NCBI RefSeq assembly: GCF_032854445.1
Contig: NC_088295.1
Span: 5,396,501 to 5,460,500 of the forward strand
DNA length: 64,000 nt
Direction of reading: 5' to 3'
Origin: Liolophura sinensis
Lineage: Eukaryota; Mollusca; Polyplacophora; Chitonida; Chitonidae
The notes beneath the pieces are model-generated. The model had not been told where the DNA came from. It saw only the letters and a program-made list of their open reading frames with translations, and did no database searches. Of this stretch, positions 1 to 64,000 are shown piece by piece. A program made the position numbers and the translations under genes. The first letter of the stretch is position 1. The number at the start of each line of letters is the position of its first letter.

Positions 1-850
1 GTGTGGAGTTGCAGCAAGTGTGATACACCTGCCATTGTAGTCCTGCTATAAACTGTGGTGAATCTCAGTGAGTGTGGTACATCTGTCAGTGTAGAGCCAT
101 TCTATAAACTGTGTGGAGTTGCAGCAAGTGTGGTACACCTGCCATTGTAGTCCTGCTATAAACTGTGGGTAATCTCAGTGAGTGTGGTACATCTGTCAGT
201 GTAGAGCCATTCTATAAATTGTGTGGAGTTGCAGCAAGTGTGATACACCTGCCATTGTAGTCCTGCTATAAACTGTGGGTAATCTCAGTGAGTGTGGTAC
301 ACATGTCAGTGTAGAGCCATTCTATACACTATACACTGTGTGGAGTTGCAGCAAGTGTGGTACACCTGCCATTGTAGTCCTGCAATAAACCGTGTGGAGT
401 TCCAGTGAGTGTGGTACACCTGTAATTGTAGAACCATAATATAAACTGTGTGGTGTTTTAGTAAGTGTGGTATACCTGTCATTTTAGAGCCATGCTATAA
501 ACTATGTGGAGTTCCAGTAAGTGTGGTATACCTGTCATTGTAGAGTCATACTATAAACTGCAAAGAGTTCCCATAAGTGTGGTATACCTATCATTGTAGA
601 GCCATGCTATAAACTGTGTGGGGTTCCAGTAAGTGTGGTACACCTGCCATTGTAGAGCCATACGATAAACCTGCACAGAGTTCCAGTAAGTGTGGTATAC
701 CTGTCATTGTAGAGCAATGCTATAATCTGTGTGGAGTTCCAGTAAGTGTGGTATACCTGTCATTGTAGAGCCATGCCATAATCTGTGCGGAGCTCCAGTA
801 AGCATGGTATACCTGTCATTGTAGAGCAATGCTATAAACTGTGTGGTGTT
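1..850. repeat. Tandem array, ~56-bp unit
   Basis: About fifteen copies of a ~56-bp unit run from the left edge of the window, so the array is truncated. In the first ~350 bases two unit types alternate, giving a ~112-bp dimer; after that single units diverge. Many units contain 'ccagtaagtgtggta' followed by 'cattgtag', which looks like a donor and an acceptor about 30 bases apart. I see no gene in it. Confidence 0.9.
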
Positions 851-854
851 GGGT

Positions 855-1030
855 CGCGACCCGACTGGCCCCGATAGCACAGTTGGTAAAGCGTCCTGTT
901 CGGGAGCGGTAGATCCAGTGTCAATCCTGGGTCGGGTCAATCTAAGACTTTTAAAGAGGAAGTTGTAACTTCCTCGCTTGGCGTTCAGCATGAAGGGGAT
1001 AGTGCAATGACTGGTTGACCCATTGAGATC
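855..1030 (+). mobile_element. tRNA-derived SINE (5' part)
   Basis: A tRNA-like head is visible at about 870-935. 'tagcacagttggt' fits a pol III A box, and a degenerate B box lies near 'gtgtcaatcctgggt'. It is followed by a body reading 'gaggaagttgtaacttcctc' and 'cttggcgttcagcatgaagg', a layout familiar from molluscan tRNA-SINEs. It abuts the preceding tandem array. It is probably not a working tRNA gene because the arms do not pair cleanly. Confidence 0.6.
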
Positions 1031-1390
1031 AACCGGTCAAGATTATTGTGGTCTTATAGAGACATATATTTGAGAGTCTAGAGTTTGCAGCTTGATGACT
1101 TGCTGACTTTGTAAAAGTAGGCCTACATACATATAAAAATGACTGCGCAGAATTATAATTTCGTCAAACTGAACCTAGATCTTCTGCTGTATACGTACAT
1201 TTTCTAGGGTTATAAAATCTATAGGGTATAGGATTTGACACTAAGTGGTGTAGGCAAAGATTCATATATACAAAGATACCAAGATCACTGTTATAACGGG
1301 ATGATATGCATGTAAATCATTGAATAAACTCCATACATATTTAACGATAGCTTGTGACTGAAGTAAAATAAACTTGCACGATCTGGTATA
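1031..1390. other. No gene seen
   Basis: AT-rich unique sequence between a SINE and a tandem array. I see no coding or RNA signal. Confidence 0.6.
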
Positions 1391-3700
1391 TATTTGGTGT
1401 TGGGAAAAGTGGTGTAGGTGATGTTGGGAGAACTGGTATAGGTGTTGTTGGGAGAACTGGTGTAGGTGTTGTTGGGAGAACTGGTGTAGGTGGTGTTGGG
1501 AAAACTGGTATAGGTGTTTTTCGGAGAAATGGTATAGGTATTGTTTGGAGAACCGATGTAGGTGTTGTTTGGAAAACCGATATAGGTGGTGTTGGGAGAA
1601 CTGGTAAAGGTGGTGTTGGGAGAATCTGTATAGGTTGTGTTTGGAGAACCGGTGTAGATGTTGTTGAGAGAACCGGTATAGGTGTTGTTGAGAGAACTGG
1701 TATAGTTGTTGTTGGGAGAACTGGTATAGGTATTGTTGGGAGAACTGGTATAGGTGGTGTTGGGTGTGTCTGGTAAAGGTGGTGTTGAGAGGGTCTGGTT
1801 TAGCTGAGTGTTGAGAGGTGTTGAGAGGGTCTGGTTTAGCTGGTGTTCAGAAGGTCTGGTATAGGTGGTGTTGTGTGGGTTCGGTATAGGTGGTGATGTG
1901 TGGGTCTGGTATAGGTGGTGTTGTGTGTGCCTGGTATGGGTGGTGTTAGGAGAACTGGTATAGGTGGTGTTGGGAAAAGTGGTATAGGTGGTGTTGAGAG
2001 GGTCTGGTATTGGTGGTGTTGTGTGGGTCTGGTATTGGTGGGGTTGTGTGGGTCTTGTATGGATGGTGTTGTGTGGGTCTGGGATAGGTGGTGTTGTGTG
2101 GGTCTGATATAGGTGATGTTGAGAGGGTTTGGTATAGCTGGGGTTGGATGGGTCTGGTAAGGGAGGTGTTGGGTGTGTCTGGTATAGGTGGTGTTACGAG
2201 AACTGGTATAGGTGGTGTTGAGAGAACTGGTATAGGTGGTGTTGAGAGGGTCTGGTATAGGTGGTGTTAAGAAGGTCTGGTATAGGTGGTGATGTGTGGG
2301 TTCGGTATAGGCGGTGATGTGTGGGTCTGGGATAGGTGGTGTTTTGTGTGCCTGGTATGGGTGGTGTTACGAGAACTGGTATAGGTGGTGTTGAGAGAAC
2401 TAGTATAGGTGGTGTTGAGAGGGTCTGGTATAGGTGGTGTTAAGAAGGTCTGGTATAGGTGGTGTTGTGTGGGTCTGGTATAGGTGGTGATGTGTGGGTC
2501 TGGTATAGGTGGTGTTTGATGGGTCTGTGATAGGTGGTGTTGTGTGGGTCTGATATAGGCGGTGTTGTGTGGGTCTGGTATAGGTGGTGTTTAGAGGGTC
2601 AGGTATAGGTGGTGTTGGATGGCTCTGGGATAGGTGGTGCTGTGTGGGTCTGATATGGGCGGTGTTGAGATGGTCTGGTATAGGTGGTGTTGAATGGGTT
2701 TGGTAAGGGTGATGTTGGAAGAGTCTGGTAAAGGCGGTGTTGGGTGTCTGGTATAGGAGTTGTTTGGGTCAGGTATAGGTGGTGTTGGGTGAGTCTGGTA
2801 TAAGTGGTGTTGGATGGGTCTGGTATAGGTGGTGTTGGGTAGGTGTGGTATGGGTGATGTCGGGAGGGTCTGGTATAGGTAGTGTTGGGTAGGTCTTGTA
2901 TAGGTAGTGTTGAGTAGGTCTGGTATAGGTGGTGTTGGGTAGGTCAGGTATAGGTAGTGTTGGGTGAGTCTGGTATAAGTAGTGTTGTGTAGGTCTGGTA
3001 TAGGTGGTGTTGGGTAGGCCAGGTACAGGTAGTGTTGGGTGGGTCTGGTATAAGTGGTCTTGGATGGGTCTGGTATAGGTGGTGTTGGGTAGGTGTGGTA
3101 TGGGTGATGTCGGGAGGGTCTGGTATAGGTAGTGTTGGGTAGGTCTTGTATGGGTAGTGTTGAGTAGGTCTGGTATAGGTGGTGTCGGGAGGGTCAGGTA
3201 TAGGTGGTGTTGGGAGGGTCTGGTATAGGTGGTGTTAAATGGGTTTGGTAAAGGCGGTGTTGGGTGTCGGGTATAGGAGTTGTTTGGTGAATATGGATGG
3301 GTCAGGTATAGGTGGTGTTGGGTGAGTCTGGTAGTGTTGTGTAGGTCTGGTATAGGTAGTGTTGGGTGGGTCTGGTATAGGTGGTGTCGGGAGGGTCAGG
3401 TATAGGTGGTGTTGGGAGGGTCTGGTATAGGTGATGTGGAGAGGGTTTGGTATAGGTGGTGAAGGGTTTGTCTAATATAGGAGGTGTTGAGTAGGCCTGA
3501 TATAGGTGGTGTTGAGTGGATCTAGTATAGGTCGTATTGAGTAGACCTGATATCGGTGGTGTTGAGTGGATCTGGTATATCTGATGTTGGATAGGTCTGG
3601 TATATTTGATGTTGGGTAGGTGTGGTACAGGTGGTGTTGGGTGGGCCTGGCATAAGTGGTGCTGGGTGGGCCTGATATAAGTGGTGTTGTGAATAGAATC
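1391..3700. repeat. Minisatellite, 24-25-bp unit
   Basis: Roughly ninety copies of a 24-25-bp G/T-rich unit of the form 'ggtataggtggtgttgggag'. Unit variants (gtgtgg, gagagg, gggtag, ggagaa) occur in local clusters, and a ~290-bp block around 2760-2960 recurs near 3050-3200, so segments longer than one unit were also duplicated. Short open frames in it are by-products. Confidence 0.93.
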
Positions 3701-4641
3701 AGTGGATCTTCAGCCATTATCGCATACATGGTATTTAACAACATAAATGGCACTGGTTGCGCAGTGTAACTGTCTATCAGCTTTTTATACAGACCAGCAT
3801 GTCATGTGTTACATCATAGATGGTGCCTCTTGTAGTATGAGATCCTTACATATTAACGGGAAACACGTAATCGTCCGTTACTTTTGAATCACAATATGTT
3901 CGCTTAAGGTCTGTAATGCTCGTCATTTTCGAACTGTATCTAATATCGATTAACGTGGGGCTAGTGGCCGTAAAGGCAGCCATGCTCATTACATCTGCAT
4001 GATGCCTTTATGAGCAGTTGCTATCAAAGCGCGACTGAGATACCTTGTTTAATTGTTATTTGACCTGGAACTCATTCATGGACTACGAATTTGAACTTTT
4101 ATATGGAATTCATGCCTGGAATATCCATTGTCTGCCCGGCATCATTGAAAGCTGATGACCGCTTCTCTTGTGTGTGTTACCGGCTTTATTTCCTATTTGT
4201 ATAATTTCTTACATACCTTTGTCTTTGGGAGCTAGTGTTAAACGTTGTTTTGGAAATGGATCTTGCGATTATCGACTTGGAACGCCCTTTACGGACTGCA
4301 AATGGTATACAAATGTCGGACATGACCCTTATATTAACATATGGGCGCAGGACATACAGTTAAAGGAGTTACTATGTCAACCAAACAGGCCTGGTTTATA
4401 TGAATTAATGTGCTGATTTCTGTCTATCTTTTTTGTGTGAAATTATATAAATATGTTAAAGCAATCCATCCAATCCCGGTTTATCTATCTCAACGATAGT
4501 TAAGAGTTAAAGGTCGCCTTATTGTTCTTGCAGATTTTATTGACGGTAACTGTACCTATGGCACATGACAGACTATTGATAAACTCGATAAGTGATTCAT
4601 CCTTTATCGCTTCACACCGCTATACAAACCGAGCAGTAAGT
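3701..4641. other. Upstream region of fucosidase gene, no gene recognised
   Basis: Unique sequence before the fucosidase start codon. An 82-codon frame at 4168-4416 has no recognisable domain. A promoter or an upstream non-coding exon of the fucosidase probably lies here, but I cannot place it. Confidence 0.4.
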
Positions 4642-5013
4642 ATGGCGTGGACGTCTCTGTTGGTGACCTGTGTCTGTCTACTGGGCATGATCGCCTGGGG
4701 CAAGGCGCAGTACCAACCAAACTGGGAGTCCCTCGACAGCAGACCTCTGCCGGACTGGTACGACGACGCTAAGATCGGCATCTTCATCCACTGGGGTGTA
4801 TTTTCCGTGCCCAGCGTCGGTTACGGGCCATATGGCAATGTTGCGGCATGGTTTTGGCAGTACTGGAAGGGCTTTTAAAAATAAAAACTACGTGGACTTC
4901 ATGAACAATAACTATCCTCCTGGCTTCACGTATGCTGACTTCGCACCGTTATTCAAGGCCGAGCTCTTTGACCCAGATGAATGGGCCGAGTTATTGCAGG
5001 CGTCCGGAGCCAG
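4642..5013 (+). CDS. FUCA: Fucosidase exon 1
   Basis: Encodes the signal peptide and the N-terminal start of the GH29 barrel ([15 protein letters not shown]), then, after a one-base frame change at 4873-4876, KNKNYVDFM and [15 protein letters not shown]. It ends at a 'ccag|gtaatc' donor, phase 2. The Met at 4642 is preferred over the in-frame Met at 4558 because a hydrophobic leader follows directly. Confidence 0.85.
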
Positions 5014-8000
5014 GTAATCAGCCTCAGTATTTATAATGACAGACGTCTGGATTGGGATTTTATGGTCTACCATAAAGTAGTAATGTTGCGAGGTAGATCT
5101 GGCCAATTAGAAGGCAACCTGAGCCAGGCGACCAGGCCAATTAGTAATGCCAGGGACCCGGTGCCAGGCGACCAAGCCAATTAGTAATGACAGGGGCTCG
5201 GAGCCAGACTACCAGGCCAATCAGAAATGTCAGGTGCCGGGAGCCAGACGATCAGACCAATTAGTAATGACAGGGACCCGGTGCCAGACGACCAGGCCAA
5301 TCAGTAATGACAGGGACTTGGAGTTAGACGAATAGGCCGATTAGTAATGCCAGGGGCCGGGAGCCAGACGGCCAGGTCAATAAGTAATGTCAGGGGCCCG
5401 AAGTCAGATGACTAGGCCAATTAGAAATGTCAGGCGCCCGAAGTCAGATGACCAGGTAAATTGGTAATGTCAGGTGCCGGGAGCCAGACGACCAGGCCAA
5501 TTAGTAATGACAGGGGCCCGAAATCAAGTGACCAGGTCAAGTAGTAATGAAAGGGACCCGGAGTTAGACGAATAGGCCGATTAGTAATACCAGGGGCAGG
5601 GAGCCAGACGACCAGGTCTATTAGTAATGTCAGGGGGTCGGAGCCAGACGACCAGGCCAATTCGTAATGTCAGAGGCCCGGAGCCAGGTGATCAGCTTCG
5701 TTAGTCATACGGACAGGTCAATTCGTAAAGCTAGATGTCCGGAGTTAGGCAATCTAGCCAACTCATAAGATTAGTCTACATATATATATGATTATTACGT
5801 AGCGTTTTACGCCGTACTCAAGAATATTTCACTTACACCACGGCAGCAAGCATTATGGTGGGAGAAAAGCATGCAACCCGGGAAAAGCCCATGACCATCC
5901 ACAGGTTGCTGGCAAAACTTCCCACGTACGGCCAGGAAGGAAGCCAATATGCGACATGAGAGGCTCGTGGATCATTGCGCCACATTGGCCCCCACACCCA
6001 GCCTATAGTAAGAGAACTACTCATTACCATAAACAATACTGACATGTAGAGCCATGTTATACCGTTTACAGTTGTTGTTTAGCACAGGCTGTTTAGCACA
6101 GGTTGTTTAGCACAGGTTGTTTAGCACAGGCTGTTTAGCACAGGCTGTTTAGCACAGGTTGTATAGCAAAGCTTGTTTTCCCACAGCTTGTTTAGCACAA
6201 GTTGTTTTCCACAAGTTGTTTAGCACAGGTTGTTTAGCACAGGCTGTTTAGCACAGGTTGTTTAGCATAGCTTGTTTTCCACAGGTTGTTTAGCACAGGT
6301 TGTTTAGCACAGGTTGTTTATCACATGATGTTTAGCATAGGTTGTTTTGCACAGGGTCTTTAGCACAGATTGTTTAACACAGGTTGTGTAGCACAGATTG
6401 CTTAGCACATATTGTTTTGCACATGTTGTTTAACACAGATTGTTTAGCACAGATTGTTTAGCACAGGCTGTAAGTTGTTTAGCACAGGTTGTTTTGCACA
6501 GGTTGTTTAGCACAGGTTGTATATTGTTTAGTACAGGTTGATTAGCACAGGCTGTTTAGCAACGTTTGTTTAGCACAGGTTGTTTAGCACAGGTTGTTTA
6601 GCACAGATTGTTTAGAACAGGTTGTTTAGCACAGATTGTTTAGCACAGGTTGTTTCGCACAGGTAGTTTAGCACAGGCTGTTTGGCACTTGACACATGTT
6701 TAGCACAGGTTGTTTAGCACAGGTTGTTTAGTACATATTGTTTAGCACAGGTTGTTTATCACAGGTTGTTTAGCACATGTGGTTTAACACAGATTGTTTA
6801 GCACCGGTTGTTTAGCACAGGTTGTTTACATACGTACATAAGAAAGTGCATTAGTCACAATTAAAACTTCAAAAAGGTTGTACAACGTAAACCTAAAAGC
6901 CAACTGACTTGAGATGAATGACAGAAAGTACACAATAAGTCAAGTATTCAGCTCATCAGCCCAACGTGTGTGTGTTATAGTTGTGTACTTAGATGTCTCC
7001 ATGGTTTTGTAACCGTTGTATCTCAACCATGTCAGAAATGCCTTACTATCCTACATTTCACCGATAATGAACCTTATAAGATCGTGTATCCTTGTCAATA
7101 ACTATCAGTTAACCACGTGGCTCTTGGCCTACAAACTGCGGGACGGAACTGTTATTAGGCTGGGACAGACGCATCATCCACTCTAGGGCATGAGCTATAG
7201 GCTATGCCCGCAGTGTGAAAAATGCAGTGGTTATATCTACTATAAATACTTCAGTTCCTCAAAGTTGTTTTGGTTTCTTTTGGCAAATTGCTTGTATTGG
7301 GGTACACTTTGACGAAGATCGTGTCAAATATAATAGCCTTGCTTAATGGTAACTAATTAAAACGCGTTACTGATTATTTTTTCTGGTCAGAAAATAAATT
7401 GTTTGACTATACTGCTATAATTTGTCAAACTATTTATTTCTTTGATTTCCAACTCATGTCACTAAAAATAGACAATAATTCTTTATGACTAATTTTTTGT
7501 TGCCCTTTTGTTTCTTTGAATTGCCCGAGTATATACTAGTCTAGTGTAACCAAATGTTGCTTGATAAACTTTTCCTTCTTGCCATAAAATTATAAATAGC
7601 CATAACTATTTTGTGAAAATTACTTAAAATTTAAAACAGTTGAAATAAAAAAGTATTTATGTTACTAAACTATTTTTTCTTTGATATATGTGTAAAAACG
7701 ATGCGCTTAGGGGACTCGTAGTAATGTACAGTCTATATCCATCATTTTTACTCCTTTGTTTGCTGTGTACATTGTACAGAGCTGAAGCACTTGAGTGTGA
7801 AACTCTTACGTCACCGGGCTGTAGGGCTTGGGTATTTCTACGATAAAAATAAATAAAACTTTTCTGAATCAAGGAGCTCATTAAAGTGTCTCCACAAGAA
7901 AGCGTGCGACTGCTAACCGAGAGTCTCGGGTTCAGTCTGGGCCTGGGATTGGGAATCGATGCATTCCCCACTCTCATTCTGTTGTGAGACCTTTGTGAGA

Positions 8001-11000
8001 CAGCAAGTGGTCGATGGTGTTTTCCACTTGTTTCCCGACGCGATATGGCATGCATCATGTCACACGTAGACAAGTTCTTGACAAGTGGCTTGCCCATTAG
8101 GTTGATGGATTAACTCGGGAGAGGTTGACTGAAGAAAGTACCGTAAAGTGCTAAGTATATATGCATACCAAGGCCAAGGTTTTGTTTAACACTGACCCAC
8201 CACCGGCGCACAATAACTGAAATTTCTTGACTACAGCGCTGATCACCAACAAAATAAACGAAATACCGGCAAACAGTTTAAATTAGACTGATTGACATGA
8301 AAATGTGAAAGCTGCAAAATGCAAGATACAAAAATCAGTTAGATCTGACCAAGATCGCCTTTACGTGCTACACAGGCTCTTGGTTTTGATATATATTTTG
8401 TGTTCCAGAGAAGTAGGCCGTTCCGATACTTTCTTTCTGTGCATGGCAAGTACGTCGTTGTGATATCGTTTTTGTGTGCCCTGTAGGCACATCGTTCTGA
8501 TATCGTATCTGTGTGCCCGGCAAGCATGTCGTTGTGATATAGTGTTTTGTTTGTCCCGTAGGTGCGTTATTGATATTGTTTTTGTGTGCGCGGCAGGAAC
8601 GTCATTTTGATATCGTTTTGCGGCCTATAGGTAGGTCGTTCTGGTATAGTTTTTGTGTTCCCGACAGATCTATCGTTTTGATATCGTTTATGTGTTCCCG
8701 ACAGGTCCGTCGTTTTGATTTCGTTATGTGTTTCCGACAGGTACGTCGTCTTAACGTCAAAACATGCAGAAGGCTTCACGAACTGGCAATCAGAAGTGGC
8801 TTGGAACTGGAATTCGGTGGATACTGGTCCTCACAGGGACCTTGTCGGTAAGGGACATATGTAAACACAAATATCAGAGTCACTGCAATGCCAGGGTTGT
8901 TGGATTTTCCATTTCAAGCTATGGTCGTATTTATTGTCTTTCCCAAATCATTGAAAAACCCATGAAAACCCACGAAATCCATTGCGTTACATAGTTTTGA
9001 AGAAAAAGTGCTGTTGAAAGCTGACTCACAGACGTGGAATGCCCTATAGGGTCTATAACGGTGGATTATTTAACTAGACTTGATTTAAACACACATTGTA
9101 AGTGAAATGTTTTCGAGTACGGTGTAAAACACCAATCAAATAAATAAAACACATATTAAGTGTACTATGGTAGAAATGCGTTTTTTCAGCCAGTATGTAC
9201 TCCGAACTAAATAACTACGGGCATTCGGTTAACCGTACTGTTACAGCTGACCTGGCGGCGGCAGTCCGCGGTAAGACAGACGTCCACTTCGGCCTTTACC
9301 ACTGTCTGTACGAGTGGTTCCACCCTTACTACGTCCAGGACAAGAAAAATAACTTCACTACGAATGATTTTCCTAAAGTAAGTAATCTGTCTTAAAAATA
9401 TCCCAGCAATTTACTATAAACATCAGCCTAAATGAAGTAATTTAAAAGAGTGCATAAGCTCAGCAAGCTAACTTCCGACGTTTGTTCTCCTGTAGCTTTC
9501 CTGCGGGAGGTTAGTCAGACACACCTGGCAAGCTGCGGAGATTTTAGCTCAGGGCGTTAGTCAGGTATATCTGGCAAATTGAGTTCACTTTAGCTCAGGA
9601 CCTTAGGTGTACCTGTCAAACTAGGCCACTTTAGCTCAGGCCGCTAGTGAGATACCTGACAAGCTGTGGCGACATTACCTCAGGACGTTAGTCAGGTATA
9701 CCTGGCGAGCTGTGGTTACTTTAGCTCAGGACGTTAGTATTATACCTGACAAGCTGTGGTAACATTAGCTCAGGACGTTAGTCAGGTGTACCTGGCGAGC
9801 TGTGGTGACATCAGCTCAGGACGTTAGTCAGGTGTACCTGGCAATCTGTGGTGACTTAGCTCAGAAATTAAGTCAACTATATCTGACAAACTGAGGTCAC
9901 TTTAGCTCAGGACGTTAGTCAGGTGTTCCTGGCAATCTGAGGTGACTTTATCTCAGGACGTTAGTTGGGTGTACCTGGCAAGCTGTGGTAACATTAGTTC
10001 AGGACGTTAGTCAGGTATACCTTGCGAGCTGTGGTGACATCAGCTCAGGACGTTAGTCAGGTGTACCTGACAATCTGTGGTGACTTTGCTCAGCACGTTA
10101 GTCAGGTATACCTGGCAATCTGTGGTGACTTCTGCTCGGAACGTTAGTCAGGTATACCTGGCAATCTGTGTTGACATTAGCCCAGGACGTTAGTCAGGTA
10201 TACCTGGCAATCTGTGGTGACATTAGCTCAGGGCGTTAGTCAGGTGTATCTGACAATCTGTGGTGACATTAGCTCAGGGCGCTGGTCAGGTGTACCTGAC
10301 AATTTGTGGTGACTTTAGCTCAGGATGTTAGTCAGGTGTATCCGGCAATCTGTGGTGACTTTGCTCGGAACGTTAGTCAGGTATACCTGGCAATCTGTGG
10401 TGACTTCAGCTCGGGACATTAGTCAGGTATACCTGGCAATCTGTGGTGACTTTAGCTCAGGACGTTAGTCGGGTATACCTCGCGAGCTGCGATGACTTTA
10501 GTTCAGGAGGCTAGTGAAGTGTAAAAGCCAACCTGGCCAGTGGCGGGGAGTTATTTCAAACTCCACCACAAACCTATGTCGTCGTATGTATTAAACTGTG
10601 TTGGATTCTCCCTATTTCAGACAAAGGCGATGCCAGAGCTGTATGAAATCGTGAAAGCGTACAAGCCGGATCTGATCTTCTCGGATGGGGACTGGGAGGC
10701 TCCGGACACTTACTGGAACTCAACAAACTTCTTGGCCTGGCTCTACAATGAGAGGTATGCAACGAATTCTTAAACGAGATGAGCATAACGACAGAGACAA
10801 GCGGCTATCACAAACAAATGACCATGTGTCCTTGATACATTTACACTAGTTTTCAGCGCGATATTAGATGGACCACTGTAAGCCCAGAGAAGCCTCTAAT
10901 TGGTATCTAAGCCGTGGGTTCTTCCTGAAGACGTCTATACCTTGGCCTATGAGGTTGCATGTTCAAATCCAGCTTCCGCTGATCCGCCAGTGATTTTGTG

Positions 11001-14000
11001 AAGGCTAGGAGTTTGGCTTGATACTTGAAAAGGTGCTGTGATTTTCTCCAGGAACGGATCACTTTCCTCCACCCATATGCTAAACCTGAACACCGTCTCT
11101 TATTGTGACATTTAAAAAACATGGCTAAACAAATAGTTAAATAAATGAACCCAGCATTAACCGGGTACATTTCTTCAATTTGCAGCCCTGTCAAGGATTA
11201 TGTTGTTGTCAACGACAGGTGGGGAATGAACTGTTCCTGTACCCACGGAGGCTACTACGACTGCAAGGACCGCTATAACCCAGGTAAGAACATTTTCGTA
11301 CCCGGTCCTCCTTTGTTCCTCTCACCACTGTTCCGTAGACACCACGACTGTGTGTAGACCGTTATAACCCAGGTAAGCACATAACATTCCCGTACCCGTT
11401 CCTTCCTGGTTCCTTCAACCATCATGACCCCTGTTCTGTAGGTACTACGACTGTATCTTGACCGTTATAACCCAGGTAAGAACAAGGTAATAATTTTTAA
11501 AGCTTTATTCATCAAGATTAGACATGAGCAAAGCTGATTGTGTTAATCGTTATTAGCATGTGCAATACAATTTTTGGTGCTGTGCAGAAGGTGGAAGAAA
11601 AAACAACTGAAATGTATAGAAAGTACAGCTTGGGGTAGGGCTAATAAATGGTACGACAGGTGGTCAAATAAACCTGTTCTGTACCCGTTCCTCCACCGTC
11701 CCTTCCTTCACTGCTCCAAACCTCTTCTGTGCCGGTTCCTCCACTGTACTTTCCTTCACTGCTCTAAACCTGTTCGGTACCCGTTCCTCTACCGTGCCTT
11801 CCTTCACTGCCCCAAACCTGTTCGGTACCCGTTCCTCTACCGTCCCTTCTTCACTGCCCCAAACCTGTTCTGTACCCGTTCCTCTACCGTGCCTTCCTTC
11901 ACTGCTCCAAACCTGTTCTGTACCCGTTCCTCTACCGTACCTCCTTCACTACTCCAAACCTGTTCTGTACCCGTTCCTCTACCGTACGTTCTTTCACTGC
12001 TCCATCCGATAATTGACTTAAACGTTGAAGCAACATAAGATATAAGCCTGTTTCTAGTTTGTTTTCGTGTAATTAAAATATTATTTCATTGTCATTGATC
12101 CAGTTGTCCAGCCATTTCATTAAGCTCTGCATCTGCTAACTACTTTCTGTTAGGAAAATCTAGTTTACTAGCTTTACTGACATTTGATTAAGATGTTCTA
12201 TAACGGAAGATGCGTCTCAATTGTTCGTGGCCGCCCGAAGCCGCGTCGTCCAGATGCAGCTGTGTTCCGACTATGTTTCGGTATCTTCACCAGGTTCCCT
12301 ACAGAAGCACAAGTGGGAGAACGCCATGACGATAGACCGCGATTCATGGGGGTACCGCCGGAACGCCGCCCTGGCAGACTACCTGAGTATTGAGGAAATA
12401 CTGGCCACGCTCGCCATGACCGTTAGGTAAACACTGATACACTTAAAAAACATAATCTGATAAATTTAACGGAAAGTCTCTTGTTTCAGTGATGGTAGGG
12501 TGGATTCTGTTAGTGTGGCAGATCATTCTGTTAAACACATTCTGTTTAAGTCAGCCACTAAAGCAGAATTAATAAATAAAGTAGTATTCCAGAAATACTC
12601 TAAAACTATTTTTAAAATGCTACACCGCTTAAACAAAAAATAGCAACAATCCTCAGTACCTAGCCACTCGTACGGTGACGCCATTTTGCCATGTTATAGC
12701 TATCTAGAGTGATGTCACAAAATCTAACCCCTACCATGGGTATGAAACAATGTGAGAATGAGAAAATACACACAATAACGTCTGATTCCCAACCAAAGAG
12801 TATCACCTCTGTTCCGTGTTCAAATTGCCGATTTGTCTTTTAGTTTGGCGATCAGTCATTGCGATGCTTGTGGGCACAAGCGTCGTGTTTTAGCAGTCCG
12901 TCTCGTCCTCGTCCTGTAAGCATTTGATCCAGGCGACTGTACCGACTTCAGGGAATTTACCGATCATAGCAGGACCTTCTGATTGATAACAGACTCTTTC
13001 ATTCAGATTTTGGGAAGATATTTTCGTACTAAATCGGTCTTTGCTCAGGAAAAATTATGCAAAGTCACGATATTTTTCTTCAAGCAATGATCGAATCTCC
13101 CGAAGTGGTTGTCTTGCCAGCTCACCCTGACAAGTTACTGCAGTATCCTGCACAACATGTACACATTGTGACACGGGCTGCCGTTCTCAGTTCCCTGCTC
13201 ATAAATGTGTGGTCTAAAATGCTTCAGTTTAACGCTTAAACTAACTGCAAAAGTCAGTTTGCATCGGTATCTGTCTGTCTGCTATAAGATACTACACTGA
13301 CAAACGAGAGAAAATAGGTTTTTTGATAGCGAATTGTTACGAGACGCTGTCAGCGCTAGTGATTGGCCAAGTTCATAATATGGCTACTCGGAGTGAATTA
13401 TGTCAGTGCCATATCCCCAATGCTGAACTTCATCTTCTCGGCTTGCAAAATTTATAGAATTTTCTTTTACACATTTTTCGTTGGTAACTGCGTCCTGTAT
13501 AATTTTCCTATGTATATGTAGTGGCGGACTTCATGTTTACTTTAAACTTACCATAAACATGGATTTGATGTATAGGAATGGCTCAGCGTGCTCGCCATTA
13601 CCGTCTGATGAATACTTCTCAATTTGCTGTTCTCCTTACCTGATCTTTCCGTTGACTGCACTGCTGCCCAGTCACATAAGCTGACTGACAAGCCATATAC
13701 ACGTCATTAATTACGGCCTTCCGATGGATGTAATTGTAAATGTTTTGAAAGATGAGGAGACGACCAACAAAAATCCGGGTCAGGGTAGACCTAAGGCAAG
13801 AACCGTGCAGTGAATAAATTTTATCCACTCAGAATTAAGGACCCAACAGGTACTCATAGTACCTTTAATGGGTTAATACTTTGTTTAGACAGGTGAAGTC
13901 TAAATCATGCACATACTCTCTGCTCTTTGTTGATAGCACTGGAGGGAACATGTTAATGAACGTGGGACCTTCTGCTGACGGAAGAATAAATCCTATTTTT

Positions 14001-14833
14001 GAGGAGAGACTTCGTCAGATGGGACAGTGGCTGGGAGTGAACGGGGAGGCGATATACAAGACAAAACCTTGGGTGCATCAGAACGATACCAGGACACCCG
14101 GTATCTGGTAAGTTTGAACTACTGGAAAAGAGTGATCTAAAGCTGTTGCGGCAGTGATAATCTAGTCGCCATGACGAAAAGTATCGTCCTCCTATAGTAT
14201 TAGTTACATGGTCACTCAGTGTTAGGATACGGAAATATATGGTTATACAGGGGTTGTTTACTGTAGGGGCAGGGTGTATAGCACGTCAATCTCACACATA
14301 GTTTGTGAGATGCCCGAAAGTTGCCCGAAAGTTTTTCTACTTAACCATCATTCAATAACCAATTATGGAAGCTGGATAGGACCATCGTCGTACCATCGCT
14401 TCGCATCATCGTGCCATCGCTTCGCATCATCGTGCCATCGCTTCGCGTCATCGTGCCATCGCTTCGCATCATCGTGCCATCGCTTAGTGCCATCGCCGAG
14501 GATGGAACGATGGTACGATGTTGACCTTATCCGGCTTCCATAGACAATACTCTCTCTGAGATCTATGTGTTTGGCTGCTCCAGGTACACGACCAGTAAAG
14601 CCAGTCCCGTGGTGTACGTCTTCTTCCAGACCTGGCCGGATCAGGGCGAGCTCTACCTGGGGGCACCCGCTACCACACAGTCAACCACGGTCAGCCTGAT
14701 AGGCTACCCTGGCAACTTCACTTGGGATGCCACCAACCCCACCGGCATCAACATCTACTTCCCAGCTATCCCATATAACAAGATGCCATGTCTTTGGGGG
14801 TGGATTATAAGATTAGAAAATCTCGCCAATTAA
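4642..14833 (+). CDS. FUCA: Alpha-L-fucosidase (GH29), 8 exons, with frameshift in exon 1
   Basis: Secreted or lysosomal exo-glycosidase that releases terminal alpha-L-fucose from glycans, by similarity to FUCA1/FUCA2. Exons: 4642-5013, 8741-8847, 9247-9377, 10621-10754, 11186-11283, 12294-12426, 13937-14107, 14584-14833. All introns are GT-AG and every phase matches its partner. Ignoring one extra T in the TTTT run at 4873-4876, the exons total 1395 nt (464 aa), a normal family length. The start at 4642 gives a signal peptide ending near GKAQ. Visible motifs: [35 protein letters not shown], the nucleophile segment [30 protein letters not shown] and [10 protein letters not shown]. Oddities: the frameshift, KHAEGF where the family has KHHEGF, and VAAWFW where the family has a Glu before the Trp. 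A decayed paralogue follows downstream. It could be a young pseudogene, an assembly error, or an inactive lectin-like paralogue. Confidence 0.88.
4873..4876 (+). other. FUCA: Frameshift site (extra T)
   Basis: Frame 1 reads YWKGF then stops at 'taa'. Dropping one T from the TTTT run continues directly into [10 protein letters not shown] with the correct downstream phase. The eight-exon total is divisible by three only with this base removed. Confidence 0.85.
5090..5765. repeat. Minisatellite seeded at fucosidase exon 1 donor, ~40-bp unit
   Basis: About fifteen copies of a ~40-bp unit containing 'ccggagccag', 'accaggccaattagtaatg' and 'caggggcc'. The exon 1 boundary at 5003-5021 ('tccggagccaggtaatcag') is nearly the same as the unit at 5677-5695 ('cccggagccaggtgatcag'). 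The array therefore repeats the donor junction itself. It fills the start of intron 1. Confidence 0.88.
5810..5985 (-). mobile_element. tRNA-SINE copy (family S), diverged
   Basis: Matches the SINE seen complete at 36355-36631: 'ttttacgccgtactcaag', 'aatatttcactta', 'accatccacaggttgctgg'. The tRNA-derived head is at the right, so the element lies on the minus strand. It is diverged and its head is incomplete. Confidence 0.85.
6060..6835. repeat. Minisatellite, 14-bp unit
   Basis: About fifty copies of the 14-mer 'tgtttagcacaggt', with point variants and a few longer spacers, in intron 1 of the fucosidase gene. Confidence 0.95.
6836..8440. other. Fucosidase intron 1, unique part with possible SINE head
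   Basis: Mostly AT-rich unique intron. At about 7890-7950 'cgtgcgactgctaaccgaga' and 'ctcgggttcagtctggg' look like the anticodon side and B box of a tRNA-derived SINE on the plus strand. The rest of the element is not clear. The 146-codon minus-strand frame at 7657-8097 overlaps it and has no recognisable domain. Confidence 0.4.
8450..8745. repeat. Tandem array of splice acceptors before fucosidase exon 2, ~38-bp unit
   Basis: Seven or so copies of a ~38-bp unit with the plan 'cgttttgatatcgttt', 'tgtgtgcccgacag', 'gtacgtcgtt'. The last copy is the real acceptor of exon 2 (AG at 8739-8740) with its first coding bases (gtacgtcgtc). Each upstream copy keeps a pyrimidine-rich tract, most keep CAG or TAG, and an exon-like start follows. 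Confidence 0.9.
8741..8847 (+). CDS. FUCA: Fucosidase exon 2
   Basis: Encodes [15 protein letters not shown] and [15 protein letters not shown], a strongly conserved barrel segment. Acceptor 'cgacag|gtacg', donor 'gtcg|gtaagg', phase 2 in and phase 1 out. The second His of the usual KHH pair is Ala here. Confidence 0.92.
9100..9149 (+). mobile_element. SINE tail fragment (family S)
   Basis: 'tcgagtacggtgtaaaac' followed by 'accaatcaaataaataaaac' is the 3' tail of the common SINE in intron 2; the rest of the element is absent. Confidence 0.7.
9247..9377 (+). CDS. FUCA: Fucosidase exon 3
   Basis: Encodes [38 protein letters not shown] and NDFPK, matching the GH29 segment around the conserved GLYH. 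Acceptor 'ttacag|ctgacc', donor 'cctaaa|gtaagt', phase 0 out. Confidence 0.93.
9450..10540. repeat. Minisatellite, ~46-bp unit (fucosidase intron 3)
   Basis: About twenty-three copies of a unit containing 'ttagctcaggacgttagtca', 'ggtatacctggcaa' and 'tctgtggtgac'. Each carries a CAG|GTATAC donor-like string. I found no match between this unit and the flanking exons 3 and 4. Confidence 0.93.
10621..10754 (+). CDS. FUCA: Fucosidase exon 4 (nucleophile exon)
   Basis: Encodes [34 protein letters not shown] and [10 protein letters not shown]. The first Asp of SDGDW aligns with the catalytic nucleophile of GH29 fucosidases (family knowledge), so it is retained. Acceptor 'tttcag|acaaag', donor 'gagag|gtatgc', phase 2 out. 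Confidence 0.94.
10890..11145 (+). mobile_element. SINE of a second family
   Basis: A B-box-like 'gttcaaatccagcttccgct' is followed by 'ttctccaggaacggatcact', 'ttcctccacccatatgct' and 'gaacaccgtctcttattgtg', then an A-rich end. The layout fits another tRNA-derived SINE family. A related head fragment lies on the minus strand near 24720-24775. Confidence 0.55.
11186..11283 (+). CDS. FUCA: Fucosidase exon 5
   Basis: Encodes [34 protein letters not shown]. Acceptor 'tttgcag|ccctg', donor 'aacccag|gtaaga', phase 1 out. Its 3' end and donor are duplicated twice just downstream. Confidence 0.93.
11240..11485. repeat. Triplicated exon 5 donor junction
   Basis: The exon end plus donor ('ataacccaggtaag') occurs at about 11273, 11363 and 11465. 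Each copy is preceded by a degenerate 'ac(t/c)acgactg' exon-like stretch. The third is preceded by 'ttctgtag|gtactacgactg', an acceptor-like join. Unit about 95 bp. The first copy is the coding one. Confidence 0.88.
11690..12010. repeat. Minisatellite, 48-bp unit
   Basis: Seven copies of a 48-bp pyrimidine-rich unit ('ctgttctgtacccgttcctc', 'accgtgccttccttcactgc'). It resembles the intronic part of the exon 5 donor repeats ('cccgtacccgttccttcc'), so it may be a later amplification of that segment. Unit length divisible by three gives 72-154-codon frames that are not genes. Confidence 0.92.
12294..12426 (+). CDS. FUCA: Fucosidase exon 6
   Basis: Encodes [40 protein letters not shown] and MTV. 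Acceptor 'cttcaccag|gttccc' at 12293 joins in phase with exon 5; donor 'gttag|gtaaac', phase 2 out. Confidence 0.92.
12427..13936. other. Fucosidase intron 6, nothing recognised
   Basis: Unique AT-rich intron of about 1.5 kb. Short frames at 13057-13239 and 13481-13684 show no domain. I see no repeats. Confidence 0.6.
13937..14107 (+). CDS. FUCA: Fucosidase exon 7
   Basis: Encodes [40 protein letters not shown] and YKTKPW, the highly conserved end of the GH29 barrel. Acceptor 'gttgatag|cactgg', donor 'atctg|gtaagt', phase 2 out. Confidence 0.94.
14385..14505. repeat. Short tandem repeat, ~21-bp unit
   Basis: Five or six copies of 'catcgcttcgcatcatcgtgc' in fucosidase intron 7. Confidence 0.9.
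14584..14833 (+). CDS. FUCA: Fucosidase exon 8 (C-terminal beta domain)
   Basis: Encodes [44 protein letters not shown] and the C-terminus [16 protein letters not shown], then TAA. This is the beta-sandwich domain typical of animal fucosidases. Acceptor 'gctccag|gtacac'. Confidence 0.92.
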
Positions 14834-16568
14834 TCTTTCAACGTTAGATTTAACGTATCAGTCAAGGCTTTATTTCTTACAACTTTAATATATTCTGTCA
14901 GGGATTTCCGCTCATAGTCTGCATTTCTTTCTAGGGTTAGTCATGAAGTTAGCCTAGACATATTAAATCATTTCGAATAAAATTATATGAATATACCATT
15001 CACATATTTTATTGTGTCAAAATCACTGTTAAATAAAGTTTCTGTGTTCTGTATTGCTATTATTTGCTTCTCATTACACCTTTTACGAGAGGTTTGTTTG
15101 AATTTCCTTCAACATTGAGTTTAAATTTCAGACTCACTGCATAATATTACTGTAAAATGTATACGTACGGCTCTCTACCAGATATGTCAATGAAACATAG
15201 GACTGGTCGATTCAGACAGGAATACACCATAATCAATGGCGCACAACTTCTCTGGGTTTTAGTGAAAATTTTCATCTTCGACTTCAAAAGCTGTAGAGCA
15301 TCAAAACCCCACATGATATTTGAGAATTAGCAGCTTACTGCAAATAAAAAGTCTCTTGTTAAATCCGTTACCTGGTTGATGACAGATTGCAGTTACGTCG
15401 AATTAACGGATTAATTCATTCCCCGTTGTGGATTAAATGATTATCGGGAACGGATTCATTTGTTATTGGGTAGGGATCAATCCATTAAATCGATGGAAAT
15501 GCAATCCGTCATCCCCCAGGAAACAGATTAAACGAAATATTTCTTTGAGGGCTACCAAATGGACAGAAATATTAGTATACGTGTATGGTGCTGACAATTG
15601 CTATCACCAAAGTGAACGTTCTTGCGAGGACGGCCCTCCACATTACATGCACTAACCCAGAGCTACCCAACTTTGTCTCTGGAAGCTACGCAGTGAGCAC
15701 TGCGAGCCCTAGTATTCCCGGAGAATCTCTTTGGAACTATACCAGTATAGCGAATCTTGAAAATCACCAGGGATTAGAATGGGCTATAGGTCAATGTGGG
15801 TTTGTTTGACAAATCACCAGACATCTTCAAATACACATGTAACTTCCACTAAAATCATGTCAATAAACTTTGAAAAGGTTGTATGTTAAATTAAAAATGC
15901 CTTGAGATATCGCAGTCTGACCTACTTCTGATTTATTCCTGTATAATTGTGGGGAAGACACTCATTTAAACGTTGTAAATGTGAATGTTAATCTTTAAGG
16001 AGTCGGACAATCTGTTAGATGCATCACGTTTGGTGGGCGAGTTAGCAGTTTTCATGTTAGAGCGAATAGGCTGGGAATCAGCGCGTGGTGAAATAGACCT
16101 GATGTTATGGCCATGGTTTAAGTTACACAAGCGCATTAATTTTTCTTACTATTTATCTAGTAAATTTGTCAACTTCAACATCCAAGATATATATGCCCTA
16201 ACTTTCGCGTGGTACAATGCCATACCACCATACTTTTCTTTACAACATATCAAAATATCAACCGAGCATGACTTCCCTGATTTGAACTGTGGCTGCTGGA
16301 CGTGAAGTCATAGCATTTTGTTACCTTAGTAACCTCCAGGTAGGTAGGAAGTAACACTGGCAAAAATGTCCTCAGCTCTTTCCAAAACAGACAAAATTCT
16401 GATATATTTTAACTAGATGTAAAGTGGCAGTGGAGAAATTTACAGTGCATCAACAACCTAAAAATGTCCCTATGGCAGTATTATCCAGTCAGTGCTCCTT
16501 CACTCTTCAGTTCGGAGGCAAATCCTGCACCTATGCACCCATCGAATTTTTGGATATTTGTAAAAGGC
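14834..16568. other. Intergenic region between the two fucosidase copies
   Basis: AT-rich unique sequence. Frames at 15437-15809 and 15985-16305 show no recognisable domain. 'aataaa' strings near 14977 and 15033 could serve as poly(A) signals for the first copy, but I cannot confirm them. Confidence 0.5.
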
Positions 16569-17369
16569 ACATCTCTACTGGTGGCCGGTGTCTGCTTGCT
16601 GGGCATGATCACCTCGAACCGGGCGCAGTACGAACCCATCTGGGAATTCATCGACAGCAGACCTCTGCTGTACTGGTACGACGACGCAAAGATCGGCATC
16701 TTCACCACATGGGGCGTCTGTTCAGTGCCAAACGTCCGTTACTGACCATATGGCAACACTGGGGAATGGTTCTGGCAGGGATATAAAAACAAAAACTATG
16801 AAAAAAAAAAACACATCTGCACGGCTTCACGTATGCTGAATTTGCACCATCTTTCCGGACCGAGTTTTTTTTTACCATGAAGAACGGGCCGACCTGTTAC
16901 AGGCGTCAGGACCAAGGTAATAAAACATGTTTGTTAGGGTTTGCATTCGGGGCCACAAAACAAGATTTATTTAGGAAACGAAATATTGATTTTGTTGACT
17001 GATTTGTAAACTGAAGTCTGCCATAGAGAGGGTAGTTCGGTGGCATTTTGAGGGAGGGTGGATGAATTCGGATGGGTATGTAAAAAAAGGGAAACTTAGC
17101 ACTATGCCAGTTAGTTGTAGACCGATTTAAGAACTCTCCAGGTTCTTAGGTGTTTGAATTCTTTCAGTTCGGATTTCAGGCTTCAGACATTGGGCTCGTC
17201 GTATTTCTGTGTACACGTTTTTCTCCAAATTTGACGAAAATCTTTTTCTTCAGAATGAAAATAACCGTTATTCTGTGGTATAAATAAAAATAATTTTGAA
17301 GGTACAATATTGTGTTTGTGTATTTTGCAGGTGCGTGGTTCTGGCGTCTAAGAACGCAGATGGTTTCAC

Positions 17370-17560
17370 GAACTCGAACACCGGTCTTGTCGGTAAAAGA
17401 CGCAATAGTCACCGATTCTCACAGCGACCTTGTCGGTAGGGAATACCACTAACATCGTTCCTCATAGGGTCCTTGTCCGTAAGGGACACCAATAGTCACC
17501 AGTCCTCATTGTGACTTTGTCGGTAAGGAGTTCAACCGTCACCTGTCCTCACACCCGGCA
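17370..17560. repeat. Repeated exon 2 donor in the fucosidase pseudogene
   Basis: The exon 2 end plus donor (intact copy: 'cagggaccttgtcggtaagg') occurs four times with drift: near 17385 ('ggtcttgtcggtaaaa'), 17420 ('cgaccttgtcggtagg'), 17470 ('ggtccttgtccgtaagg') and 17517 ('gactttgtcggtaagg'). Spacing is about 40-55 bp. The intact first copy does not show this repeat. Confidence 0.85.
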
Positions 17561-18289
17561 TAGATTACGATACTTTGCTCAATATGGAGATTTCCTTAAA
17601 CCGTAAATGCGCTTGAGTAGATAATTTTAAAGAGTTTTTATTTCAGACATTAATTTCGGCCTTTATCATTGTGTAGTTCCATCCCGTCTTTGTTCAGGAC
17701 GAGAAAAATAAGTTCACGACCAATGACTTTGTCAGAGTAAGCGCTCCTCTTACTCATTTCTGTGCACAACTTACCAACCATTTATTTCAGTAGTTCAAGC
17801 CTCTGTAGTGGTTTGTCCTGGTAAACCTATGAGTCATGTGATATTGTTACTTTCTGCCAGGTTCTATACTGGTTGGCCTATTGTTACTTACAGTTAACCG
17901 GTACCGTAATCTCTAAAGACAACTGTGTTAAAAATGCACAGGATTTGTGTTACAGGCACAAGTAACACATTTGCACAGGCGATTTAATGTGTAGTTTGCA
18001 TACATCATATTTGTGTACCTACACTGTTAATGTGTACCAAATTGTGATAAACATCTTGTTTACATCGCGAGCTACACAAACACTACTCCCGTAACCTTAC
18101 TTTCAACCATACCTGTACCGTTACTGTTAGTTACGGGCTACCTGAAGCGCTATACAGCTGCATTAATGTATGGTTCAGACAAAGACGATGCCAGAGCTGT
18201 ACGAGATCGTAAACGCAGAAAAGCCCGATCTAATCTTTTGGACCGCCCACATACTGGAACTCAATTTACTTTCCGGTCGGGTTGTATAA

Positions 18290-18380
18290 CGAGAAGTACA
18301 ATCGGAAAAGGAACAGAAAAGGGGGCAGAAAAGGAAACGGAACAGAAAAGGAAACGGAATGGAAAAGGAAACTCAACACA
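18290..18380. repeat. Purine-rich short repeat
   Basis: Degenerate repetition of 'ggaaacggaacagaaaa' in the remnant of the pseudogene, where exons 5-7 would be expected. Confidence 0.7.
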
Positions 18381-18778
18381 TACACAACACACGTGAAATT
18401 CAATATTAAAATATTCCAGGTGAATACTTAACACATTAGTATTCCTGTTTTCTGCAGGTGTACGGCCAGCAAAGCCAGCCACGTTGTGTATGTGTTCTTC
18501 CAGACCTGGCCAGGACAGGGAAAGCTCTTCCTGGGAGCAGCCACTACAACCCAGTCCACCACGGTCAGATGGGCTATCCGGACACCTTTAAATGGTATGC
18601 CACCAATCCGACCGGAGTCAACATCAATTTCCGAGCAATAACATTCAGTGAAGTACCGTGTCACTGGGCCTGGGTTTTGTCTACAAGAACAAAGCCTCAA
18701 GAATCCAGCTTACCATCAGAGCTGTTCTCTTGATGCATAAGTAACATCACTTTGTCGAGATCAGGCCTATTACAATAT

Positions 18779-18811
18779 GCGTGCTAACCCCATCGGCCAC
18801 GGAGGCCCCTT
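18779..18811 (-). mobile_element. SINE head fragment (family S)
   Basis: 'gctaaccccatcggccacgg' followed by 'aggcccc' matches the tRNA-derived head of the common SINE on the minus strand; the remainder is missing. Confidence 0.6.
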
Positions 18812-19289
18812 AAGAACACATAAACCTGAATATTACTTTTGGGTATCAGATCTTAATTAATGGCAATCCGGGTAATTATTTCGTCCCCTTGAGAAAGCAC
18901 AGTTAAATCAGGTAACTTTCAGAGAGCTTTTTTGTCTACTGTGGTCCACAAGGGTATTTTCTTTTCGTCCATCTGACCTTTCAACTGCTGGCAAATACAA
19001 CATGACCGGCGGTACGAGACCTAATGTGTCCCTTAAGTGTCCTAATGATTTGTCTTCAACATTTTATACCTAAGCTTTTATTTGGCCGAAATTACCGTTT
19101 CAAAAGTGCAATACAATTTTTGTACACCTCGACTTCTATTGAGGCACCTATATTTATTCACTTGACTGTCGTTCAACACCACACATAAGCATTTGGTTTT
19201 AAATGTGGAGGGAACGTTTAACAAGTCACTGGAGGACATTCCCACGTGTGAAATACATAAACTTGTATGCCATATTGATAAAAGAAAAG
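18812..19289. other. No gene seen
   Basis: Unique sequence downstream of the fucosidase pseudogene. No coding signal. Confidence 0.5.
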
Positions 19290-19800
19290 TGGTCTAGCTT
19301 CAACAAGGAGTAGACTGTGCATGCAGACGGTCCCCCGTCTAAGGCACCACAAAGAGGGAGAGAGGTTAGAGTGTGCATGTAAACGTTCCCCCGGCTAAGA
19401 CACCATAAATAGAGAGAGAGGTTAGACTTTGCATGCAAACGTTCCCTGGCTAAGGCACCATAAATAGAGAGGTTAGACTTTGCATGCAAACGTTCCCCCG
19501 GCTAAGGCACCATAAATAGAGAGAGGGGTTAGACTTTGCATGCAAACGTTCCCCCAGTTAAGGCACCATAAATAGAGAGGTTAGACTTTGCATGCAAACG
19601 TTCCCCCAGCTAAGGCACCATGAATAGAGAGGTTAGACTTTGCATGCAAACGTTCCCCGCCTAAGGCACCACAAAGAGAGAGAGAGGTTAGACTGTGCAT
19701 GCAAACGTTCCCCCGGCTAAGGCACCATAAATAAAGAGAGGTTAGGCTTTGCATGGAAACGTTCCCCGGCCAAGGCACCACAAAGAGAGAGAGCTGGAAA
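19290..19800. repeat. Tandem array, ~54-bp unit
   Basis: About nine copies with 'ggttagactttgcatgcaaa', 'cgttcccccggctaaggcac' and 'cataaatagagaga'. Small indels in the gagaga part vary the length. A degenerate pair of ~100-bp repeats ('acatctcccctgccttgtg') follows at 19803-19940. Confidence 0.93.
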
Positions 19801-20334
19801 CCCACATCTCCCCTGCCTTGTGATTGTAGTTTACCCCTTAGTTCTAACCTCCACCAAACCCTCCCACCCCACCCCCTTGGCCACATCTCCCGTGCCTTGT
19901 GCTTGTAGTCACACAGTTTACCCCTTAGTCTTACCCCCACCCTTGATATGCATAGCAATAATCAGGGCTCATGGATCTGTGAATTAATCCAGACAGTATC
20001 ATACTCAGAACAAACTGGAAAATCACGAAAGAATGATGATTTCATGCCAATTACCATTTTATTACACCAGAGTCAGACAGGAGAGCGGGTGGAATTATTG
20101 TTATTAGATCAGTCAGATGGAATGTAAAACAGGACCCCCAGCACTGTCCCCACACAAATGTATGTACCAAACAAAGCACTAGTTTGTGATAATGGAATAC
20201 AGCCAACAAGGCAGGGTTTTTACACCTGTAAATAAGCGCAAATTCACAATACCTGAGACATCTTACATAAGTCCATGTAGCCTTGTGCTCAGGTTATTCA
20301 TTAATTCACTAAGCCATATTAAAAGACAAGACGT

Positions 20335-20545
20335 AAAACACTTCGATCACCCAATTGACCAACCAACAGGCAGAGCGACATACAGAGCTGATCACCTGAT
20401 TGACCAACCAACAGACAGAGTGACAGGCAGAGCGACATACAGAGCTGATCACCCGATCGACTAACCAACAGGCAGAATGACATACAGATCTGATCACCCG
20501 AACGACCAACAAACAGGCAGAGCGACATACAGAGCTGATTGTTGG
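20335..20545. repeat. Tandem array, ~45-bp unit
   Basis: Four to five copies with 'gatcacccgattgaccaacc' and 'aacaggcagagcgacataca'. No gene between 19941 and 20830 otherwise. Confidence 0.92.
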
Positions 20546-20829
20546 AGGTAAAAAATAACCATCTTCAAGGAAGTGTATTTAGCTCTTCACTTTCCGAAAA
20601 CGTCGCAGCAACTGGCTTTTGTTGACCGAGAAGATCCCGAGTAGGAAACATTAGTCTATCATGACAACACTGTCCACTTAAACAGCTGATAATACTGTTT
20701 TTAATATCTCAATCCGATGGTCAATTTGATTGTAGCACTAAAACTTAAGGGTGAATGAAATATATGTACAATATCACAGAAGGTAGCCCAATGGGATAAA
20801 ACATTCTGCATAATTGAATACCTAAAGTG

Positions 20830-21365
20830 TGGTGTATTCCATCATACCTCACAGATGCAAAATCTAGGTGCACCACTCAGCAGTGATATCCCATCATATC
20901 CCACAGATGTAGAATCTAGATGCAGCCGGCAGAAGTGATATCCCATCATATCCCACGGATGCAGAATCTAGGTGCACCCGCCAGAAGTGATATCCCATCA
21001 TATCCCACAGATGCAGAATCTAGGTGCACCACTCACAAGTGATATCCCATCATATCCCACAGATGTAGAATCTATGTGCACCACTCACAAGTGATATCCT
21101 ATCATATCCCACAGATGAAGGATCTAGGCACACCACTCACAAGTGATATCCCATCATATCCCTCAGATGAAGGATCTAGGCGCACCACTCAGCAGTGATA
21201 TCCCATCATATCCCACAGATGTAGAATCTATGTGCACCACTCACAAGTGATATCCCATCAGATCCCACAGATGAAGAATCTAGGTGCACCACTCACAAGT
21301 GATATCCCATCAGATCCCACTGATGAAGAATATAAGTGCACCACTCACAAGTGATACCCCATCAT
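20830..21365. repeat. Tandem array, ~52-bp unit
   Basis: About ten copies with 'gtgatatcccatcatatccc', 'acagatgtagaatctaggtg' and 'caccactcacaa'. The stretch from 21366 to 21750 after it shows nothing recognisable. Confidence 0.93.
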
Positions 21366-21749
21366 CACTGGGATTAAACTGGTTACAGTACTTACATGTA
21401 GGTAAACAATATCGTAGCCAGTATGACAACTATAAATTCATGATAAAGATACATAGCAATAACTGTGCGCACGCAGTAAGTCTGATTAGGAATGCCAAAG
21501 ATTTTGCTACTGATGACATGGAGGAAAGACACAAAATATGGAGTCAGTGTAAAGCTCTTTCCGCTGAAGCAATTTCAAAATATATTTAATGTTGTACAAT
21601 GCGATACTCAACAGCTATTCTTCACAGCCGACCCACATGTGCATACACTTTTAAACTTTTTTAACACTACAAACTCAGATACAACCATTTTTGCTGCTTT
21701 CAGCCCACTGCTACTACCCTGTCTATTTTGTAAAATCTACTGATATTTA

Positions 21750-24190
21750 GAGGTACTTTTTATTGCTAACACTTTCCGCCCTGTCGACACTTTTTATTTA
21801 TTGCTAACATTTCCCCTCTATACTCTTCACCATCAGACTTTTCCCTTCTCTACTCTTCAATGCCAACATCTTCCCCTGTCAACACATTCACCCTTTTTGT
21901 CCATGGCTAACTTAAGACCTAATCTTCAAGGCTACCATTTCCCATTCTCTACTTTACAATGCTAACACTCCCACTGTTTAATCTTCATGGTCAACACTTT
22001 CTCCCATCTCTCCCCTGTCTAACTCTTTATTCACCCAACACTTCACCCTATCGAACACTTCCCCGTCTACTCTTCATGGTCAGCACTTTCTCCCATCTCT
22101 CCCCTGTCTATCTCTATGTTCCCAACACTTCACCCTATCCAACACTTCACCATCTACTCTTCATGGTCAGCACTTTCTCCCATCTCTCCCCTGTCTATCT
22201 CTCTATTCCCAACACTTCACCCTATCCAACACTTCACCGTGTACTCCTCATGGTCAACACTTTCTCACATCTATCCCCTGTCTATCTCTCTGTTCCCAAC
22301 ACTTCACCATATCCAACACTTCACCATCTACTCTTCATGGTCAACACTTTCTCCCATCTATCCCCTGTCTATCTCTCTATTCCCAACACTTCAACCTATC
22401 CAACACTTCACCGTGTACTCCTCATGGTCAACACTTTCTCCCATCTATCCCCTGTCTAGCTCTCTATTCCCAACACTTCACCCTATCCAACACTTCCCCG
22501 TCTACTCTTCATGGTCAGCACTTTCTCCCATCTCTCCCCTGTCTATCTCTATGTTCCCAACACTTCACCCTATCCAACACTTCCCCGTCTACTCTTCATG
22601 GTCAGCACTTTCTCCCACATATCCCCTGTCTAGCTCTCTATTCCCAACACTTCACCCTATCCAACACTTCACCATCTACTCTTCATGGTCAACACTTTCT
22701 CCCATCTATCCCCTGTCTAGCTCTCTATTCCCAACACTTCACCATATCCAAAACTTCACCATCTACTCTTCATGGTCAACACTTTCTCCCATCTCTCCCC
22801 TGTCTATCTCTCTATTCCCAACACTTCACCCTATCCAACACTTCACCATCTACTCTTCATGGTCAACACTTTCTCCCATCTCTCCCCTGTCTATCTCTCT
22901 ATTCCCAACACTTCACCCTATCCAACACTTCCCCGTCTACTCTTCATGGTCAGCACTTTCTCCCATCTATCCCCTGTCTAGCTCTTTATTCACCCAACAC
23001 TTCACCCTATCCAACACTTCCCCGTCTACTCTTCATGGTCAACACTTTCTCCCACCTATCCCCTGTCTAGCTCTCTATTCCCAACACTTCACCCTATCCA
23101 ACACTTCCCCGTCTATTCTTCATGGTCAGCACTTTCTCCCATCTCTCCCCTGTCTATCTCTATGTTCCCAACACTTCACCCTATCCAACACTTCACCATC
23201 TACTCTTCATGGTCAGCACTTTCTCCCATCTCTCCCCTGTCTATCTCTCTATTCCCAACACTTCACCCTATCCAACACTTCACCGTGTACTCCTCATGGT
23301 CAACACTTTCTCACATCTATCCCCTGTCTATCTCTCTGTTCCCAACACTTCACCATATCCAACACTTCACCATCTACTCTTCATGGTCAACACTTTCTCC
23401 CATCTATCCCCTGTCTATCTCTCTATTCCCAACACTTCAACCTATCCAACACTTCACCGTGTACTCCTCATGGTCAACACTTTCTCCCATCTCTCCCCTG
23501 TCTAGCTCTCTATTCCCAACACTTCACCCTATCCAACACTTCCCCGTCTACTCTTCATGGTCAGCACTTTCTCCCATCTCTCCCCTGTCTATCTCTATGT
23601 TCCCAACACTTCACCCTATCCAACACTTCACCATCTACTCTTCATGGTCAGCACTTTCTCCCATCTCTCCCCTGTCTATCTCTCTATTCCCAACACTTCA
23701 CCCTATCCAACACTTCACCGTGTACTCCTCATGGTCAACACTTTCTCCCATCTATCCCCTGTCTAGCTCTCTATTCCCAACACTTCACCCTATCCAACAC
23801 TTCCCCGTCTACTCTTCATGGTCAACACTTTCTCCCATCTCTCCCCTGTCTATCTCTCTATTCCCAACACTTCACCCTATCCAACACTTCACCGTCTACA
23901 CCTCATGGTCAACACTTTCTCCCACCTATCCCCTGTCTAGCTCTCAATTCCCAACACTTCATACTATCCAACACCACGATCTACTTTTCAATGCTAAGAC
24001 TTCACCATCTATTGGTCCATGCTAACACCTTCCCCTCTACTCTTCAAGGTCAACACTCCTCCCTGTCTACCCTTCAAAGCTAACAATTTCCCTTGTCTAC
24101 TGGGTCAATACTAACGCATTTCCCTGTGTACTCTTCATGGTCAACACTCCCCTTGACTATATTCTATACACTTTTGCCTGTCTACTCTTC
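21750..24190. repeat. 87-bp tandem array 3' of TECPR1
   Basis: About twenty-three well-matched 87-bp units between ~21960 and 23960, flanked by more diverged related pieces. The unit contains 'cccaacacttcaccctatcc', 'ctcttcatggtcaacacttt' and 'ctcccatctctcccctgtct'. The plus strand is strikingly pyrimidine-rich and poor in G. Because 87 is a multiple of three, a 655-codon frame stays open, but it is repeat sequence. The array starts just past the TECPR1 stop and may lie in its 3' UTR. Confidence 0.95.
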
Positions 24191-24245
24191 AATGCTTACA
24201 TTTCCCCATAACTCTGACACATTCACCCTGTTTTCTATCAGTCAG

Positions 24246-24302
24246 TCACTCGTGGTGCTGTGCCTGTCCCAGACCTCCCAGACACACTTGCCTCCACAGT
24301 CC
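24246..24302 (-). CDS. TECPR1: TECPR1 exon 22 (stop)
   Basis: Residues 1277-1294, GLWRQVCLGGLGQAQHHE then TGA. The start aligns with the G-x-W-x-x-[VI]-x-V pattern that ends vertebrate TECPR1, but the match is short. Acceptor 'gttaacag|ggactg'. Least certain exon. Confidence 0.7.
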   Translation of the reverse strand, partial: GLWRQVCLGGLGQAQHHE

Positions 24303-27300
24303 CTGTTAACGAGAACAGAAAACAAACTACAACTGAGCATTATACATGTACAATAACACAGGTTTGTAAAACAGGAAAATCTGCTACTATATTTATCATT
24401 AAGTCCAAAATGTTTCAAATTAAAAATTTCTGAGTAGGAAGTACAAAGATCAACACTTCCTGCTTACCCCAATGCCGTCCTCCCAGCCTGTCCCCAAAGG
24501 GCACTCAGTGGACACACCCAGGCGTCGACTCAGTACGCCCTCCTCACTAACCCTCTTAGCCACCATATTGTCCCGCACCACCCACACCTGGAAAAGGAAA
24601 AAGAGGTAACAACAACTTCATCTCATGTACAAGCAGGAATAAGACAGAGGTCAACCTTTGTGGCAGAGTAAACAGAGCGGAGAATTAAGGCACAACATTG
24701 CCTCTCTATGTAGTAGTACCTAAAAAAGCTGAACCATTGTGAGCTGGATTTGATCTCGCAACCTCATTGGTCAGGAGAAAACAATTTTACTCCACAAAAC
24801 CTAACTGATAACAGCCCTGGATATGTGTTAGGAAATGTTTTCTTCTGCCTATGACAGAATGAGGTCAATGTTTGTACACATTAGATCTCTCATTGTGACG
24901 TTTATGGTGAGTGTTTAGTACAGAACCTCACTGCTTGTCACTGTGTGTACTGAAGTGTACCTAATCCTTACCCTCACAGAGTGTTATAAACAAGGTCAGG
25001 TTGTAGTCAACTTTAAATAAGGTGCCTCACTCAGAGAAGTTTGTTTTGGTGATCATTACCCATGTGGCATACATGTGTTTACTGAGCTCGCTCTGCTGAT
25101 CAAATTCTGTGCCTGATACGTGGGAAAGTCCAGTGACTTGCCAGAGGTTTGGAATGTCGTGTTAATGAAATGCCTGGAGTGCAGCATTACCCACCAATCA
25201 ATCAATCAATCAATCAATCACAGGCTATTACAGGGGTACATGTAAGCTGACTGACTCACCTGTCCATCTTGTCCAGCAGACACATACCGAATCTGTCTAC
25301 TGACTAGTTCCCATTCTGTTCCTTCAGGAAATATCGCAGAAGTATTCTTCCTTCGCCACAGGTTATCTACAACAAGAAAATTACATGTAGAATGTCCGCT
25401 GTTAATTTTTACCATTATCAATCAAAGAACACAGCATATCATGACTCTTCTGACTCTCTTCACGCAGAGGCATGTCCTGCACTCTACTACCTCAGCTGAA
25501 AGAGCACACAGATGGCTGACTAACATAATCCAGTATGACTAATGGAAATCACCGAAATATCATAAGCCTGAAGATGTTGTTGTTGTAAGAGCACACAAAT
25601 CTTACTGATGGCTGACTAACATAATCCAGTATGACCAATGGAAATCACCGAAACATCATAAGCCATAGCCTGTTGTTCTTGTAAAGTTATTGTGAATGAA
25701 CGAAGCATGTTTGTGAACAAAGACCAAATTTTACCAAATTTGTTCACAGAGGTCGGGTTTTAAGTGTGGAGACTATTTATGGGCGATGACTTTGTTGAAG
25801 TACGGTAGTTCTTATTTCACTGGATACGTGAAGCTCAGCAGTGGACAGCGTCCCTCTATGTAAGTCTTGTGAATATTCATGATGACAATCCTTCACTTTG
25901 ACCAATGAAAATTTGTACTTGTTTGCCAAGGTGTTTTTCTTATACAGACTGTAACTGGCTAACAAGGATTACGTCACTTGTATCAGAAAACCCGGAGTCT
26001 TTAGACAAGAGGTTTGAGTCGACAGATTCAAATGGTCTGTCGTGGAGGAGCAGATTCTTCTAAACAGAAAAACTTTAAGCTTGTTTACACGATGAAACAA
26101 GTGAACAAATGTCTCACATTAGATTTACTTACTAACTGACTGACCGAATTCTACCCATCAATCTCTGTGCTTAATGACAGATAAATCCATTTTCACAAGA
26201 AACACGACTTACTATTGCTATCAACAGCCCATACTGAATTGTCTCCCACGGACACCTGTCGGAGAGGAGCACCATCTGGGGGAGATGGAACGACCTGTAA
26301 CCACACCTTGCCTGTATAAAGACAAATACAGTTTTCACTTTATACTTCGATCTGTCTTACCTGTACACATCCTATACCTATTTGTACACATAACCTGTCC
26401 CCAGTTGTTTGCACATCTGTGTATCCTTACATATACCTGTATATATTATGACAGTGACACATGAACCAATGATCTTTAGACCTTTAGCTTTTATCTTGTG
26501 GCAGAGGTAGAAGCTCCTGCTGGTCTATTGGCAGCTATGGTCCCAAATGTCATTTCTTCAATCCCTAACACAGTCACCCTGTCACACTCCTAAATTTAAT
26601 GTCCCTGTCCCCAGTCTTCCTGTTTCCCTGTCTCCATATGTCTGTCTCTGAGTGTAGGTCTCAACTTTCCCCACCCTGCCCTACTTCACGACACATATTC
26701 CTACATACATTTGTACAATGAACAAACTTCCCTGTAGTCAGATGTGAGCACACTCCACTCCTGAACCACACTTCCACACCTGTCTGTACCGTGCTTACGG
26801 ACAGATCTGAGCACACTCCACTCCTGAACCACACTTCCACACCTGTCTGTACTTGTGCTTACCTGTAGTCAGATGTGAGCACACTCCACTCCTGACCCAC
26901 ACTTCCACACCTGTCTGTACTTGTGTTACCTGTAGTCAGATGTGAGCAACCTCCACTCCTGAACCACACTTCCACACCTGTCTGTACCCATGCTTACCTG
27001 TGGACAGATCTTAGCACACTCCACTCCTGAACCACACTTCCACACCTGTCTGCACCTGTACTTACCTGTTGCCAGATCTGAGGACACTCCACTCCTGAAT
27101 CACACTCCAACCTCTCTCTGTACCTGTGCTTACCTGTAGGTAGATCTGTGGACACTCCACTCCTGAACCACACTGACCCATCTCGGGCTATTCCCCACAC
27201 CCATGAGTTCCCCCCGATACTGATGGCAAGGAATGGTTGGTCTGCAGGCACATGAAACCAGGCCTCTCCTTGTGGCTTGCTCGGAGTAACGCCCACTCGA

Positions 27301-30300
27301 CAGAGGGCGTCTCCGTTTGCGCCAACTGCCCAGATGGCTGTCGCCGCACCTTTTGACTGACTAGCTGGTTGGATAGAGACATCGATGACAGGTAGAGGAC
27401 CCACAGGTAACCAGGGCCCGCTGGTAACCAGCCTACATCTCCTACAGAGACAGACCAAGGGAGGGGATATTCAGTTTCAACTATAGCCTGTTGCCCTTTT
27501 TCATTACTTATAAGTAATTTACATCTAATAAATGGCACCATTTCGAAAAACAAAATAAAAAACAATGATAGCAATCCGCTGTCATGCCTGAGCGCTACTG
27601 TCTGGATGAAAAGATGTGTGGATGACAGTAGTGGTTGTTACACAAGTATGCTCGGCACCCCTATCGGCACCTCTACTGGCACCCCTACCGGCACCTCTAC
27701 CGGCACCTCTACCGGCACCCTACCACTCACCATCAACTCGCTAACCAATGCACAGGAAATAACCCTCATTTATTACAGCTATTACAAAGTGCCACATGCA
27801 CAGGGACCCACTTAGGCTCAACTGACTACAGTTTTTAAGAAAGTCCTGCAGATGGCAAAATTTCCTACCATAAAAAATAACAAAATTTGTATAAATCTTG
27901 CCTTTGTAGAGTTAAGAATTTACCTGATCCACCGCCTACGTCTGTACGAGTCTCTCCAGCCAGGCTGACCATGAAACTCCTGGGTCCTGGGATGTGAGGC
28001 AAGTCAAAACATGTCATACATGTATCAGCAAAACAACTTTAAACATGACACATCAGCAAATACAGCATGTACATTCATAAATAATGGAGTTATAAGATGT
28101 ACATGTACAGGCAATAGTGAAGCTACAGTGTGCAACATCAGGCAATAGAGGAGCTACAGTGTGTAACATCAGGTAATACTTGAGCCACAGTGTGTAACAT
28201 CAGGTAATACTTGAGCCACAGTGTGTAACATCAGGTAATACCTGAGCTATAGTGTGTAACATCAGGTAATACTTGAGCCACAGTGTGTAACATCAGGTAA
28301 TACTTGAGCCACAGTGTGTGACATCAGGTAATATTTGAGCCACAGTGTGTAACATCAGGTAATACTTGAGCCACAGTGTGTAACATCAGGTAATACTTGA
28401 GCCACAGTGTGTAACATCAGGTAATACTTGAGCCACAGTGTGTAACATCAGGTAATACTTGAGCTATAGTGTGTAACATCAGGTAATACTTGAGCCACAG
28501 TGTGTAACATCAGGTAATACTTGAGCCACAGTGTGTGACATCAGGTAATACTTGAGCCACAGTGTGTAACATCAGGCAATATTCGAGCCACAGTGTGTAA
28601 CATCAGGTAATACTGTAGCTATAGTGTGTAAAATCAGGGAATACTGGAGCTATAATGTGTAACATCAGGCAATCGTGGAGCTACAATGTGTAATATCAGG
28701 CAATACTGTAACTACAGTGTGTAACATCATGCAATATTGTAGCAACAGTGTGCAACATCAGGTAATACTGTAGCTATAGTGTGTAACATTAGGCAATACT
28801 GGAGCTATGGTGTGTAACATCAGGTAATCGTGGAGCTACAATGTATAACACAGGCAATACTGTAACTACAGTGTGTAACATCACGCAATACTGTAGCAAC
28901 AGTGTGCAACATCAGGTAATACTGTAGCTATAGTGTGTAACATTAGGCAATACTGGAGCTATAGTGTGTAACATCAGGTAATACTGGCACTATAGTGAAT
29001 AACATCAGGCAATAGTGGAGCTACAGTGTGTAACATCAGGCAATATGGGAGCTATAGTGTGTAACATCAGACAATAGTGGAGCTACAGTGTGTAACATCA
29101 GGTAATACTGGAGCTACAGTGTGTAACATCAGGGAATACTATAGATATAGTGCGTAACATCAGGTAATACTGTAGCTACAGTGTGTAACATCAGGTAATA
29201 CTGGATCTATTGTGTGTAACATCAGGTAATACTGGCGTTATAGTGTATAACATCAGGTAATACTGCAACTACAGTGTGTAACATCAAGCAATTCTGTGGC
29301 TACAGTGTGAACATCAGGTAATACTGGAGCTATAGTGTGTAACATCAGGCAATACTGTAGCTATAGTGTGTAAAATCATGGAATACTGGAGCTACAGTGT
29401 GAACATCAGTAATACTGTAGTTACAGTGTGTAACATTGAGGGATACTGGAGCTATAGTGTGTAACATCAGGTAATAGTGGAGCTACAGTGTGTAACATCA
29501 GGGAATACTGGAGCTACAGTTTGTAACATCAGGCAATAGTGGAGCTATAGTGTGTAACATCAGGGAATACTGCACCTACAGAAAATAGTGGAGCTACAGT
29601 GTGTAACATTAGGCAATACTGGAGCTACAGTGTGTAACATCAGATAATACTGGAGCTATAGTGAGTAACATCAGGTAATACTGTAGCTATAGTGTGTAAC
29701 ATCAGGTAATACTGGAGATATAGTGTGTAACATCAGGGAATACTGTAGCTACAGTGTATAACATCAGATAATACTGGAGCTATAGTGTGTAACATCAAAC
29801 AATGCTGGAGCTACAGTGTGTAACATCAGGTAATACTGGAGCCACAGTGTGACACATCAGGCGATACTGGAGCTAAATAACGTCACATCAGGCAATACTG
29901 TAGCTACAGTGTGTAATGTCAAGAACTAGAGTAGCTACGGTGTGTAACACAAGGCATTAGGGTGGCTACACTGTGTATTTATTTATTTATTTGATTGGTG
30001 TTTACGCCGTACTCAAGGATATTTCACTTGTACAACAGCGACCAGCAAAATGGTGGGAACCAGGGAACCAGGAAACCAGGCAGAGCCTGGTGAAAACCCA
30101 TGACCATGCGTAGGCTGCTGGAAGACCTTCCCACAGAGAGGAAGCCAGCCTGAGCTGGACTTGAACTCAACATCAAACACTAAAGTACCGTGTGTAACAT
30201 CAGGCGCTAGAGCAGCTACCGTGTGGAACATCAGTCAACAGTAATGTTGCATGTTATGGTGTATAACATAAAACAATAGTGGAGATACAATGTGTTTGTA

Positions 30301-33300
30301 TTAGGAACTAGTGGAGATCTAACATTTAACAGTACGGAATTTTGTTGATATCCAGTGTGAAACAAAAAAGCATACTTTGGAGTAACTGTCTATACCTGGG
30401 GAAGGAGGTGTATTGCCAGCCATCTACATCTACACCACCTGCTACGGAGAAGTCCACAGCCCAGTCACTTATCTACAAGGTGTAGAACAAACAGAAATAT
30501 CATCAATAATAGATCTCAGAGCATGCTGATTACAACAGCGTGAGCTATGGAGAACATCGCTTACCCACTGCCAGCTGCTTGATGGAGTTGGTATAGACTG
30601 CTGAGTCAGCGGTTTTCGGCCAGTCTCATCTGTCCATGCGTACTTGTTAGCCAAGAGATACCTGTCCAGAAATAGGAGTAAATGGTAACCAGGTATACAC
30701 AGCGTGCCAAAAATCAAGAAATACAGGTAATCAATGATAATGAGGTATACCCAGGGAGCCAAGCCGACAAGTACCTCTCCAGAATACAGGTAATCAGGGA
30801 TAACCAGGTATACCCAGCGAGCCAAGCCAACAGATAACTCTCCAGAAATACAGGTAATCATAGATAATCAGATATACCCAAAGTGTCAAGTAAACACATA
30901 CCTCTCCAGACATACAGGTAATCATAGATAATCAGATATACTCAGAGTGTCAAGTAAACACATTCTTCTCAAGATATACAGGTATCATAGACAATCAGAT
31001 ATAACCAGAGTGTCAAGAGATAACTTTCCAGAAATACAGGTACTGGTAATCACAGATAATCTGATATACCCAGAGTGTCAAGTAAACATATACCTCACCA
31101 ACAATAGAGGTAATCATAGATAATCAGATATACCCAGGGTGTCAAGTCAACAGATAACTCTCCAGAAATACTGGTAAGCACAGATAATCTCATATACCCA
31201 GACTGTCAAATAAACACCTCTCCAGAAATACAGGTAATGACAAATAATCAAGTATACCCAGTGTCAAGTCAATCAATCAGGTGGACATAAGGCTGTAGTG
31301 AGGTGTGTGTGTCGACAATGTGTAGTCAGTTGTGTGTGGACATGAGTATGTAGTGATGTGTGCGTGTGGACAATGTGTAGTCAGTTGTGTGTGTGAACAA
31401 TGTGTTGTCAGTTGTGTGTGTGGACAATGTGTAGTCAGGTGTGTGTGGACAATGTGTATGTGCGTATGTTGACAGGTGTCGTGTAAACTCACCTGGAGGA
31501 GAATCCTGTAAGAAGATGCCACTTTTGGTTCTCATAGATACACATCTGCCTTGTGTCCGTTTGTGGATACACAGCACTGTTCACCCCAGAAATACCTGCA
31601 GCCATCACAAAGAAAACAGTGAAAACAGCATGTATTAATAAGATATCTACAGCACAAGTAAATCCACTGTATGGGCCTATTTCCTCAAAAAACAGTTTGA
31701 AAACTAGCCGTGAGGTTACCTTTAAAAATGCCACCTCCATAGCCGCCTGTGTAGACATAGGCTGTGTGATCATGACTGATGGCCCAGGTGATACCCTCAG
31801 TGTTAGTTTTCACCATTAACATGTGACCCCCAACTTGCTGCCAGTACCTGTAGAGTAAATGGTAATGATGAATTATACAATGTATTAATGCTCATGTTGA
31901 TGCTGACCTACAACTAGTCCACTACCATTCCACAACCAGTTGACTACCATTCCACAACCAGTCGACTACCATTCCACAACCAGTCAACTACCATTCTACA
32001 ACCAGTCCACAACCAGTCCACTCACAGTCCACCACCATTTCACAACCAGTCCTCTACCATTCCACAACTAGTCGACTACCATTCCACAAGCAGTACCCTA
32101 CCATTCCACAACCAATCCCCCTCCATTCCACAACCAGTCCACTACCATTCCAAAAGCAGTCCCCTACCATTCCACAAGCAGTGCATTGCCATTCCGCAAC
32201 CAGTCCACTACCATTCCACAAGCAGTCCCTTACCATTTCGCAAGCAGTGCACTGCCATTCCACAACCAGTCCACTACCATTCCAAAAGCAGTCCCTTATC
32301 ATTCCACAAGCAGTCCCCTACCATTCCACAAGCAGTGCACTGCCATTCCACAATCAGAGCACTACTAGTCCACAGGTGCACACCTGGCAAGCCACCCACA
32401 CTCCCTTATTATTACTGTATGTATTATGATCAGAAACTGATGATGAGGTCATGTAGTATATGTACATCTATAATTGTCCTCTCCTTATAACAATTGTTTT
32501 CAGGCTGGCCAAACATCATAATCTCACAAATCTTTCAGCCATGTGTTTAGCCTGCATATCACAGCCTCGTCTACCTTTCAGGCAGGTGTTTTCGGTTGAG
32601 CATTACAACATGACATAGCATTCAGTCAGGTGTTTCACAGATGTACCATAACCTGACATACTGTAGTTTTCAGCCAAGTGTTTAGCATGTGTAACACAAC
32701 CAGACATACCTTTCACTCAGGTGTTGAGCATGTGTAACACAACCAGACATACATGTACCTTTTAGATATGTGTTTAGCATGTGTACCCCAACCAAACATA
32801 CCTTTGAGCCATGTGTTTAGGCTGTGAGGTGGGCAGGTGCATAAACACGTCTCCCCGGTCTGTTACTGCCCAGCAGATAGATGAGTCAGGTGCCTGAGCC
32901 ACACCCTGTAAACTGCTACAAGCCATGGACAGAGTGGCCACCTACAACACCATACATTAAATACAACACAATATCACATCACTGACATAAACATGCTGAT
33001 ACAAGACATTTTCTACATTACCTAAAATTACATTTATAGGTAGGTTATGGCCGGGTAGATAGCACATTTCAGCAAAGCAGCACATCTCGTATCATCTGTA
33101 TAATATCCCATCAGCCTAAGAGTTGACCTGATACATGTACATGTACAATGCACTCTTAAATACTAAGGCTATAATTCAGACCAGTTATATTTCATTACCC
33201 AATCATCTGTCTCCTTTTCAGATACTGCTGACAGAATGTATGGCTTTTCCTTTGATTTTACAGCATCAGACAGAAAAATTGCGAAAGCAGCTTTGTAGTT

Positions 33301-36300
33301 GCTTATTGTGATACGAGGCACACAAACAATATCTGCCAAGGACAGCTGCACATGCTGAAAAATACAAAAATAATTAATAACCAATAATAAGAAGGTAATT
33401 ATTTATATGAAATCACAGAATCACAATCACCATTGACTACTGATGGTAGTAGAATGTGTTTTCTAATCAAAGCTATAGCATTGATTACAATGAGCAAAAT
33501 CATATTAAAAGAATTTGTGATGAAAATAATTATGACTAAATTTTAAGCATGGTCTCAACACAAACTTTACCTTGTTAAAACTTTCTCATTTGTTTTCTTT
33601 GCTGTGTGAAGTGCAGAAAGAAACCAGATTTACAAGTGTATCCACTGATACCCTAGTCTAGTCCCAGCTCACACATACACAAAATTAACAGTACCATTTC
33701 TTTTCCTTGCTATGTGAAGTGTAGAAAGAGACCAGATTTTGAGGTGTGTCCATGGATACCCTAGTCTAGCCTCAGCTCACAAATACACAATACTAACAGT
33801 ACCATTTCCTTTCCTTGCTATGTGAAGTGTAGACACATGGAGGTGTGTCCATGGATACCCTAGTCTAGTTGCAGCTCACAAATACACAATACTAACAGTA
33901 CCATTTGTTTTCCTTGCCATGTGAAGTGTAGACACATGGAGGTGTGTCCATGGATACCCTAGTCTAGTTGCAGCTCACAAATACACAATACTAACAGTAC
34001 CATTTGTTTTCCTTGCCATGTGAAGTGTAGAAAGAGACCAGATTAAAAAGTGTGTCCATGGATACCCTAGTCTAGTCTCAGCTCACAAATACACAATATT
34101 AACAGTACCATTTGTTTTCCTTGCTGTGTGAAGTGTAGAAAGAGGAGACCACTTTGTGAATTGTGTCTGCGAAGGCCTTGTTCTAGTTCTAGCTCACAAC
34201 TGGCCCAGTCGTTTCCTCGTCTACATCTGAGCCTAATCTGAAGATGTCCACGCTTCACCCACACTGTCTGAAACGTACACATACCACTAATAAAACTTTC
34301 ATTACAGAAATATACTGGCAATTTTGGGAACAATTAGGGTATTAAAGACCCATTACATTATGATGATAGATATTTTCAAGGTTAGTGGCATAGATATGGT
34401 CACTTAATGTTGAGGAATGGTTACTTTATACATGCTTGCATGTTGGCTGATAATTGGCTGATCCTGATATGCACCACTTTAAGAGTAACAAAATTTACAT
34501 AAAATTCTGTCATAGCAATCAGTGTGCAAAACAACTAAATGTGAGCACTATCTGCAAACATACAGAACTTTTGCACAATAACCTTTGCTTTCCCAGACTG
34601 CCATATTACTGAAGGCACATGAGTGACATCTTCATAGCCACATTTATCCACTTTGTTTCTATCACACCTACCTTCTCCACAGCCTCCTCATAGCCCTGGA
34701 ATAACTCCAGCATCTCATTCCTCCAGCGCAACTCCTGAAGCAGCTTGTTTCGCAAGCTTTGGTCAATAGGCGGCGCCTCTGTGTCAGCGATGTCTGTAAT
34801 AGTATTTACAGGGTCTAAGCTAAGGTGTTTTGACATACATAATATCAACTTTTATTTGATGAAAATCCAAGTATAAAATTCAAAAGCATTTTGACCGCAT
34901 ATAACACGGCAATTTTTCAAAAATACTTAGATTTGGTAGCAAGGCTACAAGGAGCTTGCCTGTAGGATACACATAAATAGAAAAGTAAGATTTGGCAGCA
35001 AGGCTACAAGGAGACTGCCTGTAGGAGACACATGAATGCAGAACTTAGATTTGGTAGCAAGGAGACTGCCTGTAGGAGACACATGAATGCAGAACGTAGA
35101 TTTGGTAGCAAGGCTACAATTAGACTGCCTATAGGAGACACATGAATGCAGAACTTAGATTTGGTAGCAAGGCTACAAGGAGATTGTCTGTAGGAGACAC
35201 ATGAATAGAAAACTAAGATTTGGCAGCAAGGCTACAAGGAGCTTGCCTGTAGGAGACACATTAATGTAGAACTTAGATTTGGTAGCAAGATTACAAGGAG
35301 CTTGCCTGTAGGGGACACATGAATGGAAAACTTAGATTTGGTAGTAAGGCTACAAGGAGATTGACTGCAGGAGACACATAAATGTAGAACTTAGATTTGG
35401 TAGCAAGATTACAAGGAGATTGCCTGTAGGAGACACATGAATGCAGAACTTAGATTTGGTAGCAAGGCTACAAGGAGACTGCCTGTAGGAGACACATGAA
35501 TGCAGAACTTAGATTTGGTAGCAAGGCTACAAGGAGATTGCCTGTAGGAGACACATGAATAGAAAAGTAAGATTTGGCAGCAAGGCTACAAGGAGACTGC
35601 CGGTAGGAGACACATGAATGCAGAACGTAGATTTGGTAGCAAGGCTACAAGGAGACTGCCTATAGGAGACACATGAATGCAGAACTTCAGCTCCATACAT
35701 TAAGTACTGAAATTGTGGATTTGGTGTACAGACACAGAACATCAGCGATGGAACATCCCCCTTGGGTCACTGCGCTTTACATGTATGTAAATCTTCAGGG
35801 GAATATACATGTATGCTGTACTTTGTAAGTCAGGAATTTATGGTGTTTAATTTGTACGAACAGAATCAACGATGGAATGTCCCCACTGGGTTATTGTACT
35901 CTACATTTGTGCAAACCCTGAGCTCAATACCACCCCTAACATTTTAACATTGTTTTCCGTTTTATCGGACACTGATGCCAATCATGCTCATGGTATGACA
36001 CAATACACTAAAAAACTCCAGTTTGAAATCCAGAAGTATAAAGGATTATAGTGTCCAGATTTAGCTACAGGCCATAATTATAAAGATTATAAACTGTTTA
36101 CACATTATGTTACTAGATGGGCTTCTGAGAAATGCAATAAGGACTCTAAATCCACCGAAAATAAAAGATTCATTCCCCTAGCAATGTCTCCAGCCACCTG
36201 CCCGGTGCAGATCAGCAGGTGACGTCATAGACGGCCAACCCAAGTCTCCGCCTAGACCTGGATATTTGTATCAAAACAATGTCATTTTCAAGATGGCTTC

Positions 36301-39300
36301 TGTCTATTCAGAAGCAAATACACTGCCATAATTTCAGTTTGAATCCATAATGGATTTTTTTTTTTTTTTTTTTTTTTTTTGATTGGTGTTTTACGCCGTA
36401 CTCAAGAATATTTCACTTATACGACGGCGGCCAGCATTATGGTGGGTGGAAACCGGGCAGAGCCCGGCGGAAACCCACGACCATCCGCAGGTTGCTGGAA
36501 GACCATCCCACTTACGGCCGGAGAGGAAGCCAGCATGAGCTGGACTTGAACTCACAGGGACCGCATTGGTGAGAGGCTCCTGGGTCATTACGCTGTGCTA
36601 GCGCGCTAACCGACTGAGCCACGGAGGCCCCGAATCCATAATGGACAACGCTCAAGTTCCAATTTATAACACTGACACCTCGGCTTCAGACTTCAGATTG
36701 GTAATATATATGGCCAGACTTCATTGGCAATATATATGCACTGCTAAGTTAATGCTTTACCCTGTGTTACACTGTACATTTCATGTGTTGCTTTTAACAT
36801 TTAATATTTATTTACTATTCTTTCCCTCTGTCCGCTTCACAATAAATATCATTCTATTCCCCTGACGGATTCTGAATTCATACCTATATGCAAGGACAAC
36901 TACCGGTACAAATTATTGTCAGCATTATGAATTGAGTCGTGTACAATATACAACATACACATTGGTACCATTATGAATAAATACTGAATCTGGACACTAA
37001 TCCTTTAAGTTGAAAAAACTTCAAATCCTTGACAACACAAAAGTGCTCACTTGTATTTGACTGTAACCATGGTAACGAAGCTGTGTCGGCAATGTTTAGT
37101 GCACAAGCACTGACCCAGATCCAGTTCATGGTAACCATGGAGATGCTATCTGACCTCTCAAGGTCACTCACACTTTCCCCGGCATTGCTGTCTAACCTTT
37201 CCTGGTCACCATTTTCAAGGTCATTCCCCGAATTCTCTTCTGTCTTTTCAGCTGAGCAGTTTTGATGTGCCAGTGTTTCTTCATTGGTTAAGGTAGATTC
37301 CAGGTCAGGGCCTGTAGGTTCTGAACACTCCACCAAATCATCCTGACTGTTTAACAAATCAGTCACAAAGTTACATGTCTCATCCTCTTCTGAAGTCACA
37401 TAAATCTGTTCTTTTTCATGTGGAGATAAGAGGTCTGTGACAAAATCCACACACTCAGAGCTTGTGGAAGTTAAACTGTCAAAGTCCACACTTCCTTCTG
37501 ACTTTATTTGTGTAGTTTTCAGTGAACAGTTTTGCAATATGACATCTTTTGGAACTGTCTCATCTTTTGAACTCGTCTGATCCTTTAGAGTCGTATCATC
37601 CTTTGAACTCGTCTCATCCTTTAGAGTCGTATCATCCTTTGAACTCGTCTCATCCTTTGGATTTGTCTCATCCTTTGAACTCGTCTTATCCTTTGGCCTC
37701 GTCCCACCCTTTGGATGTGTCTGATGATTTGGACTCACTGAGTCACCTGTCATTTTTCTATTGGTTGTTTTGGAGTTTGTCTTAGTGTCATGTGACCTAA
37801 GAGGTCTGTTTGGTAGAGACTGACTAAGACTGACAGGCTGATGGTCACCTGATTTGTTCTTAACCAATCCCTGCTGAAGAAATTTACTGGTTGACACAGA
37901 TATACTGTGAGGCCTTGCTGAGTGAGGCTGATGGAGACTACTGAGTACCTGAGATCTGTGTGATGGGTGGTATGTGACAGGTGAGCACAAATGGGTACTG
38001 TCAGACATCCAGGACCTGTGCTTCCTCGGCAGACCATCCCTGTGAGGTTCCAGGAAAGAGAGCTTCTCCCAGGTTTTACCAGTCAGCAGCTCTGGGGTGA
38101 TACTGCTACGAATGTAGACTGCTGTGTCGTCCAGACCAATGCCTAACACCTGTGCACAGTCAAAAACAGACCTCGCTAAAATGACTAGGAAAGATTAAAA
38201 CTGATATGTGATATTTTAGCTAGACTATGACAGGTCTTGTAATAACCAGGTGCCCATTCACCACTTGGGAGAACAGATGGATTTTCGCGATAATAAAAAA
38301 TTATGTCATTGATCGCCATTAGCAACTTAGTGCTTTTACATGTTGTTGTTGTAAATTTATGGATTCTATGATCCCTGTGATGACTGCAAAATGGTGTCCA
38401 AGCTGTGAAGAAAACTATCCAAATGCTCATGATTGCACACTCATGATTGCATACTTTGCTGTAGTGCCTCTGTAACAGTATATGAAAATGATCAAAAAAC
38501 AACTTTCAGTGAAATATCCTGCATGCAGAAGAGAGTATATTTGATACTCTCCTTTTAATTACTTTTAGTGAACAGGTAGTGATGTAAAATTATAATGTGG
38601 CTAACCATGGTCACAATCCCCAAAAACAGTGATGCTTTTTATATCACAATATCTGTTCTCCAGTTTCTCATCAACATTTCGTCACAAGATGATATTTAGA
38701 AAGGAGGTAGAGATCCTTGTATTATCTAAATTATTTTTCCAACATTTGAACACACATAAAAAGTGTAAAAACAAACTACTTGTTCAGCAGCAATGCTAGT
38801 TTGGGAGTTTTGTGATTGATTTTTCTGCTAAACTTAATTTGAGGCTTATATATGTAATTCCCTTCACTGTGTGCTGTTCAAATTTTTACATCTTCTATTT
38901 ATAATGAAAAAGCATGAAATTTTATCATGAATGACAAACTCAAAAGTTCTAGACATTAAAGATTTTTTTTTTTTTTTTTTTTTTTTGATTGGTGTTTTAC
39001 GCCGTACTCAAGAATATTTCACTTATACGACGGCGGCCAGCATTATGGTGGGTGGAAACCGGGCACAGCCCGGGGGAAACCCACGACCATCCGCAGGTTG
39101 CTGGCAGACCTTCCCACTTACGGCCGGAGAGGAAGCCAGCATGAAGACATTAAAGAATATATTCTGATAACTCATTATGTGGCCAACTACATAAGTATGC
39201 TATTTGGGCTCTGGTGAAAAAAAAATGGCTGCGGAAAAGAATATTTTGGACCATGGATGTATTGAGTGAAATGGCTAACGACATATAGGTGAAAAAAACA

Positions 39301-42300
39301 TTTTAACCACTGAATGATGCACTGCTTCATTTCAAGCAGGTATTAATGTCACCAATTGTGTTAGTTTTTTGTTGGTATTAAATAACCATGAACCAAAATC
39401 ATTGAGAGAGTTTGATGCTCTGGTGCCTTATACTCGGTGTATAAGGGCTGTGGCCCTCTACTTACTTTGTGGACATGGCCATATGAGGCCATGGAATCAA
39501 AGAAACTGTAAGCTACATCATGACTAGGCCTTACTTGATCATTCTGACTGACAGACAGCAGTGACATTTCTCCAACCATCTCAATCCAGCTTCCTTCAAG
39601 CCCCTCTGTCTGTGACTTCCAAAACCATATCTGTCTCAGAACAAAACCAAACAGTAGTATGGTAAATATGATTGGCACTGCTCTGTTAATGTAAACCAAA
39701 GACGGTATTAAAGAGAATATGCCATTAAGCTGGACAAAAAATCGATTAGTGCAAATTTTTGATTATTTTTAATATCTTATTAGTGTTCCTGATAAGGACA
39801 TCCTTCTCATTGTTTATGTGACCTTGGTGACTGGCACTTGGTAGTGGGGCCATTTATGTTTGTTGACCACTTGTCTTCCACCAGAATGCCACATGAACAA
39901 AAGACTGTCAGTATCTTGCCCAAGGTTGGTGGTTTATCCTGGGCACTCCAGTTCTTCCACCCATACAAATAAGCTGATCATGTGAAAAATTCTTGAGTAT
40001 GGTGTAAACAATAATCAAATAAATAACTAGATAAATAGAGAAATAAGAATATAGATGTCCCTATTATTTCTCTGTTATTATCTCCTTACCTTGCCATCCC
40101 TAGACAGGGCCCACACAGCCTGTGTACCTGCAGCTACGTGGAGGAGGGGGTTCCCCATTGGCCCAGGCACCTGCTCCCAGTCTGTACCTGATAAACACAA
40201 TCACATGTATCATCCTACAGCTACATGGAGGATGGTATTCCCCATTGGCCCAGGCACCTGTACCCAGTCCGTACTTGATAAACACAATCACATGTATCAA
40301 CCTACATCTACATGGATGAGGGTGTTTCCCACTGGCCCAGGCACCTGTACCCAGTCTGTACCTGATAAACACAATGATATGTATCAACCTACAGCCACAT
40401 GGATGAGGGTGTTTCCCACTGGCCCAGGCACCTGTACCCAGTCTGTACCTGATAAACACAATGACATGTATCAACCTACAGCCACATGGACGAGGGCGTT
40501 TCCCTCTGGCCCAGGCACCTGTACCCAGTCTGTACCTGATAAACACAATGATATGTATCAACCTACAGCCACATGGATGAGGTTGTTTCCCACTGGCACA
40601 GGCACCTGTACCCAGTCTGTACCTGATAAACACAATGATATGTATCAACCTACAGCCACATGGATGAGGTTGTTTCCCACTGGCCCAGGCACCTGTACCC
40701 AGTCTGTACCTGATAAACACAATCACATGTATCAACCTACAGCCACATGGATGAGGGTGTTTCCCACTGGCCCAGGCACCTGTACCCAGTCTGTACCTGA
40801 TAAACACAATGACATGTATCAACCTACAGCCACATGGATGAGGTTGTTTCCCATTGGCCCAGGCACCTGTACCCAGTCTGTATCTGATAAACACAATGAC
40901 ATGTATCAACCTACAGCCACATGGATGAGGTTGTTTCCCACTGGCCCAGGCACCTGTACCCAGTCTGTACCTGACAAACACAATCACATGTATCAACCTA
41001 CAGCCACATGGATGAGGTTGTTTCCCACTGGCTCAGGCACCTGTACCCAGTCTGTATCTGATAAACACAATGAGATGTATCAACCTACAGCCACATGGAT
41101 GAGGTTGTTTCCCACTGGCCCAGGCACCTGTACCCAGTCTGTACCTGACAAACACAATCACATGTATCAACCTACAGCCACATGGATGAGGGCGTTTCCC
41201 ACTGGCCCAGGCACCTGTACCCAGTCTGTACCTGATAAACACAATGATATGTATCAACCTACAGCCACATGGATGAGGTTGTTTCCCACTGGCTCAGGCA
41301 CCCGTACCCAGTCTGTATCTGATAAACACAATGAGATGTATCAACCTACAGCCACATGGATGAGGTTGTTTCCCACTGGCCCAGGCACCTGTACCCAGTC
41401 TGTACCTGATAAACACAATGAGATGTATCAACCTACAGCTACATGGATGAGGGTGTTTCCCACTGGCCCAGGCACCTGTACCCAGTCTGTACCTGATAAA
41501 CACAATGATATGTATCAACCTACAGCCACATGGATGAGGTTGTTTCCCACTGGCTCAGGCACCTGTACCCAGTCTGTACCTGATAAACACAATGATATGT
41601 ATCAACCTACAGCCACATGGATGAGGTTGTTTCCCACTGGCCCAGGCACCTGTACCCAGTCTGTACCTGATAAACACAATCACATGTATCAACCTACAGC
41701 CACATGGACGAGGGCATTTCCCACTGGCCCAGGCACCTGTACCCAGTCTGTACCTGATAAACACAATGAGATGTATCAACCTACAGCCACATGGATGAGG
41801 TTGTTTCCCACTGGCACAGGCACCTGTACCCAGTCTGTACCTAACAAACACAATGACATGTATCAACCTACAGCCACATGGATGAGGTTGTTTCCCACTG
41901 GCCCAGGCACCTGTACCCAGTCTGTACCTGATAAACACAATGACATGTATCAACCTACAGCCACATGGATGAGGTTGTTTCCCACTGGCCCAGGCACCTG
42001 TACCCAGTCTGTACCTGATAAACACAATGATACGTATCAACCTACAGCCACATGGATGAGGGTGTTTCCCACTGGCCCAGGCACCTGTACCCAGTCTGTA
42101 CCTGACAAACACAATCACATGTATCAACCTACAGCCACATGGATGAGGTTGTTTCCCACTGGCTCAGGCACCTGTACCCAGTCTGTACCTGATAAACACA
42201 ATGATACGTATCAACCTACAGCCACATGGATGAGGGTGTTTCCCACTGGCCCAGGCACCTGTACCCAGTCTGTACCTGATAAACACAATGATATGTATCA

Positions 42301-45300
42301 ACCTACAGCCACATGGATGAGGTTGTTTCCCACTGGCCCAGGCACCTGTACCCAGTCTGTATCTGATACACACAATCACATGTATCAACCTACAGCCACA
42401 TGGATGAGGTTGTTTCCCACTGGCTCAGGCACCTGTACCCAGTCTGTATCTGATAAACACAACACTATGTATCAACCTACAGCTACATCAATGATGGTGT
42501 TTTTCACTGGCTCAGGCACTTTAACCCAGTTTTCTGCACTTTTTTGAAAGATTGGTTACATATGTTAACCTGATTACAAGTGACCAGCAATATAAACATC
42601 ATAATGTCAGGTGAGTTTCGAGTTCAACCTCTTTTATCTTTAAAGATAAAATAAAACAATCTTACTGTAACATGTGACTTTTCCCATATGTAAAAAAAAA
42701 TCTCAAAAACACACTGAAGAACAGATTGTTTGTGAACTTAAGTAGCTCCTCAAAGAAATGGGTCTCACTTGTATATATGCTTCCAGAACACAGAGCAAAG
42801 CTGACAACTAACCATAAGGTGTTTCACATGAGACATCTGTCCTGACCAATGTTTGACCATCCCACGTAATCAGCCACACCTGACCACATGGGCCAACGGA
42901 CACCTCTGTCACACCTGTCCCTCCACAGAGATCCACAGATATGGGATGCCAGGTACGGCCCTCAGGGCAGTCAGCATTGACACCCAGTCTCACATACACC
43001 TTGAAAACAGAAACAATGTTTATGTCCTGGGTAATTATGACAAACTAATGGGCAATTTTGTTGATATCACAAACTATAGGTTAGTTTGAGTCAATATCAT
43101 AAACTATAGAGCAGTTTGAGTCCATATAACAAACAACATGGCACTCTGAGTCAATATTTATGCTAAAACCGATTCTCTTGAAGACCTTGTGATGTTTATT
43201 GCCAGTACCTAAATGATAAATGATGACCCAGAGGCCTCTCACCAATGCGGATGCTGTGAATTCAAGTCCAGCTCATGTTGGTGTCCTCTCTGGCCGTAAG
43301 TGGGAAGGTTTGCCAGTAACCCTCGGATGGTCGTGGGTTTCCCCGGGCTCTGCCCAGTTTCCTCCCACCATAATGCTGGCCGCCGTTGCATAAGTGAAAT
43401 ATTCTTGAGTATGGCAAATAAATAGTAAAAATAAACAAATGATAAATATTACCGGCATATAAACATTATCTTGTTATGATCAATCTCTGGAACACACTTT
43501 GAAGACTACCTGTCCAGTGATTGATACTGTCCAGACACACAGCTGCCCCTCCACTTGACAGTTTAAGTCCTGGCCTCCAACAGACACATCTAAAAACAAT
43601 TCCGCAGGGTCACCCATTTCATCCCCCAAAGTGGCAACCTACAATCATAAATTTATCATCATTAAAGAGGTTCTATGTATATGGAAGATTTTTGGCAAAA
43701 AAACCCATACTTGATAATCAAATCAAATTTTCTGTATTTACCAAGAATGTCTATAATTAATGTCTTTCAGTATCACACTCGTACTATTTACACTGTGTTA
43801 TGATGATTATAAAATCTGAACAAGTTATAATGTGCCAACATGTTTATAAACAAGACTGACACTTTTGGAATGGTAATTATTTGGGCTATTCTAAAGTAAT
43901 ATCAATAATTTGATTGGATTTGCACTGATCAGGTTTTTGTCAAAAATCTCCAGCACATGCTCTTTAATGATTTGATGTCATTTTTAAATTTAGTAGGCTT
44001 ATAACAGTTTAATTACAAGATGGGAAGTGCACATTGTGCATGAAGTGCAATTAACAATGTTGAAAGTAGGTGTATTTGTGAGGTTTTCAACCAAGGAAAA
44101 TGTCTTTGAAGTCTCAGAAAATATTTTCTAAATTAAAATACATGTAATCAATGGGATCAGCTTTTCCACTGGTTTACATGCTACTATTTATACCTCGTGG
44201 CCAGCAGAAAGTTATCAATTATACCTAGTGGCCAGCAGAAAGTTATCAATTATACCTAGTGGCCAGCAGAAAGCTATCATTCATACCTCATGGCCAGCAG
44301 AAAGTTATCAATTATACCTAGTGGCCAGCAGAAAGTTATCAATTATACCTCGTGGCCAGTAGAAAGTTATCAATTATACCTAGTGGCCAGTAGAAAGCTA
44401 CCATTTATACCTAGTGGCCAGCAGCAGGCTACCAATTAAACCTAGTGGCCAGCAGAAAGTTATCAATTATACCTAGTGGCCAGTAGAAACCTATCAATTA
44501 TACCTAGTGGCTAGTAGAAAGCTACCATTTATACCTAGTGGCCAGCAGAAAGCTATCAATTATACCTCGTGGCCAGCAGAAAGTTATCAATTATACCTAG
44601 TGGCCAGTAGAAAGCTACCATTTATACCTAGTGGCCAGCAGAAAGCTACCATTTATACCTAGTGGCCAGCAGAAAGCTATCAATTATACCTAGTGGCTAG
44701 TAGAAAGCTACCATTTATACCTAGTGGCCAGCAGAAAGCTACCAATTATACATAGTGGCCAGCAGAAAGCTACCATTTATACCTCCTGGCCAGCAGAAAG
44801 TTATCAATTATACCTAGTGGCCAGTAGAAAGCTACCATTTATACCTCGTGGCCAGCAGAAAGTTATCAATTATACCTAGTGGCCAGCAGAAAGCTACCAT
44901 TTATACCTCGTGGCCAGCAGAAAGTTATCAATTATACCTAGTGGCCAGCAGAAAGCTACCAATTATACCTAGTGGCCAGCAGAAAGCTACCATTTATACC
45001 TCGTGGCCAGCAGAAAGTTATCAATTATACCTAGTGGCCAGCAGAAAGCTATCAATTATACATAGTGGCCAGCACAAAGCTATCAATTATACCTAGTGGC
45101 CAGTAGAAAGCTACCATTTATACCTAGTGGCCAGCAGAAAGCTATCAATTATACCTAGTGGCCAGCAGAAAGCTACCATTTATACCTCGTGGCCAGCAGA
45201 AAGTTATCAATTATACCTAGTGGCCAGTAGAAAGCTACCATTTATACCTAGTGGCCAGCAGAAAGCTACCATTTATACCTAGTGGCCAGTAGAAAGCTAC

Positions 45301-48300
45301 CATTTATACCTAGTGGCCAGTAGAAAGCTATCATTTATACCTAGTGGCCAGCAGAAAGCTATCAATTATACCTAGTGGCCAGTAGAAAGTTATCAATTAT
45401 ACCTAGTGGCCAGCAGAAAGCTACCAATTATACCTAGTGGCCAGTAGAAAAGCTACCAATTATACCTAGTGGCCAGTAGAAAGCTACCATTTATACCTAG
45501 TGGCCAGCAGAAAGCTATCAATTATACCTAGTGGCCAGTAGAAAGTTATCAATTATACCTAGTGGCCAGCAGAAAGCTACCAATTATACCTAGTGGCCAG
45601 TAGAAAGCTACCAATTATACCTAGTGGCCAGTAGAAAGCTATCATTTATACCTCGTTGCCAACAGAAAGCTACCATTTATACCTAGTGGCCAGCAGAAAG
45701 CTATCATTTATACCTAGTGGCCAGCACAAAGCTATCATTTATACCTAGTGGCCAGCAGAAAGCTACCAATTATACTTAGTGGCCAGCAGAAAGCTATCAA
45801 TTATACCTAGTGGCCAGTAGAAAGCTACCAATTATACCTAGTGGCCAACACAAAGTTATCACTTATACCTAGTGGCCAGCAGAAAGCTACCATTTATGCC
45901 TGGTGGCCAGCAGAAAGCTACCATTCATACATAGTGGCCAGCACTAAGCTATCAATTATACCTAGTGGCCAGCAGAAAGCTATCAATTATACCTAGTGGC
46001 CAGCACAAAGCTATCATTTATACCTAGTGGCCAGCAGAAAGCTATCAATTATACCTAGTGGCCAACACAAAGCTATCAATTATACCTAGTGGCCAGCAGA
46101 AAGCTATCAATTATACCTAGTGGCCAGCAGAAAGCTATCAATTATACCTAGTGGCCAGCAGAAAGCTACCAATTATACCTAGTGGCCAGCACAAAGCTAT
46201 CATTTATACCTAGTGGGCCAGCAGAAAGCTATCAATTATACCTAGTGGCCAGCACAAAGCTATCATTTATACCTAGTGGCCAGCAGAAAGCTATCAATTA
46301 TACCTAGTGGCCAGTAGAAAGCTATCAATTATACCTAGTGGCCAGCAGAAAGCTATCAATTATACCTAGTGGCCAGCAGAAAGCTATCAATTATACCTAG
46401 TGGCCAGCACAAAGCTATCAATTATACCTAGTGGCCAGCAGAAAGCTATCAATTATACCTAGTGGCCAGCAGAAAGCTACCAATTATACCTAGTGGCCAG
46501 CAGAAAGCTATCAATTATACCTAGTGGCCAGCACAAAGCTACCATTCATACCTAGTGGCCAGCAGAAAGCTATCAATTATACCTCGTGGCCAGCAGAAAG
46601 CTATCATTTATACCTAGTGGCCAGCAGAAAGTTATCAATTATACCTAGTGGCCAGCAGAAAGCTACCAATTATACCTAGTGGCCAGTAGAAAGCTACCAT
46701 TTATACCTAGTGGCCAGCAGAAAGTTATCAATTATACCTAGTGGCCAGCAGAAAGCTACCAATTATACCTAGTGGCCAGCAGAAAGTTATCAATTATACC
46801 TAGTGGCCAGCAGAAAGCTACCAATTATACCTAGTGGCCAGCACAAAGCTATCATTTATACCTAGTGGCCAGCAGAAAGCTATCAATTATACCTAGTGGC
46901 CAACACAAAGCTATCAATTATACCTAGTGGCCAGCACAAAGCTATCATTTATACCTAGTGGCCAGCAGAAAGCTATCAATTATACCTAGTGGCCAGTAGA
47001 AAGCTATCAATTATACCTCGTGGCCAGCAGAAAGCTATCAATTATACCTAGTGGCCAGCAGAAAGCTATCATTTATACCTAGTGGCCAGCAGAAAGCTAT
47101 CAATTATACCTAGTGGCCAGCAGAAAGCTATCAATTATACCTAGTGGCCAGTAGAAAGCTATCATTTATACCTAGTGGCCAGTAGAAAGCTACCATTTAT
47201 ACCTAGTGGCCAGCAGAAAGCTACCAATTATACCTAGTGGCCAGCAGAAAGCTATCAATTATACCTAAGTGGCCAGCACAAAGCTACCATTCATACCTAG
47301 TGGCCAGCAGAAAGCTATCAATTATACCTCGTGGCCAGCAGAAAGTTATCAATTATACCTAGTGGCTAGTAGAAAGCTACCAATTATACCTAGTGGCCAG
47401 TAGAAAGTTATCAATTATACCTAGTGGCCAGTAGAAAGCTACCATTTATACCTAGTGGCCAGTAGAAAGCTATCATTTATACCTAGTGGCCAGCAGAAAG
47501 CTACCATTCATACCTAGTGGCCAGCAGAAAGCTACCATTCATACATAGTGGCCAGCACAAAGCTATCATTTATACCTAGTGGCCAGCAGAAAGCTATCAT
47601 TTATACCTAGTGGCCAGCAGAAAGCTATCAATTATACCTAGTGGCCAGTAGAAAGTTATCAATTATACCTAGTGGCCAGTAGAAAGTTATCAATTATACC
47701 TAGTGGCCAGTAGAAAGCTACCATTTATACCTAGTGGCCAGCAGAAAGCTATCATTTATACCTAGTGGCCAGCAGAAAGCTATCATTTATACCTAGTGGC
47801 CAGCAGAAAGCTATCAATTATACCTAGTGGCCAGCAGAAAGCTATCAATTATACCTAGTGGCCAGCAGAAAGCTATCAATTATACCTAGTGGCCAGTAGA
47901 AAGCTACCATTTATACCTAGTGGCCAGCAGAAAGCTATCATTTATACCTAGTGGCCAGCAGAAAGCTATCAATTATACCTAGTGGCCAGCAGAAAGCTAT
48001 CAATTATACCTAGTGGCCAGTAGAAAGCTACCATTTATACCTAGTGGCCAGCAGAAAGCTATCATTTATACCTAGTGGCCAGCAGAAAGCTATCAATTAT
48101 ACCTAGTGGCCAGCAGAAAGTTATCAATTATACCTAGTGGCCAGTAGAAAGCTACCATTTATACCTAGTGGCCAGCAGAAAGCTACCATTTATACCTAGT
48201 GGCCAGCAGAAAGCTACCATTTATACCTAGTGGCCAGTAGAAAGCTACCATTTATACCTAGTGGCCAGCAGAAAGCTATCAATTATACCTAGTGGCCAGC

Positions 48301-51300
48301 AGAAAGTTATCAATTATACCTAGTGGCCAGTAGAAAGCTACCATTTATACCTAGTGGCCAGCAGAAAGCTACCAATTATACCTAGTGGCCAGTAGAAAGC
48401 TACCATTTATACCTAGTGGCCAGTAGAAAGCTATCATTTATACCTAGTGGCCAGCAGAAAGCTATAAATTATACCTCGTGGCCAGCAGAAAGTTATCAAT
48501 TATACCTAGTGGCCAGTAGAAAGCTACCATTTATACCTAGTGGCCAGCAGAAAGCTACCAATTATACCTAGTTGCCAGCAGAAAGCTACCATTTATACAT
48601 AGTGGCCAGCAGAAAGCTATCATTTATACCTAGTGGCCAGCAGAAAGCTATCAATTATACCTAGTGGCCAGCAGAAAGTTATCAATTATACCTAGTGGCC
48701 AGCAGAAAGCTATCATTTATACCTAGTGGCCAGCAGAAAGCTACCAATTATACCTAGTTGCCAGCAGAAAGCTACCATTCATACATAGTGGCCAGCAGAA
48801 AGCTATCAATTATACCTCGTGGCCAGCAGAAAGCTATCAATTATACCTAGTGGCCAGCAGAAAGCTATCATTAACTAGTGGCCAGCACAAAGTTATCATA
48901 TATATTCAGTGGCCAGCAGAAAGCTACCATTTATACCTGGTGGCCAGCAGAAAGTACCATTTATATCTACTGGCCAGCAGAAAGCTATCATTCATACCTA
49001 GTGGCCAGCAGAAAGTTACCATTTATATCTACTGGCCAGCAGAAAGCTACCATTCATACCTAGTGGCCAGCAGAAATTTTCCCTCCAGCTCAAATGACCG
49101 AATGCTGGATTTTTGATGTGGAGAATTGAGTGTCTTAGTATGACCCACTCAATATATCATTCAACAACAGCACTGGTGCTTTGACCAAACAGCTTTCTCA
49201 GAAAGTAGCATGTTCCAGTGGAGGATGGTCGGTAGCACAGCTACACACTGAGCCAGTGGAGGATGGTCGGTAGCACAGCTCCACACTGAGCCAGTGGTAG
49301 CTGGTCGGTAGCACAGCTCCACACTGAGCCAGTGGAGGATGGTCAGTTGCACAGCTACACACTGAGCCAGTGGAAGCTGATCGGTAGCACAGCTCCACAC
49401 AGAGCCTGTGGAGGATGGTCGGTAGCACAGCTACACGCTGAGCCAGTGGAGGATGGTCGCTGGCACAGCTCCACACTGAGCCAGTAGAAGCTGGTTGTTA
49501 GCACAGCTACACACTGAGCCAGTGGAGGCTGGTGGGTAGCACAGCTACACACTGAGCCAGTGGAGGATGGTCAGTAGCACAGCTACACACTGATCCTGTG
49601 GAGGATGGTCGGTAGCACAGCTACACGCTGAGCCAGTGAAAGATGGTCGTTAGCACAGCTATACACTGAGCCAGTGGAGGATGGTCGGTAGCACAGCTAC
49701 ACACTAAGCCAGTGGAGGATGGTCAGTAGCACAGCTCCACATTGAGCCAGTGAAAGATGGTCGATAGCACAGCTACACACTGAGCCAGTGGAGGATGGTC
49801 GTTAGCACAGCTACACACTGAGCCAGTGAAAGATGGTCGGTAGCACAGCTACACACTGAGCCAGTGGAGGATGGTCGGTAGCACAGCTCCACACGGAGCC
49901 AGTTGAAGATGGTCGGTAGCACAGCTCCACACTGAGCCAGTGGAGGATGGTCGGCAGCACAGCTACACACTGAGCCAGTGGAGGATGGTTGTTAGCACAG
50001 CTACACACTGAGCCAGGGGAAGATGGTCGTTAGCACTGCTCCACACTGAGCCAGTGGAGGATGGTCGTTAGCACAGCTACGCACTGAGCCTGTGGAGGAT
50101 GGTCGGTAGCACAGCTACACACTGAGCCAGTGAAAGATGGTCGTTAGCACAGCTACACACTGAGCCAGTGGAGGATGGTCGTTAGCACAGCTACACACTA
50201 AGCCAGTGGAGGATGGTCAGTAGCACAGCTCCACATTGAGCCAGTGAAAGATGGTCGGTAGCACAGCTCCACACTGAGCCAGTGGAGGATGGTTGGTAGC
50301 ACAGCTACACACTGAGCCAGTGGAGGATGGATGGTAGCACAGCTACACACTGAGCCAGTGGAGGATGGTCGGTAGCACAGCTACACACTGAGCCAGTTGA
50401 AGATGGTCGGTAGCACAGCTCCACACTGAGCCAGTGGAAGCTGGTCGGTAGCACAGCTACACACTGAGCCAGTGAAAGATGGTCGGTAGCACAGCTCCAC
50501 ACTGAGCCAGTCGAGGATGGTTGGTAGCACAGCTACACACTGAGCCAGTCGAGGATGGTCAGTAGCACAGCTACACACTGATCCCGTTTTATTTCAGTCA
50601 GCGGAATATACTCACCTGAGCCCAGCTATCGGAGCAGGTATAGCGACGGTAACGAACCCACTTTCGCCGACGCACATAAGTTTTCCATGTCTGTTCTGCA
50701 GAGAATTTAGACAACCAGTTGACAGCATACTGCCATCCCTGGAGCAGAAAGCAAAGATATCACCTGTCTTAATAGCCACATGACCAACCATTCCTGTATT
50801 TAATTAGCTGATTCTGCCCAGCAGTGGCTGGTAACGCAGTATTGAATTATGGGAAGCCATACCTATACGGAATCAAATCCCAATACCCACCCAAACATAC
50901 AGCTGCTGGAGGATGCCATATTTAATGTTTGATATTTATTATTAGTGTGTTTGAATAACACACATCAGTTCTGTAATCAAAAGAACAGGTTAAAGTAATC
51001 ACTACTTGCAAATTAAGGTCCGAACATATGTAATATCAGAAATGATCATAGCTTTCCTTCCAGAGGCCTCACTTACAGAGGTGCCACAAAAAGTGTCACT
51101 TACAGAGGTGCCACAGAAGGTGTCACTTATAGAAGTGCGACTTAAGGAGGTGTCACTTATAGAAGTGCAACTTAAGGAGGTGTCACTTATAGAGGTATCA
51201 CTCAGTCATCACCTACAGATGTGTCACTTATAGAGGTGTCACTTATTGTCATGTCACTTACAGAGGTGTCACTTATTGTCATGTCACTTATGGAAGTGCA

Positions 51301-53690
51301 ATGTAAGGAGCTGTCACTTATAAGGTCTCATTTATAGAGGTATCACTAAGTCATCACTTACAGATGTGTCACTTATACAGGTGTCACTTATTGTTGTGTC
51401 ACAACAGGCATCATTTATAGAGGTTTCGCTCAGAGCCATCACTTATTCAGATTTCATTTACAGAGGCGTCACTTATAGAGGTGCCACAGAAGGGGTCACT
51501 TATAAAAGTGTTGCTTTCATATGGAGGAGTCTTGCACAGCCCCCATTTATACAGGTACCACTTATAAGACCACCACTAACAATACAGCATTATCACTTCG
51601 TTATGGAGAAACCACTTACAGATCCACAATTTTCTAGTAGCATCACTTCTACCTGAACCACTTGTACTGGCACCACTTGTACAGGAACCACCTTGTACAG
51701 GAACCACCTTGTACCGGGACCACTTGTACTGGGTCCACTTGTACAGGTACCACCTTGTACAGGCACCACATTGTACAGGCACCACCTTGTACTGGCACCA
51801 CTTGTACAGGCACCACTTGTACTGGCACCATTTGTACACGCACCACTTGTACAGGCACCACTTGTACTGGCACCATTTGTACACGCATCACTTGTACAGG
51901 CACCACTTGTACAGGCACCACTTGTACTGGCACCACTTGTACTGGCACCACTTGTACACGCACCACTTGTACAGGCACCACCTTGTACTGGCACCACTTG
52001 TACAGGAACCACCTTGTACAGGAACCACCTTGTACCGGGACCACTTGTACTGGGTCCACTTGTACAGGTACCACCTTGTACAGGCACCACATTGTACAGG
52101 CACCAACTTGTATTGGCACCACTTGTACAGGCACCACTTGTACTGGCACCACTTGTACACGCACCACTTGTACAGGCTAGACTTGTACTGGGACTACTTG
52201 TACATGTAGATGTAGCAGTGTGATTGTAGTGGAGTTATCAAATACCATATTATTATCAAATAATTATTTATTGATCTGATTGCTGTATTTCTTTTTAGCT
52301 TGGGTATTTTATAGATTTATGAGGATTAATAATCTACCATAAACAGCCTACATACATCCTGATGGTAAGGCACTAAATCAACATGCACCTACATGTAGCC
52401 AGTATGTAACTATATAATCACCTTAAGTCCTATATCAAATAACCCACCTACCATCAGTCAGCAGATTAGCTATGCCTCTATAATCTACTACTCTCTATTA
52501 AAACCAACCTACCACCAGTCCACTGACTTCTCCACCCATGTTTTCATCCACCTGCCATTCCCCTTCCCATTCCCAGTTAGGACTGGGGAGTTCAAAGTTT
52601 TCCTTGGGTAGGAAGCCTTGTCCATTGACGTCACTCCAGTTTTTGCGTGCAGCTGGTATGACAGTTCTCCCAGACCAACCAATACCAGGAGTCCATCGCT
52701 ACAAAATACATCACAGAAATCAGGTGTCCATCGCTACAAAATACATCATGGGAATCAGGGGTCCATCGCTACAAAATACATAATGGAAATCAGGGGTCCA
52801 TCGCTACAAAATACATCATGGAAATCAGGGGTCCATTGCTACAAAATACATCATGGGAATCAGGGGTCCATCGCTACAAAATACATAATGGAAATCAGGG
52901 GTCCATCGCTACAAAATACATCATGCAAATCAGGGGTCCATTGCTACAAAATACATCATGGGAATCAGGGGTCCATTGCTACAAAATACATCATGGAAAT
53001 CAGGGGTCCATTGCTACAAAATACATCATGGAAATCAGGGGTCCATTGCTACAAAATACATCATGGAAATCAGGGGTCCATTGCTACAAAATACATCATG
53101 GAAATCAGGGGTCCATTGCTACAAAATACATCATGGAAATCAACAGTTAGGAAAAGTTAAAATGTGAATGTGCAGAATTTATTTTCAGCAAATTATCAGC
53201 AAATTAAGCATCGGTACAGTAACCATACTCTTTAAAATTACACTGTACAGGTCAAATGACATGTGTACAGAATCCAAAATTTCTAAGAGTGAATAGCAAA
53301 TAAAGTTCAAGACATTAAGTAGTCAGGGCTTCAAGTTACAGCTTTAGAAGTCCTATTGTATGTTAATTTCATACAAAAGTGCGTCATCATTTATTACACA
53401 AGCATTTACAAGATGTCGCAGCTGATGCCATGAAAATGACAGGAATCATTTGGGAATACCTCATTCTCATAGGTGACTTCCTGCACTCGCACTGGGATAT
53501 CTGAGGAAGGGACGTACACGTAGAGGCGGTGGTCACTGCCTAGGGCCCAGGTGCTCTGGGGAAGGGCCGATACCCGCTTAAACTCTCTCCCTACCCCGTG
53601 CCCTGTCACATGCTGAAGGTGCCTGGAGTGTGGTGACAAAGTGAACACTTTGCCCTCGCTATTAAGCAGCCAGAGTTTGGAGTCAGACAT
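24246..53690 (-). CDS. TECPR1: TECPR1, tectonin beta-propeller repeat protein 1 (22 exons)
   Basis: Complete gene for the autophagy/lysosome-damage factor that binds ATG5-ATG12 and membrane lipids and promotes LC3 lipidation or autophagosome-lysosome fusion (family knowledge). Twenty-two exons, all GT-AG with matching phases, add up to 3885 nt, 1294 aa; human TECPR1 is about 1165 aa. Order: first tectonin repeat (aa 1-65), split DysF module (YENE|RW, PSPNWEWEGEWQVDENMGG, TYVRRRKWVRYRRY), tectonin repeats to ~aa 385, a long low-complexity linker (~390-700) with a hexapeptide repeat, a PH-like domain (~740-865), tectonin repeats, a second DysF module (YENQKW, SSSWQWISDWAVDF, RRRRWIRRCRLVTSGPW) and C-terminal tectonin repeats. 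The extra length lies mostly in the linker. The upstream 5' UTR exon piece ends at an acceptor near 53746. BRI3 is divergent upstream. Many introns hold arrays copied from their own splice junctions. Confidence 0.95.
24468..24587 (-). CDS. TECPR1: TECPR1 exon 21
   Basis: Residues 1237-1276: VWVVRDNMVAKRVSEEGVLS, RRLGVSTECPLGTGWEDGIG, last full tectonin repeat. Acceptor 'ttccag|gtgtgg', donor 'attggg|gtaagc'. Confidence 0.94.
24700..24800 (-). mobile_element. SINE head fragment, second family (TECPR1 intron 20)
   Basis: On the minus strand 'ccaatgaggttgcgagatc' and 'aaatccagctc' resemble the B-box side of the element at 10890-11145. Fragmentary. Confidence 0.4.
25260..25366 (-). CDS. TECPR1: TECPR1 exon 20
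   Basis: Residues 1201-1236: NLWRRKNTSAIFPEGTEWEL, VSRQIRYVSAGQDGQ, tectonin repeat. Acceptor 'gttgtag|ataacc', donor 'ggacag|gtgagt'. Confidence 0.94.
25500..25670. repeat. ~100-bp tandem duplication (TECPR1 intron 19)
   Basis: 'gctgactaacataatccagt' with 'aatggaaatcaccgaaa' and 'catcataagcc' occurs twice, about 98 bases apart. The rest of the intron, 25367-26212, is unique. Confidence 0.88.
26213..26311 (-). CDS. TECPR1: TECPR1 exon 19
   Basis: Residues 1168-1201: KVWLQVVPSPPDGAPLRQVS, VGDNSVWAVDSN, tectonin repeat. Acceptor 'atacag|gcaagg', donor 'caata|gtaagt', phase 1 out. Confidence 0.93.
26735..27185. repeat. ~66-bp array copied from TECPR1 exon 18 donor
   Basis: Six to seven units, the first being the end of exon 18. 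On the minus strand each runs 'tgtggttcaggagtggagtg', then 'tc(c/t)(a/t)cagatct' variants, then 'acag|gtaagcac' and 'ggtacagacaggtgtgga'. Several keep a perfect CAG|GTAAG donor. Confidence 0.94.
27134..27441 (-). CDS. TECPR1: TECPR1 exon 18
   Basis: Residues 1065-1168: RCRLVTSGPWLPVGPLPVID, AIWAVGANGDALCRVGVTPS, WFHVPADQPFLAISIGGNSW, VWGIARDGSVWFRSGVSTDL, two tectonin repeats. RLVTSGPW closes the DysF module. Acceptor 'ctgtag|gagatg', donor 'ctacag|gtaagc', phase 1 out. Confidence 0.96.
27924..27986 (-). CDS. TECPR1: TECPR1 exon 17 (DysF end)
   Basis: Residues 1044-1065: TQEFHGQPGWRDSYRRRRWI. RRRRWIR is the basic end of the second DysF module. Acceptor 'cccag|gaccc', donor 'atcag|gtaaat', phase 2 out. 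A small 12-bp repeat ('ctaccggcac') sits at 27655-27720 in intron 17. Confidence 0.93.
28100..30240. repeat. 31-bp array with nested SINE (TECPR1 intron 16)
   Basis: About sixty copies of 'ctacagtgtgtaacatcagg' plus 'taatactggag'. An almost homogeneous block lies at 28160-28600, with more diverged units on both sides. Array units resume after the SINE at 29976-30175, up to about 30240. Confidence 0.95.
29976..30175 (-). mobile_element. SINE (family S) inserted in the 31-bp array
   Basis: Tail '(attt)n gattggtg', 'ttacgccgtactcaagg', 'catgaccatgcgtaggctgc' and B-box side 'gagctggacttgaactca'. The tRNA-like 5' end is missing. Array units lie on both sides, so the array existed first. Confidence 0.9.
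30396..30472 (-). CDS. TECPR1: TECPR1 exon 16 (DysF)
   Basis: Residues 1019-1044: ISDWAVDFSVAGGVDVDGWQ, YTSFP. Acceptor 'ttgtag|ataagt', donor 'ccccag|gtatag', phase 2 out. Confidence 0.93.
30565..30661 (-). CDS. TECPR1: TECPR1 exon 15 (DysF)
   Basis: Residues 986-1018: YLLANKYAWTDETGRKPLTQ, QSIPTPSSSWQW. Matches the DysF pattern WSD...P...W.W. Acceptor 'ggacag|gtatct', donor 'cagtgg|gtaagc', phase 0 out. Confidence 0.94.
30600..31270. repeat. ~64-bp array copied from TECPR1 exon 15 acceptor
   Basis: About nine units. On the minus strand each has 'gattacctgtatttctggag' then 'ag' and a start such as 'ttatctgttggcttggc' or 'gtacttgtcggcttggc'. The real acceptor reads 'ctatttctggacag|gtatctcttggctaac'. 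Units near the exon keep the exon-like start; distal ones drift. Confidence 0.9.
31285..31470. repeat. ~25-bp array (TECPR1 intron 14)
   Basis: Six to seven copies of 'gtgtgtggacaatgtgtagt' with 'cagtt', directly left of the exon 14 donor. Confidence 0.9.
31493..31595 (-). CDS. TECPR1: TECPR1 exon 14 (second DysF start)
   Basis: Residues 952-986: ISGVNSAVYPQTDTRQMCIY, ENQKWHLLTGFSS. YENQKW opens the second DysF module. Acceptor 'gctgcag|gtattt', donor 'ctccag|gtgagt', phase 2 out. Confidence 0.95.
31720..31847 (-). CDS. TECPR1: TECPR1 exon 13
   Basis: Residues 909-952: YWQQVGGHMLMVKTNTEGIT, WAISHDHTAYVYTGGYGGGI, FK. The YTGGYGGG motif is diagnostic for TECPR1. Acceptor 'ctacag|gtactg', donor 'aaag|gtaacc', phase 1 out. 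Confidence 0.96.
31860..32385. repeat. ~22-bp array (TECPR1 intron 12)
   Basis: About twenty-three copies of 'ccattccacaaccagtccacta' and variants with 'aagcagtccc'. No match to the flanking exons. Confidence 0.94.
32540..32850. repeat. Tandem copies of TECPR1 exon 12 donor junction
   Basis: About five diverged ~45-50-bp units downstream of exon 12. On the minus strand the real junction is 'aaacacatggctcaaag|gtatgt'. Copies read 'aaacacatatctaaaag|gtac' and 'caacacctgagtgaaag|gtatg', each followed by 'tctggttgtgtt' and 'acacatgct'. Confidence 0.9.
32802..32941 (-). CDS. TECPR1: TECPR1 exon 12
   Basis: Residues 863-909: VATLSMACSSLQGVAQAPDS, SICWAVTDRGDVFMHLPTSQ, PKHMAQ, tectonin repeat. Acceptor 'gttgtag|gtggcc', donor 'tcaaag|gtatgt', phase 2 out. 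Confidence 0.94.
33199..33354 (-). CDS. TECPR1: TECPR1 exon 11 (PH-like domain)
   Basis: Residues 811-862: HVQLSLADIVCVPRITISNY, KAAFAIFLSDAVKSKEKPYI, LSAVSEKETDDW, with the C-terminal helix Trp of PH domains. Acceptor 'tttttcag|catgtg', donor 'gattgg|gtaatg'. Confidence 0.94.
33570..34200. repeat. Tandem copies of TECPR1 exon 10 3' end plus donor
   Basis: Five units of about 100-115 bp, the first being the last ~87 bases of exon 10 itself. On the minus strand each runs from 'gtgagct(a/g)' through 'tctacacttcaca' and 'ggaaaacaaatg|gtactg' to 'ttagtattgtgtattt'. The intronic copies keep the donor but have drifted inside the exon-like part. Confidence 0.93.
34109..34267 (-). CDS. TECPR1: TECPR1 exon 10 (PH-like domain)
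   Basis: Residues 758-810: TVWVKRGHLQIRLRCRRGND, WASCELELEQGLRRHNSQSG, LLFLHFTQQGKQM. VWVK is shared with vertebrate TECPR1. Acceptor 'gtttcag|acagtg', donor 'caaatg|gtactg' (weak at +4/+5). Confidence 0.92.
34672..34793 (-). CDS. TECPR1: TECPR1 exon 9
   Basis: Residues 717-757: IADTEAPPIDQSLRNKLLQE, LRWRNEMLELFQGYEEAVEK, a helical stretch before the PH-like domain. Acceptor 'attacag|acatcg', donor 'gagaag|gtaggt'. Confidence 0.92.
34925..35695. repeat. 59-bp array (TECPR1 intron 8)
   Basis: About thirteen copies of a ~59-bp unit ('agatttggtagcaaggctac', 'aaggagactgcctgtaggag', 'acacatgaatgcagaactt'). On the minus strand each unit has 'tgtgtctcctacag|gc', a good-looking acceptor, but it does not match exon 9's own acceptor. 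Confidence 0.95.
35700..36340. other. TECPR1 intron 8, unique part
   Basis: Unique intron sequence between an array and a SINE; nothing else seen. Sequence 36646-37050 after the SINE is likewise unremarkable. Confidence 0.6.
36355..36631 (-). mobile_element. Full-length tRNA-derived SINE (family S) with target-site duplication
   Basis: Reference copy for this window. On the minus strand it starts with the tRNA-like head 'ggggcctccgtggctcagtc', with B box 'gtgagttcaagtccagc'. It continues 'ccggccgtaagtgggatgg' and 'ccataatgctggccgccg' and ends 'gtaaaacaccaatc' plus a 26-base A run. The 14-base repeat 'gaatccataatgga' at 36341-36354 and 36632-36645 is a perfect target-site duplication, so the copy is young. 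Confidence 0.97.
37051..38149 (-). CDS. TECPR1: TECPR1 exon 8 (linker exon)
   Basis: Residues 351-717. Starts VLGIGLDDTAVYIRSSITPE and LLTGKTWEKLS, closing the N-terminal propeller repeats. About 300 residues of Ser/Thr/Asp/Lys/Glu-rich linker follow, with a hexapeptide repeat, ending MNWIWVSACALNIADTAS. In vertebrates the ATG5-binding region sits in the equivalent linker; I cannot align it here. Acceptor 'tgcacag|gtgtta', donor 'aatacaa|gtgagc', phase 1 out. Confidence 0.92.
37540..37715 (-). repeat. TECPR1: Coding minisatellite in TECPR1 linker, 18-bp unit
   Basis: About nine copies of a hexapeptide T-[SNT]-[SPL]-K-D-[EDQ] (TSSKDE, TNPKDE, TTLKDE and so on) in exon 8, in frame. The encoded stretch is highly charged and probably disordered. 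Confidence 0.95.
38150..38962. other. TECPR1 intron 7, unique part
   Basis: AT-rich unique intron, nothing recognisable apart from the SINE that follows. Confidence 0.6.
38963..39144 (-). mobile_element. SINE (family S), truncated, with target-site duplication
   Basis: A long T run at 38963, then 'gattggtgttttacgccgta', and an abrupt end after 'aagccagcatg'. The 12-base direct repeat 'agacattaaaga' flanks it (38951-38962 and 39145-39156). The tRNA-like head is missing, so the element was 5'-truncated on insertion. Confidence 0.95.
39535..39630 (-). CDS. TECPR1: TECPR1 exon 7
   Basis: Residues 319-350: IWFWKSQTEGLEGSWIEMVG, EMSLLSVSQNDQ. SWIEMVGEM is a hallmark of TECPR1. Acceptor 'tgagacag|atatgg', donor 'gatcaa|gtaagg'. 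Confidence 0.95.
39890..40032 (+). mobile_element. SINE 3' part, related family
   Basis: 'tggtttatcctgggcactcc', 'agttcttccacccataca', then the shared tail 'ttcttgagtatggtgtaaac' and 'aatcaaataaata'. The body differs from family S but the tail is shared. Confidence 0.6.
40090..40187 (-). CDS. TECPR1: TECPR1 exon 6
   Basis: Residues 286-318: TDWEQVPGPMGNPLLHVAAG, TQAVWALSRDGK, tectonin repeat. Acceptor 'tttatcag|gtacag' restores phase with exon 5; donor 'ggcaag|gtaagg'. An internal 'gctgcag|gtacac' is a possible second acceptor. Confidence 0.92.
40120..42545. repeat. 87-bp array copied from TECPR1 exon 6 acceptor and exon body
   Basis: About twenty-eight tandem 87-bp units with few differences. 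On the minus strand each holds the acceptor 'tgtttatcag|gtacagac', then an exon-like stretch that would read TDWVQVPGPVGNNLIHVAVG, then a TGA. The last copy is real exon 6, reading TDWEQVPGPMGNPLLHVAAG. The array fills intron 5. The open frames it creates (830 codons on the plus strand, up to 298 on the minus) are artefacts of the period. Confidence 0.96.
42813..42999 (-). CDS. TECPR1: TECPR1 exon 5
   Basis: Residues 224-286: VYVRLGVNADCPEGRTWHPI, GVTEVSVGPCGQVWLITWDG, QTLVRTDVSCETPY, a classic tectonin repeat. Acceptor 'ttcaag|gtgtat'. Donor 'tatg|gttagt' is slightly off consensus; phase 1 out. Confidence 0.93.
43218..43430 (+). mobile_element. SINE copy (family S)
   Basis: Reads 'aggcctctcaccaatgcgg', 'attcaagtccagctcatg' (B box), 'ggccgtaagtgggaagg', 'accataatgctggccgcc' and a short tail 'aaataaatag'. 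The first ~50 bases of the tRNA-like head are missing. It lies in TECPR1 intron 4, opposite to the gene. Confidence 0.9.
43510..43638 (-). CDS. TECPR1: TECPR1 exon 4
   Basis: Residues 181-223: VATLGDEMGDPAELFLDVSV, GGQDLNCQVEGQLCVWTVSI, TGQ, the first half of a tectonin repeat. Acceptor 'ttgtag|gttgcc', donor 'ggacag|gtagtc'. The upstream piece of intron 3, 43639-44170, is unique sequence. Confidence 0.93.
44170..49080. repeat. Very large 31-bp array (TECPR1 intron 3)
   Basis: Roughly 155-160 copies of a 31-bp unit ('ctagtggccagcagaaagct', 'atcaattatac'), the largest array in the window. Variants (cagcag/cagtag/cagcac, tatcaatt/taccattt) mix in recurring patterns, which suggests multi-unit duplications. 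On the minus strand each unit holds 'gctttctgctggccactag|gtata', a pyrimidine tract plus TAG|GT. Confidence 0.96.
49200..50590. repeat. 38-bp array next to TECPR1 exon 3 donor
   Basis: About thirty-six copies of a 38-bp unit ('cactgagccagtggaggatg', 'gtcggtagcacagctaca'). On the minus strand a unit reads 'actggctcagtgtgtagc', which resembles the exon 3 donor 'gctgggctcaggtgagta' 25 bases away. The likeness is weaker than for the other splice-seeded arrays. Confidence 0.95.
50616..50738 (-). CDS. TECPR1: TECPR1 exon 3 (DysF C-part)
   Basis: Residues 140-180: GWQYAVNWLSKFSAEQTWKT, YVRRRKWVRYRRYTCSDSWA, Q. The basic RRRKWVRYRRY run is the conserved end of the DysF domain. Acceptor 'tgctccag|ggatgg', donor 'gctcag|gtgagt'. 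Confidence 0.95.
51055..51540. repeat. ~17-18-bp array (TECPR1 intron 2)
   Basis: Degenerate units of 'gaggtgtcacttataga'. A later part near 51550-51640 leads into the 15-bp array. Confidence 0.88.
51655..52205. repeat. 15-bp array with higher-order duplication (TECPR1 intron 2)
   Basis: About thirty-six copies of 'caccacttgtacagg' / 'caccacttgtactgg'. A ~125-bp block at about 51680-51800 recurs almost unchanged at about 52005-52120. The 15-bp period keeps five of six frames open for over 160 codons; none is a gene. Confidence 0.95.
52513..52698 (-). CDS. TECPR1: TECPR1 exon 2 (DysF N-part)
   Basis: Residues 78-139: RWTPGIGWSGRTVIPAARKN, WSDVNGQGFLPKENFE, PSPNWEWEGEWQVDENMGGE. The Trp-rich pattern is the DysF signature. 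Acceptor 'tttgtag|cgatgg', donor 'ctggtg|gtaggt', phase 0 both sides. Confidence 0.94.
52690..53150. repeat. 35-bp array copied from the TECPR1 exon 2 acceptor
   Basis: About thirteen near-identical 35-bp units. On the minus strand each reads 'atgatgtattttgtag' then 'c(g/a)atgg' and 'acccctgatttcc'. The member next to exon 2 is the real acceptor (AG at 52699-52700) with the coding start 'cgatggactcctgg'. Every unit keeps the TTTTGTAG acceptor. Confidence 0.95.
53460..53690 (-). CDS. TECPR1: TECPR1 exon 1 (start codon)
   Basis: Residues 1-77, starting MSDSKLWLLNSEGKVFTLSP and containing FKRVSALPQSTWALGSDHRL, a tectonin repeat, ending YENE, the first half of the DysF signature. Donor 'aatgag|gtattc'. 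The 5' UTR continues to 53745, where 'cctttcag' looks like an acceptor, so an upstream non-coding exon is likely. Confidence 0.93.
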
Positions 53691-53837
53691 TTGTCATGCT
53701 GTAATCCCATATCACACATGAAGAAGTCTGTCTCTACAGAGCAATCTGAAAGGAATCAAACACCCACAAGTAATAAAGGAAGAAAATAATCAGTACCAGT
53801 ATTCACATATATAGGCCTATACTGTGCAAAAATAAAT

Positions 53838-53993
53838 TTATTTATATATATATTTATTTGATTGGTTGTTTACACCGTACTCAAGAATATTTCACATATA
53901 CGACCGCAGCCATTATGGTGGGAGGAAACTGGGCAGAGCCCAGAGGAAACCCATGACCATCCGCAGGTTGTTGCCAGACCTTCCCACATACAC
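53838..53993 (-). mobile_element. SINE (family S), truncated
   Basis: 'atttatttgattggttgttt', 'acaccgtactcaag', 'cagccattatggtgggagg' and 'accatccgcaggttgttgcc', ending at 'cttcccacatac'. The head is missing. It lies upstream of TECPR1 exon 1. Confidence 0.9.
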
Positions 53994-55360
53994 AAAAATA
54001 AATAAATAAAAATCATTGCACATGCATGTACACCAGTTAACATTTTCCACGTATTATCTATCACAAGGGTTAACATCTACGTGTAGGGCCTGTAGGTGAA
54101 AGTAGCATATGTCAGGCAGATTTTCTGGTTCTGGTTTCCTGGCAGGCTGGGGATGGAGGTTGGGAGGAGGTCAGAGTTGGGGTTGGGGGTGGGGGGGTGC
54201 TGGAGATTAGATTATTTCAGCGCCTTGTCATTCAAGAATGGATGCTGAGGTCTGCTACTTCATCTACGTGTTGCAGGAAGCTGTTGCTGTTTCAACTGCC
54301 TGAATGGCATTACTTTCACTTTCTCTCTTGGCGAGCTGTTTAGATACCCATCGTTCTTTGTGATCCACAGGCCAACACAAATTGAGACGATGTAGGTATT
54401 AAGTTAAGAAATGTGACAACTATATCTTACGTTCAGTTTCGCATATTTAGTCGCACCGACACACCACTTGTTGGCGTGGCGTGTAACCATACCATCTGGT
54501 TGTTGTGACATGCAGCCGACGTTGTGAGTAACACTGCACGTGTTGATCGACTTCCTAGTTGACAGCACAGAGCTAAGTGCGCTCTCACATCCCAAAATGA
54601 TGAGGAAAGGAGGCATTTCATGGAATAAATTAAATCAGTCTTTGTCTGATGTAGACAACAAAACGTTTTAGACACAAAAGTAAATGTTCAGAGTGTTCAG
54701 TTCAAGTGCAACAATAAATACGAAAGTACGGCTATACAAACAGTGTGATTAGTCGCGTGACCAATTTGAAGTTTACAGAATTCCTCGTGACGGGCTTACT
54801 TCCTGAAAAGTTTGTTTTACAAAAAAAACGTGTGTTTTTATTGTGGGTAAGTAGAGCTGACAAGTCAAATTCTCTAATCTTGACATTTAGTTTTAGTTGA
54901 TTTTAAATACTGACAGTGACACGCAAAAAACTGACCAACTGTGAATGTGGCTGACTCTTCGTACACCTACCAGGCCTACAGGCTGCAGAGCCAAGTTATC
55001 AACGCCACGGTATGGAACAATTTTAAAAACATGTACGCGGTACCGTTCAGACTGGTGTAAAGACTGGGTTTGTCCTTTTTTAAGTCAATGAGCCCCTTTT
55101 TAGATGCTCATTTTGAAAAGCTGGTTGTTCAATGAATTGACGTCACTTTAGCTCGTGATAGCAACCTCAACTTTCAAATTCCCACCGTTCCTGCTGTTGC
55201 TACATGTAAGTTAACTGGATAAACTGGCCTAGGTGGATATTCTTTTTAAGTAAATATATTTTATGTAATCCTTCAGGTACCTTTGTATGTAGAACTTTTA
55301 TAAGTCACCTTAAAGTTTTAGAGGCATCACATGTATAGTAGCACCACTTGATGAGGTACT
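53994..55360. other. TECPR1-BRI3 intergenic region
   Basis: Shared upstream region of two divergent genes. No array. 'ttgtgggtaagtagag' at 54840 has a donor-like GTAAGT and could end a non-coding first exon of BRI3 on the plus strand. Promoters are expected here but I see no motif I would defend. Confidence 0.4.
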
Positions 55361-55369
55361 TCTTACATA

Positions 55370-55735
55370 TCCGCCATTATGGACAAACCACTTACGGTTA
55401 CAGAGGTAGGCCTACAATTGTCTAGTAGCACAGCTTCTACCTGAACCACTTGTACAGGCACCACTTGTACTGGGACTACTTGTACATGTAGACGTAGCAG
55501 TGTGATTATAGCGGAGTGGCTCTATAATATCAAATAATTATTTATTGATGTGATAGCTGTATTTTTTTTTATTTATCTTAGCTATTTTATAGATTTACGG
55601 GGAATAATAATTTACCATAAACAGCCTACATACAACCTGATGGTAAGGCACTAAATCAACGTGCACCTACACGTAGCCAGCATATCTACTACCCTCTATT
55701 AAAACCAAACAACCACCAGTCCAGGTATCCAGGTC
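55370..55735. repeat. Segmental duplicate of TECPR1 intron 2 with contracted array
   Basis: Matches 51590-51680 joined to 52180-52520: 'caattgtctagtagcac', 'cttctacctgaaccacttgt', 'tagcagtgtgattata', 'ataaacagcctacataca', 'tgatggtaaggcactaaatc'. It ends at 'accaccagtcca', the edge of exon 2. Only two to three 15-bp units separate the flanks here, versus about thirty-six in the intron. Confidence 0.9.
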
Positions 55736-56124
55736 CACCAGCAGTGAATTTCATAATATTTTACCATTCTAGTATAATAATTCTAATGTTTTTGAAGAAG
55801 GTTTACAATGTACTCACAGGCTTTATTTTCACAGGGCTGTACTTTGAATGGTCGATTAACATCCTTTGATTGATCAATTTATTTGAGACCGTGCAAGTAC
55901 TTAATTCACTAAATTAGTTGCCTTAATTGAGGCAGTGTCAAGCAGGCGACGAGGTAAAAGATGACAACGGAAGGTATAAGGAAATGAACAACTGACAATA
56001 GCGACGATAAAGTATGTTAGACATCAGAACAATTTCCACATCAAATGTAAATTGTGAAGGTCAAGAAAGGCTTGTTTTGGACTTTGTGAAGCAGAGTTTT
56101 ATATTGTCCCATGTTACATGTACT

Positions 56125-56330
56125 GTGACCCAGAAGCTTCACCAATGTTGTCGCTGTGATCAAGTTCAGCTCATGCTGGCTTCCTTTGTGGCAGTACGTG
56201 GGAAGATTTGCCAGTAACCTGTGCTTGGTCGTGGGTTTCCTCCCACCATAATGCTGGCCGCCATGGTATAAGTGAAATATTCTTCAGTATGGCATGAAAC
56301 ACCAACCAAATAAATAAATAAATAAATAAA
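56125..56330 (+). mobile_element. SINE (family S), 5'-truncated
   Basis: 'cttcaccaatgttgtcgctg', 'atcaagttcagctcatgctg', 'ccaccataatgctggccgcc', 'gtataagtgaaatattctt' and tail 'accaaccaaataaataaa'. Confidence 0.9.
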
Positions 56331-57164
56331 CGTATTGGACAATCATATACTAGCATATTGGTGCAAGTCAGGCATGTTGGCGCCAGTAAATCTGCAAATG
56401 CCTGGATATCCATGTAAGTAAGTAACATCACAAATCATTAATGGCGCTAACTACAACTGTGCATGTAGCTGAGCAAGCCATACATGAATTAACAGCCATG
56501 GACAATATTTCTAGGAGTTTGGTTGTTGTAACAGTTTCATGTTGTACAGGGCTTTGATCCATATTTGGCAGGCAAAAGTGTACTGAACTTATTGTAAGCA
56601 GTGTTAAAACATATAGATGAAAACACAGAAGCTGTTGAGAATAACAGCCTGACAGTAGACATTGAAAACCAGAGTTATAACAGCGACAAATCAATTACAT
56701 GTATGCTAGTTGCAGAGTGTAACTTTCAAATCAAGCAACACAAAGTGTTGAGAGATTTATTTTGCGAATTTGTGCAGTTGTCATGGATTGTTTTTGGTTC
56801 GGTGAGACTCAGAACAGGTTAGTTGATTTTGGGGATCACTGGGTTGACATTGATATATGCTAGGGAAGTTTTAATGCGATTAATTGTTCCTTACTGTTGA
56901 TCCGACACATTAGACAGTTTCTTTCTGTAACTCTCTCAACACTTTCACTTTTTGTGTTGCTCAATTTACAATCCACAACTACATGTACATGTCGAGAAAT
57001 CCCAAAATGGATGTTGTTGTTTTTTTTTCTGATTGAAAGCTTAATGATTCTCTGGAATCATACGGGCAAGTAAAGAGTTGAACACAAACTTCCTAATGCT
57101 TGTTTAAAATTGCTTTGTTTCTGTCACAGAGATACTTCATACTTTTACAAGACCAGAGTGAGAC

Positions 57165-57228
57165 ATGGCACAACCCCCGTCTTATGGGACTGCGCCACCC
57201 CCTTATGAGGGTGGCCCTGCAGGTAAAG
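57165..57228 (+). CDS. BRI3: BRI3 exon 1
   Basis: [21 protein letters not shown]. Two donors six bases apart, 'gcag|gtaaag' (57223) and 'aaag|gtaagt' (57229), keep the same phase; the second is closer to consensus and is used here. Confidence 0.9.
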
Positions 57229-59727
57229 GTAAGTTACAGCAGCAGTACACCCAGGTGTTGTAGTGTTGTTGCACACATAGGGTGATCAAAACTTCATGCT
57301 GTGAGATGAAAGGAAGTAGGTTGTCAAAAGCACAGGGAATATATGAATCATTGCGTAAATAGTTAGGAGTACATTTACTTCCTTATTGGCTGATCTCAAT
57401 GAACTGGGCGGCCTCCATGGCTCAGTTGGTTAGTGCACTAGCGCAGCGTAATGACCGAGGAGTCTCTCACCAATGCGGTCGCTATGAGCTCAAACCCAGC
57501 TGATGCTGACTTCCTCTCCGGCCGTATGTGGGAAGGTCTGACAGCAACCTGCAGATGGTTGTGGGTTTACCCCGGGCTCTGCCCGGTTTCCTCCCACCAT
57601 ACTGCTGGCTGCCGTCATATAAGTGAAAGATTCTTGAGTGCGGCGTAAAACACCAATCAAATAAATAAATCAATCAATCAATCAATCAACTGGATACAGC
57701 AGTATTCTGAGAACAACAAGCGTTGCTTATGTCTGTATAAACAAACATGTGTCACAATAAAGTTTTTACTTGGGGAATTCTTATTGTGATCATTCCATAG
57801 TTCCATTAAGGAAAGCTCTCCAGGCTTCACCTGTTGTCCTCCACCCATTGACCTGACCTAAATTTGTGAGTATTGTATAAACATCTGTCAGTAAATAATA
57901 TAATAAACATAAGTAATAACATAAATAAATAAATATGAGCGGATATGTATATTTCATGTGTTTTTCTAAATCTGATAAGAATTATCTTTATTAGCTGTTT
58001 GTTGCTGTATCATGCAGTCATTACATTCTGTTTTAGCGCCAGTTGGTTACCCGGCTGGAGCTGCCTACCCTCAGGGTGGGATGTATCAGCCTGCTGGGGC
58101 AGGAGGGGGATATCAGCCAGCAGGTGCAGTGCCAGGTTACCAGGGATATGTGGCAGTACAGCCTCAGAGTACAGTGGTTGTGGTTGGTGGGTGCCCCTCA
58201 TGCAGGGTGAGCAAGTGAAAGCCAAGATCTTTGATGAGCTACTAATTGATTAGTTGATAAGAACTGGTGCTCAGTAATATTGAGACACTTCAGGTTTTAC
58301 TGTTGTCAATTACTGTTCATAGTCATCGAATTGTTTTCTGAGATGCTTACAGGTTTCCTCCCATTGTAATGCTGCCCATCATGGTATACAGGTTTCCTCC
58401 CATCGTAATGCTGATCATCATGGTATGCCGGTTTCCTCCCATCGTAATGCTGATCATCATGGTATACAGGTTTTCTCCCATCGTAATGCTGGGAATGGCG
58501 TAAAGCATGAATCAAATAAATAAATATATTTTCTTTAACTTGAAATGGCATTGTAGATAAAGAAGTTGAAATGTCAGATCTTTTGTGTTGAATAAAACTG
58601 AAACTAATCTATTGTTGAAGAAGATAAGGTGATGTAGACTATGTATTGTGGTATTGCTGGGCTGTGTAGACAGTTGAATTCCTTTGCATATGTGGTTCTG
58701 GGTATGCTGTTGAGATACTGGGTATATGTGGGTATGCTGCTCAGATACTGGGTATATGTGGGTCTGGGTATTCTGTTGAGATGCTGGGTATATGTGGGTC
58801 TGGGTGTTCTGTTGAGATGCTGGGTATATGTTGGTCTGGGTGTTCTGTTGAGATACTGGGTATATGTGGGTCTGGGTATTCTGTTGAGATGCTGGGTATA
58901 TGTTGGTCTGGGTGTTCTGTTGAGATACTGGGTATATGTGTGCCTGGGTGTGCTGTTGAGATACTGGGTATATGTTGGTCTGGGTGTTCTGTTGAGATGC
59001 TGGGTATATGTTGGTCTGGGTGTTCTGTTGAGATGCTGGGCATATGTGGGTCTGGGTGTTCTGTTGAGATACTGGGTATATGTGGGTCTGGGTATTCTGT
59101 TGAGATGCTGGGCATATGTTGGTCTTGGTATTCTGTTGAGATACTGGACATATGTGGGTCTGGGTGTTCTGTTGAGATACTGGGTATATGTGGGTCTGGG
59201 TGTGCTGGTCAGATGCTGGGCGTATGTGGGTCTGGGTGTTCTGTGGATATACTGGCCATATGTGGGTCTGGGTGTTCTGTTGAGATACTGGGTATATGTG
59301 GGTCTGGGTGTTCTGTTGAGATGCTGGGTATATGTTGGTCTGGGTGTGCTGTTGAGATGCTGGGTATATGTGGGTCTGGGTGTGCTGCTCAGATATTGGG
59401 TATATATGGGTCTGGGTGTTCTGTTGAGATGCTGGGTATATATGGGTTTGGGTGTTCTTTTGAGATACTGGGTATATGTGGGTCTGGGTGTTCTGTGGAG
59501 ATACTGGGATACTGTTAACAGTCACATGAAAAGACCTTGAGTTTGGCTCATAACAAATTCATAAAAATTTCATTGTGTACACATGCTTATTACAGGTGGG
59601 TTTACTGGAGGATGATTACACCTGTCTCGGGGTCTGCTGTGCCATATTGTTTTTCCCAATCGGAATCCTCTGCTGCCTGGCTATGAAGCAAAGGCGGTGC
59701 CCAAATTGCGGTGCTGTGTTTGGTTGA
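57165..59727 (+). CDS. BRI3: BRI3, brain protein I3 homologue (3 exons)
   Basis: Small endosomal/lysosomal membrane protein family (from vertebrate BRI3; exact function unsettled). Exons 57165-57228, 58037-58206, 59596-59727 give 366 nt, 121 aa; human BRI3 is about 125 aa. The N-terminus has PPSY and PPPY motifs, suited to WW-domain binding. A Pro/Gly/Tyr/Gln-rich middle follows ([15 protein letters not shown]). Then comes the conserved core: [23 protein letters not shown], a hydrophobic hairpin [20 protein letters not shown], and [13 protein letters not shown]. Paired CPSC and CPNC on both sides of the hydrophobic segment resemble LITAF-like zinc-binding. All junctions are GT-AG and in phase. 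Exon 1 is preceded by an acceptor at 57128-57129, so a non-coding exon lies upstream. Divergent from TECPR1. Confidence 0.94.
57407..57688 (+). mobile_element. Full-length SINE (family S) in BRI3 intron 1
   Basis: Head 'gcggcctccatggctcagtt' (A box), B-box region 'gagctcaaacccagctg', body 'ccggccgtatgtgggaagg', tail 'gcgtaaaacaccaatcaaat' plus (aatc)n. Moderately diverged. Confidence 0.95.
58037..58206 (+). CDS. BRI3: BRI3 exon 2
   Basis: [56 protein letters not shown]. Acceptor 'gttttag|cgccag', donor 'tgcagg|gtgagc', phase 0 out. Confidence 0.95.
58345..58525. repeat. Tandemly repeated SINE segment
   Basis: Four copies of 'caggtttcctcccatcgtaa' with 'tgctgatcatcatggtat', ~50 bp each. This is the internal 'tttcctcccaccataatgct' part of the family S SINE, and the usual tail 'aatcaaataaataaa' closes the block. 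Confidence 0.88.
58685..59515. repeat. 36-bp array (BRI3 intron 2)
   Basis: About twenty-three copies of 'ttctgttgagatactgggta' with 'tatgtgggtctgggtg'. The period is a multiple of three, so 245-337-codon frames on both strands are artefacts. The nearby exon 3 start 'gtgggtttactgg' is only loosely similar to 'gtgggtctggg'. Confidence 0.95.
59596..59727 (+). CDS. BRI3: BRI3 exon 3 (stop)
   Basis: [43 protein letters not shown], then TGA. Acceptor 'attacag|gtgggt'. It holds the membrane-inserting segment and the second Cys pair. Confidence 0.96.
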
Positions 59728-62600
59728 AACCGGAGGTGCTGATATCAATTTGCTGTATGCCAGATGTGTTCCTCTGTCAGTGATTCATATCTGTTCTGGC
59801 ATCGGTTAGGCCAAAAAACAATACGTTATTTGTTAATCTGTATATACCATGTATTGTAACACCTACCAAGGAGCGTTTAGGCTTCCTGGTGCCGAGGGAC
59901 ATGATATTTTCATTGGAAGACATATCAGCATATTGAGGCAATGAAATGTGAGAACACTGCATCTGTGACGTGAAGTTCTTATTCAACTGGGGTCATATCC
60001 AGTCATTTTGGGGGGAAAATAACCAAAAGATAAAAGACGATAAGTAGGTTTTGTTGACTGATACAGTACAAATGTTCACACTTACAGTGTAGAGATTTAG
60101 CAAGAACTTTGGGGACATTTTGATCTGTTCCCATTGTTAAGGGTATTTCTCTGCTTTCTAACAGGGACAATTGTAAACGAAAAGTAAATCAGTTTTAGGA
60201 TGTAAAATAATCAAAACTAATGTCAAAATGTTCGACATAATTTATTCCCCCTTGAAGGAAAAAATGACGCCCTGTGTAAACAAAGTCAGTGTTTAATGTG
60301 TGAAAATTTAAATTATATTTGTGCATGGTTAATCAGTAAAGTCATTTGTGAAGATTTTACCAATGATTCCCAAAAATATGGTGCAAAATGAAGACATATA
60401 TAATGTCTGTTGTGTAACCTTTTGCATGGATACATCAAATGCTGTCACTGATGTAAATATAGTCTGGATATTGTTTCTAATGTAATCTTGATTTAATTTT
60501 GATGCGATTTACATTTCTTCGTTCAGTTAAACCACCCAGCCCATTGTCCTCGATTCTAGTAGGCTTTTTTCAGTTTGCCTATACAGTGCTTTGCGTGTTC
60601 TGGTGCTTATTTGTCCTAATGCTTTACGTAACCCATGTGACATGTCATTTTATACTGTTAAATCAGAAGTGTGGATTTATCAGATATGGTACATGTTGAC
60701 AGGATGTATATGTTACATTGTGACTTCAATCTTGGCAGGACACATTAGCAATGTACACCTGCTATGGGTATCTTAGCTGTCTTTATTCTGACACATAAGT
60801 AAGCAGTTTATGACATTTTGTTATAGTGGTTATATTCCTGTAGAAATCCTTGTCTTACATGTGGATAAAAATAATATTAAGAACAGTGTTAGTGCTTTTT
60901 GTTAGTAATTTGCATAGGACTGTAAGTGGACAATTCATGTACTTGTCCCATAGGTCTGTACCAAAAAAAATCTGTGATATTGAATCATTAAAGCAACTCT
61001 ATTTGCAGCTTCTGGAGTTTTACAAAGCCTTCTGAAATCACTTTCAGCTTGATTTTGGAGTGCTCGGGAGAGTTTCCAAAAGTGGATGTTTAAATCAAGG
61101 ATAAAGCCAAAATATCCATGTATCCCCAGCTCACATTTCCTTTTGTCCAGTTTATGTGCCTTTTTTAATCCCACCTGTCTTCTGACTTACAATGTGGATA
61201 GAACAGCATATGAATTCCAGGCTTAAACCAAGTTACATCTTAAATTATAGTTAAATATCTGAAAGTGCTCATGTTTTGTGTTCATCAGTAACAAGAAAAA
61301 AGTTCATCTAGGACAAACTTGACCAGCTATTAAAAGCTTTTGAATCAGTGAGCAAAATATGAATTTCATTTGAGTAAAAGTTTCTATCATTTTCAAAGAC
61401 CAATTTGCACTACAGAAGTTTAGAAATAGAACTTATTCCTTTACTCTCCATACAGTCCTTAAATGCAGAAGGTAAGGCTCGTTAACATGTCTTTGTATGA
61501 TCACTGTGGATGTGCTGTTTTGTACATAGAATAAAACACAAATCAATTTTTGATATATAATAAATTTCAGTCATAAATAAAACTGAGCTCATTGTACACG
61601 TGGATTTTTTATTTTTATTCATATATTCATTTGTGTTGTAAACACATGAATAATCCCAGAGATACTGACTTTTCATAAACATATGTCTTAACACATGCAG
61701 AATACATTTGGTAAATCTGGTAAGTGGGTGTTATCTTAAGCTGTGACAAGCAGCGAGACTGATTAAACAGCAAAGTCGACTTGATTGGTCAGTTTAGCAA
61801 GAGCCCACAATCTAGTCTCTGAAAATTCAAGCATATAAGAGAATGCAACCACATGCATAAGACCCAAGTCCAAACACCACTGACCTTTGGTAAGTTACTG
61901 ACGAACTTTCCCAAGTGTGATATACACATCTATACATCATATTGGCGGAAGACGTGGTGGTCTTCAATGAACGTTGCACTGTGCAGATGGCCATACAAGC
62001 CACATCCATCTCCCCCTCCCACCACCAGGTGCAAATTCCCAGTCTAAGACTGGGACTGGGACTGAACCTCATTCTAGTGAATATATACAAACATACACAC
62101 ATCTAGAATGTATATACATATGTAATTATGTGCTTCCTGTAATTAAATAATAATGACACAGGATTTCCGAGACACTGCCAGGGATGTTCTAAAATTAAAC
62201 CATCATTGTACATGACAATCATGTACCAAAGTTAACATGACAGAAACAATGTAGTGTGAAGCATTTCATTGTCTGACTAATTCATTCAGGAGCTTTACAT
62301 CATTACAGAGACGTGCCAATGAACAGCATTAACTCAGCAGGGCACACAGCAGCAAAGTGTGCGCTCTGTCAATCTATATCAGGGATCATTTCTGTGTCAG
62401 CTTTTCCATGACTTTCGCAACACTCCACTCCGCCAGCACAAGAGAGTAACCCTTTTAATCTGCTCCTGTCCCCAAAACATAGAGTACCATACCATCCGAC
62501 ATCCCTCTACTTTGGTGAGAGAAGAGTGTACAGATCATGTGCCCTTAGTGTGTGTTCTATACAATCATACCACCAGCTAAAGTGGACATGATGGAGCCAA
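59728..62600. other. Downstream of BRI3, no gene recognised
   Basis: Probably includes the BRI3 3' UTR. AT-rich unique sequence with only short frames. 'aataaa' occurs near 61530 and 61560, but I cannot say which poly(A) site is used. Confidence 0.55.
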
Positions 62601-64000
62601 ACACACCTGCTCATCAGGTCACCACCTGTATTGTTACATGTAGCCACACACACCTTCATCACACACACCTGCTCATCACATCAACACCTGTATTGTTACA
62701 TGCAGCCACACACACCTGATCTTCACGCCTTCACATCACCACCTTCATTGTTACATGTAGCTAAATGTACACAAGCACTGTCACCTGCACTGTTACAGGT
62801 AGCCACACACCTGCTCATCACATCACCACCTGTATTGTTACATGCAGCCAAACACACCTGCTCTTCACGCCTTCACATTACCATCTGTATTGTTACATGT
62901 AGCCACACACACCTGATCTTCACATCGCCACCTTGTTGTTACATGTAGCCACACACACCTGCTCTTCACGTCTTCACATTGCCACCTTCATTGTTACATA
63001 TAGCTACATGTACACACACACTGTCACCTGTACTGTTACAGGTAGCCACACACCTCTGCCCATCACATCCCCACCTGTATTGTTACATGCAGCAAACACA
63101 CCTGCTCTTCACGCCTTCCCATTGCCACCTGTGTTGTTACATGTAGTGACACATACCTGATCTTCACACTTTCACATCGCCACCTACATTGTTACATGTA
63201 GCTACACACTGTCACCTGTATTGTTACAGGTAGCCACACACCTCTGCCCATCACATCACCATCTGTATTGTTACATGTAGCCACAAAAACCTGCTCTTCA
63301 CATCACCACATGTACTTTTACAGGTAGCCACACACCACTGCCCATCACATCACCATCTGTATTCTTGCATGTAGCCACACACACCTGCTCTTCACGCCTT
63401 CACATTGCCACCTTCATTGTTACATATAGCTACATGTACACACACACTGTCACCTGTACTGTTACAGGTAGCCACACACCTCTGCCCATCACATCCCCAC
63501 CTGTATTGTTACATGCAGCAAACACACCTGCTCTTCACGCCTTCCCATTGCCACCTGTGTTGTTACATGTAGTGACACATACCTGATCTTCACACCTTCA
63601 CATCGCCACCTACATTGTTACATGTAGCTACACACTGTCACCTGTATTGTTACAGGTAGCCACACACCTCTGCCCATCACATCACCATCTGTATTGTTAC
63701 ATGTAGCCACAAAAACCTGCTCTTCACATCACCGCCTGTACTTTTACAGGTAGCCACACACCACTGCCCATCACATCACCATCTGTATTCTTGCATGTAG
63801 CCACACACACCTGCTCTTCACATCACCACCTGTACTGTTACATGTAGCCACACACACCTGCTCTTCACGCCTTCACATTGCCACCTTCATTGTTACATGT
63901 AGCTACATGTACACACACACTGTTTCCTGTATTGTTACAGACAGACACACACACCTGCTCTTCACATCACCATAAGTATTGTTACATGTAGCCACACACA
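62600..64000. repeat. ~55-bp array running off the right edge
   Basis: About twenty-five units with 'gttacatgtagccacacaca', 'cctgctcttcacgccttcac' and 'attgccacctgtatt'. A block of about 426 bp (from ~62940) recurs almost exactly from ~63366, so there is a higher-order repeat. Confidence 0.95.

What the first reader, a model, noticed from the sequence alone, without database searches (positions are those of the whole stretch)
5003..53150. Tandem arrays seeded at exon-intron junctions, recurring across two unrelated genes
At least ten arrays carry, in every unit, the splice junction of the exon next to them: fucosidase exon 1 donor, exon 2 acceptor and exon 5 donor; pseudogene exon 2 donor; TECPR1 exon 2, 6 and 15 acceptors; TECPR1 exon 10, 12 and 18 donors. 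The true exon edge, fixed by homology and phase, is always the outermost member. Both site types, both strands and units of ~35-110 bp are involved, so one local accident cannot explain it. This predicts a mechanism that amplifies AG|GT-containing segments at exon borders, for example repair of breaks at R-loops, or selection for redundant sites. It resembles the proposed origin of introns by tandem duplication of AGGT segments. I know of no description of this as a genome-wide habit.
Basis: partly seen in the sequence, partly recalled or inferred. Interest (0 to 1): 0.95.

Follow-up and report, generated by a model that had tools for sequence, protein, structure and literature searches.

The report
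Splice-site mirage minisatellites in a chiton
Some introns of this chiton contain tandem repeats whose unit is a copy of the neighbouring exon edge, a known but little-studied oddity called "mirages" in lancelets; most of it is what frequent intronic repeat birth would leave behind, with a modest unexplained excess at the 5' ends of introns.

Summary
The window is chiton DNA: the assembly (609 Mb, 632 contigs, one of exactly 96,433,062 bp) matches the published Liolophura genome (L. sinensis after correction). Of the ten named junctions, seven are repeated in the adjoining array beyond 99.9% of a matched null, the pseudogene one is visible by eye, fucosidase exon 1 donor is marginal, exon 5 donor is not supported. 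The same structure appears in CCT3, CCT5, CCT6 and glycogen phosphorylase: 21 of 111 intronic arrays in 31 sampled genes include a splice junction. It is already described in lancelets as "mirages", so it is a new member of a known kind, here in a mollusc. The proposed mechanism is not supported: junctions are repeated less often (8%) than intron positions 300 bp inside (30%), decoy sites are not specially conserved, the sense-strand AGGT excess vanishes without junction-like arrays, and "exon edge outermost" is forced by the protein. Random births in the intron, tolerated when they straddle an edge, explain acceptors (4 seen, 4.5 expected) but not donors (12 versus 4.6, P 0.002; 6 versus 1.9, P 0.01 in genes unrelated to the flagged ones). 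The cause of the donor excess is open.

The parts
52686..53142 (-). TECPR1 intron 1, 35-bp unit x13, repeats the exon 2 acceptor (exon 2 ends at 52698), 13 exonic bp
   Evidence: score 51; AG kept in 12 of 12 recognised units
40126..42530 (-). TECPR1 intron 5, 87-bp unit x28, repeats the exon 6 acceptor (exon 6 ends at 40187), 62 exonic bp
   Evidence: score 70; AG kept in 25 of 26 recognised units
33587..34144 (-).
   Evidence: score 68; GT kept in 4 of 5
32605..32820 (-).
   Evidence: score 38; GT kept in 3 of 6
30717..31261 (-).
   Evidence: score 37; AG kept in 7 of 8
26727..27174 (-).
   Evidence: score 45; GT kept in 4 of 5
8453..8749 (+). Fucosidase intron 1, 37-bp unit x8, repeats the exon 2 acceptor (exon 2 starts at 8741)
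   Evidence: score 43; array at the same place in paralogs fF and fE
5121..5687 (+). Fucosidase intron 1, 40-bp unit x14, weakly similar to the exon 1 donor (5013), 107 bp away
   Evidence: score 21, between 95 and 99% of the null; 6 units in paralog fE
17386..17529 (+). Fucosidase pseudogene, 43-bp unit x3.3 with variants of the exon 2 donor sequence CTTGTCG|GTAAGG
   Evidence: by eye
11670..12004 (+).
   Evidence: score 15
44188..50581 (-). TECPR1 intron 3, two large arrays (31-bp x158, 38-bp x36): probably ordinary intronic minisatellites; the second starts 34 bp from the donor
   Evidence: donor 17, acceptor 20, the latter between 95 and 99% of the null
24468..53690 (-). TECPR1 gene (exons by spliced alignment to a recalled human TECPR1; the middle, about 36400-38000, is uncertain)
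4708..14815 (+). Alpha-L-fucosidase gene; exon 1 is one base longer (306) than in its two near-identical copies (305)

Best explanation
These are mirage minisatellites. Tandem duplication of short segments (about 10-110 bp) is frequent in this chiton's introns, and the copies then expand and contract, probably by slippage or unequal exchange. A founder segment that happens to straddle an exon edge is tolerated, because the exon-proximal splice site still joins the right exons and the extra copies become intron. Founders wholly inside coding sequence are purged. That filter gives arrays that begin inside the exon, run into the intron, carry full copies of the splice site, and have the true edge outermost. 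At donors there is in addition a moderate excess of births or survival that this filter does not explain. Shown here: homology, copy-number change, inheritance through gene duplication, neutral-looking decoys, donor excess in this sample. Inferred: the duplication mechanism, tolerance by the spliceosome, purging in exons, and selection against upstream decoy acceptors.
For: Repeat coverage falls from the intron (30% at +300) through the junction (8%, the same as at +12 to +60) to about 1% inside the exon over roughly one unit length (5% at -12, 3% at -24 and -36, 1% at -48), with no peak at the junction in the pooled set (small bumps at 0 in the fucosidase and TECPR1 subsets). Acceptor arrays occur as often as uniform placement predicts, 4 against 4.54. 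Units lie closer to the junction than to each other in 11 of 15 arrays, as expected of a conserved founder (units picked by similarity to the junction). Near-identical fucosidase copies carry the same arrays with different copy numbers (22/19/20, 7/11/15, 14/14/6), and a 56-bp exon 4 donor array is shared by three older paralogs (45, 84, 42 copies). Different arrays sit at the same donor in different paralogs, e.g. exon 6 donor 64 bp in fA and 53 bp, 70 bp away, in fC, so births are repeated and local. Decoy GT/AG is neither specially kept nor lost by rank. RT-PCR suggests that lancelet mirages do not disturb splicing (PMC3087553, passages).
Against: Donor arrays exceed uniform placement 2.6-fold, P 0.0018 (0.005 without TECPR1; 6 against 1.93, P 0.0096 in the CCT, HSP60 and holdout genes); treating donors and acceptors apart was decided. 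Without near-identical copies, 13 donor edges fall in the exonic 50 bp against about 2.2 per 25 bp over the first 300 intronic bp, and 15 array edges place the junction inside a founder-sized zone against 3 that just miss it (fB and fC counted twice). Strong detached arrays, not counted in these tests, would raise the excess. By mean retention, not rank, decoy GT/AG looks better kept (0.81 against 0.69, Wilcoxon P 0.007). The model needs an extra factor at donors.
Confidence: 0.66

Rival explanations
1. A donor-directed process: breaks or slippage are concentrated at the 5' ends of introns (for example through transcription, R-loops or splicing factors on nascent RNA), so donor-straddling segments are duplicated more often. 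This can hold beside the best explanation.
For: Donor excess 12 against 4.56 with acceptors at expectation, and 6 against 1.93 with 0 acceptors in genes unrelated to the flagged ones; arrays somewhat denser in the 5' half of introns, 32,757 against 24,554 bp; nearest units tend to be most like the junction in 11 of 15 arrays, 3 of them with P below 0.05.
Against: No motif preference once junction-like arrays are removed; sense GC skew of units is small, 0.068 against 0.047 in the background (51 units positive, 34 negative); 16 independent arrays only; donors alone are not significant in the fucosidases (3 against 1.45, P 0.17), CCT/HSP60 (4 against 1.47, P 0.051) or holdout (2 against 0.46, P 0.07) taken singly.
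Confidence: 0.2
2. Selection for redundant splice sites or extra U1 binding sites keeps donor copies.
For: GT or AG kept in 216 of 260 units, mean 0.81 against 0.69 for other dinucleotides; donor bias.
Against: By rank the signal is not better kept than the other dinucleotides of the same segment (mean 0.44); in CCT6 only 12 of 23 units keep GT.
Confidence: 0.06
3. The donor/acceptor contrast is made by counter-selection at acceptors plus longer life of arrays anchored on a conserved exon edge, with no mutational bias.
For: Units closest to the conserved junction copy in 11 of 15; an old array (56-bp, three paralogs) is a donor mirage; upstream decoy AGs should compete with the true acceptor (established splicing knowledge, not tested); 0 acceptor arrays against 1.93 in unrelated genes (not significant).
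Against: Not tested directly; in the pooled sample acceptors are at, not below, the uniform expectation.
Confidence: 0.3
4. Assembly artefact.
For: 14x HiFi coverage (PMC11068029); the mitochondrial genome is present as a head-to-tail concatemer.
Against: Arrays at the same places in several paralogs with diverged units and different copy numbers; the largest sampled arrays (4.9 kb; 4.7 kb) are shorter than the mean read of 8,347 bp. No reads were seen.
Confidence: 0.03

Closest known systems
Mirages of amphioxus (Adh3, globins BflGb6 and BflGb9, troponin C, PGBD5)
   Same: Minisatellite-like tandem duplications spanning an exon-intron boundary, at 5' and 3' boundaries, many but not all units with AG/GT, copy-number change, true site apparently still used (PMC3087553 passages; PMC3902484 passage)
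   Different: Mollusc instead of cephalochordate; here counted over 31 genes with nulls, dated through paralogs, and biased to donors. Somatic and haplotype instability and splicing were not tested here
Intron gain by tandem genomic duplication of AGGT segments
   Same: Tandem duplication carrying AG|GT (PMC3443670 passages; PMC4974935 seen only in search listings)
   Different: No new intron: the fucosidase introns are common to all 14 modelled copies, mirages only in some
Ordinary intronic minisatellites
   Same: Overlapping unit lengths (median 29 bp without, 56 bp with a junction), instability; arrays of all kinds fill 28% of the sampled intron DNA
   Different: The founder includes an exon edge

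Membership tests
Mirage minisatellite | Tandem repeat whose unit spans an exon-intron boundary | tested here: met
   19 of 97 arrays overlap an exon by at least 5 bp (10.1 expected at random); 28 of 136 junctions above the 99% null
Mirage minisatellite | Both 5' and 3' boundaries affected | tested here: met
   11 donor, 8 acceptor of 19; 12 and 4 after removing related copies and adding the holdout
Mirage minisatellite | Many but not all units keep AG/GT | tested here: met
   216 of 260 recognisable units
Mirage minisatellite | Length instability | tested here: met
   Copy numbers differ among near-identical paralogs; haplotypes and somatic change not tested
Mirage minisatellite | Normal splicing despite decoys | not testable with these tools
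   No RNA data held
Mirage minisatellite | Found in cephalochordates | tested here: not met
   Genome is a chiton; the papers seen set no lineage requirement on the structure itself, so this is a taxon difference
AGGT tandem-duplication intron gain | Duplication creates a new intron at that place | tested here: not met
   Exon lengths 107,131,134,98,133 in the 13 fetched fucosidase genes but for one 104 in fI, and in the window's copy; mirages only in some
Motif-driven amplification of AG|GT | Excess of AGGT in arrays not related to a junction | tested here: not met
   7 against 6.1 shuffled in 51 arrays; the filter is partly circular

The most novel reading that the evidence does not exclude
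5' splice sites of this chiton are a real hot spot of minisatellite birth, 2-3 times the intron background, through a process tied to transcription or splicing at donors and not to the AGGT letters; such genomes would be a living stock of duplicated splice sites for alternative splicing and intron sliding.
Probability: 0.25. Interest if true: 0.72.

Novelty: new member of a known kind. Interest (0 to 1): 0.45.

Why it matters
In the papers seen, mirages were reported gene by gene in lancelets. Finding them in a mollusc, in several unrelated genes and with paralogs of graded age, suggests that they are not a cephalochordate quirk and gives a natural experiment on how the spliceosome picks one of dozens of near-identical donors (66 of 83 recognised units of the fB array keep GT), and on whether tandem duplication at exon edges feeds new splice sites. 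The donor excess, if it holds genome-wide, would need a new mutational or selective explanation.

Tried and rejected
Amphioxus as the source: considered because of the mirages; the GFP family gave no hit (but no control genome rang either, so this shows little), and the mitochondrial order and assembly statistics point to a chiton. AG|GT motif amplification: first looked positive (AGGT 22 against 9.2), then traced to junction-like arrays. Selection on decoys: mean retention looks high (0.81 against 0.69, Wilcoxon P 0.007), but the rank among the same segment's dinucleotides is 0.44, because some substituted founder positions drag the mean of the others down; I trust the rank more. The same array at the same junction in all paralogs: not seen. 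The spliced alignment of the pseudogene was a chimera and was not used. My first spliced models held spurious micro-exons; of the 199 introns, four of TECPR1 were dropped and two merged into one (194 left), while six low-support TECPR1 introns, the merged one and one of fI were kept. Five of 55 holdout introns were dropped for weak support. For the independent counts I dropped fE, winF, fJ, fL, fM, hspB and the exon 4 donor array of fA and fC shared with fB. Papers: searches for mirage or exon-edge minisatellites showed only the lancelet papers as clear cases, and none in molluscs, in an open-access library; searches had no mollusc term, and one search listed only 10 of 853. The founding Adh paper (PMC117041) is not held and is cited through PMC3087553.

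Full report
Source. G000 has 609,464,459 bases in 632 contigs and the window is C1:5396501-5460500. The mitochondrial genes read cox3-nad3-nad2-cox1-cox2-atp8-atp6 on one strand and nad5-nad4-nad4L-cob-nad6-nad1 on the other, with the rRNA genes presumed in the gap beyond nad1 (gene identities by reading except cox1), which I recall as the chiton and ancestral mollusc order. The published Liolophura genome has 609.5 Mb, 632 scaffolds and a longest scaffold of 96,433,062 bp (PMC11068029, passages); C1 is 96,433,062 bp. The species was later corrected from L. japonica to L. sinensis (PMC12441733, whole text).

Gene models. I wrote a spliced protein-to-DNA alignment and used recalled human proteins as references. 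TECPR1 lies on the minus strand at 24468-53690, the fucosidase on the plus strand at 4708-14815 (families by Pfam and PDB). The same program gave 13 more fucosidase genes, eight CCT subunits and HSP60, and later a holdout of seven genes chosen without looking at repeats: glycogen phosphorylase, two ALDH, two HSP90, GRP94, TRAP1. In all 31 genes, 244 introns.

Observation. Junction segments of 20+20 bp were compared with the arrays in their own intron and, as null, with arrays of other genes (fucosidases counted as one gene). 28 of 136 junctions next to an array exceed the 99% null (about 1.4 expected), 34 exceed the 95% null (about 7 expected); some are near-identical paralogs.

How common. 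TRF finds 97 arrays in the first 194 introns, of which 19 reach at least 5 bp into an exon (11 donors, 8 acceptors; 10.1 expected under uniform placement, sd 2.8): TECPR1 5, CCT3 2, CCT5 1, CCT6 1, fucosidases 10. The holdout adds 14 arrays with 2 (both phosphorylase donors, one by only 7 bp) against 1.14 expected. So 21 of 111, related copies included.

Is the junction preferred? Per position, no: a 24-mer centred on a junction is repeated in its intron in 31 of 388 cases (8%), the same as at +12 to +60 (7-8%), against 30% at +300; on the exon side 5%, 3%, 3%, 1% at -12, -24, -36, -48. In the fucosidase and TECPR1 subsets there is a small bump at 0 (12% against 8%; 18% against 13% at +12), in the CCT set none. 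This comparison is harsh, because one founder becomes many interior positions. Per founder, a uniform-placement model on collapsed introns, with one count per independent array, gives 16 of 88 arrays observed against 9.11 expected (P 0.012); donors 12 against 4.56 (P 0.0018), acceptors 4 against 4.54. Without TECPR1, which was flagged for this feature, 11 against 6.79 (P 0.064), donors 9 against 3.4 (P 0.005). With the fucosidases left out too, 40 arrays remain: 6 against 3.87 (P 0.17), donors 6 against 1.93 (P 0.0096), acceptors 0 against 1.93. Array edges show the same: after removing near-identical copies, 13 donor edges fall in the exonic 50 bp and 4 in the first 50 intronic bp. Treating donors and acceptors apart was decided, so these P values should be read with that in mind.

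Mechanism. AGGT on the sense strand looked enriched in arrays that do not overlap a junction (22 against 9.2, antisense ACCT 15 against 9.5), but the excess lies in arrays similar to their own junction; in the other 51 it is 7 against 6.1 shuffled. The filter is partly circular. Decoy units keep GT or AG in 216 of 260 cases; the mean per array is 0.81 against 0.69 for the other dinucleotides (P 0.007), but its mean rank among them is 0.44. Units are closer to the junction than to each other in 11 of 15 arrays, and similarity falls with distance in 11 of 15, in 3 of them with P below 0.05, as if the exon edge were the preserved founder. Three near-identical fucosidase copies have the same arrays with 22/19/20, 7/11/15 and 14/14/6 units; a 56-bp exon 4 donor array is shared by fA, fB and fC with 45, 84 and 42 units, detached from the exon by 1.1 kb in fA; the exon 6 donor carries different arrays in fA (64 bp) and fC (53 bp, 70 bp away), the exon 1 donor in fA (81 bp) and, marginally, in the window's group (40 bp). 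So arrays are born repeatedly, persist through gene duplication and change in length.

Why the edge is outermost. A duplicated segment that straddles a donor gives exon-GT-unit-GT-unit. Only the exon-proximal site leaves the protein unchanged, so it is the one seen as the true edge. This holds for any mechanism and is no evidence for one. The 19 attached arrays each reach less than one unit into the exon.

Known work. [quoted passage not shown] the PGBD5 paper adds its own case and names Adh and troponin C (PMC3902484, passage). Tandem genomic duplication of AGGT is an accepted route of intron gain (PMC3443670, passages). An earthworm paper reports minisatellites in metallothionein introns and a duplicated exon 4, but the passages I saw do not speak of duplicated splice sites (PMC12783039). 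A chiton comparative paper has no occurrence of 'tandem repeat', 'minisatellite' or 'simple repeat' (PMC12005716, term search). Searches with mollusc or chiton terms found no such case.

Verdict. Real, recurrent in unrelated genes, and a known kind in a new phylum. The special AG|GT mechanism is not needed for acceptors or for the shape of the arrays; a two- to threefold donor excess remains and is worth a whole-genome count.

Noticed in passing
window 4708-5013; L030, L031: The window's fucosidase exon 1 is one base longer (306) than in two near-identical upstream copies (305), and its two halves are open in different frames, so this copy may be inactive.
   Followed up: partly
G000 C1:5.25-5.41 Mb, C1:17.76 Mb, C1:30.16 Mb, C6:39.2 Mb, C8:22.4 Mb: Large expansion of alpha-L-fucosidase genes in this chiton: 98 exon matches, 18 of them near-complete exon-1 matches, in several clusters.
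   Followed up: partly
G000 C99:8348-102844: The mitochondrial genome is present as a head-to-tail concatemer of about 15.5-kb units (seven cox1 copies, another on C632), probably an assembly artefact of a circle.
   Followed up: no
L003 about 4050-4500: Long alternating microsatellite (reads MYMYMY in several frames) between mitochondrial cox3 and the presumed rRNA region.
   Followed up: no
window 5803-6042, 36351-36572, 38931-39217, 56041-56283: A dispersed repeat with a recurring open frame (like [20 protein letters not shown]) on both strands, perhaps a short mobile element.
   Followed up: no
G000 C6:26531000-26545300 (L036, L037): Two HSP90 genes, divergently oriented, nearly identical in protein, with different intron lengths.
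   Followed up: no
sampled introns (208 after removing near-identical copies): Arrays lie more in the 5' half of introns (32,757 bp) than in the 3' half (24,554 bp).
   Followed up: partly
window 40055-42547: The 87-bp array over TECPR1 exon 6 gives an 830-codon open frame on the opposite strand, an effect of a unit length divisible by three.
   Followed up: no
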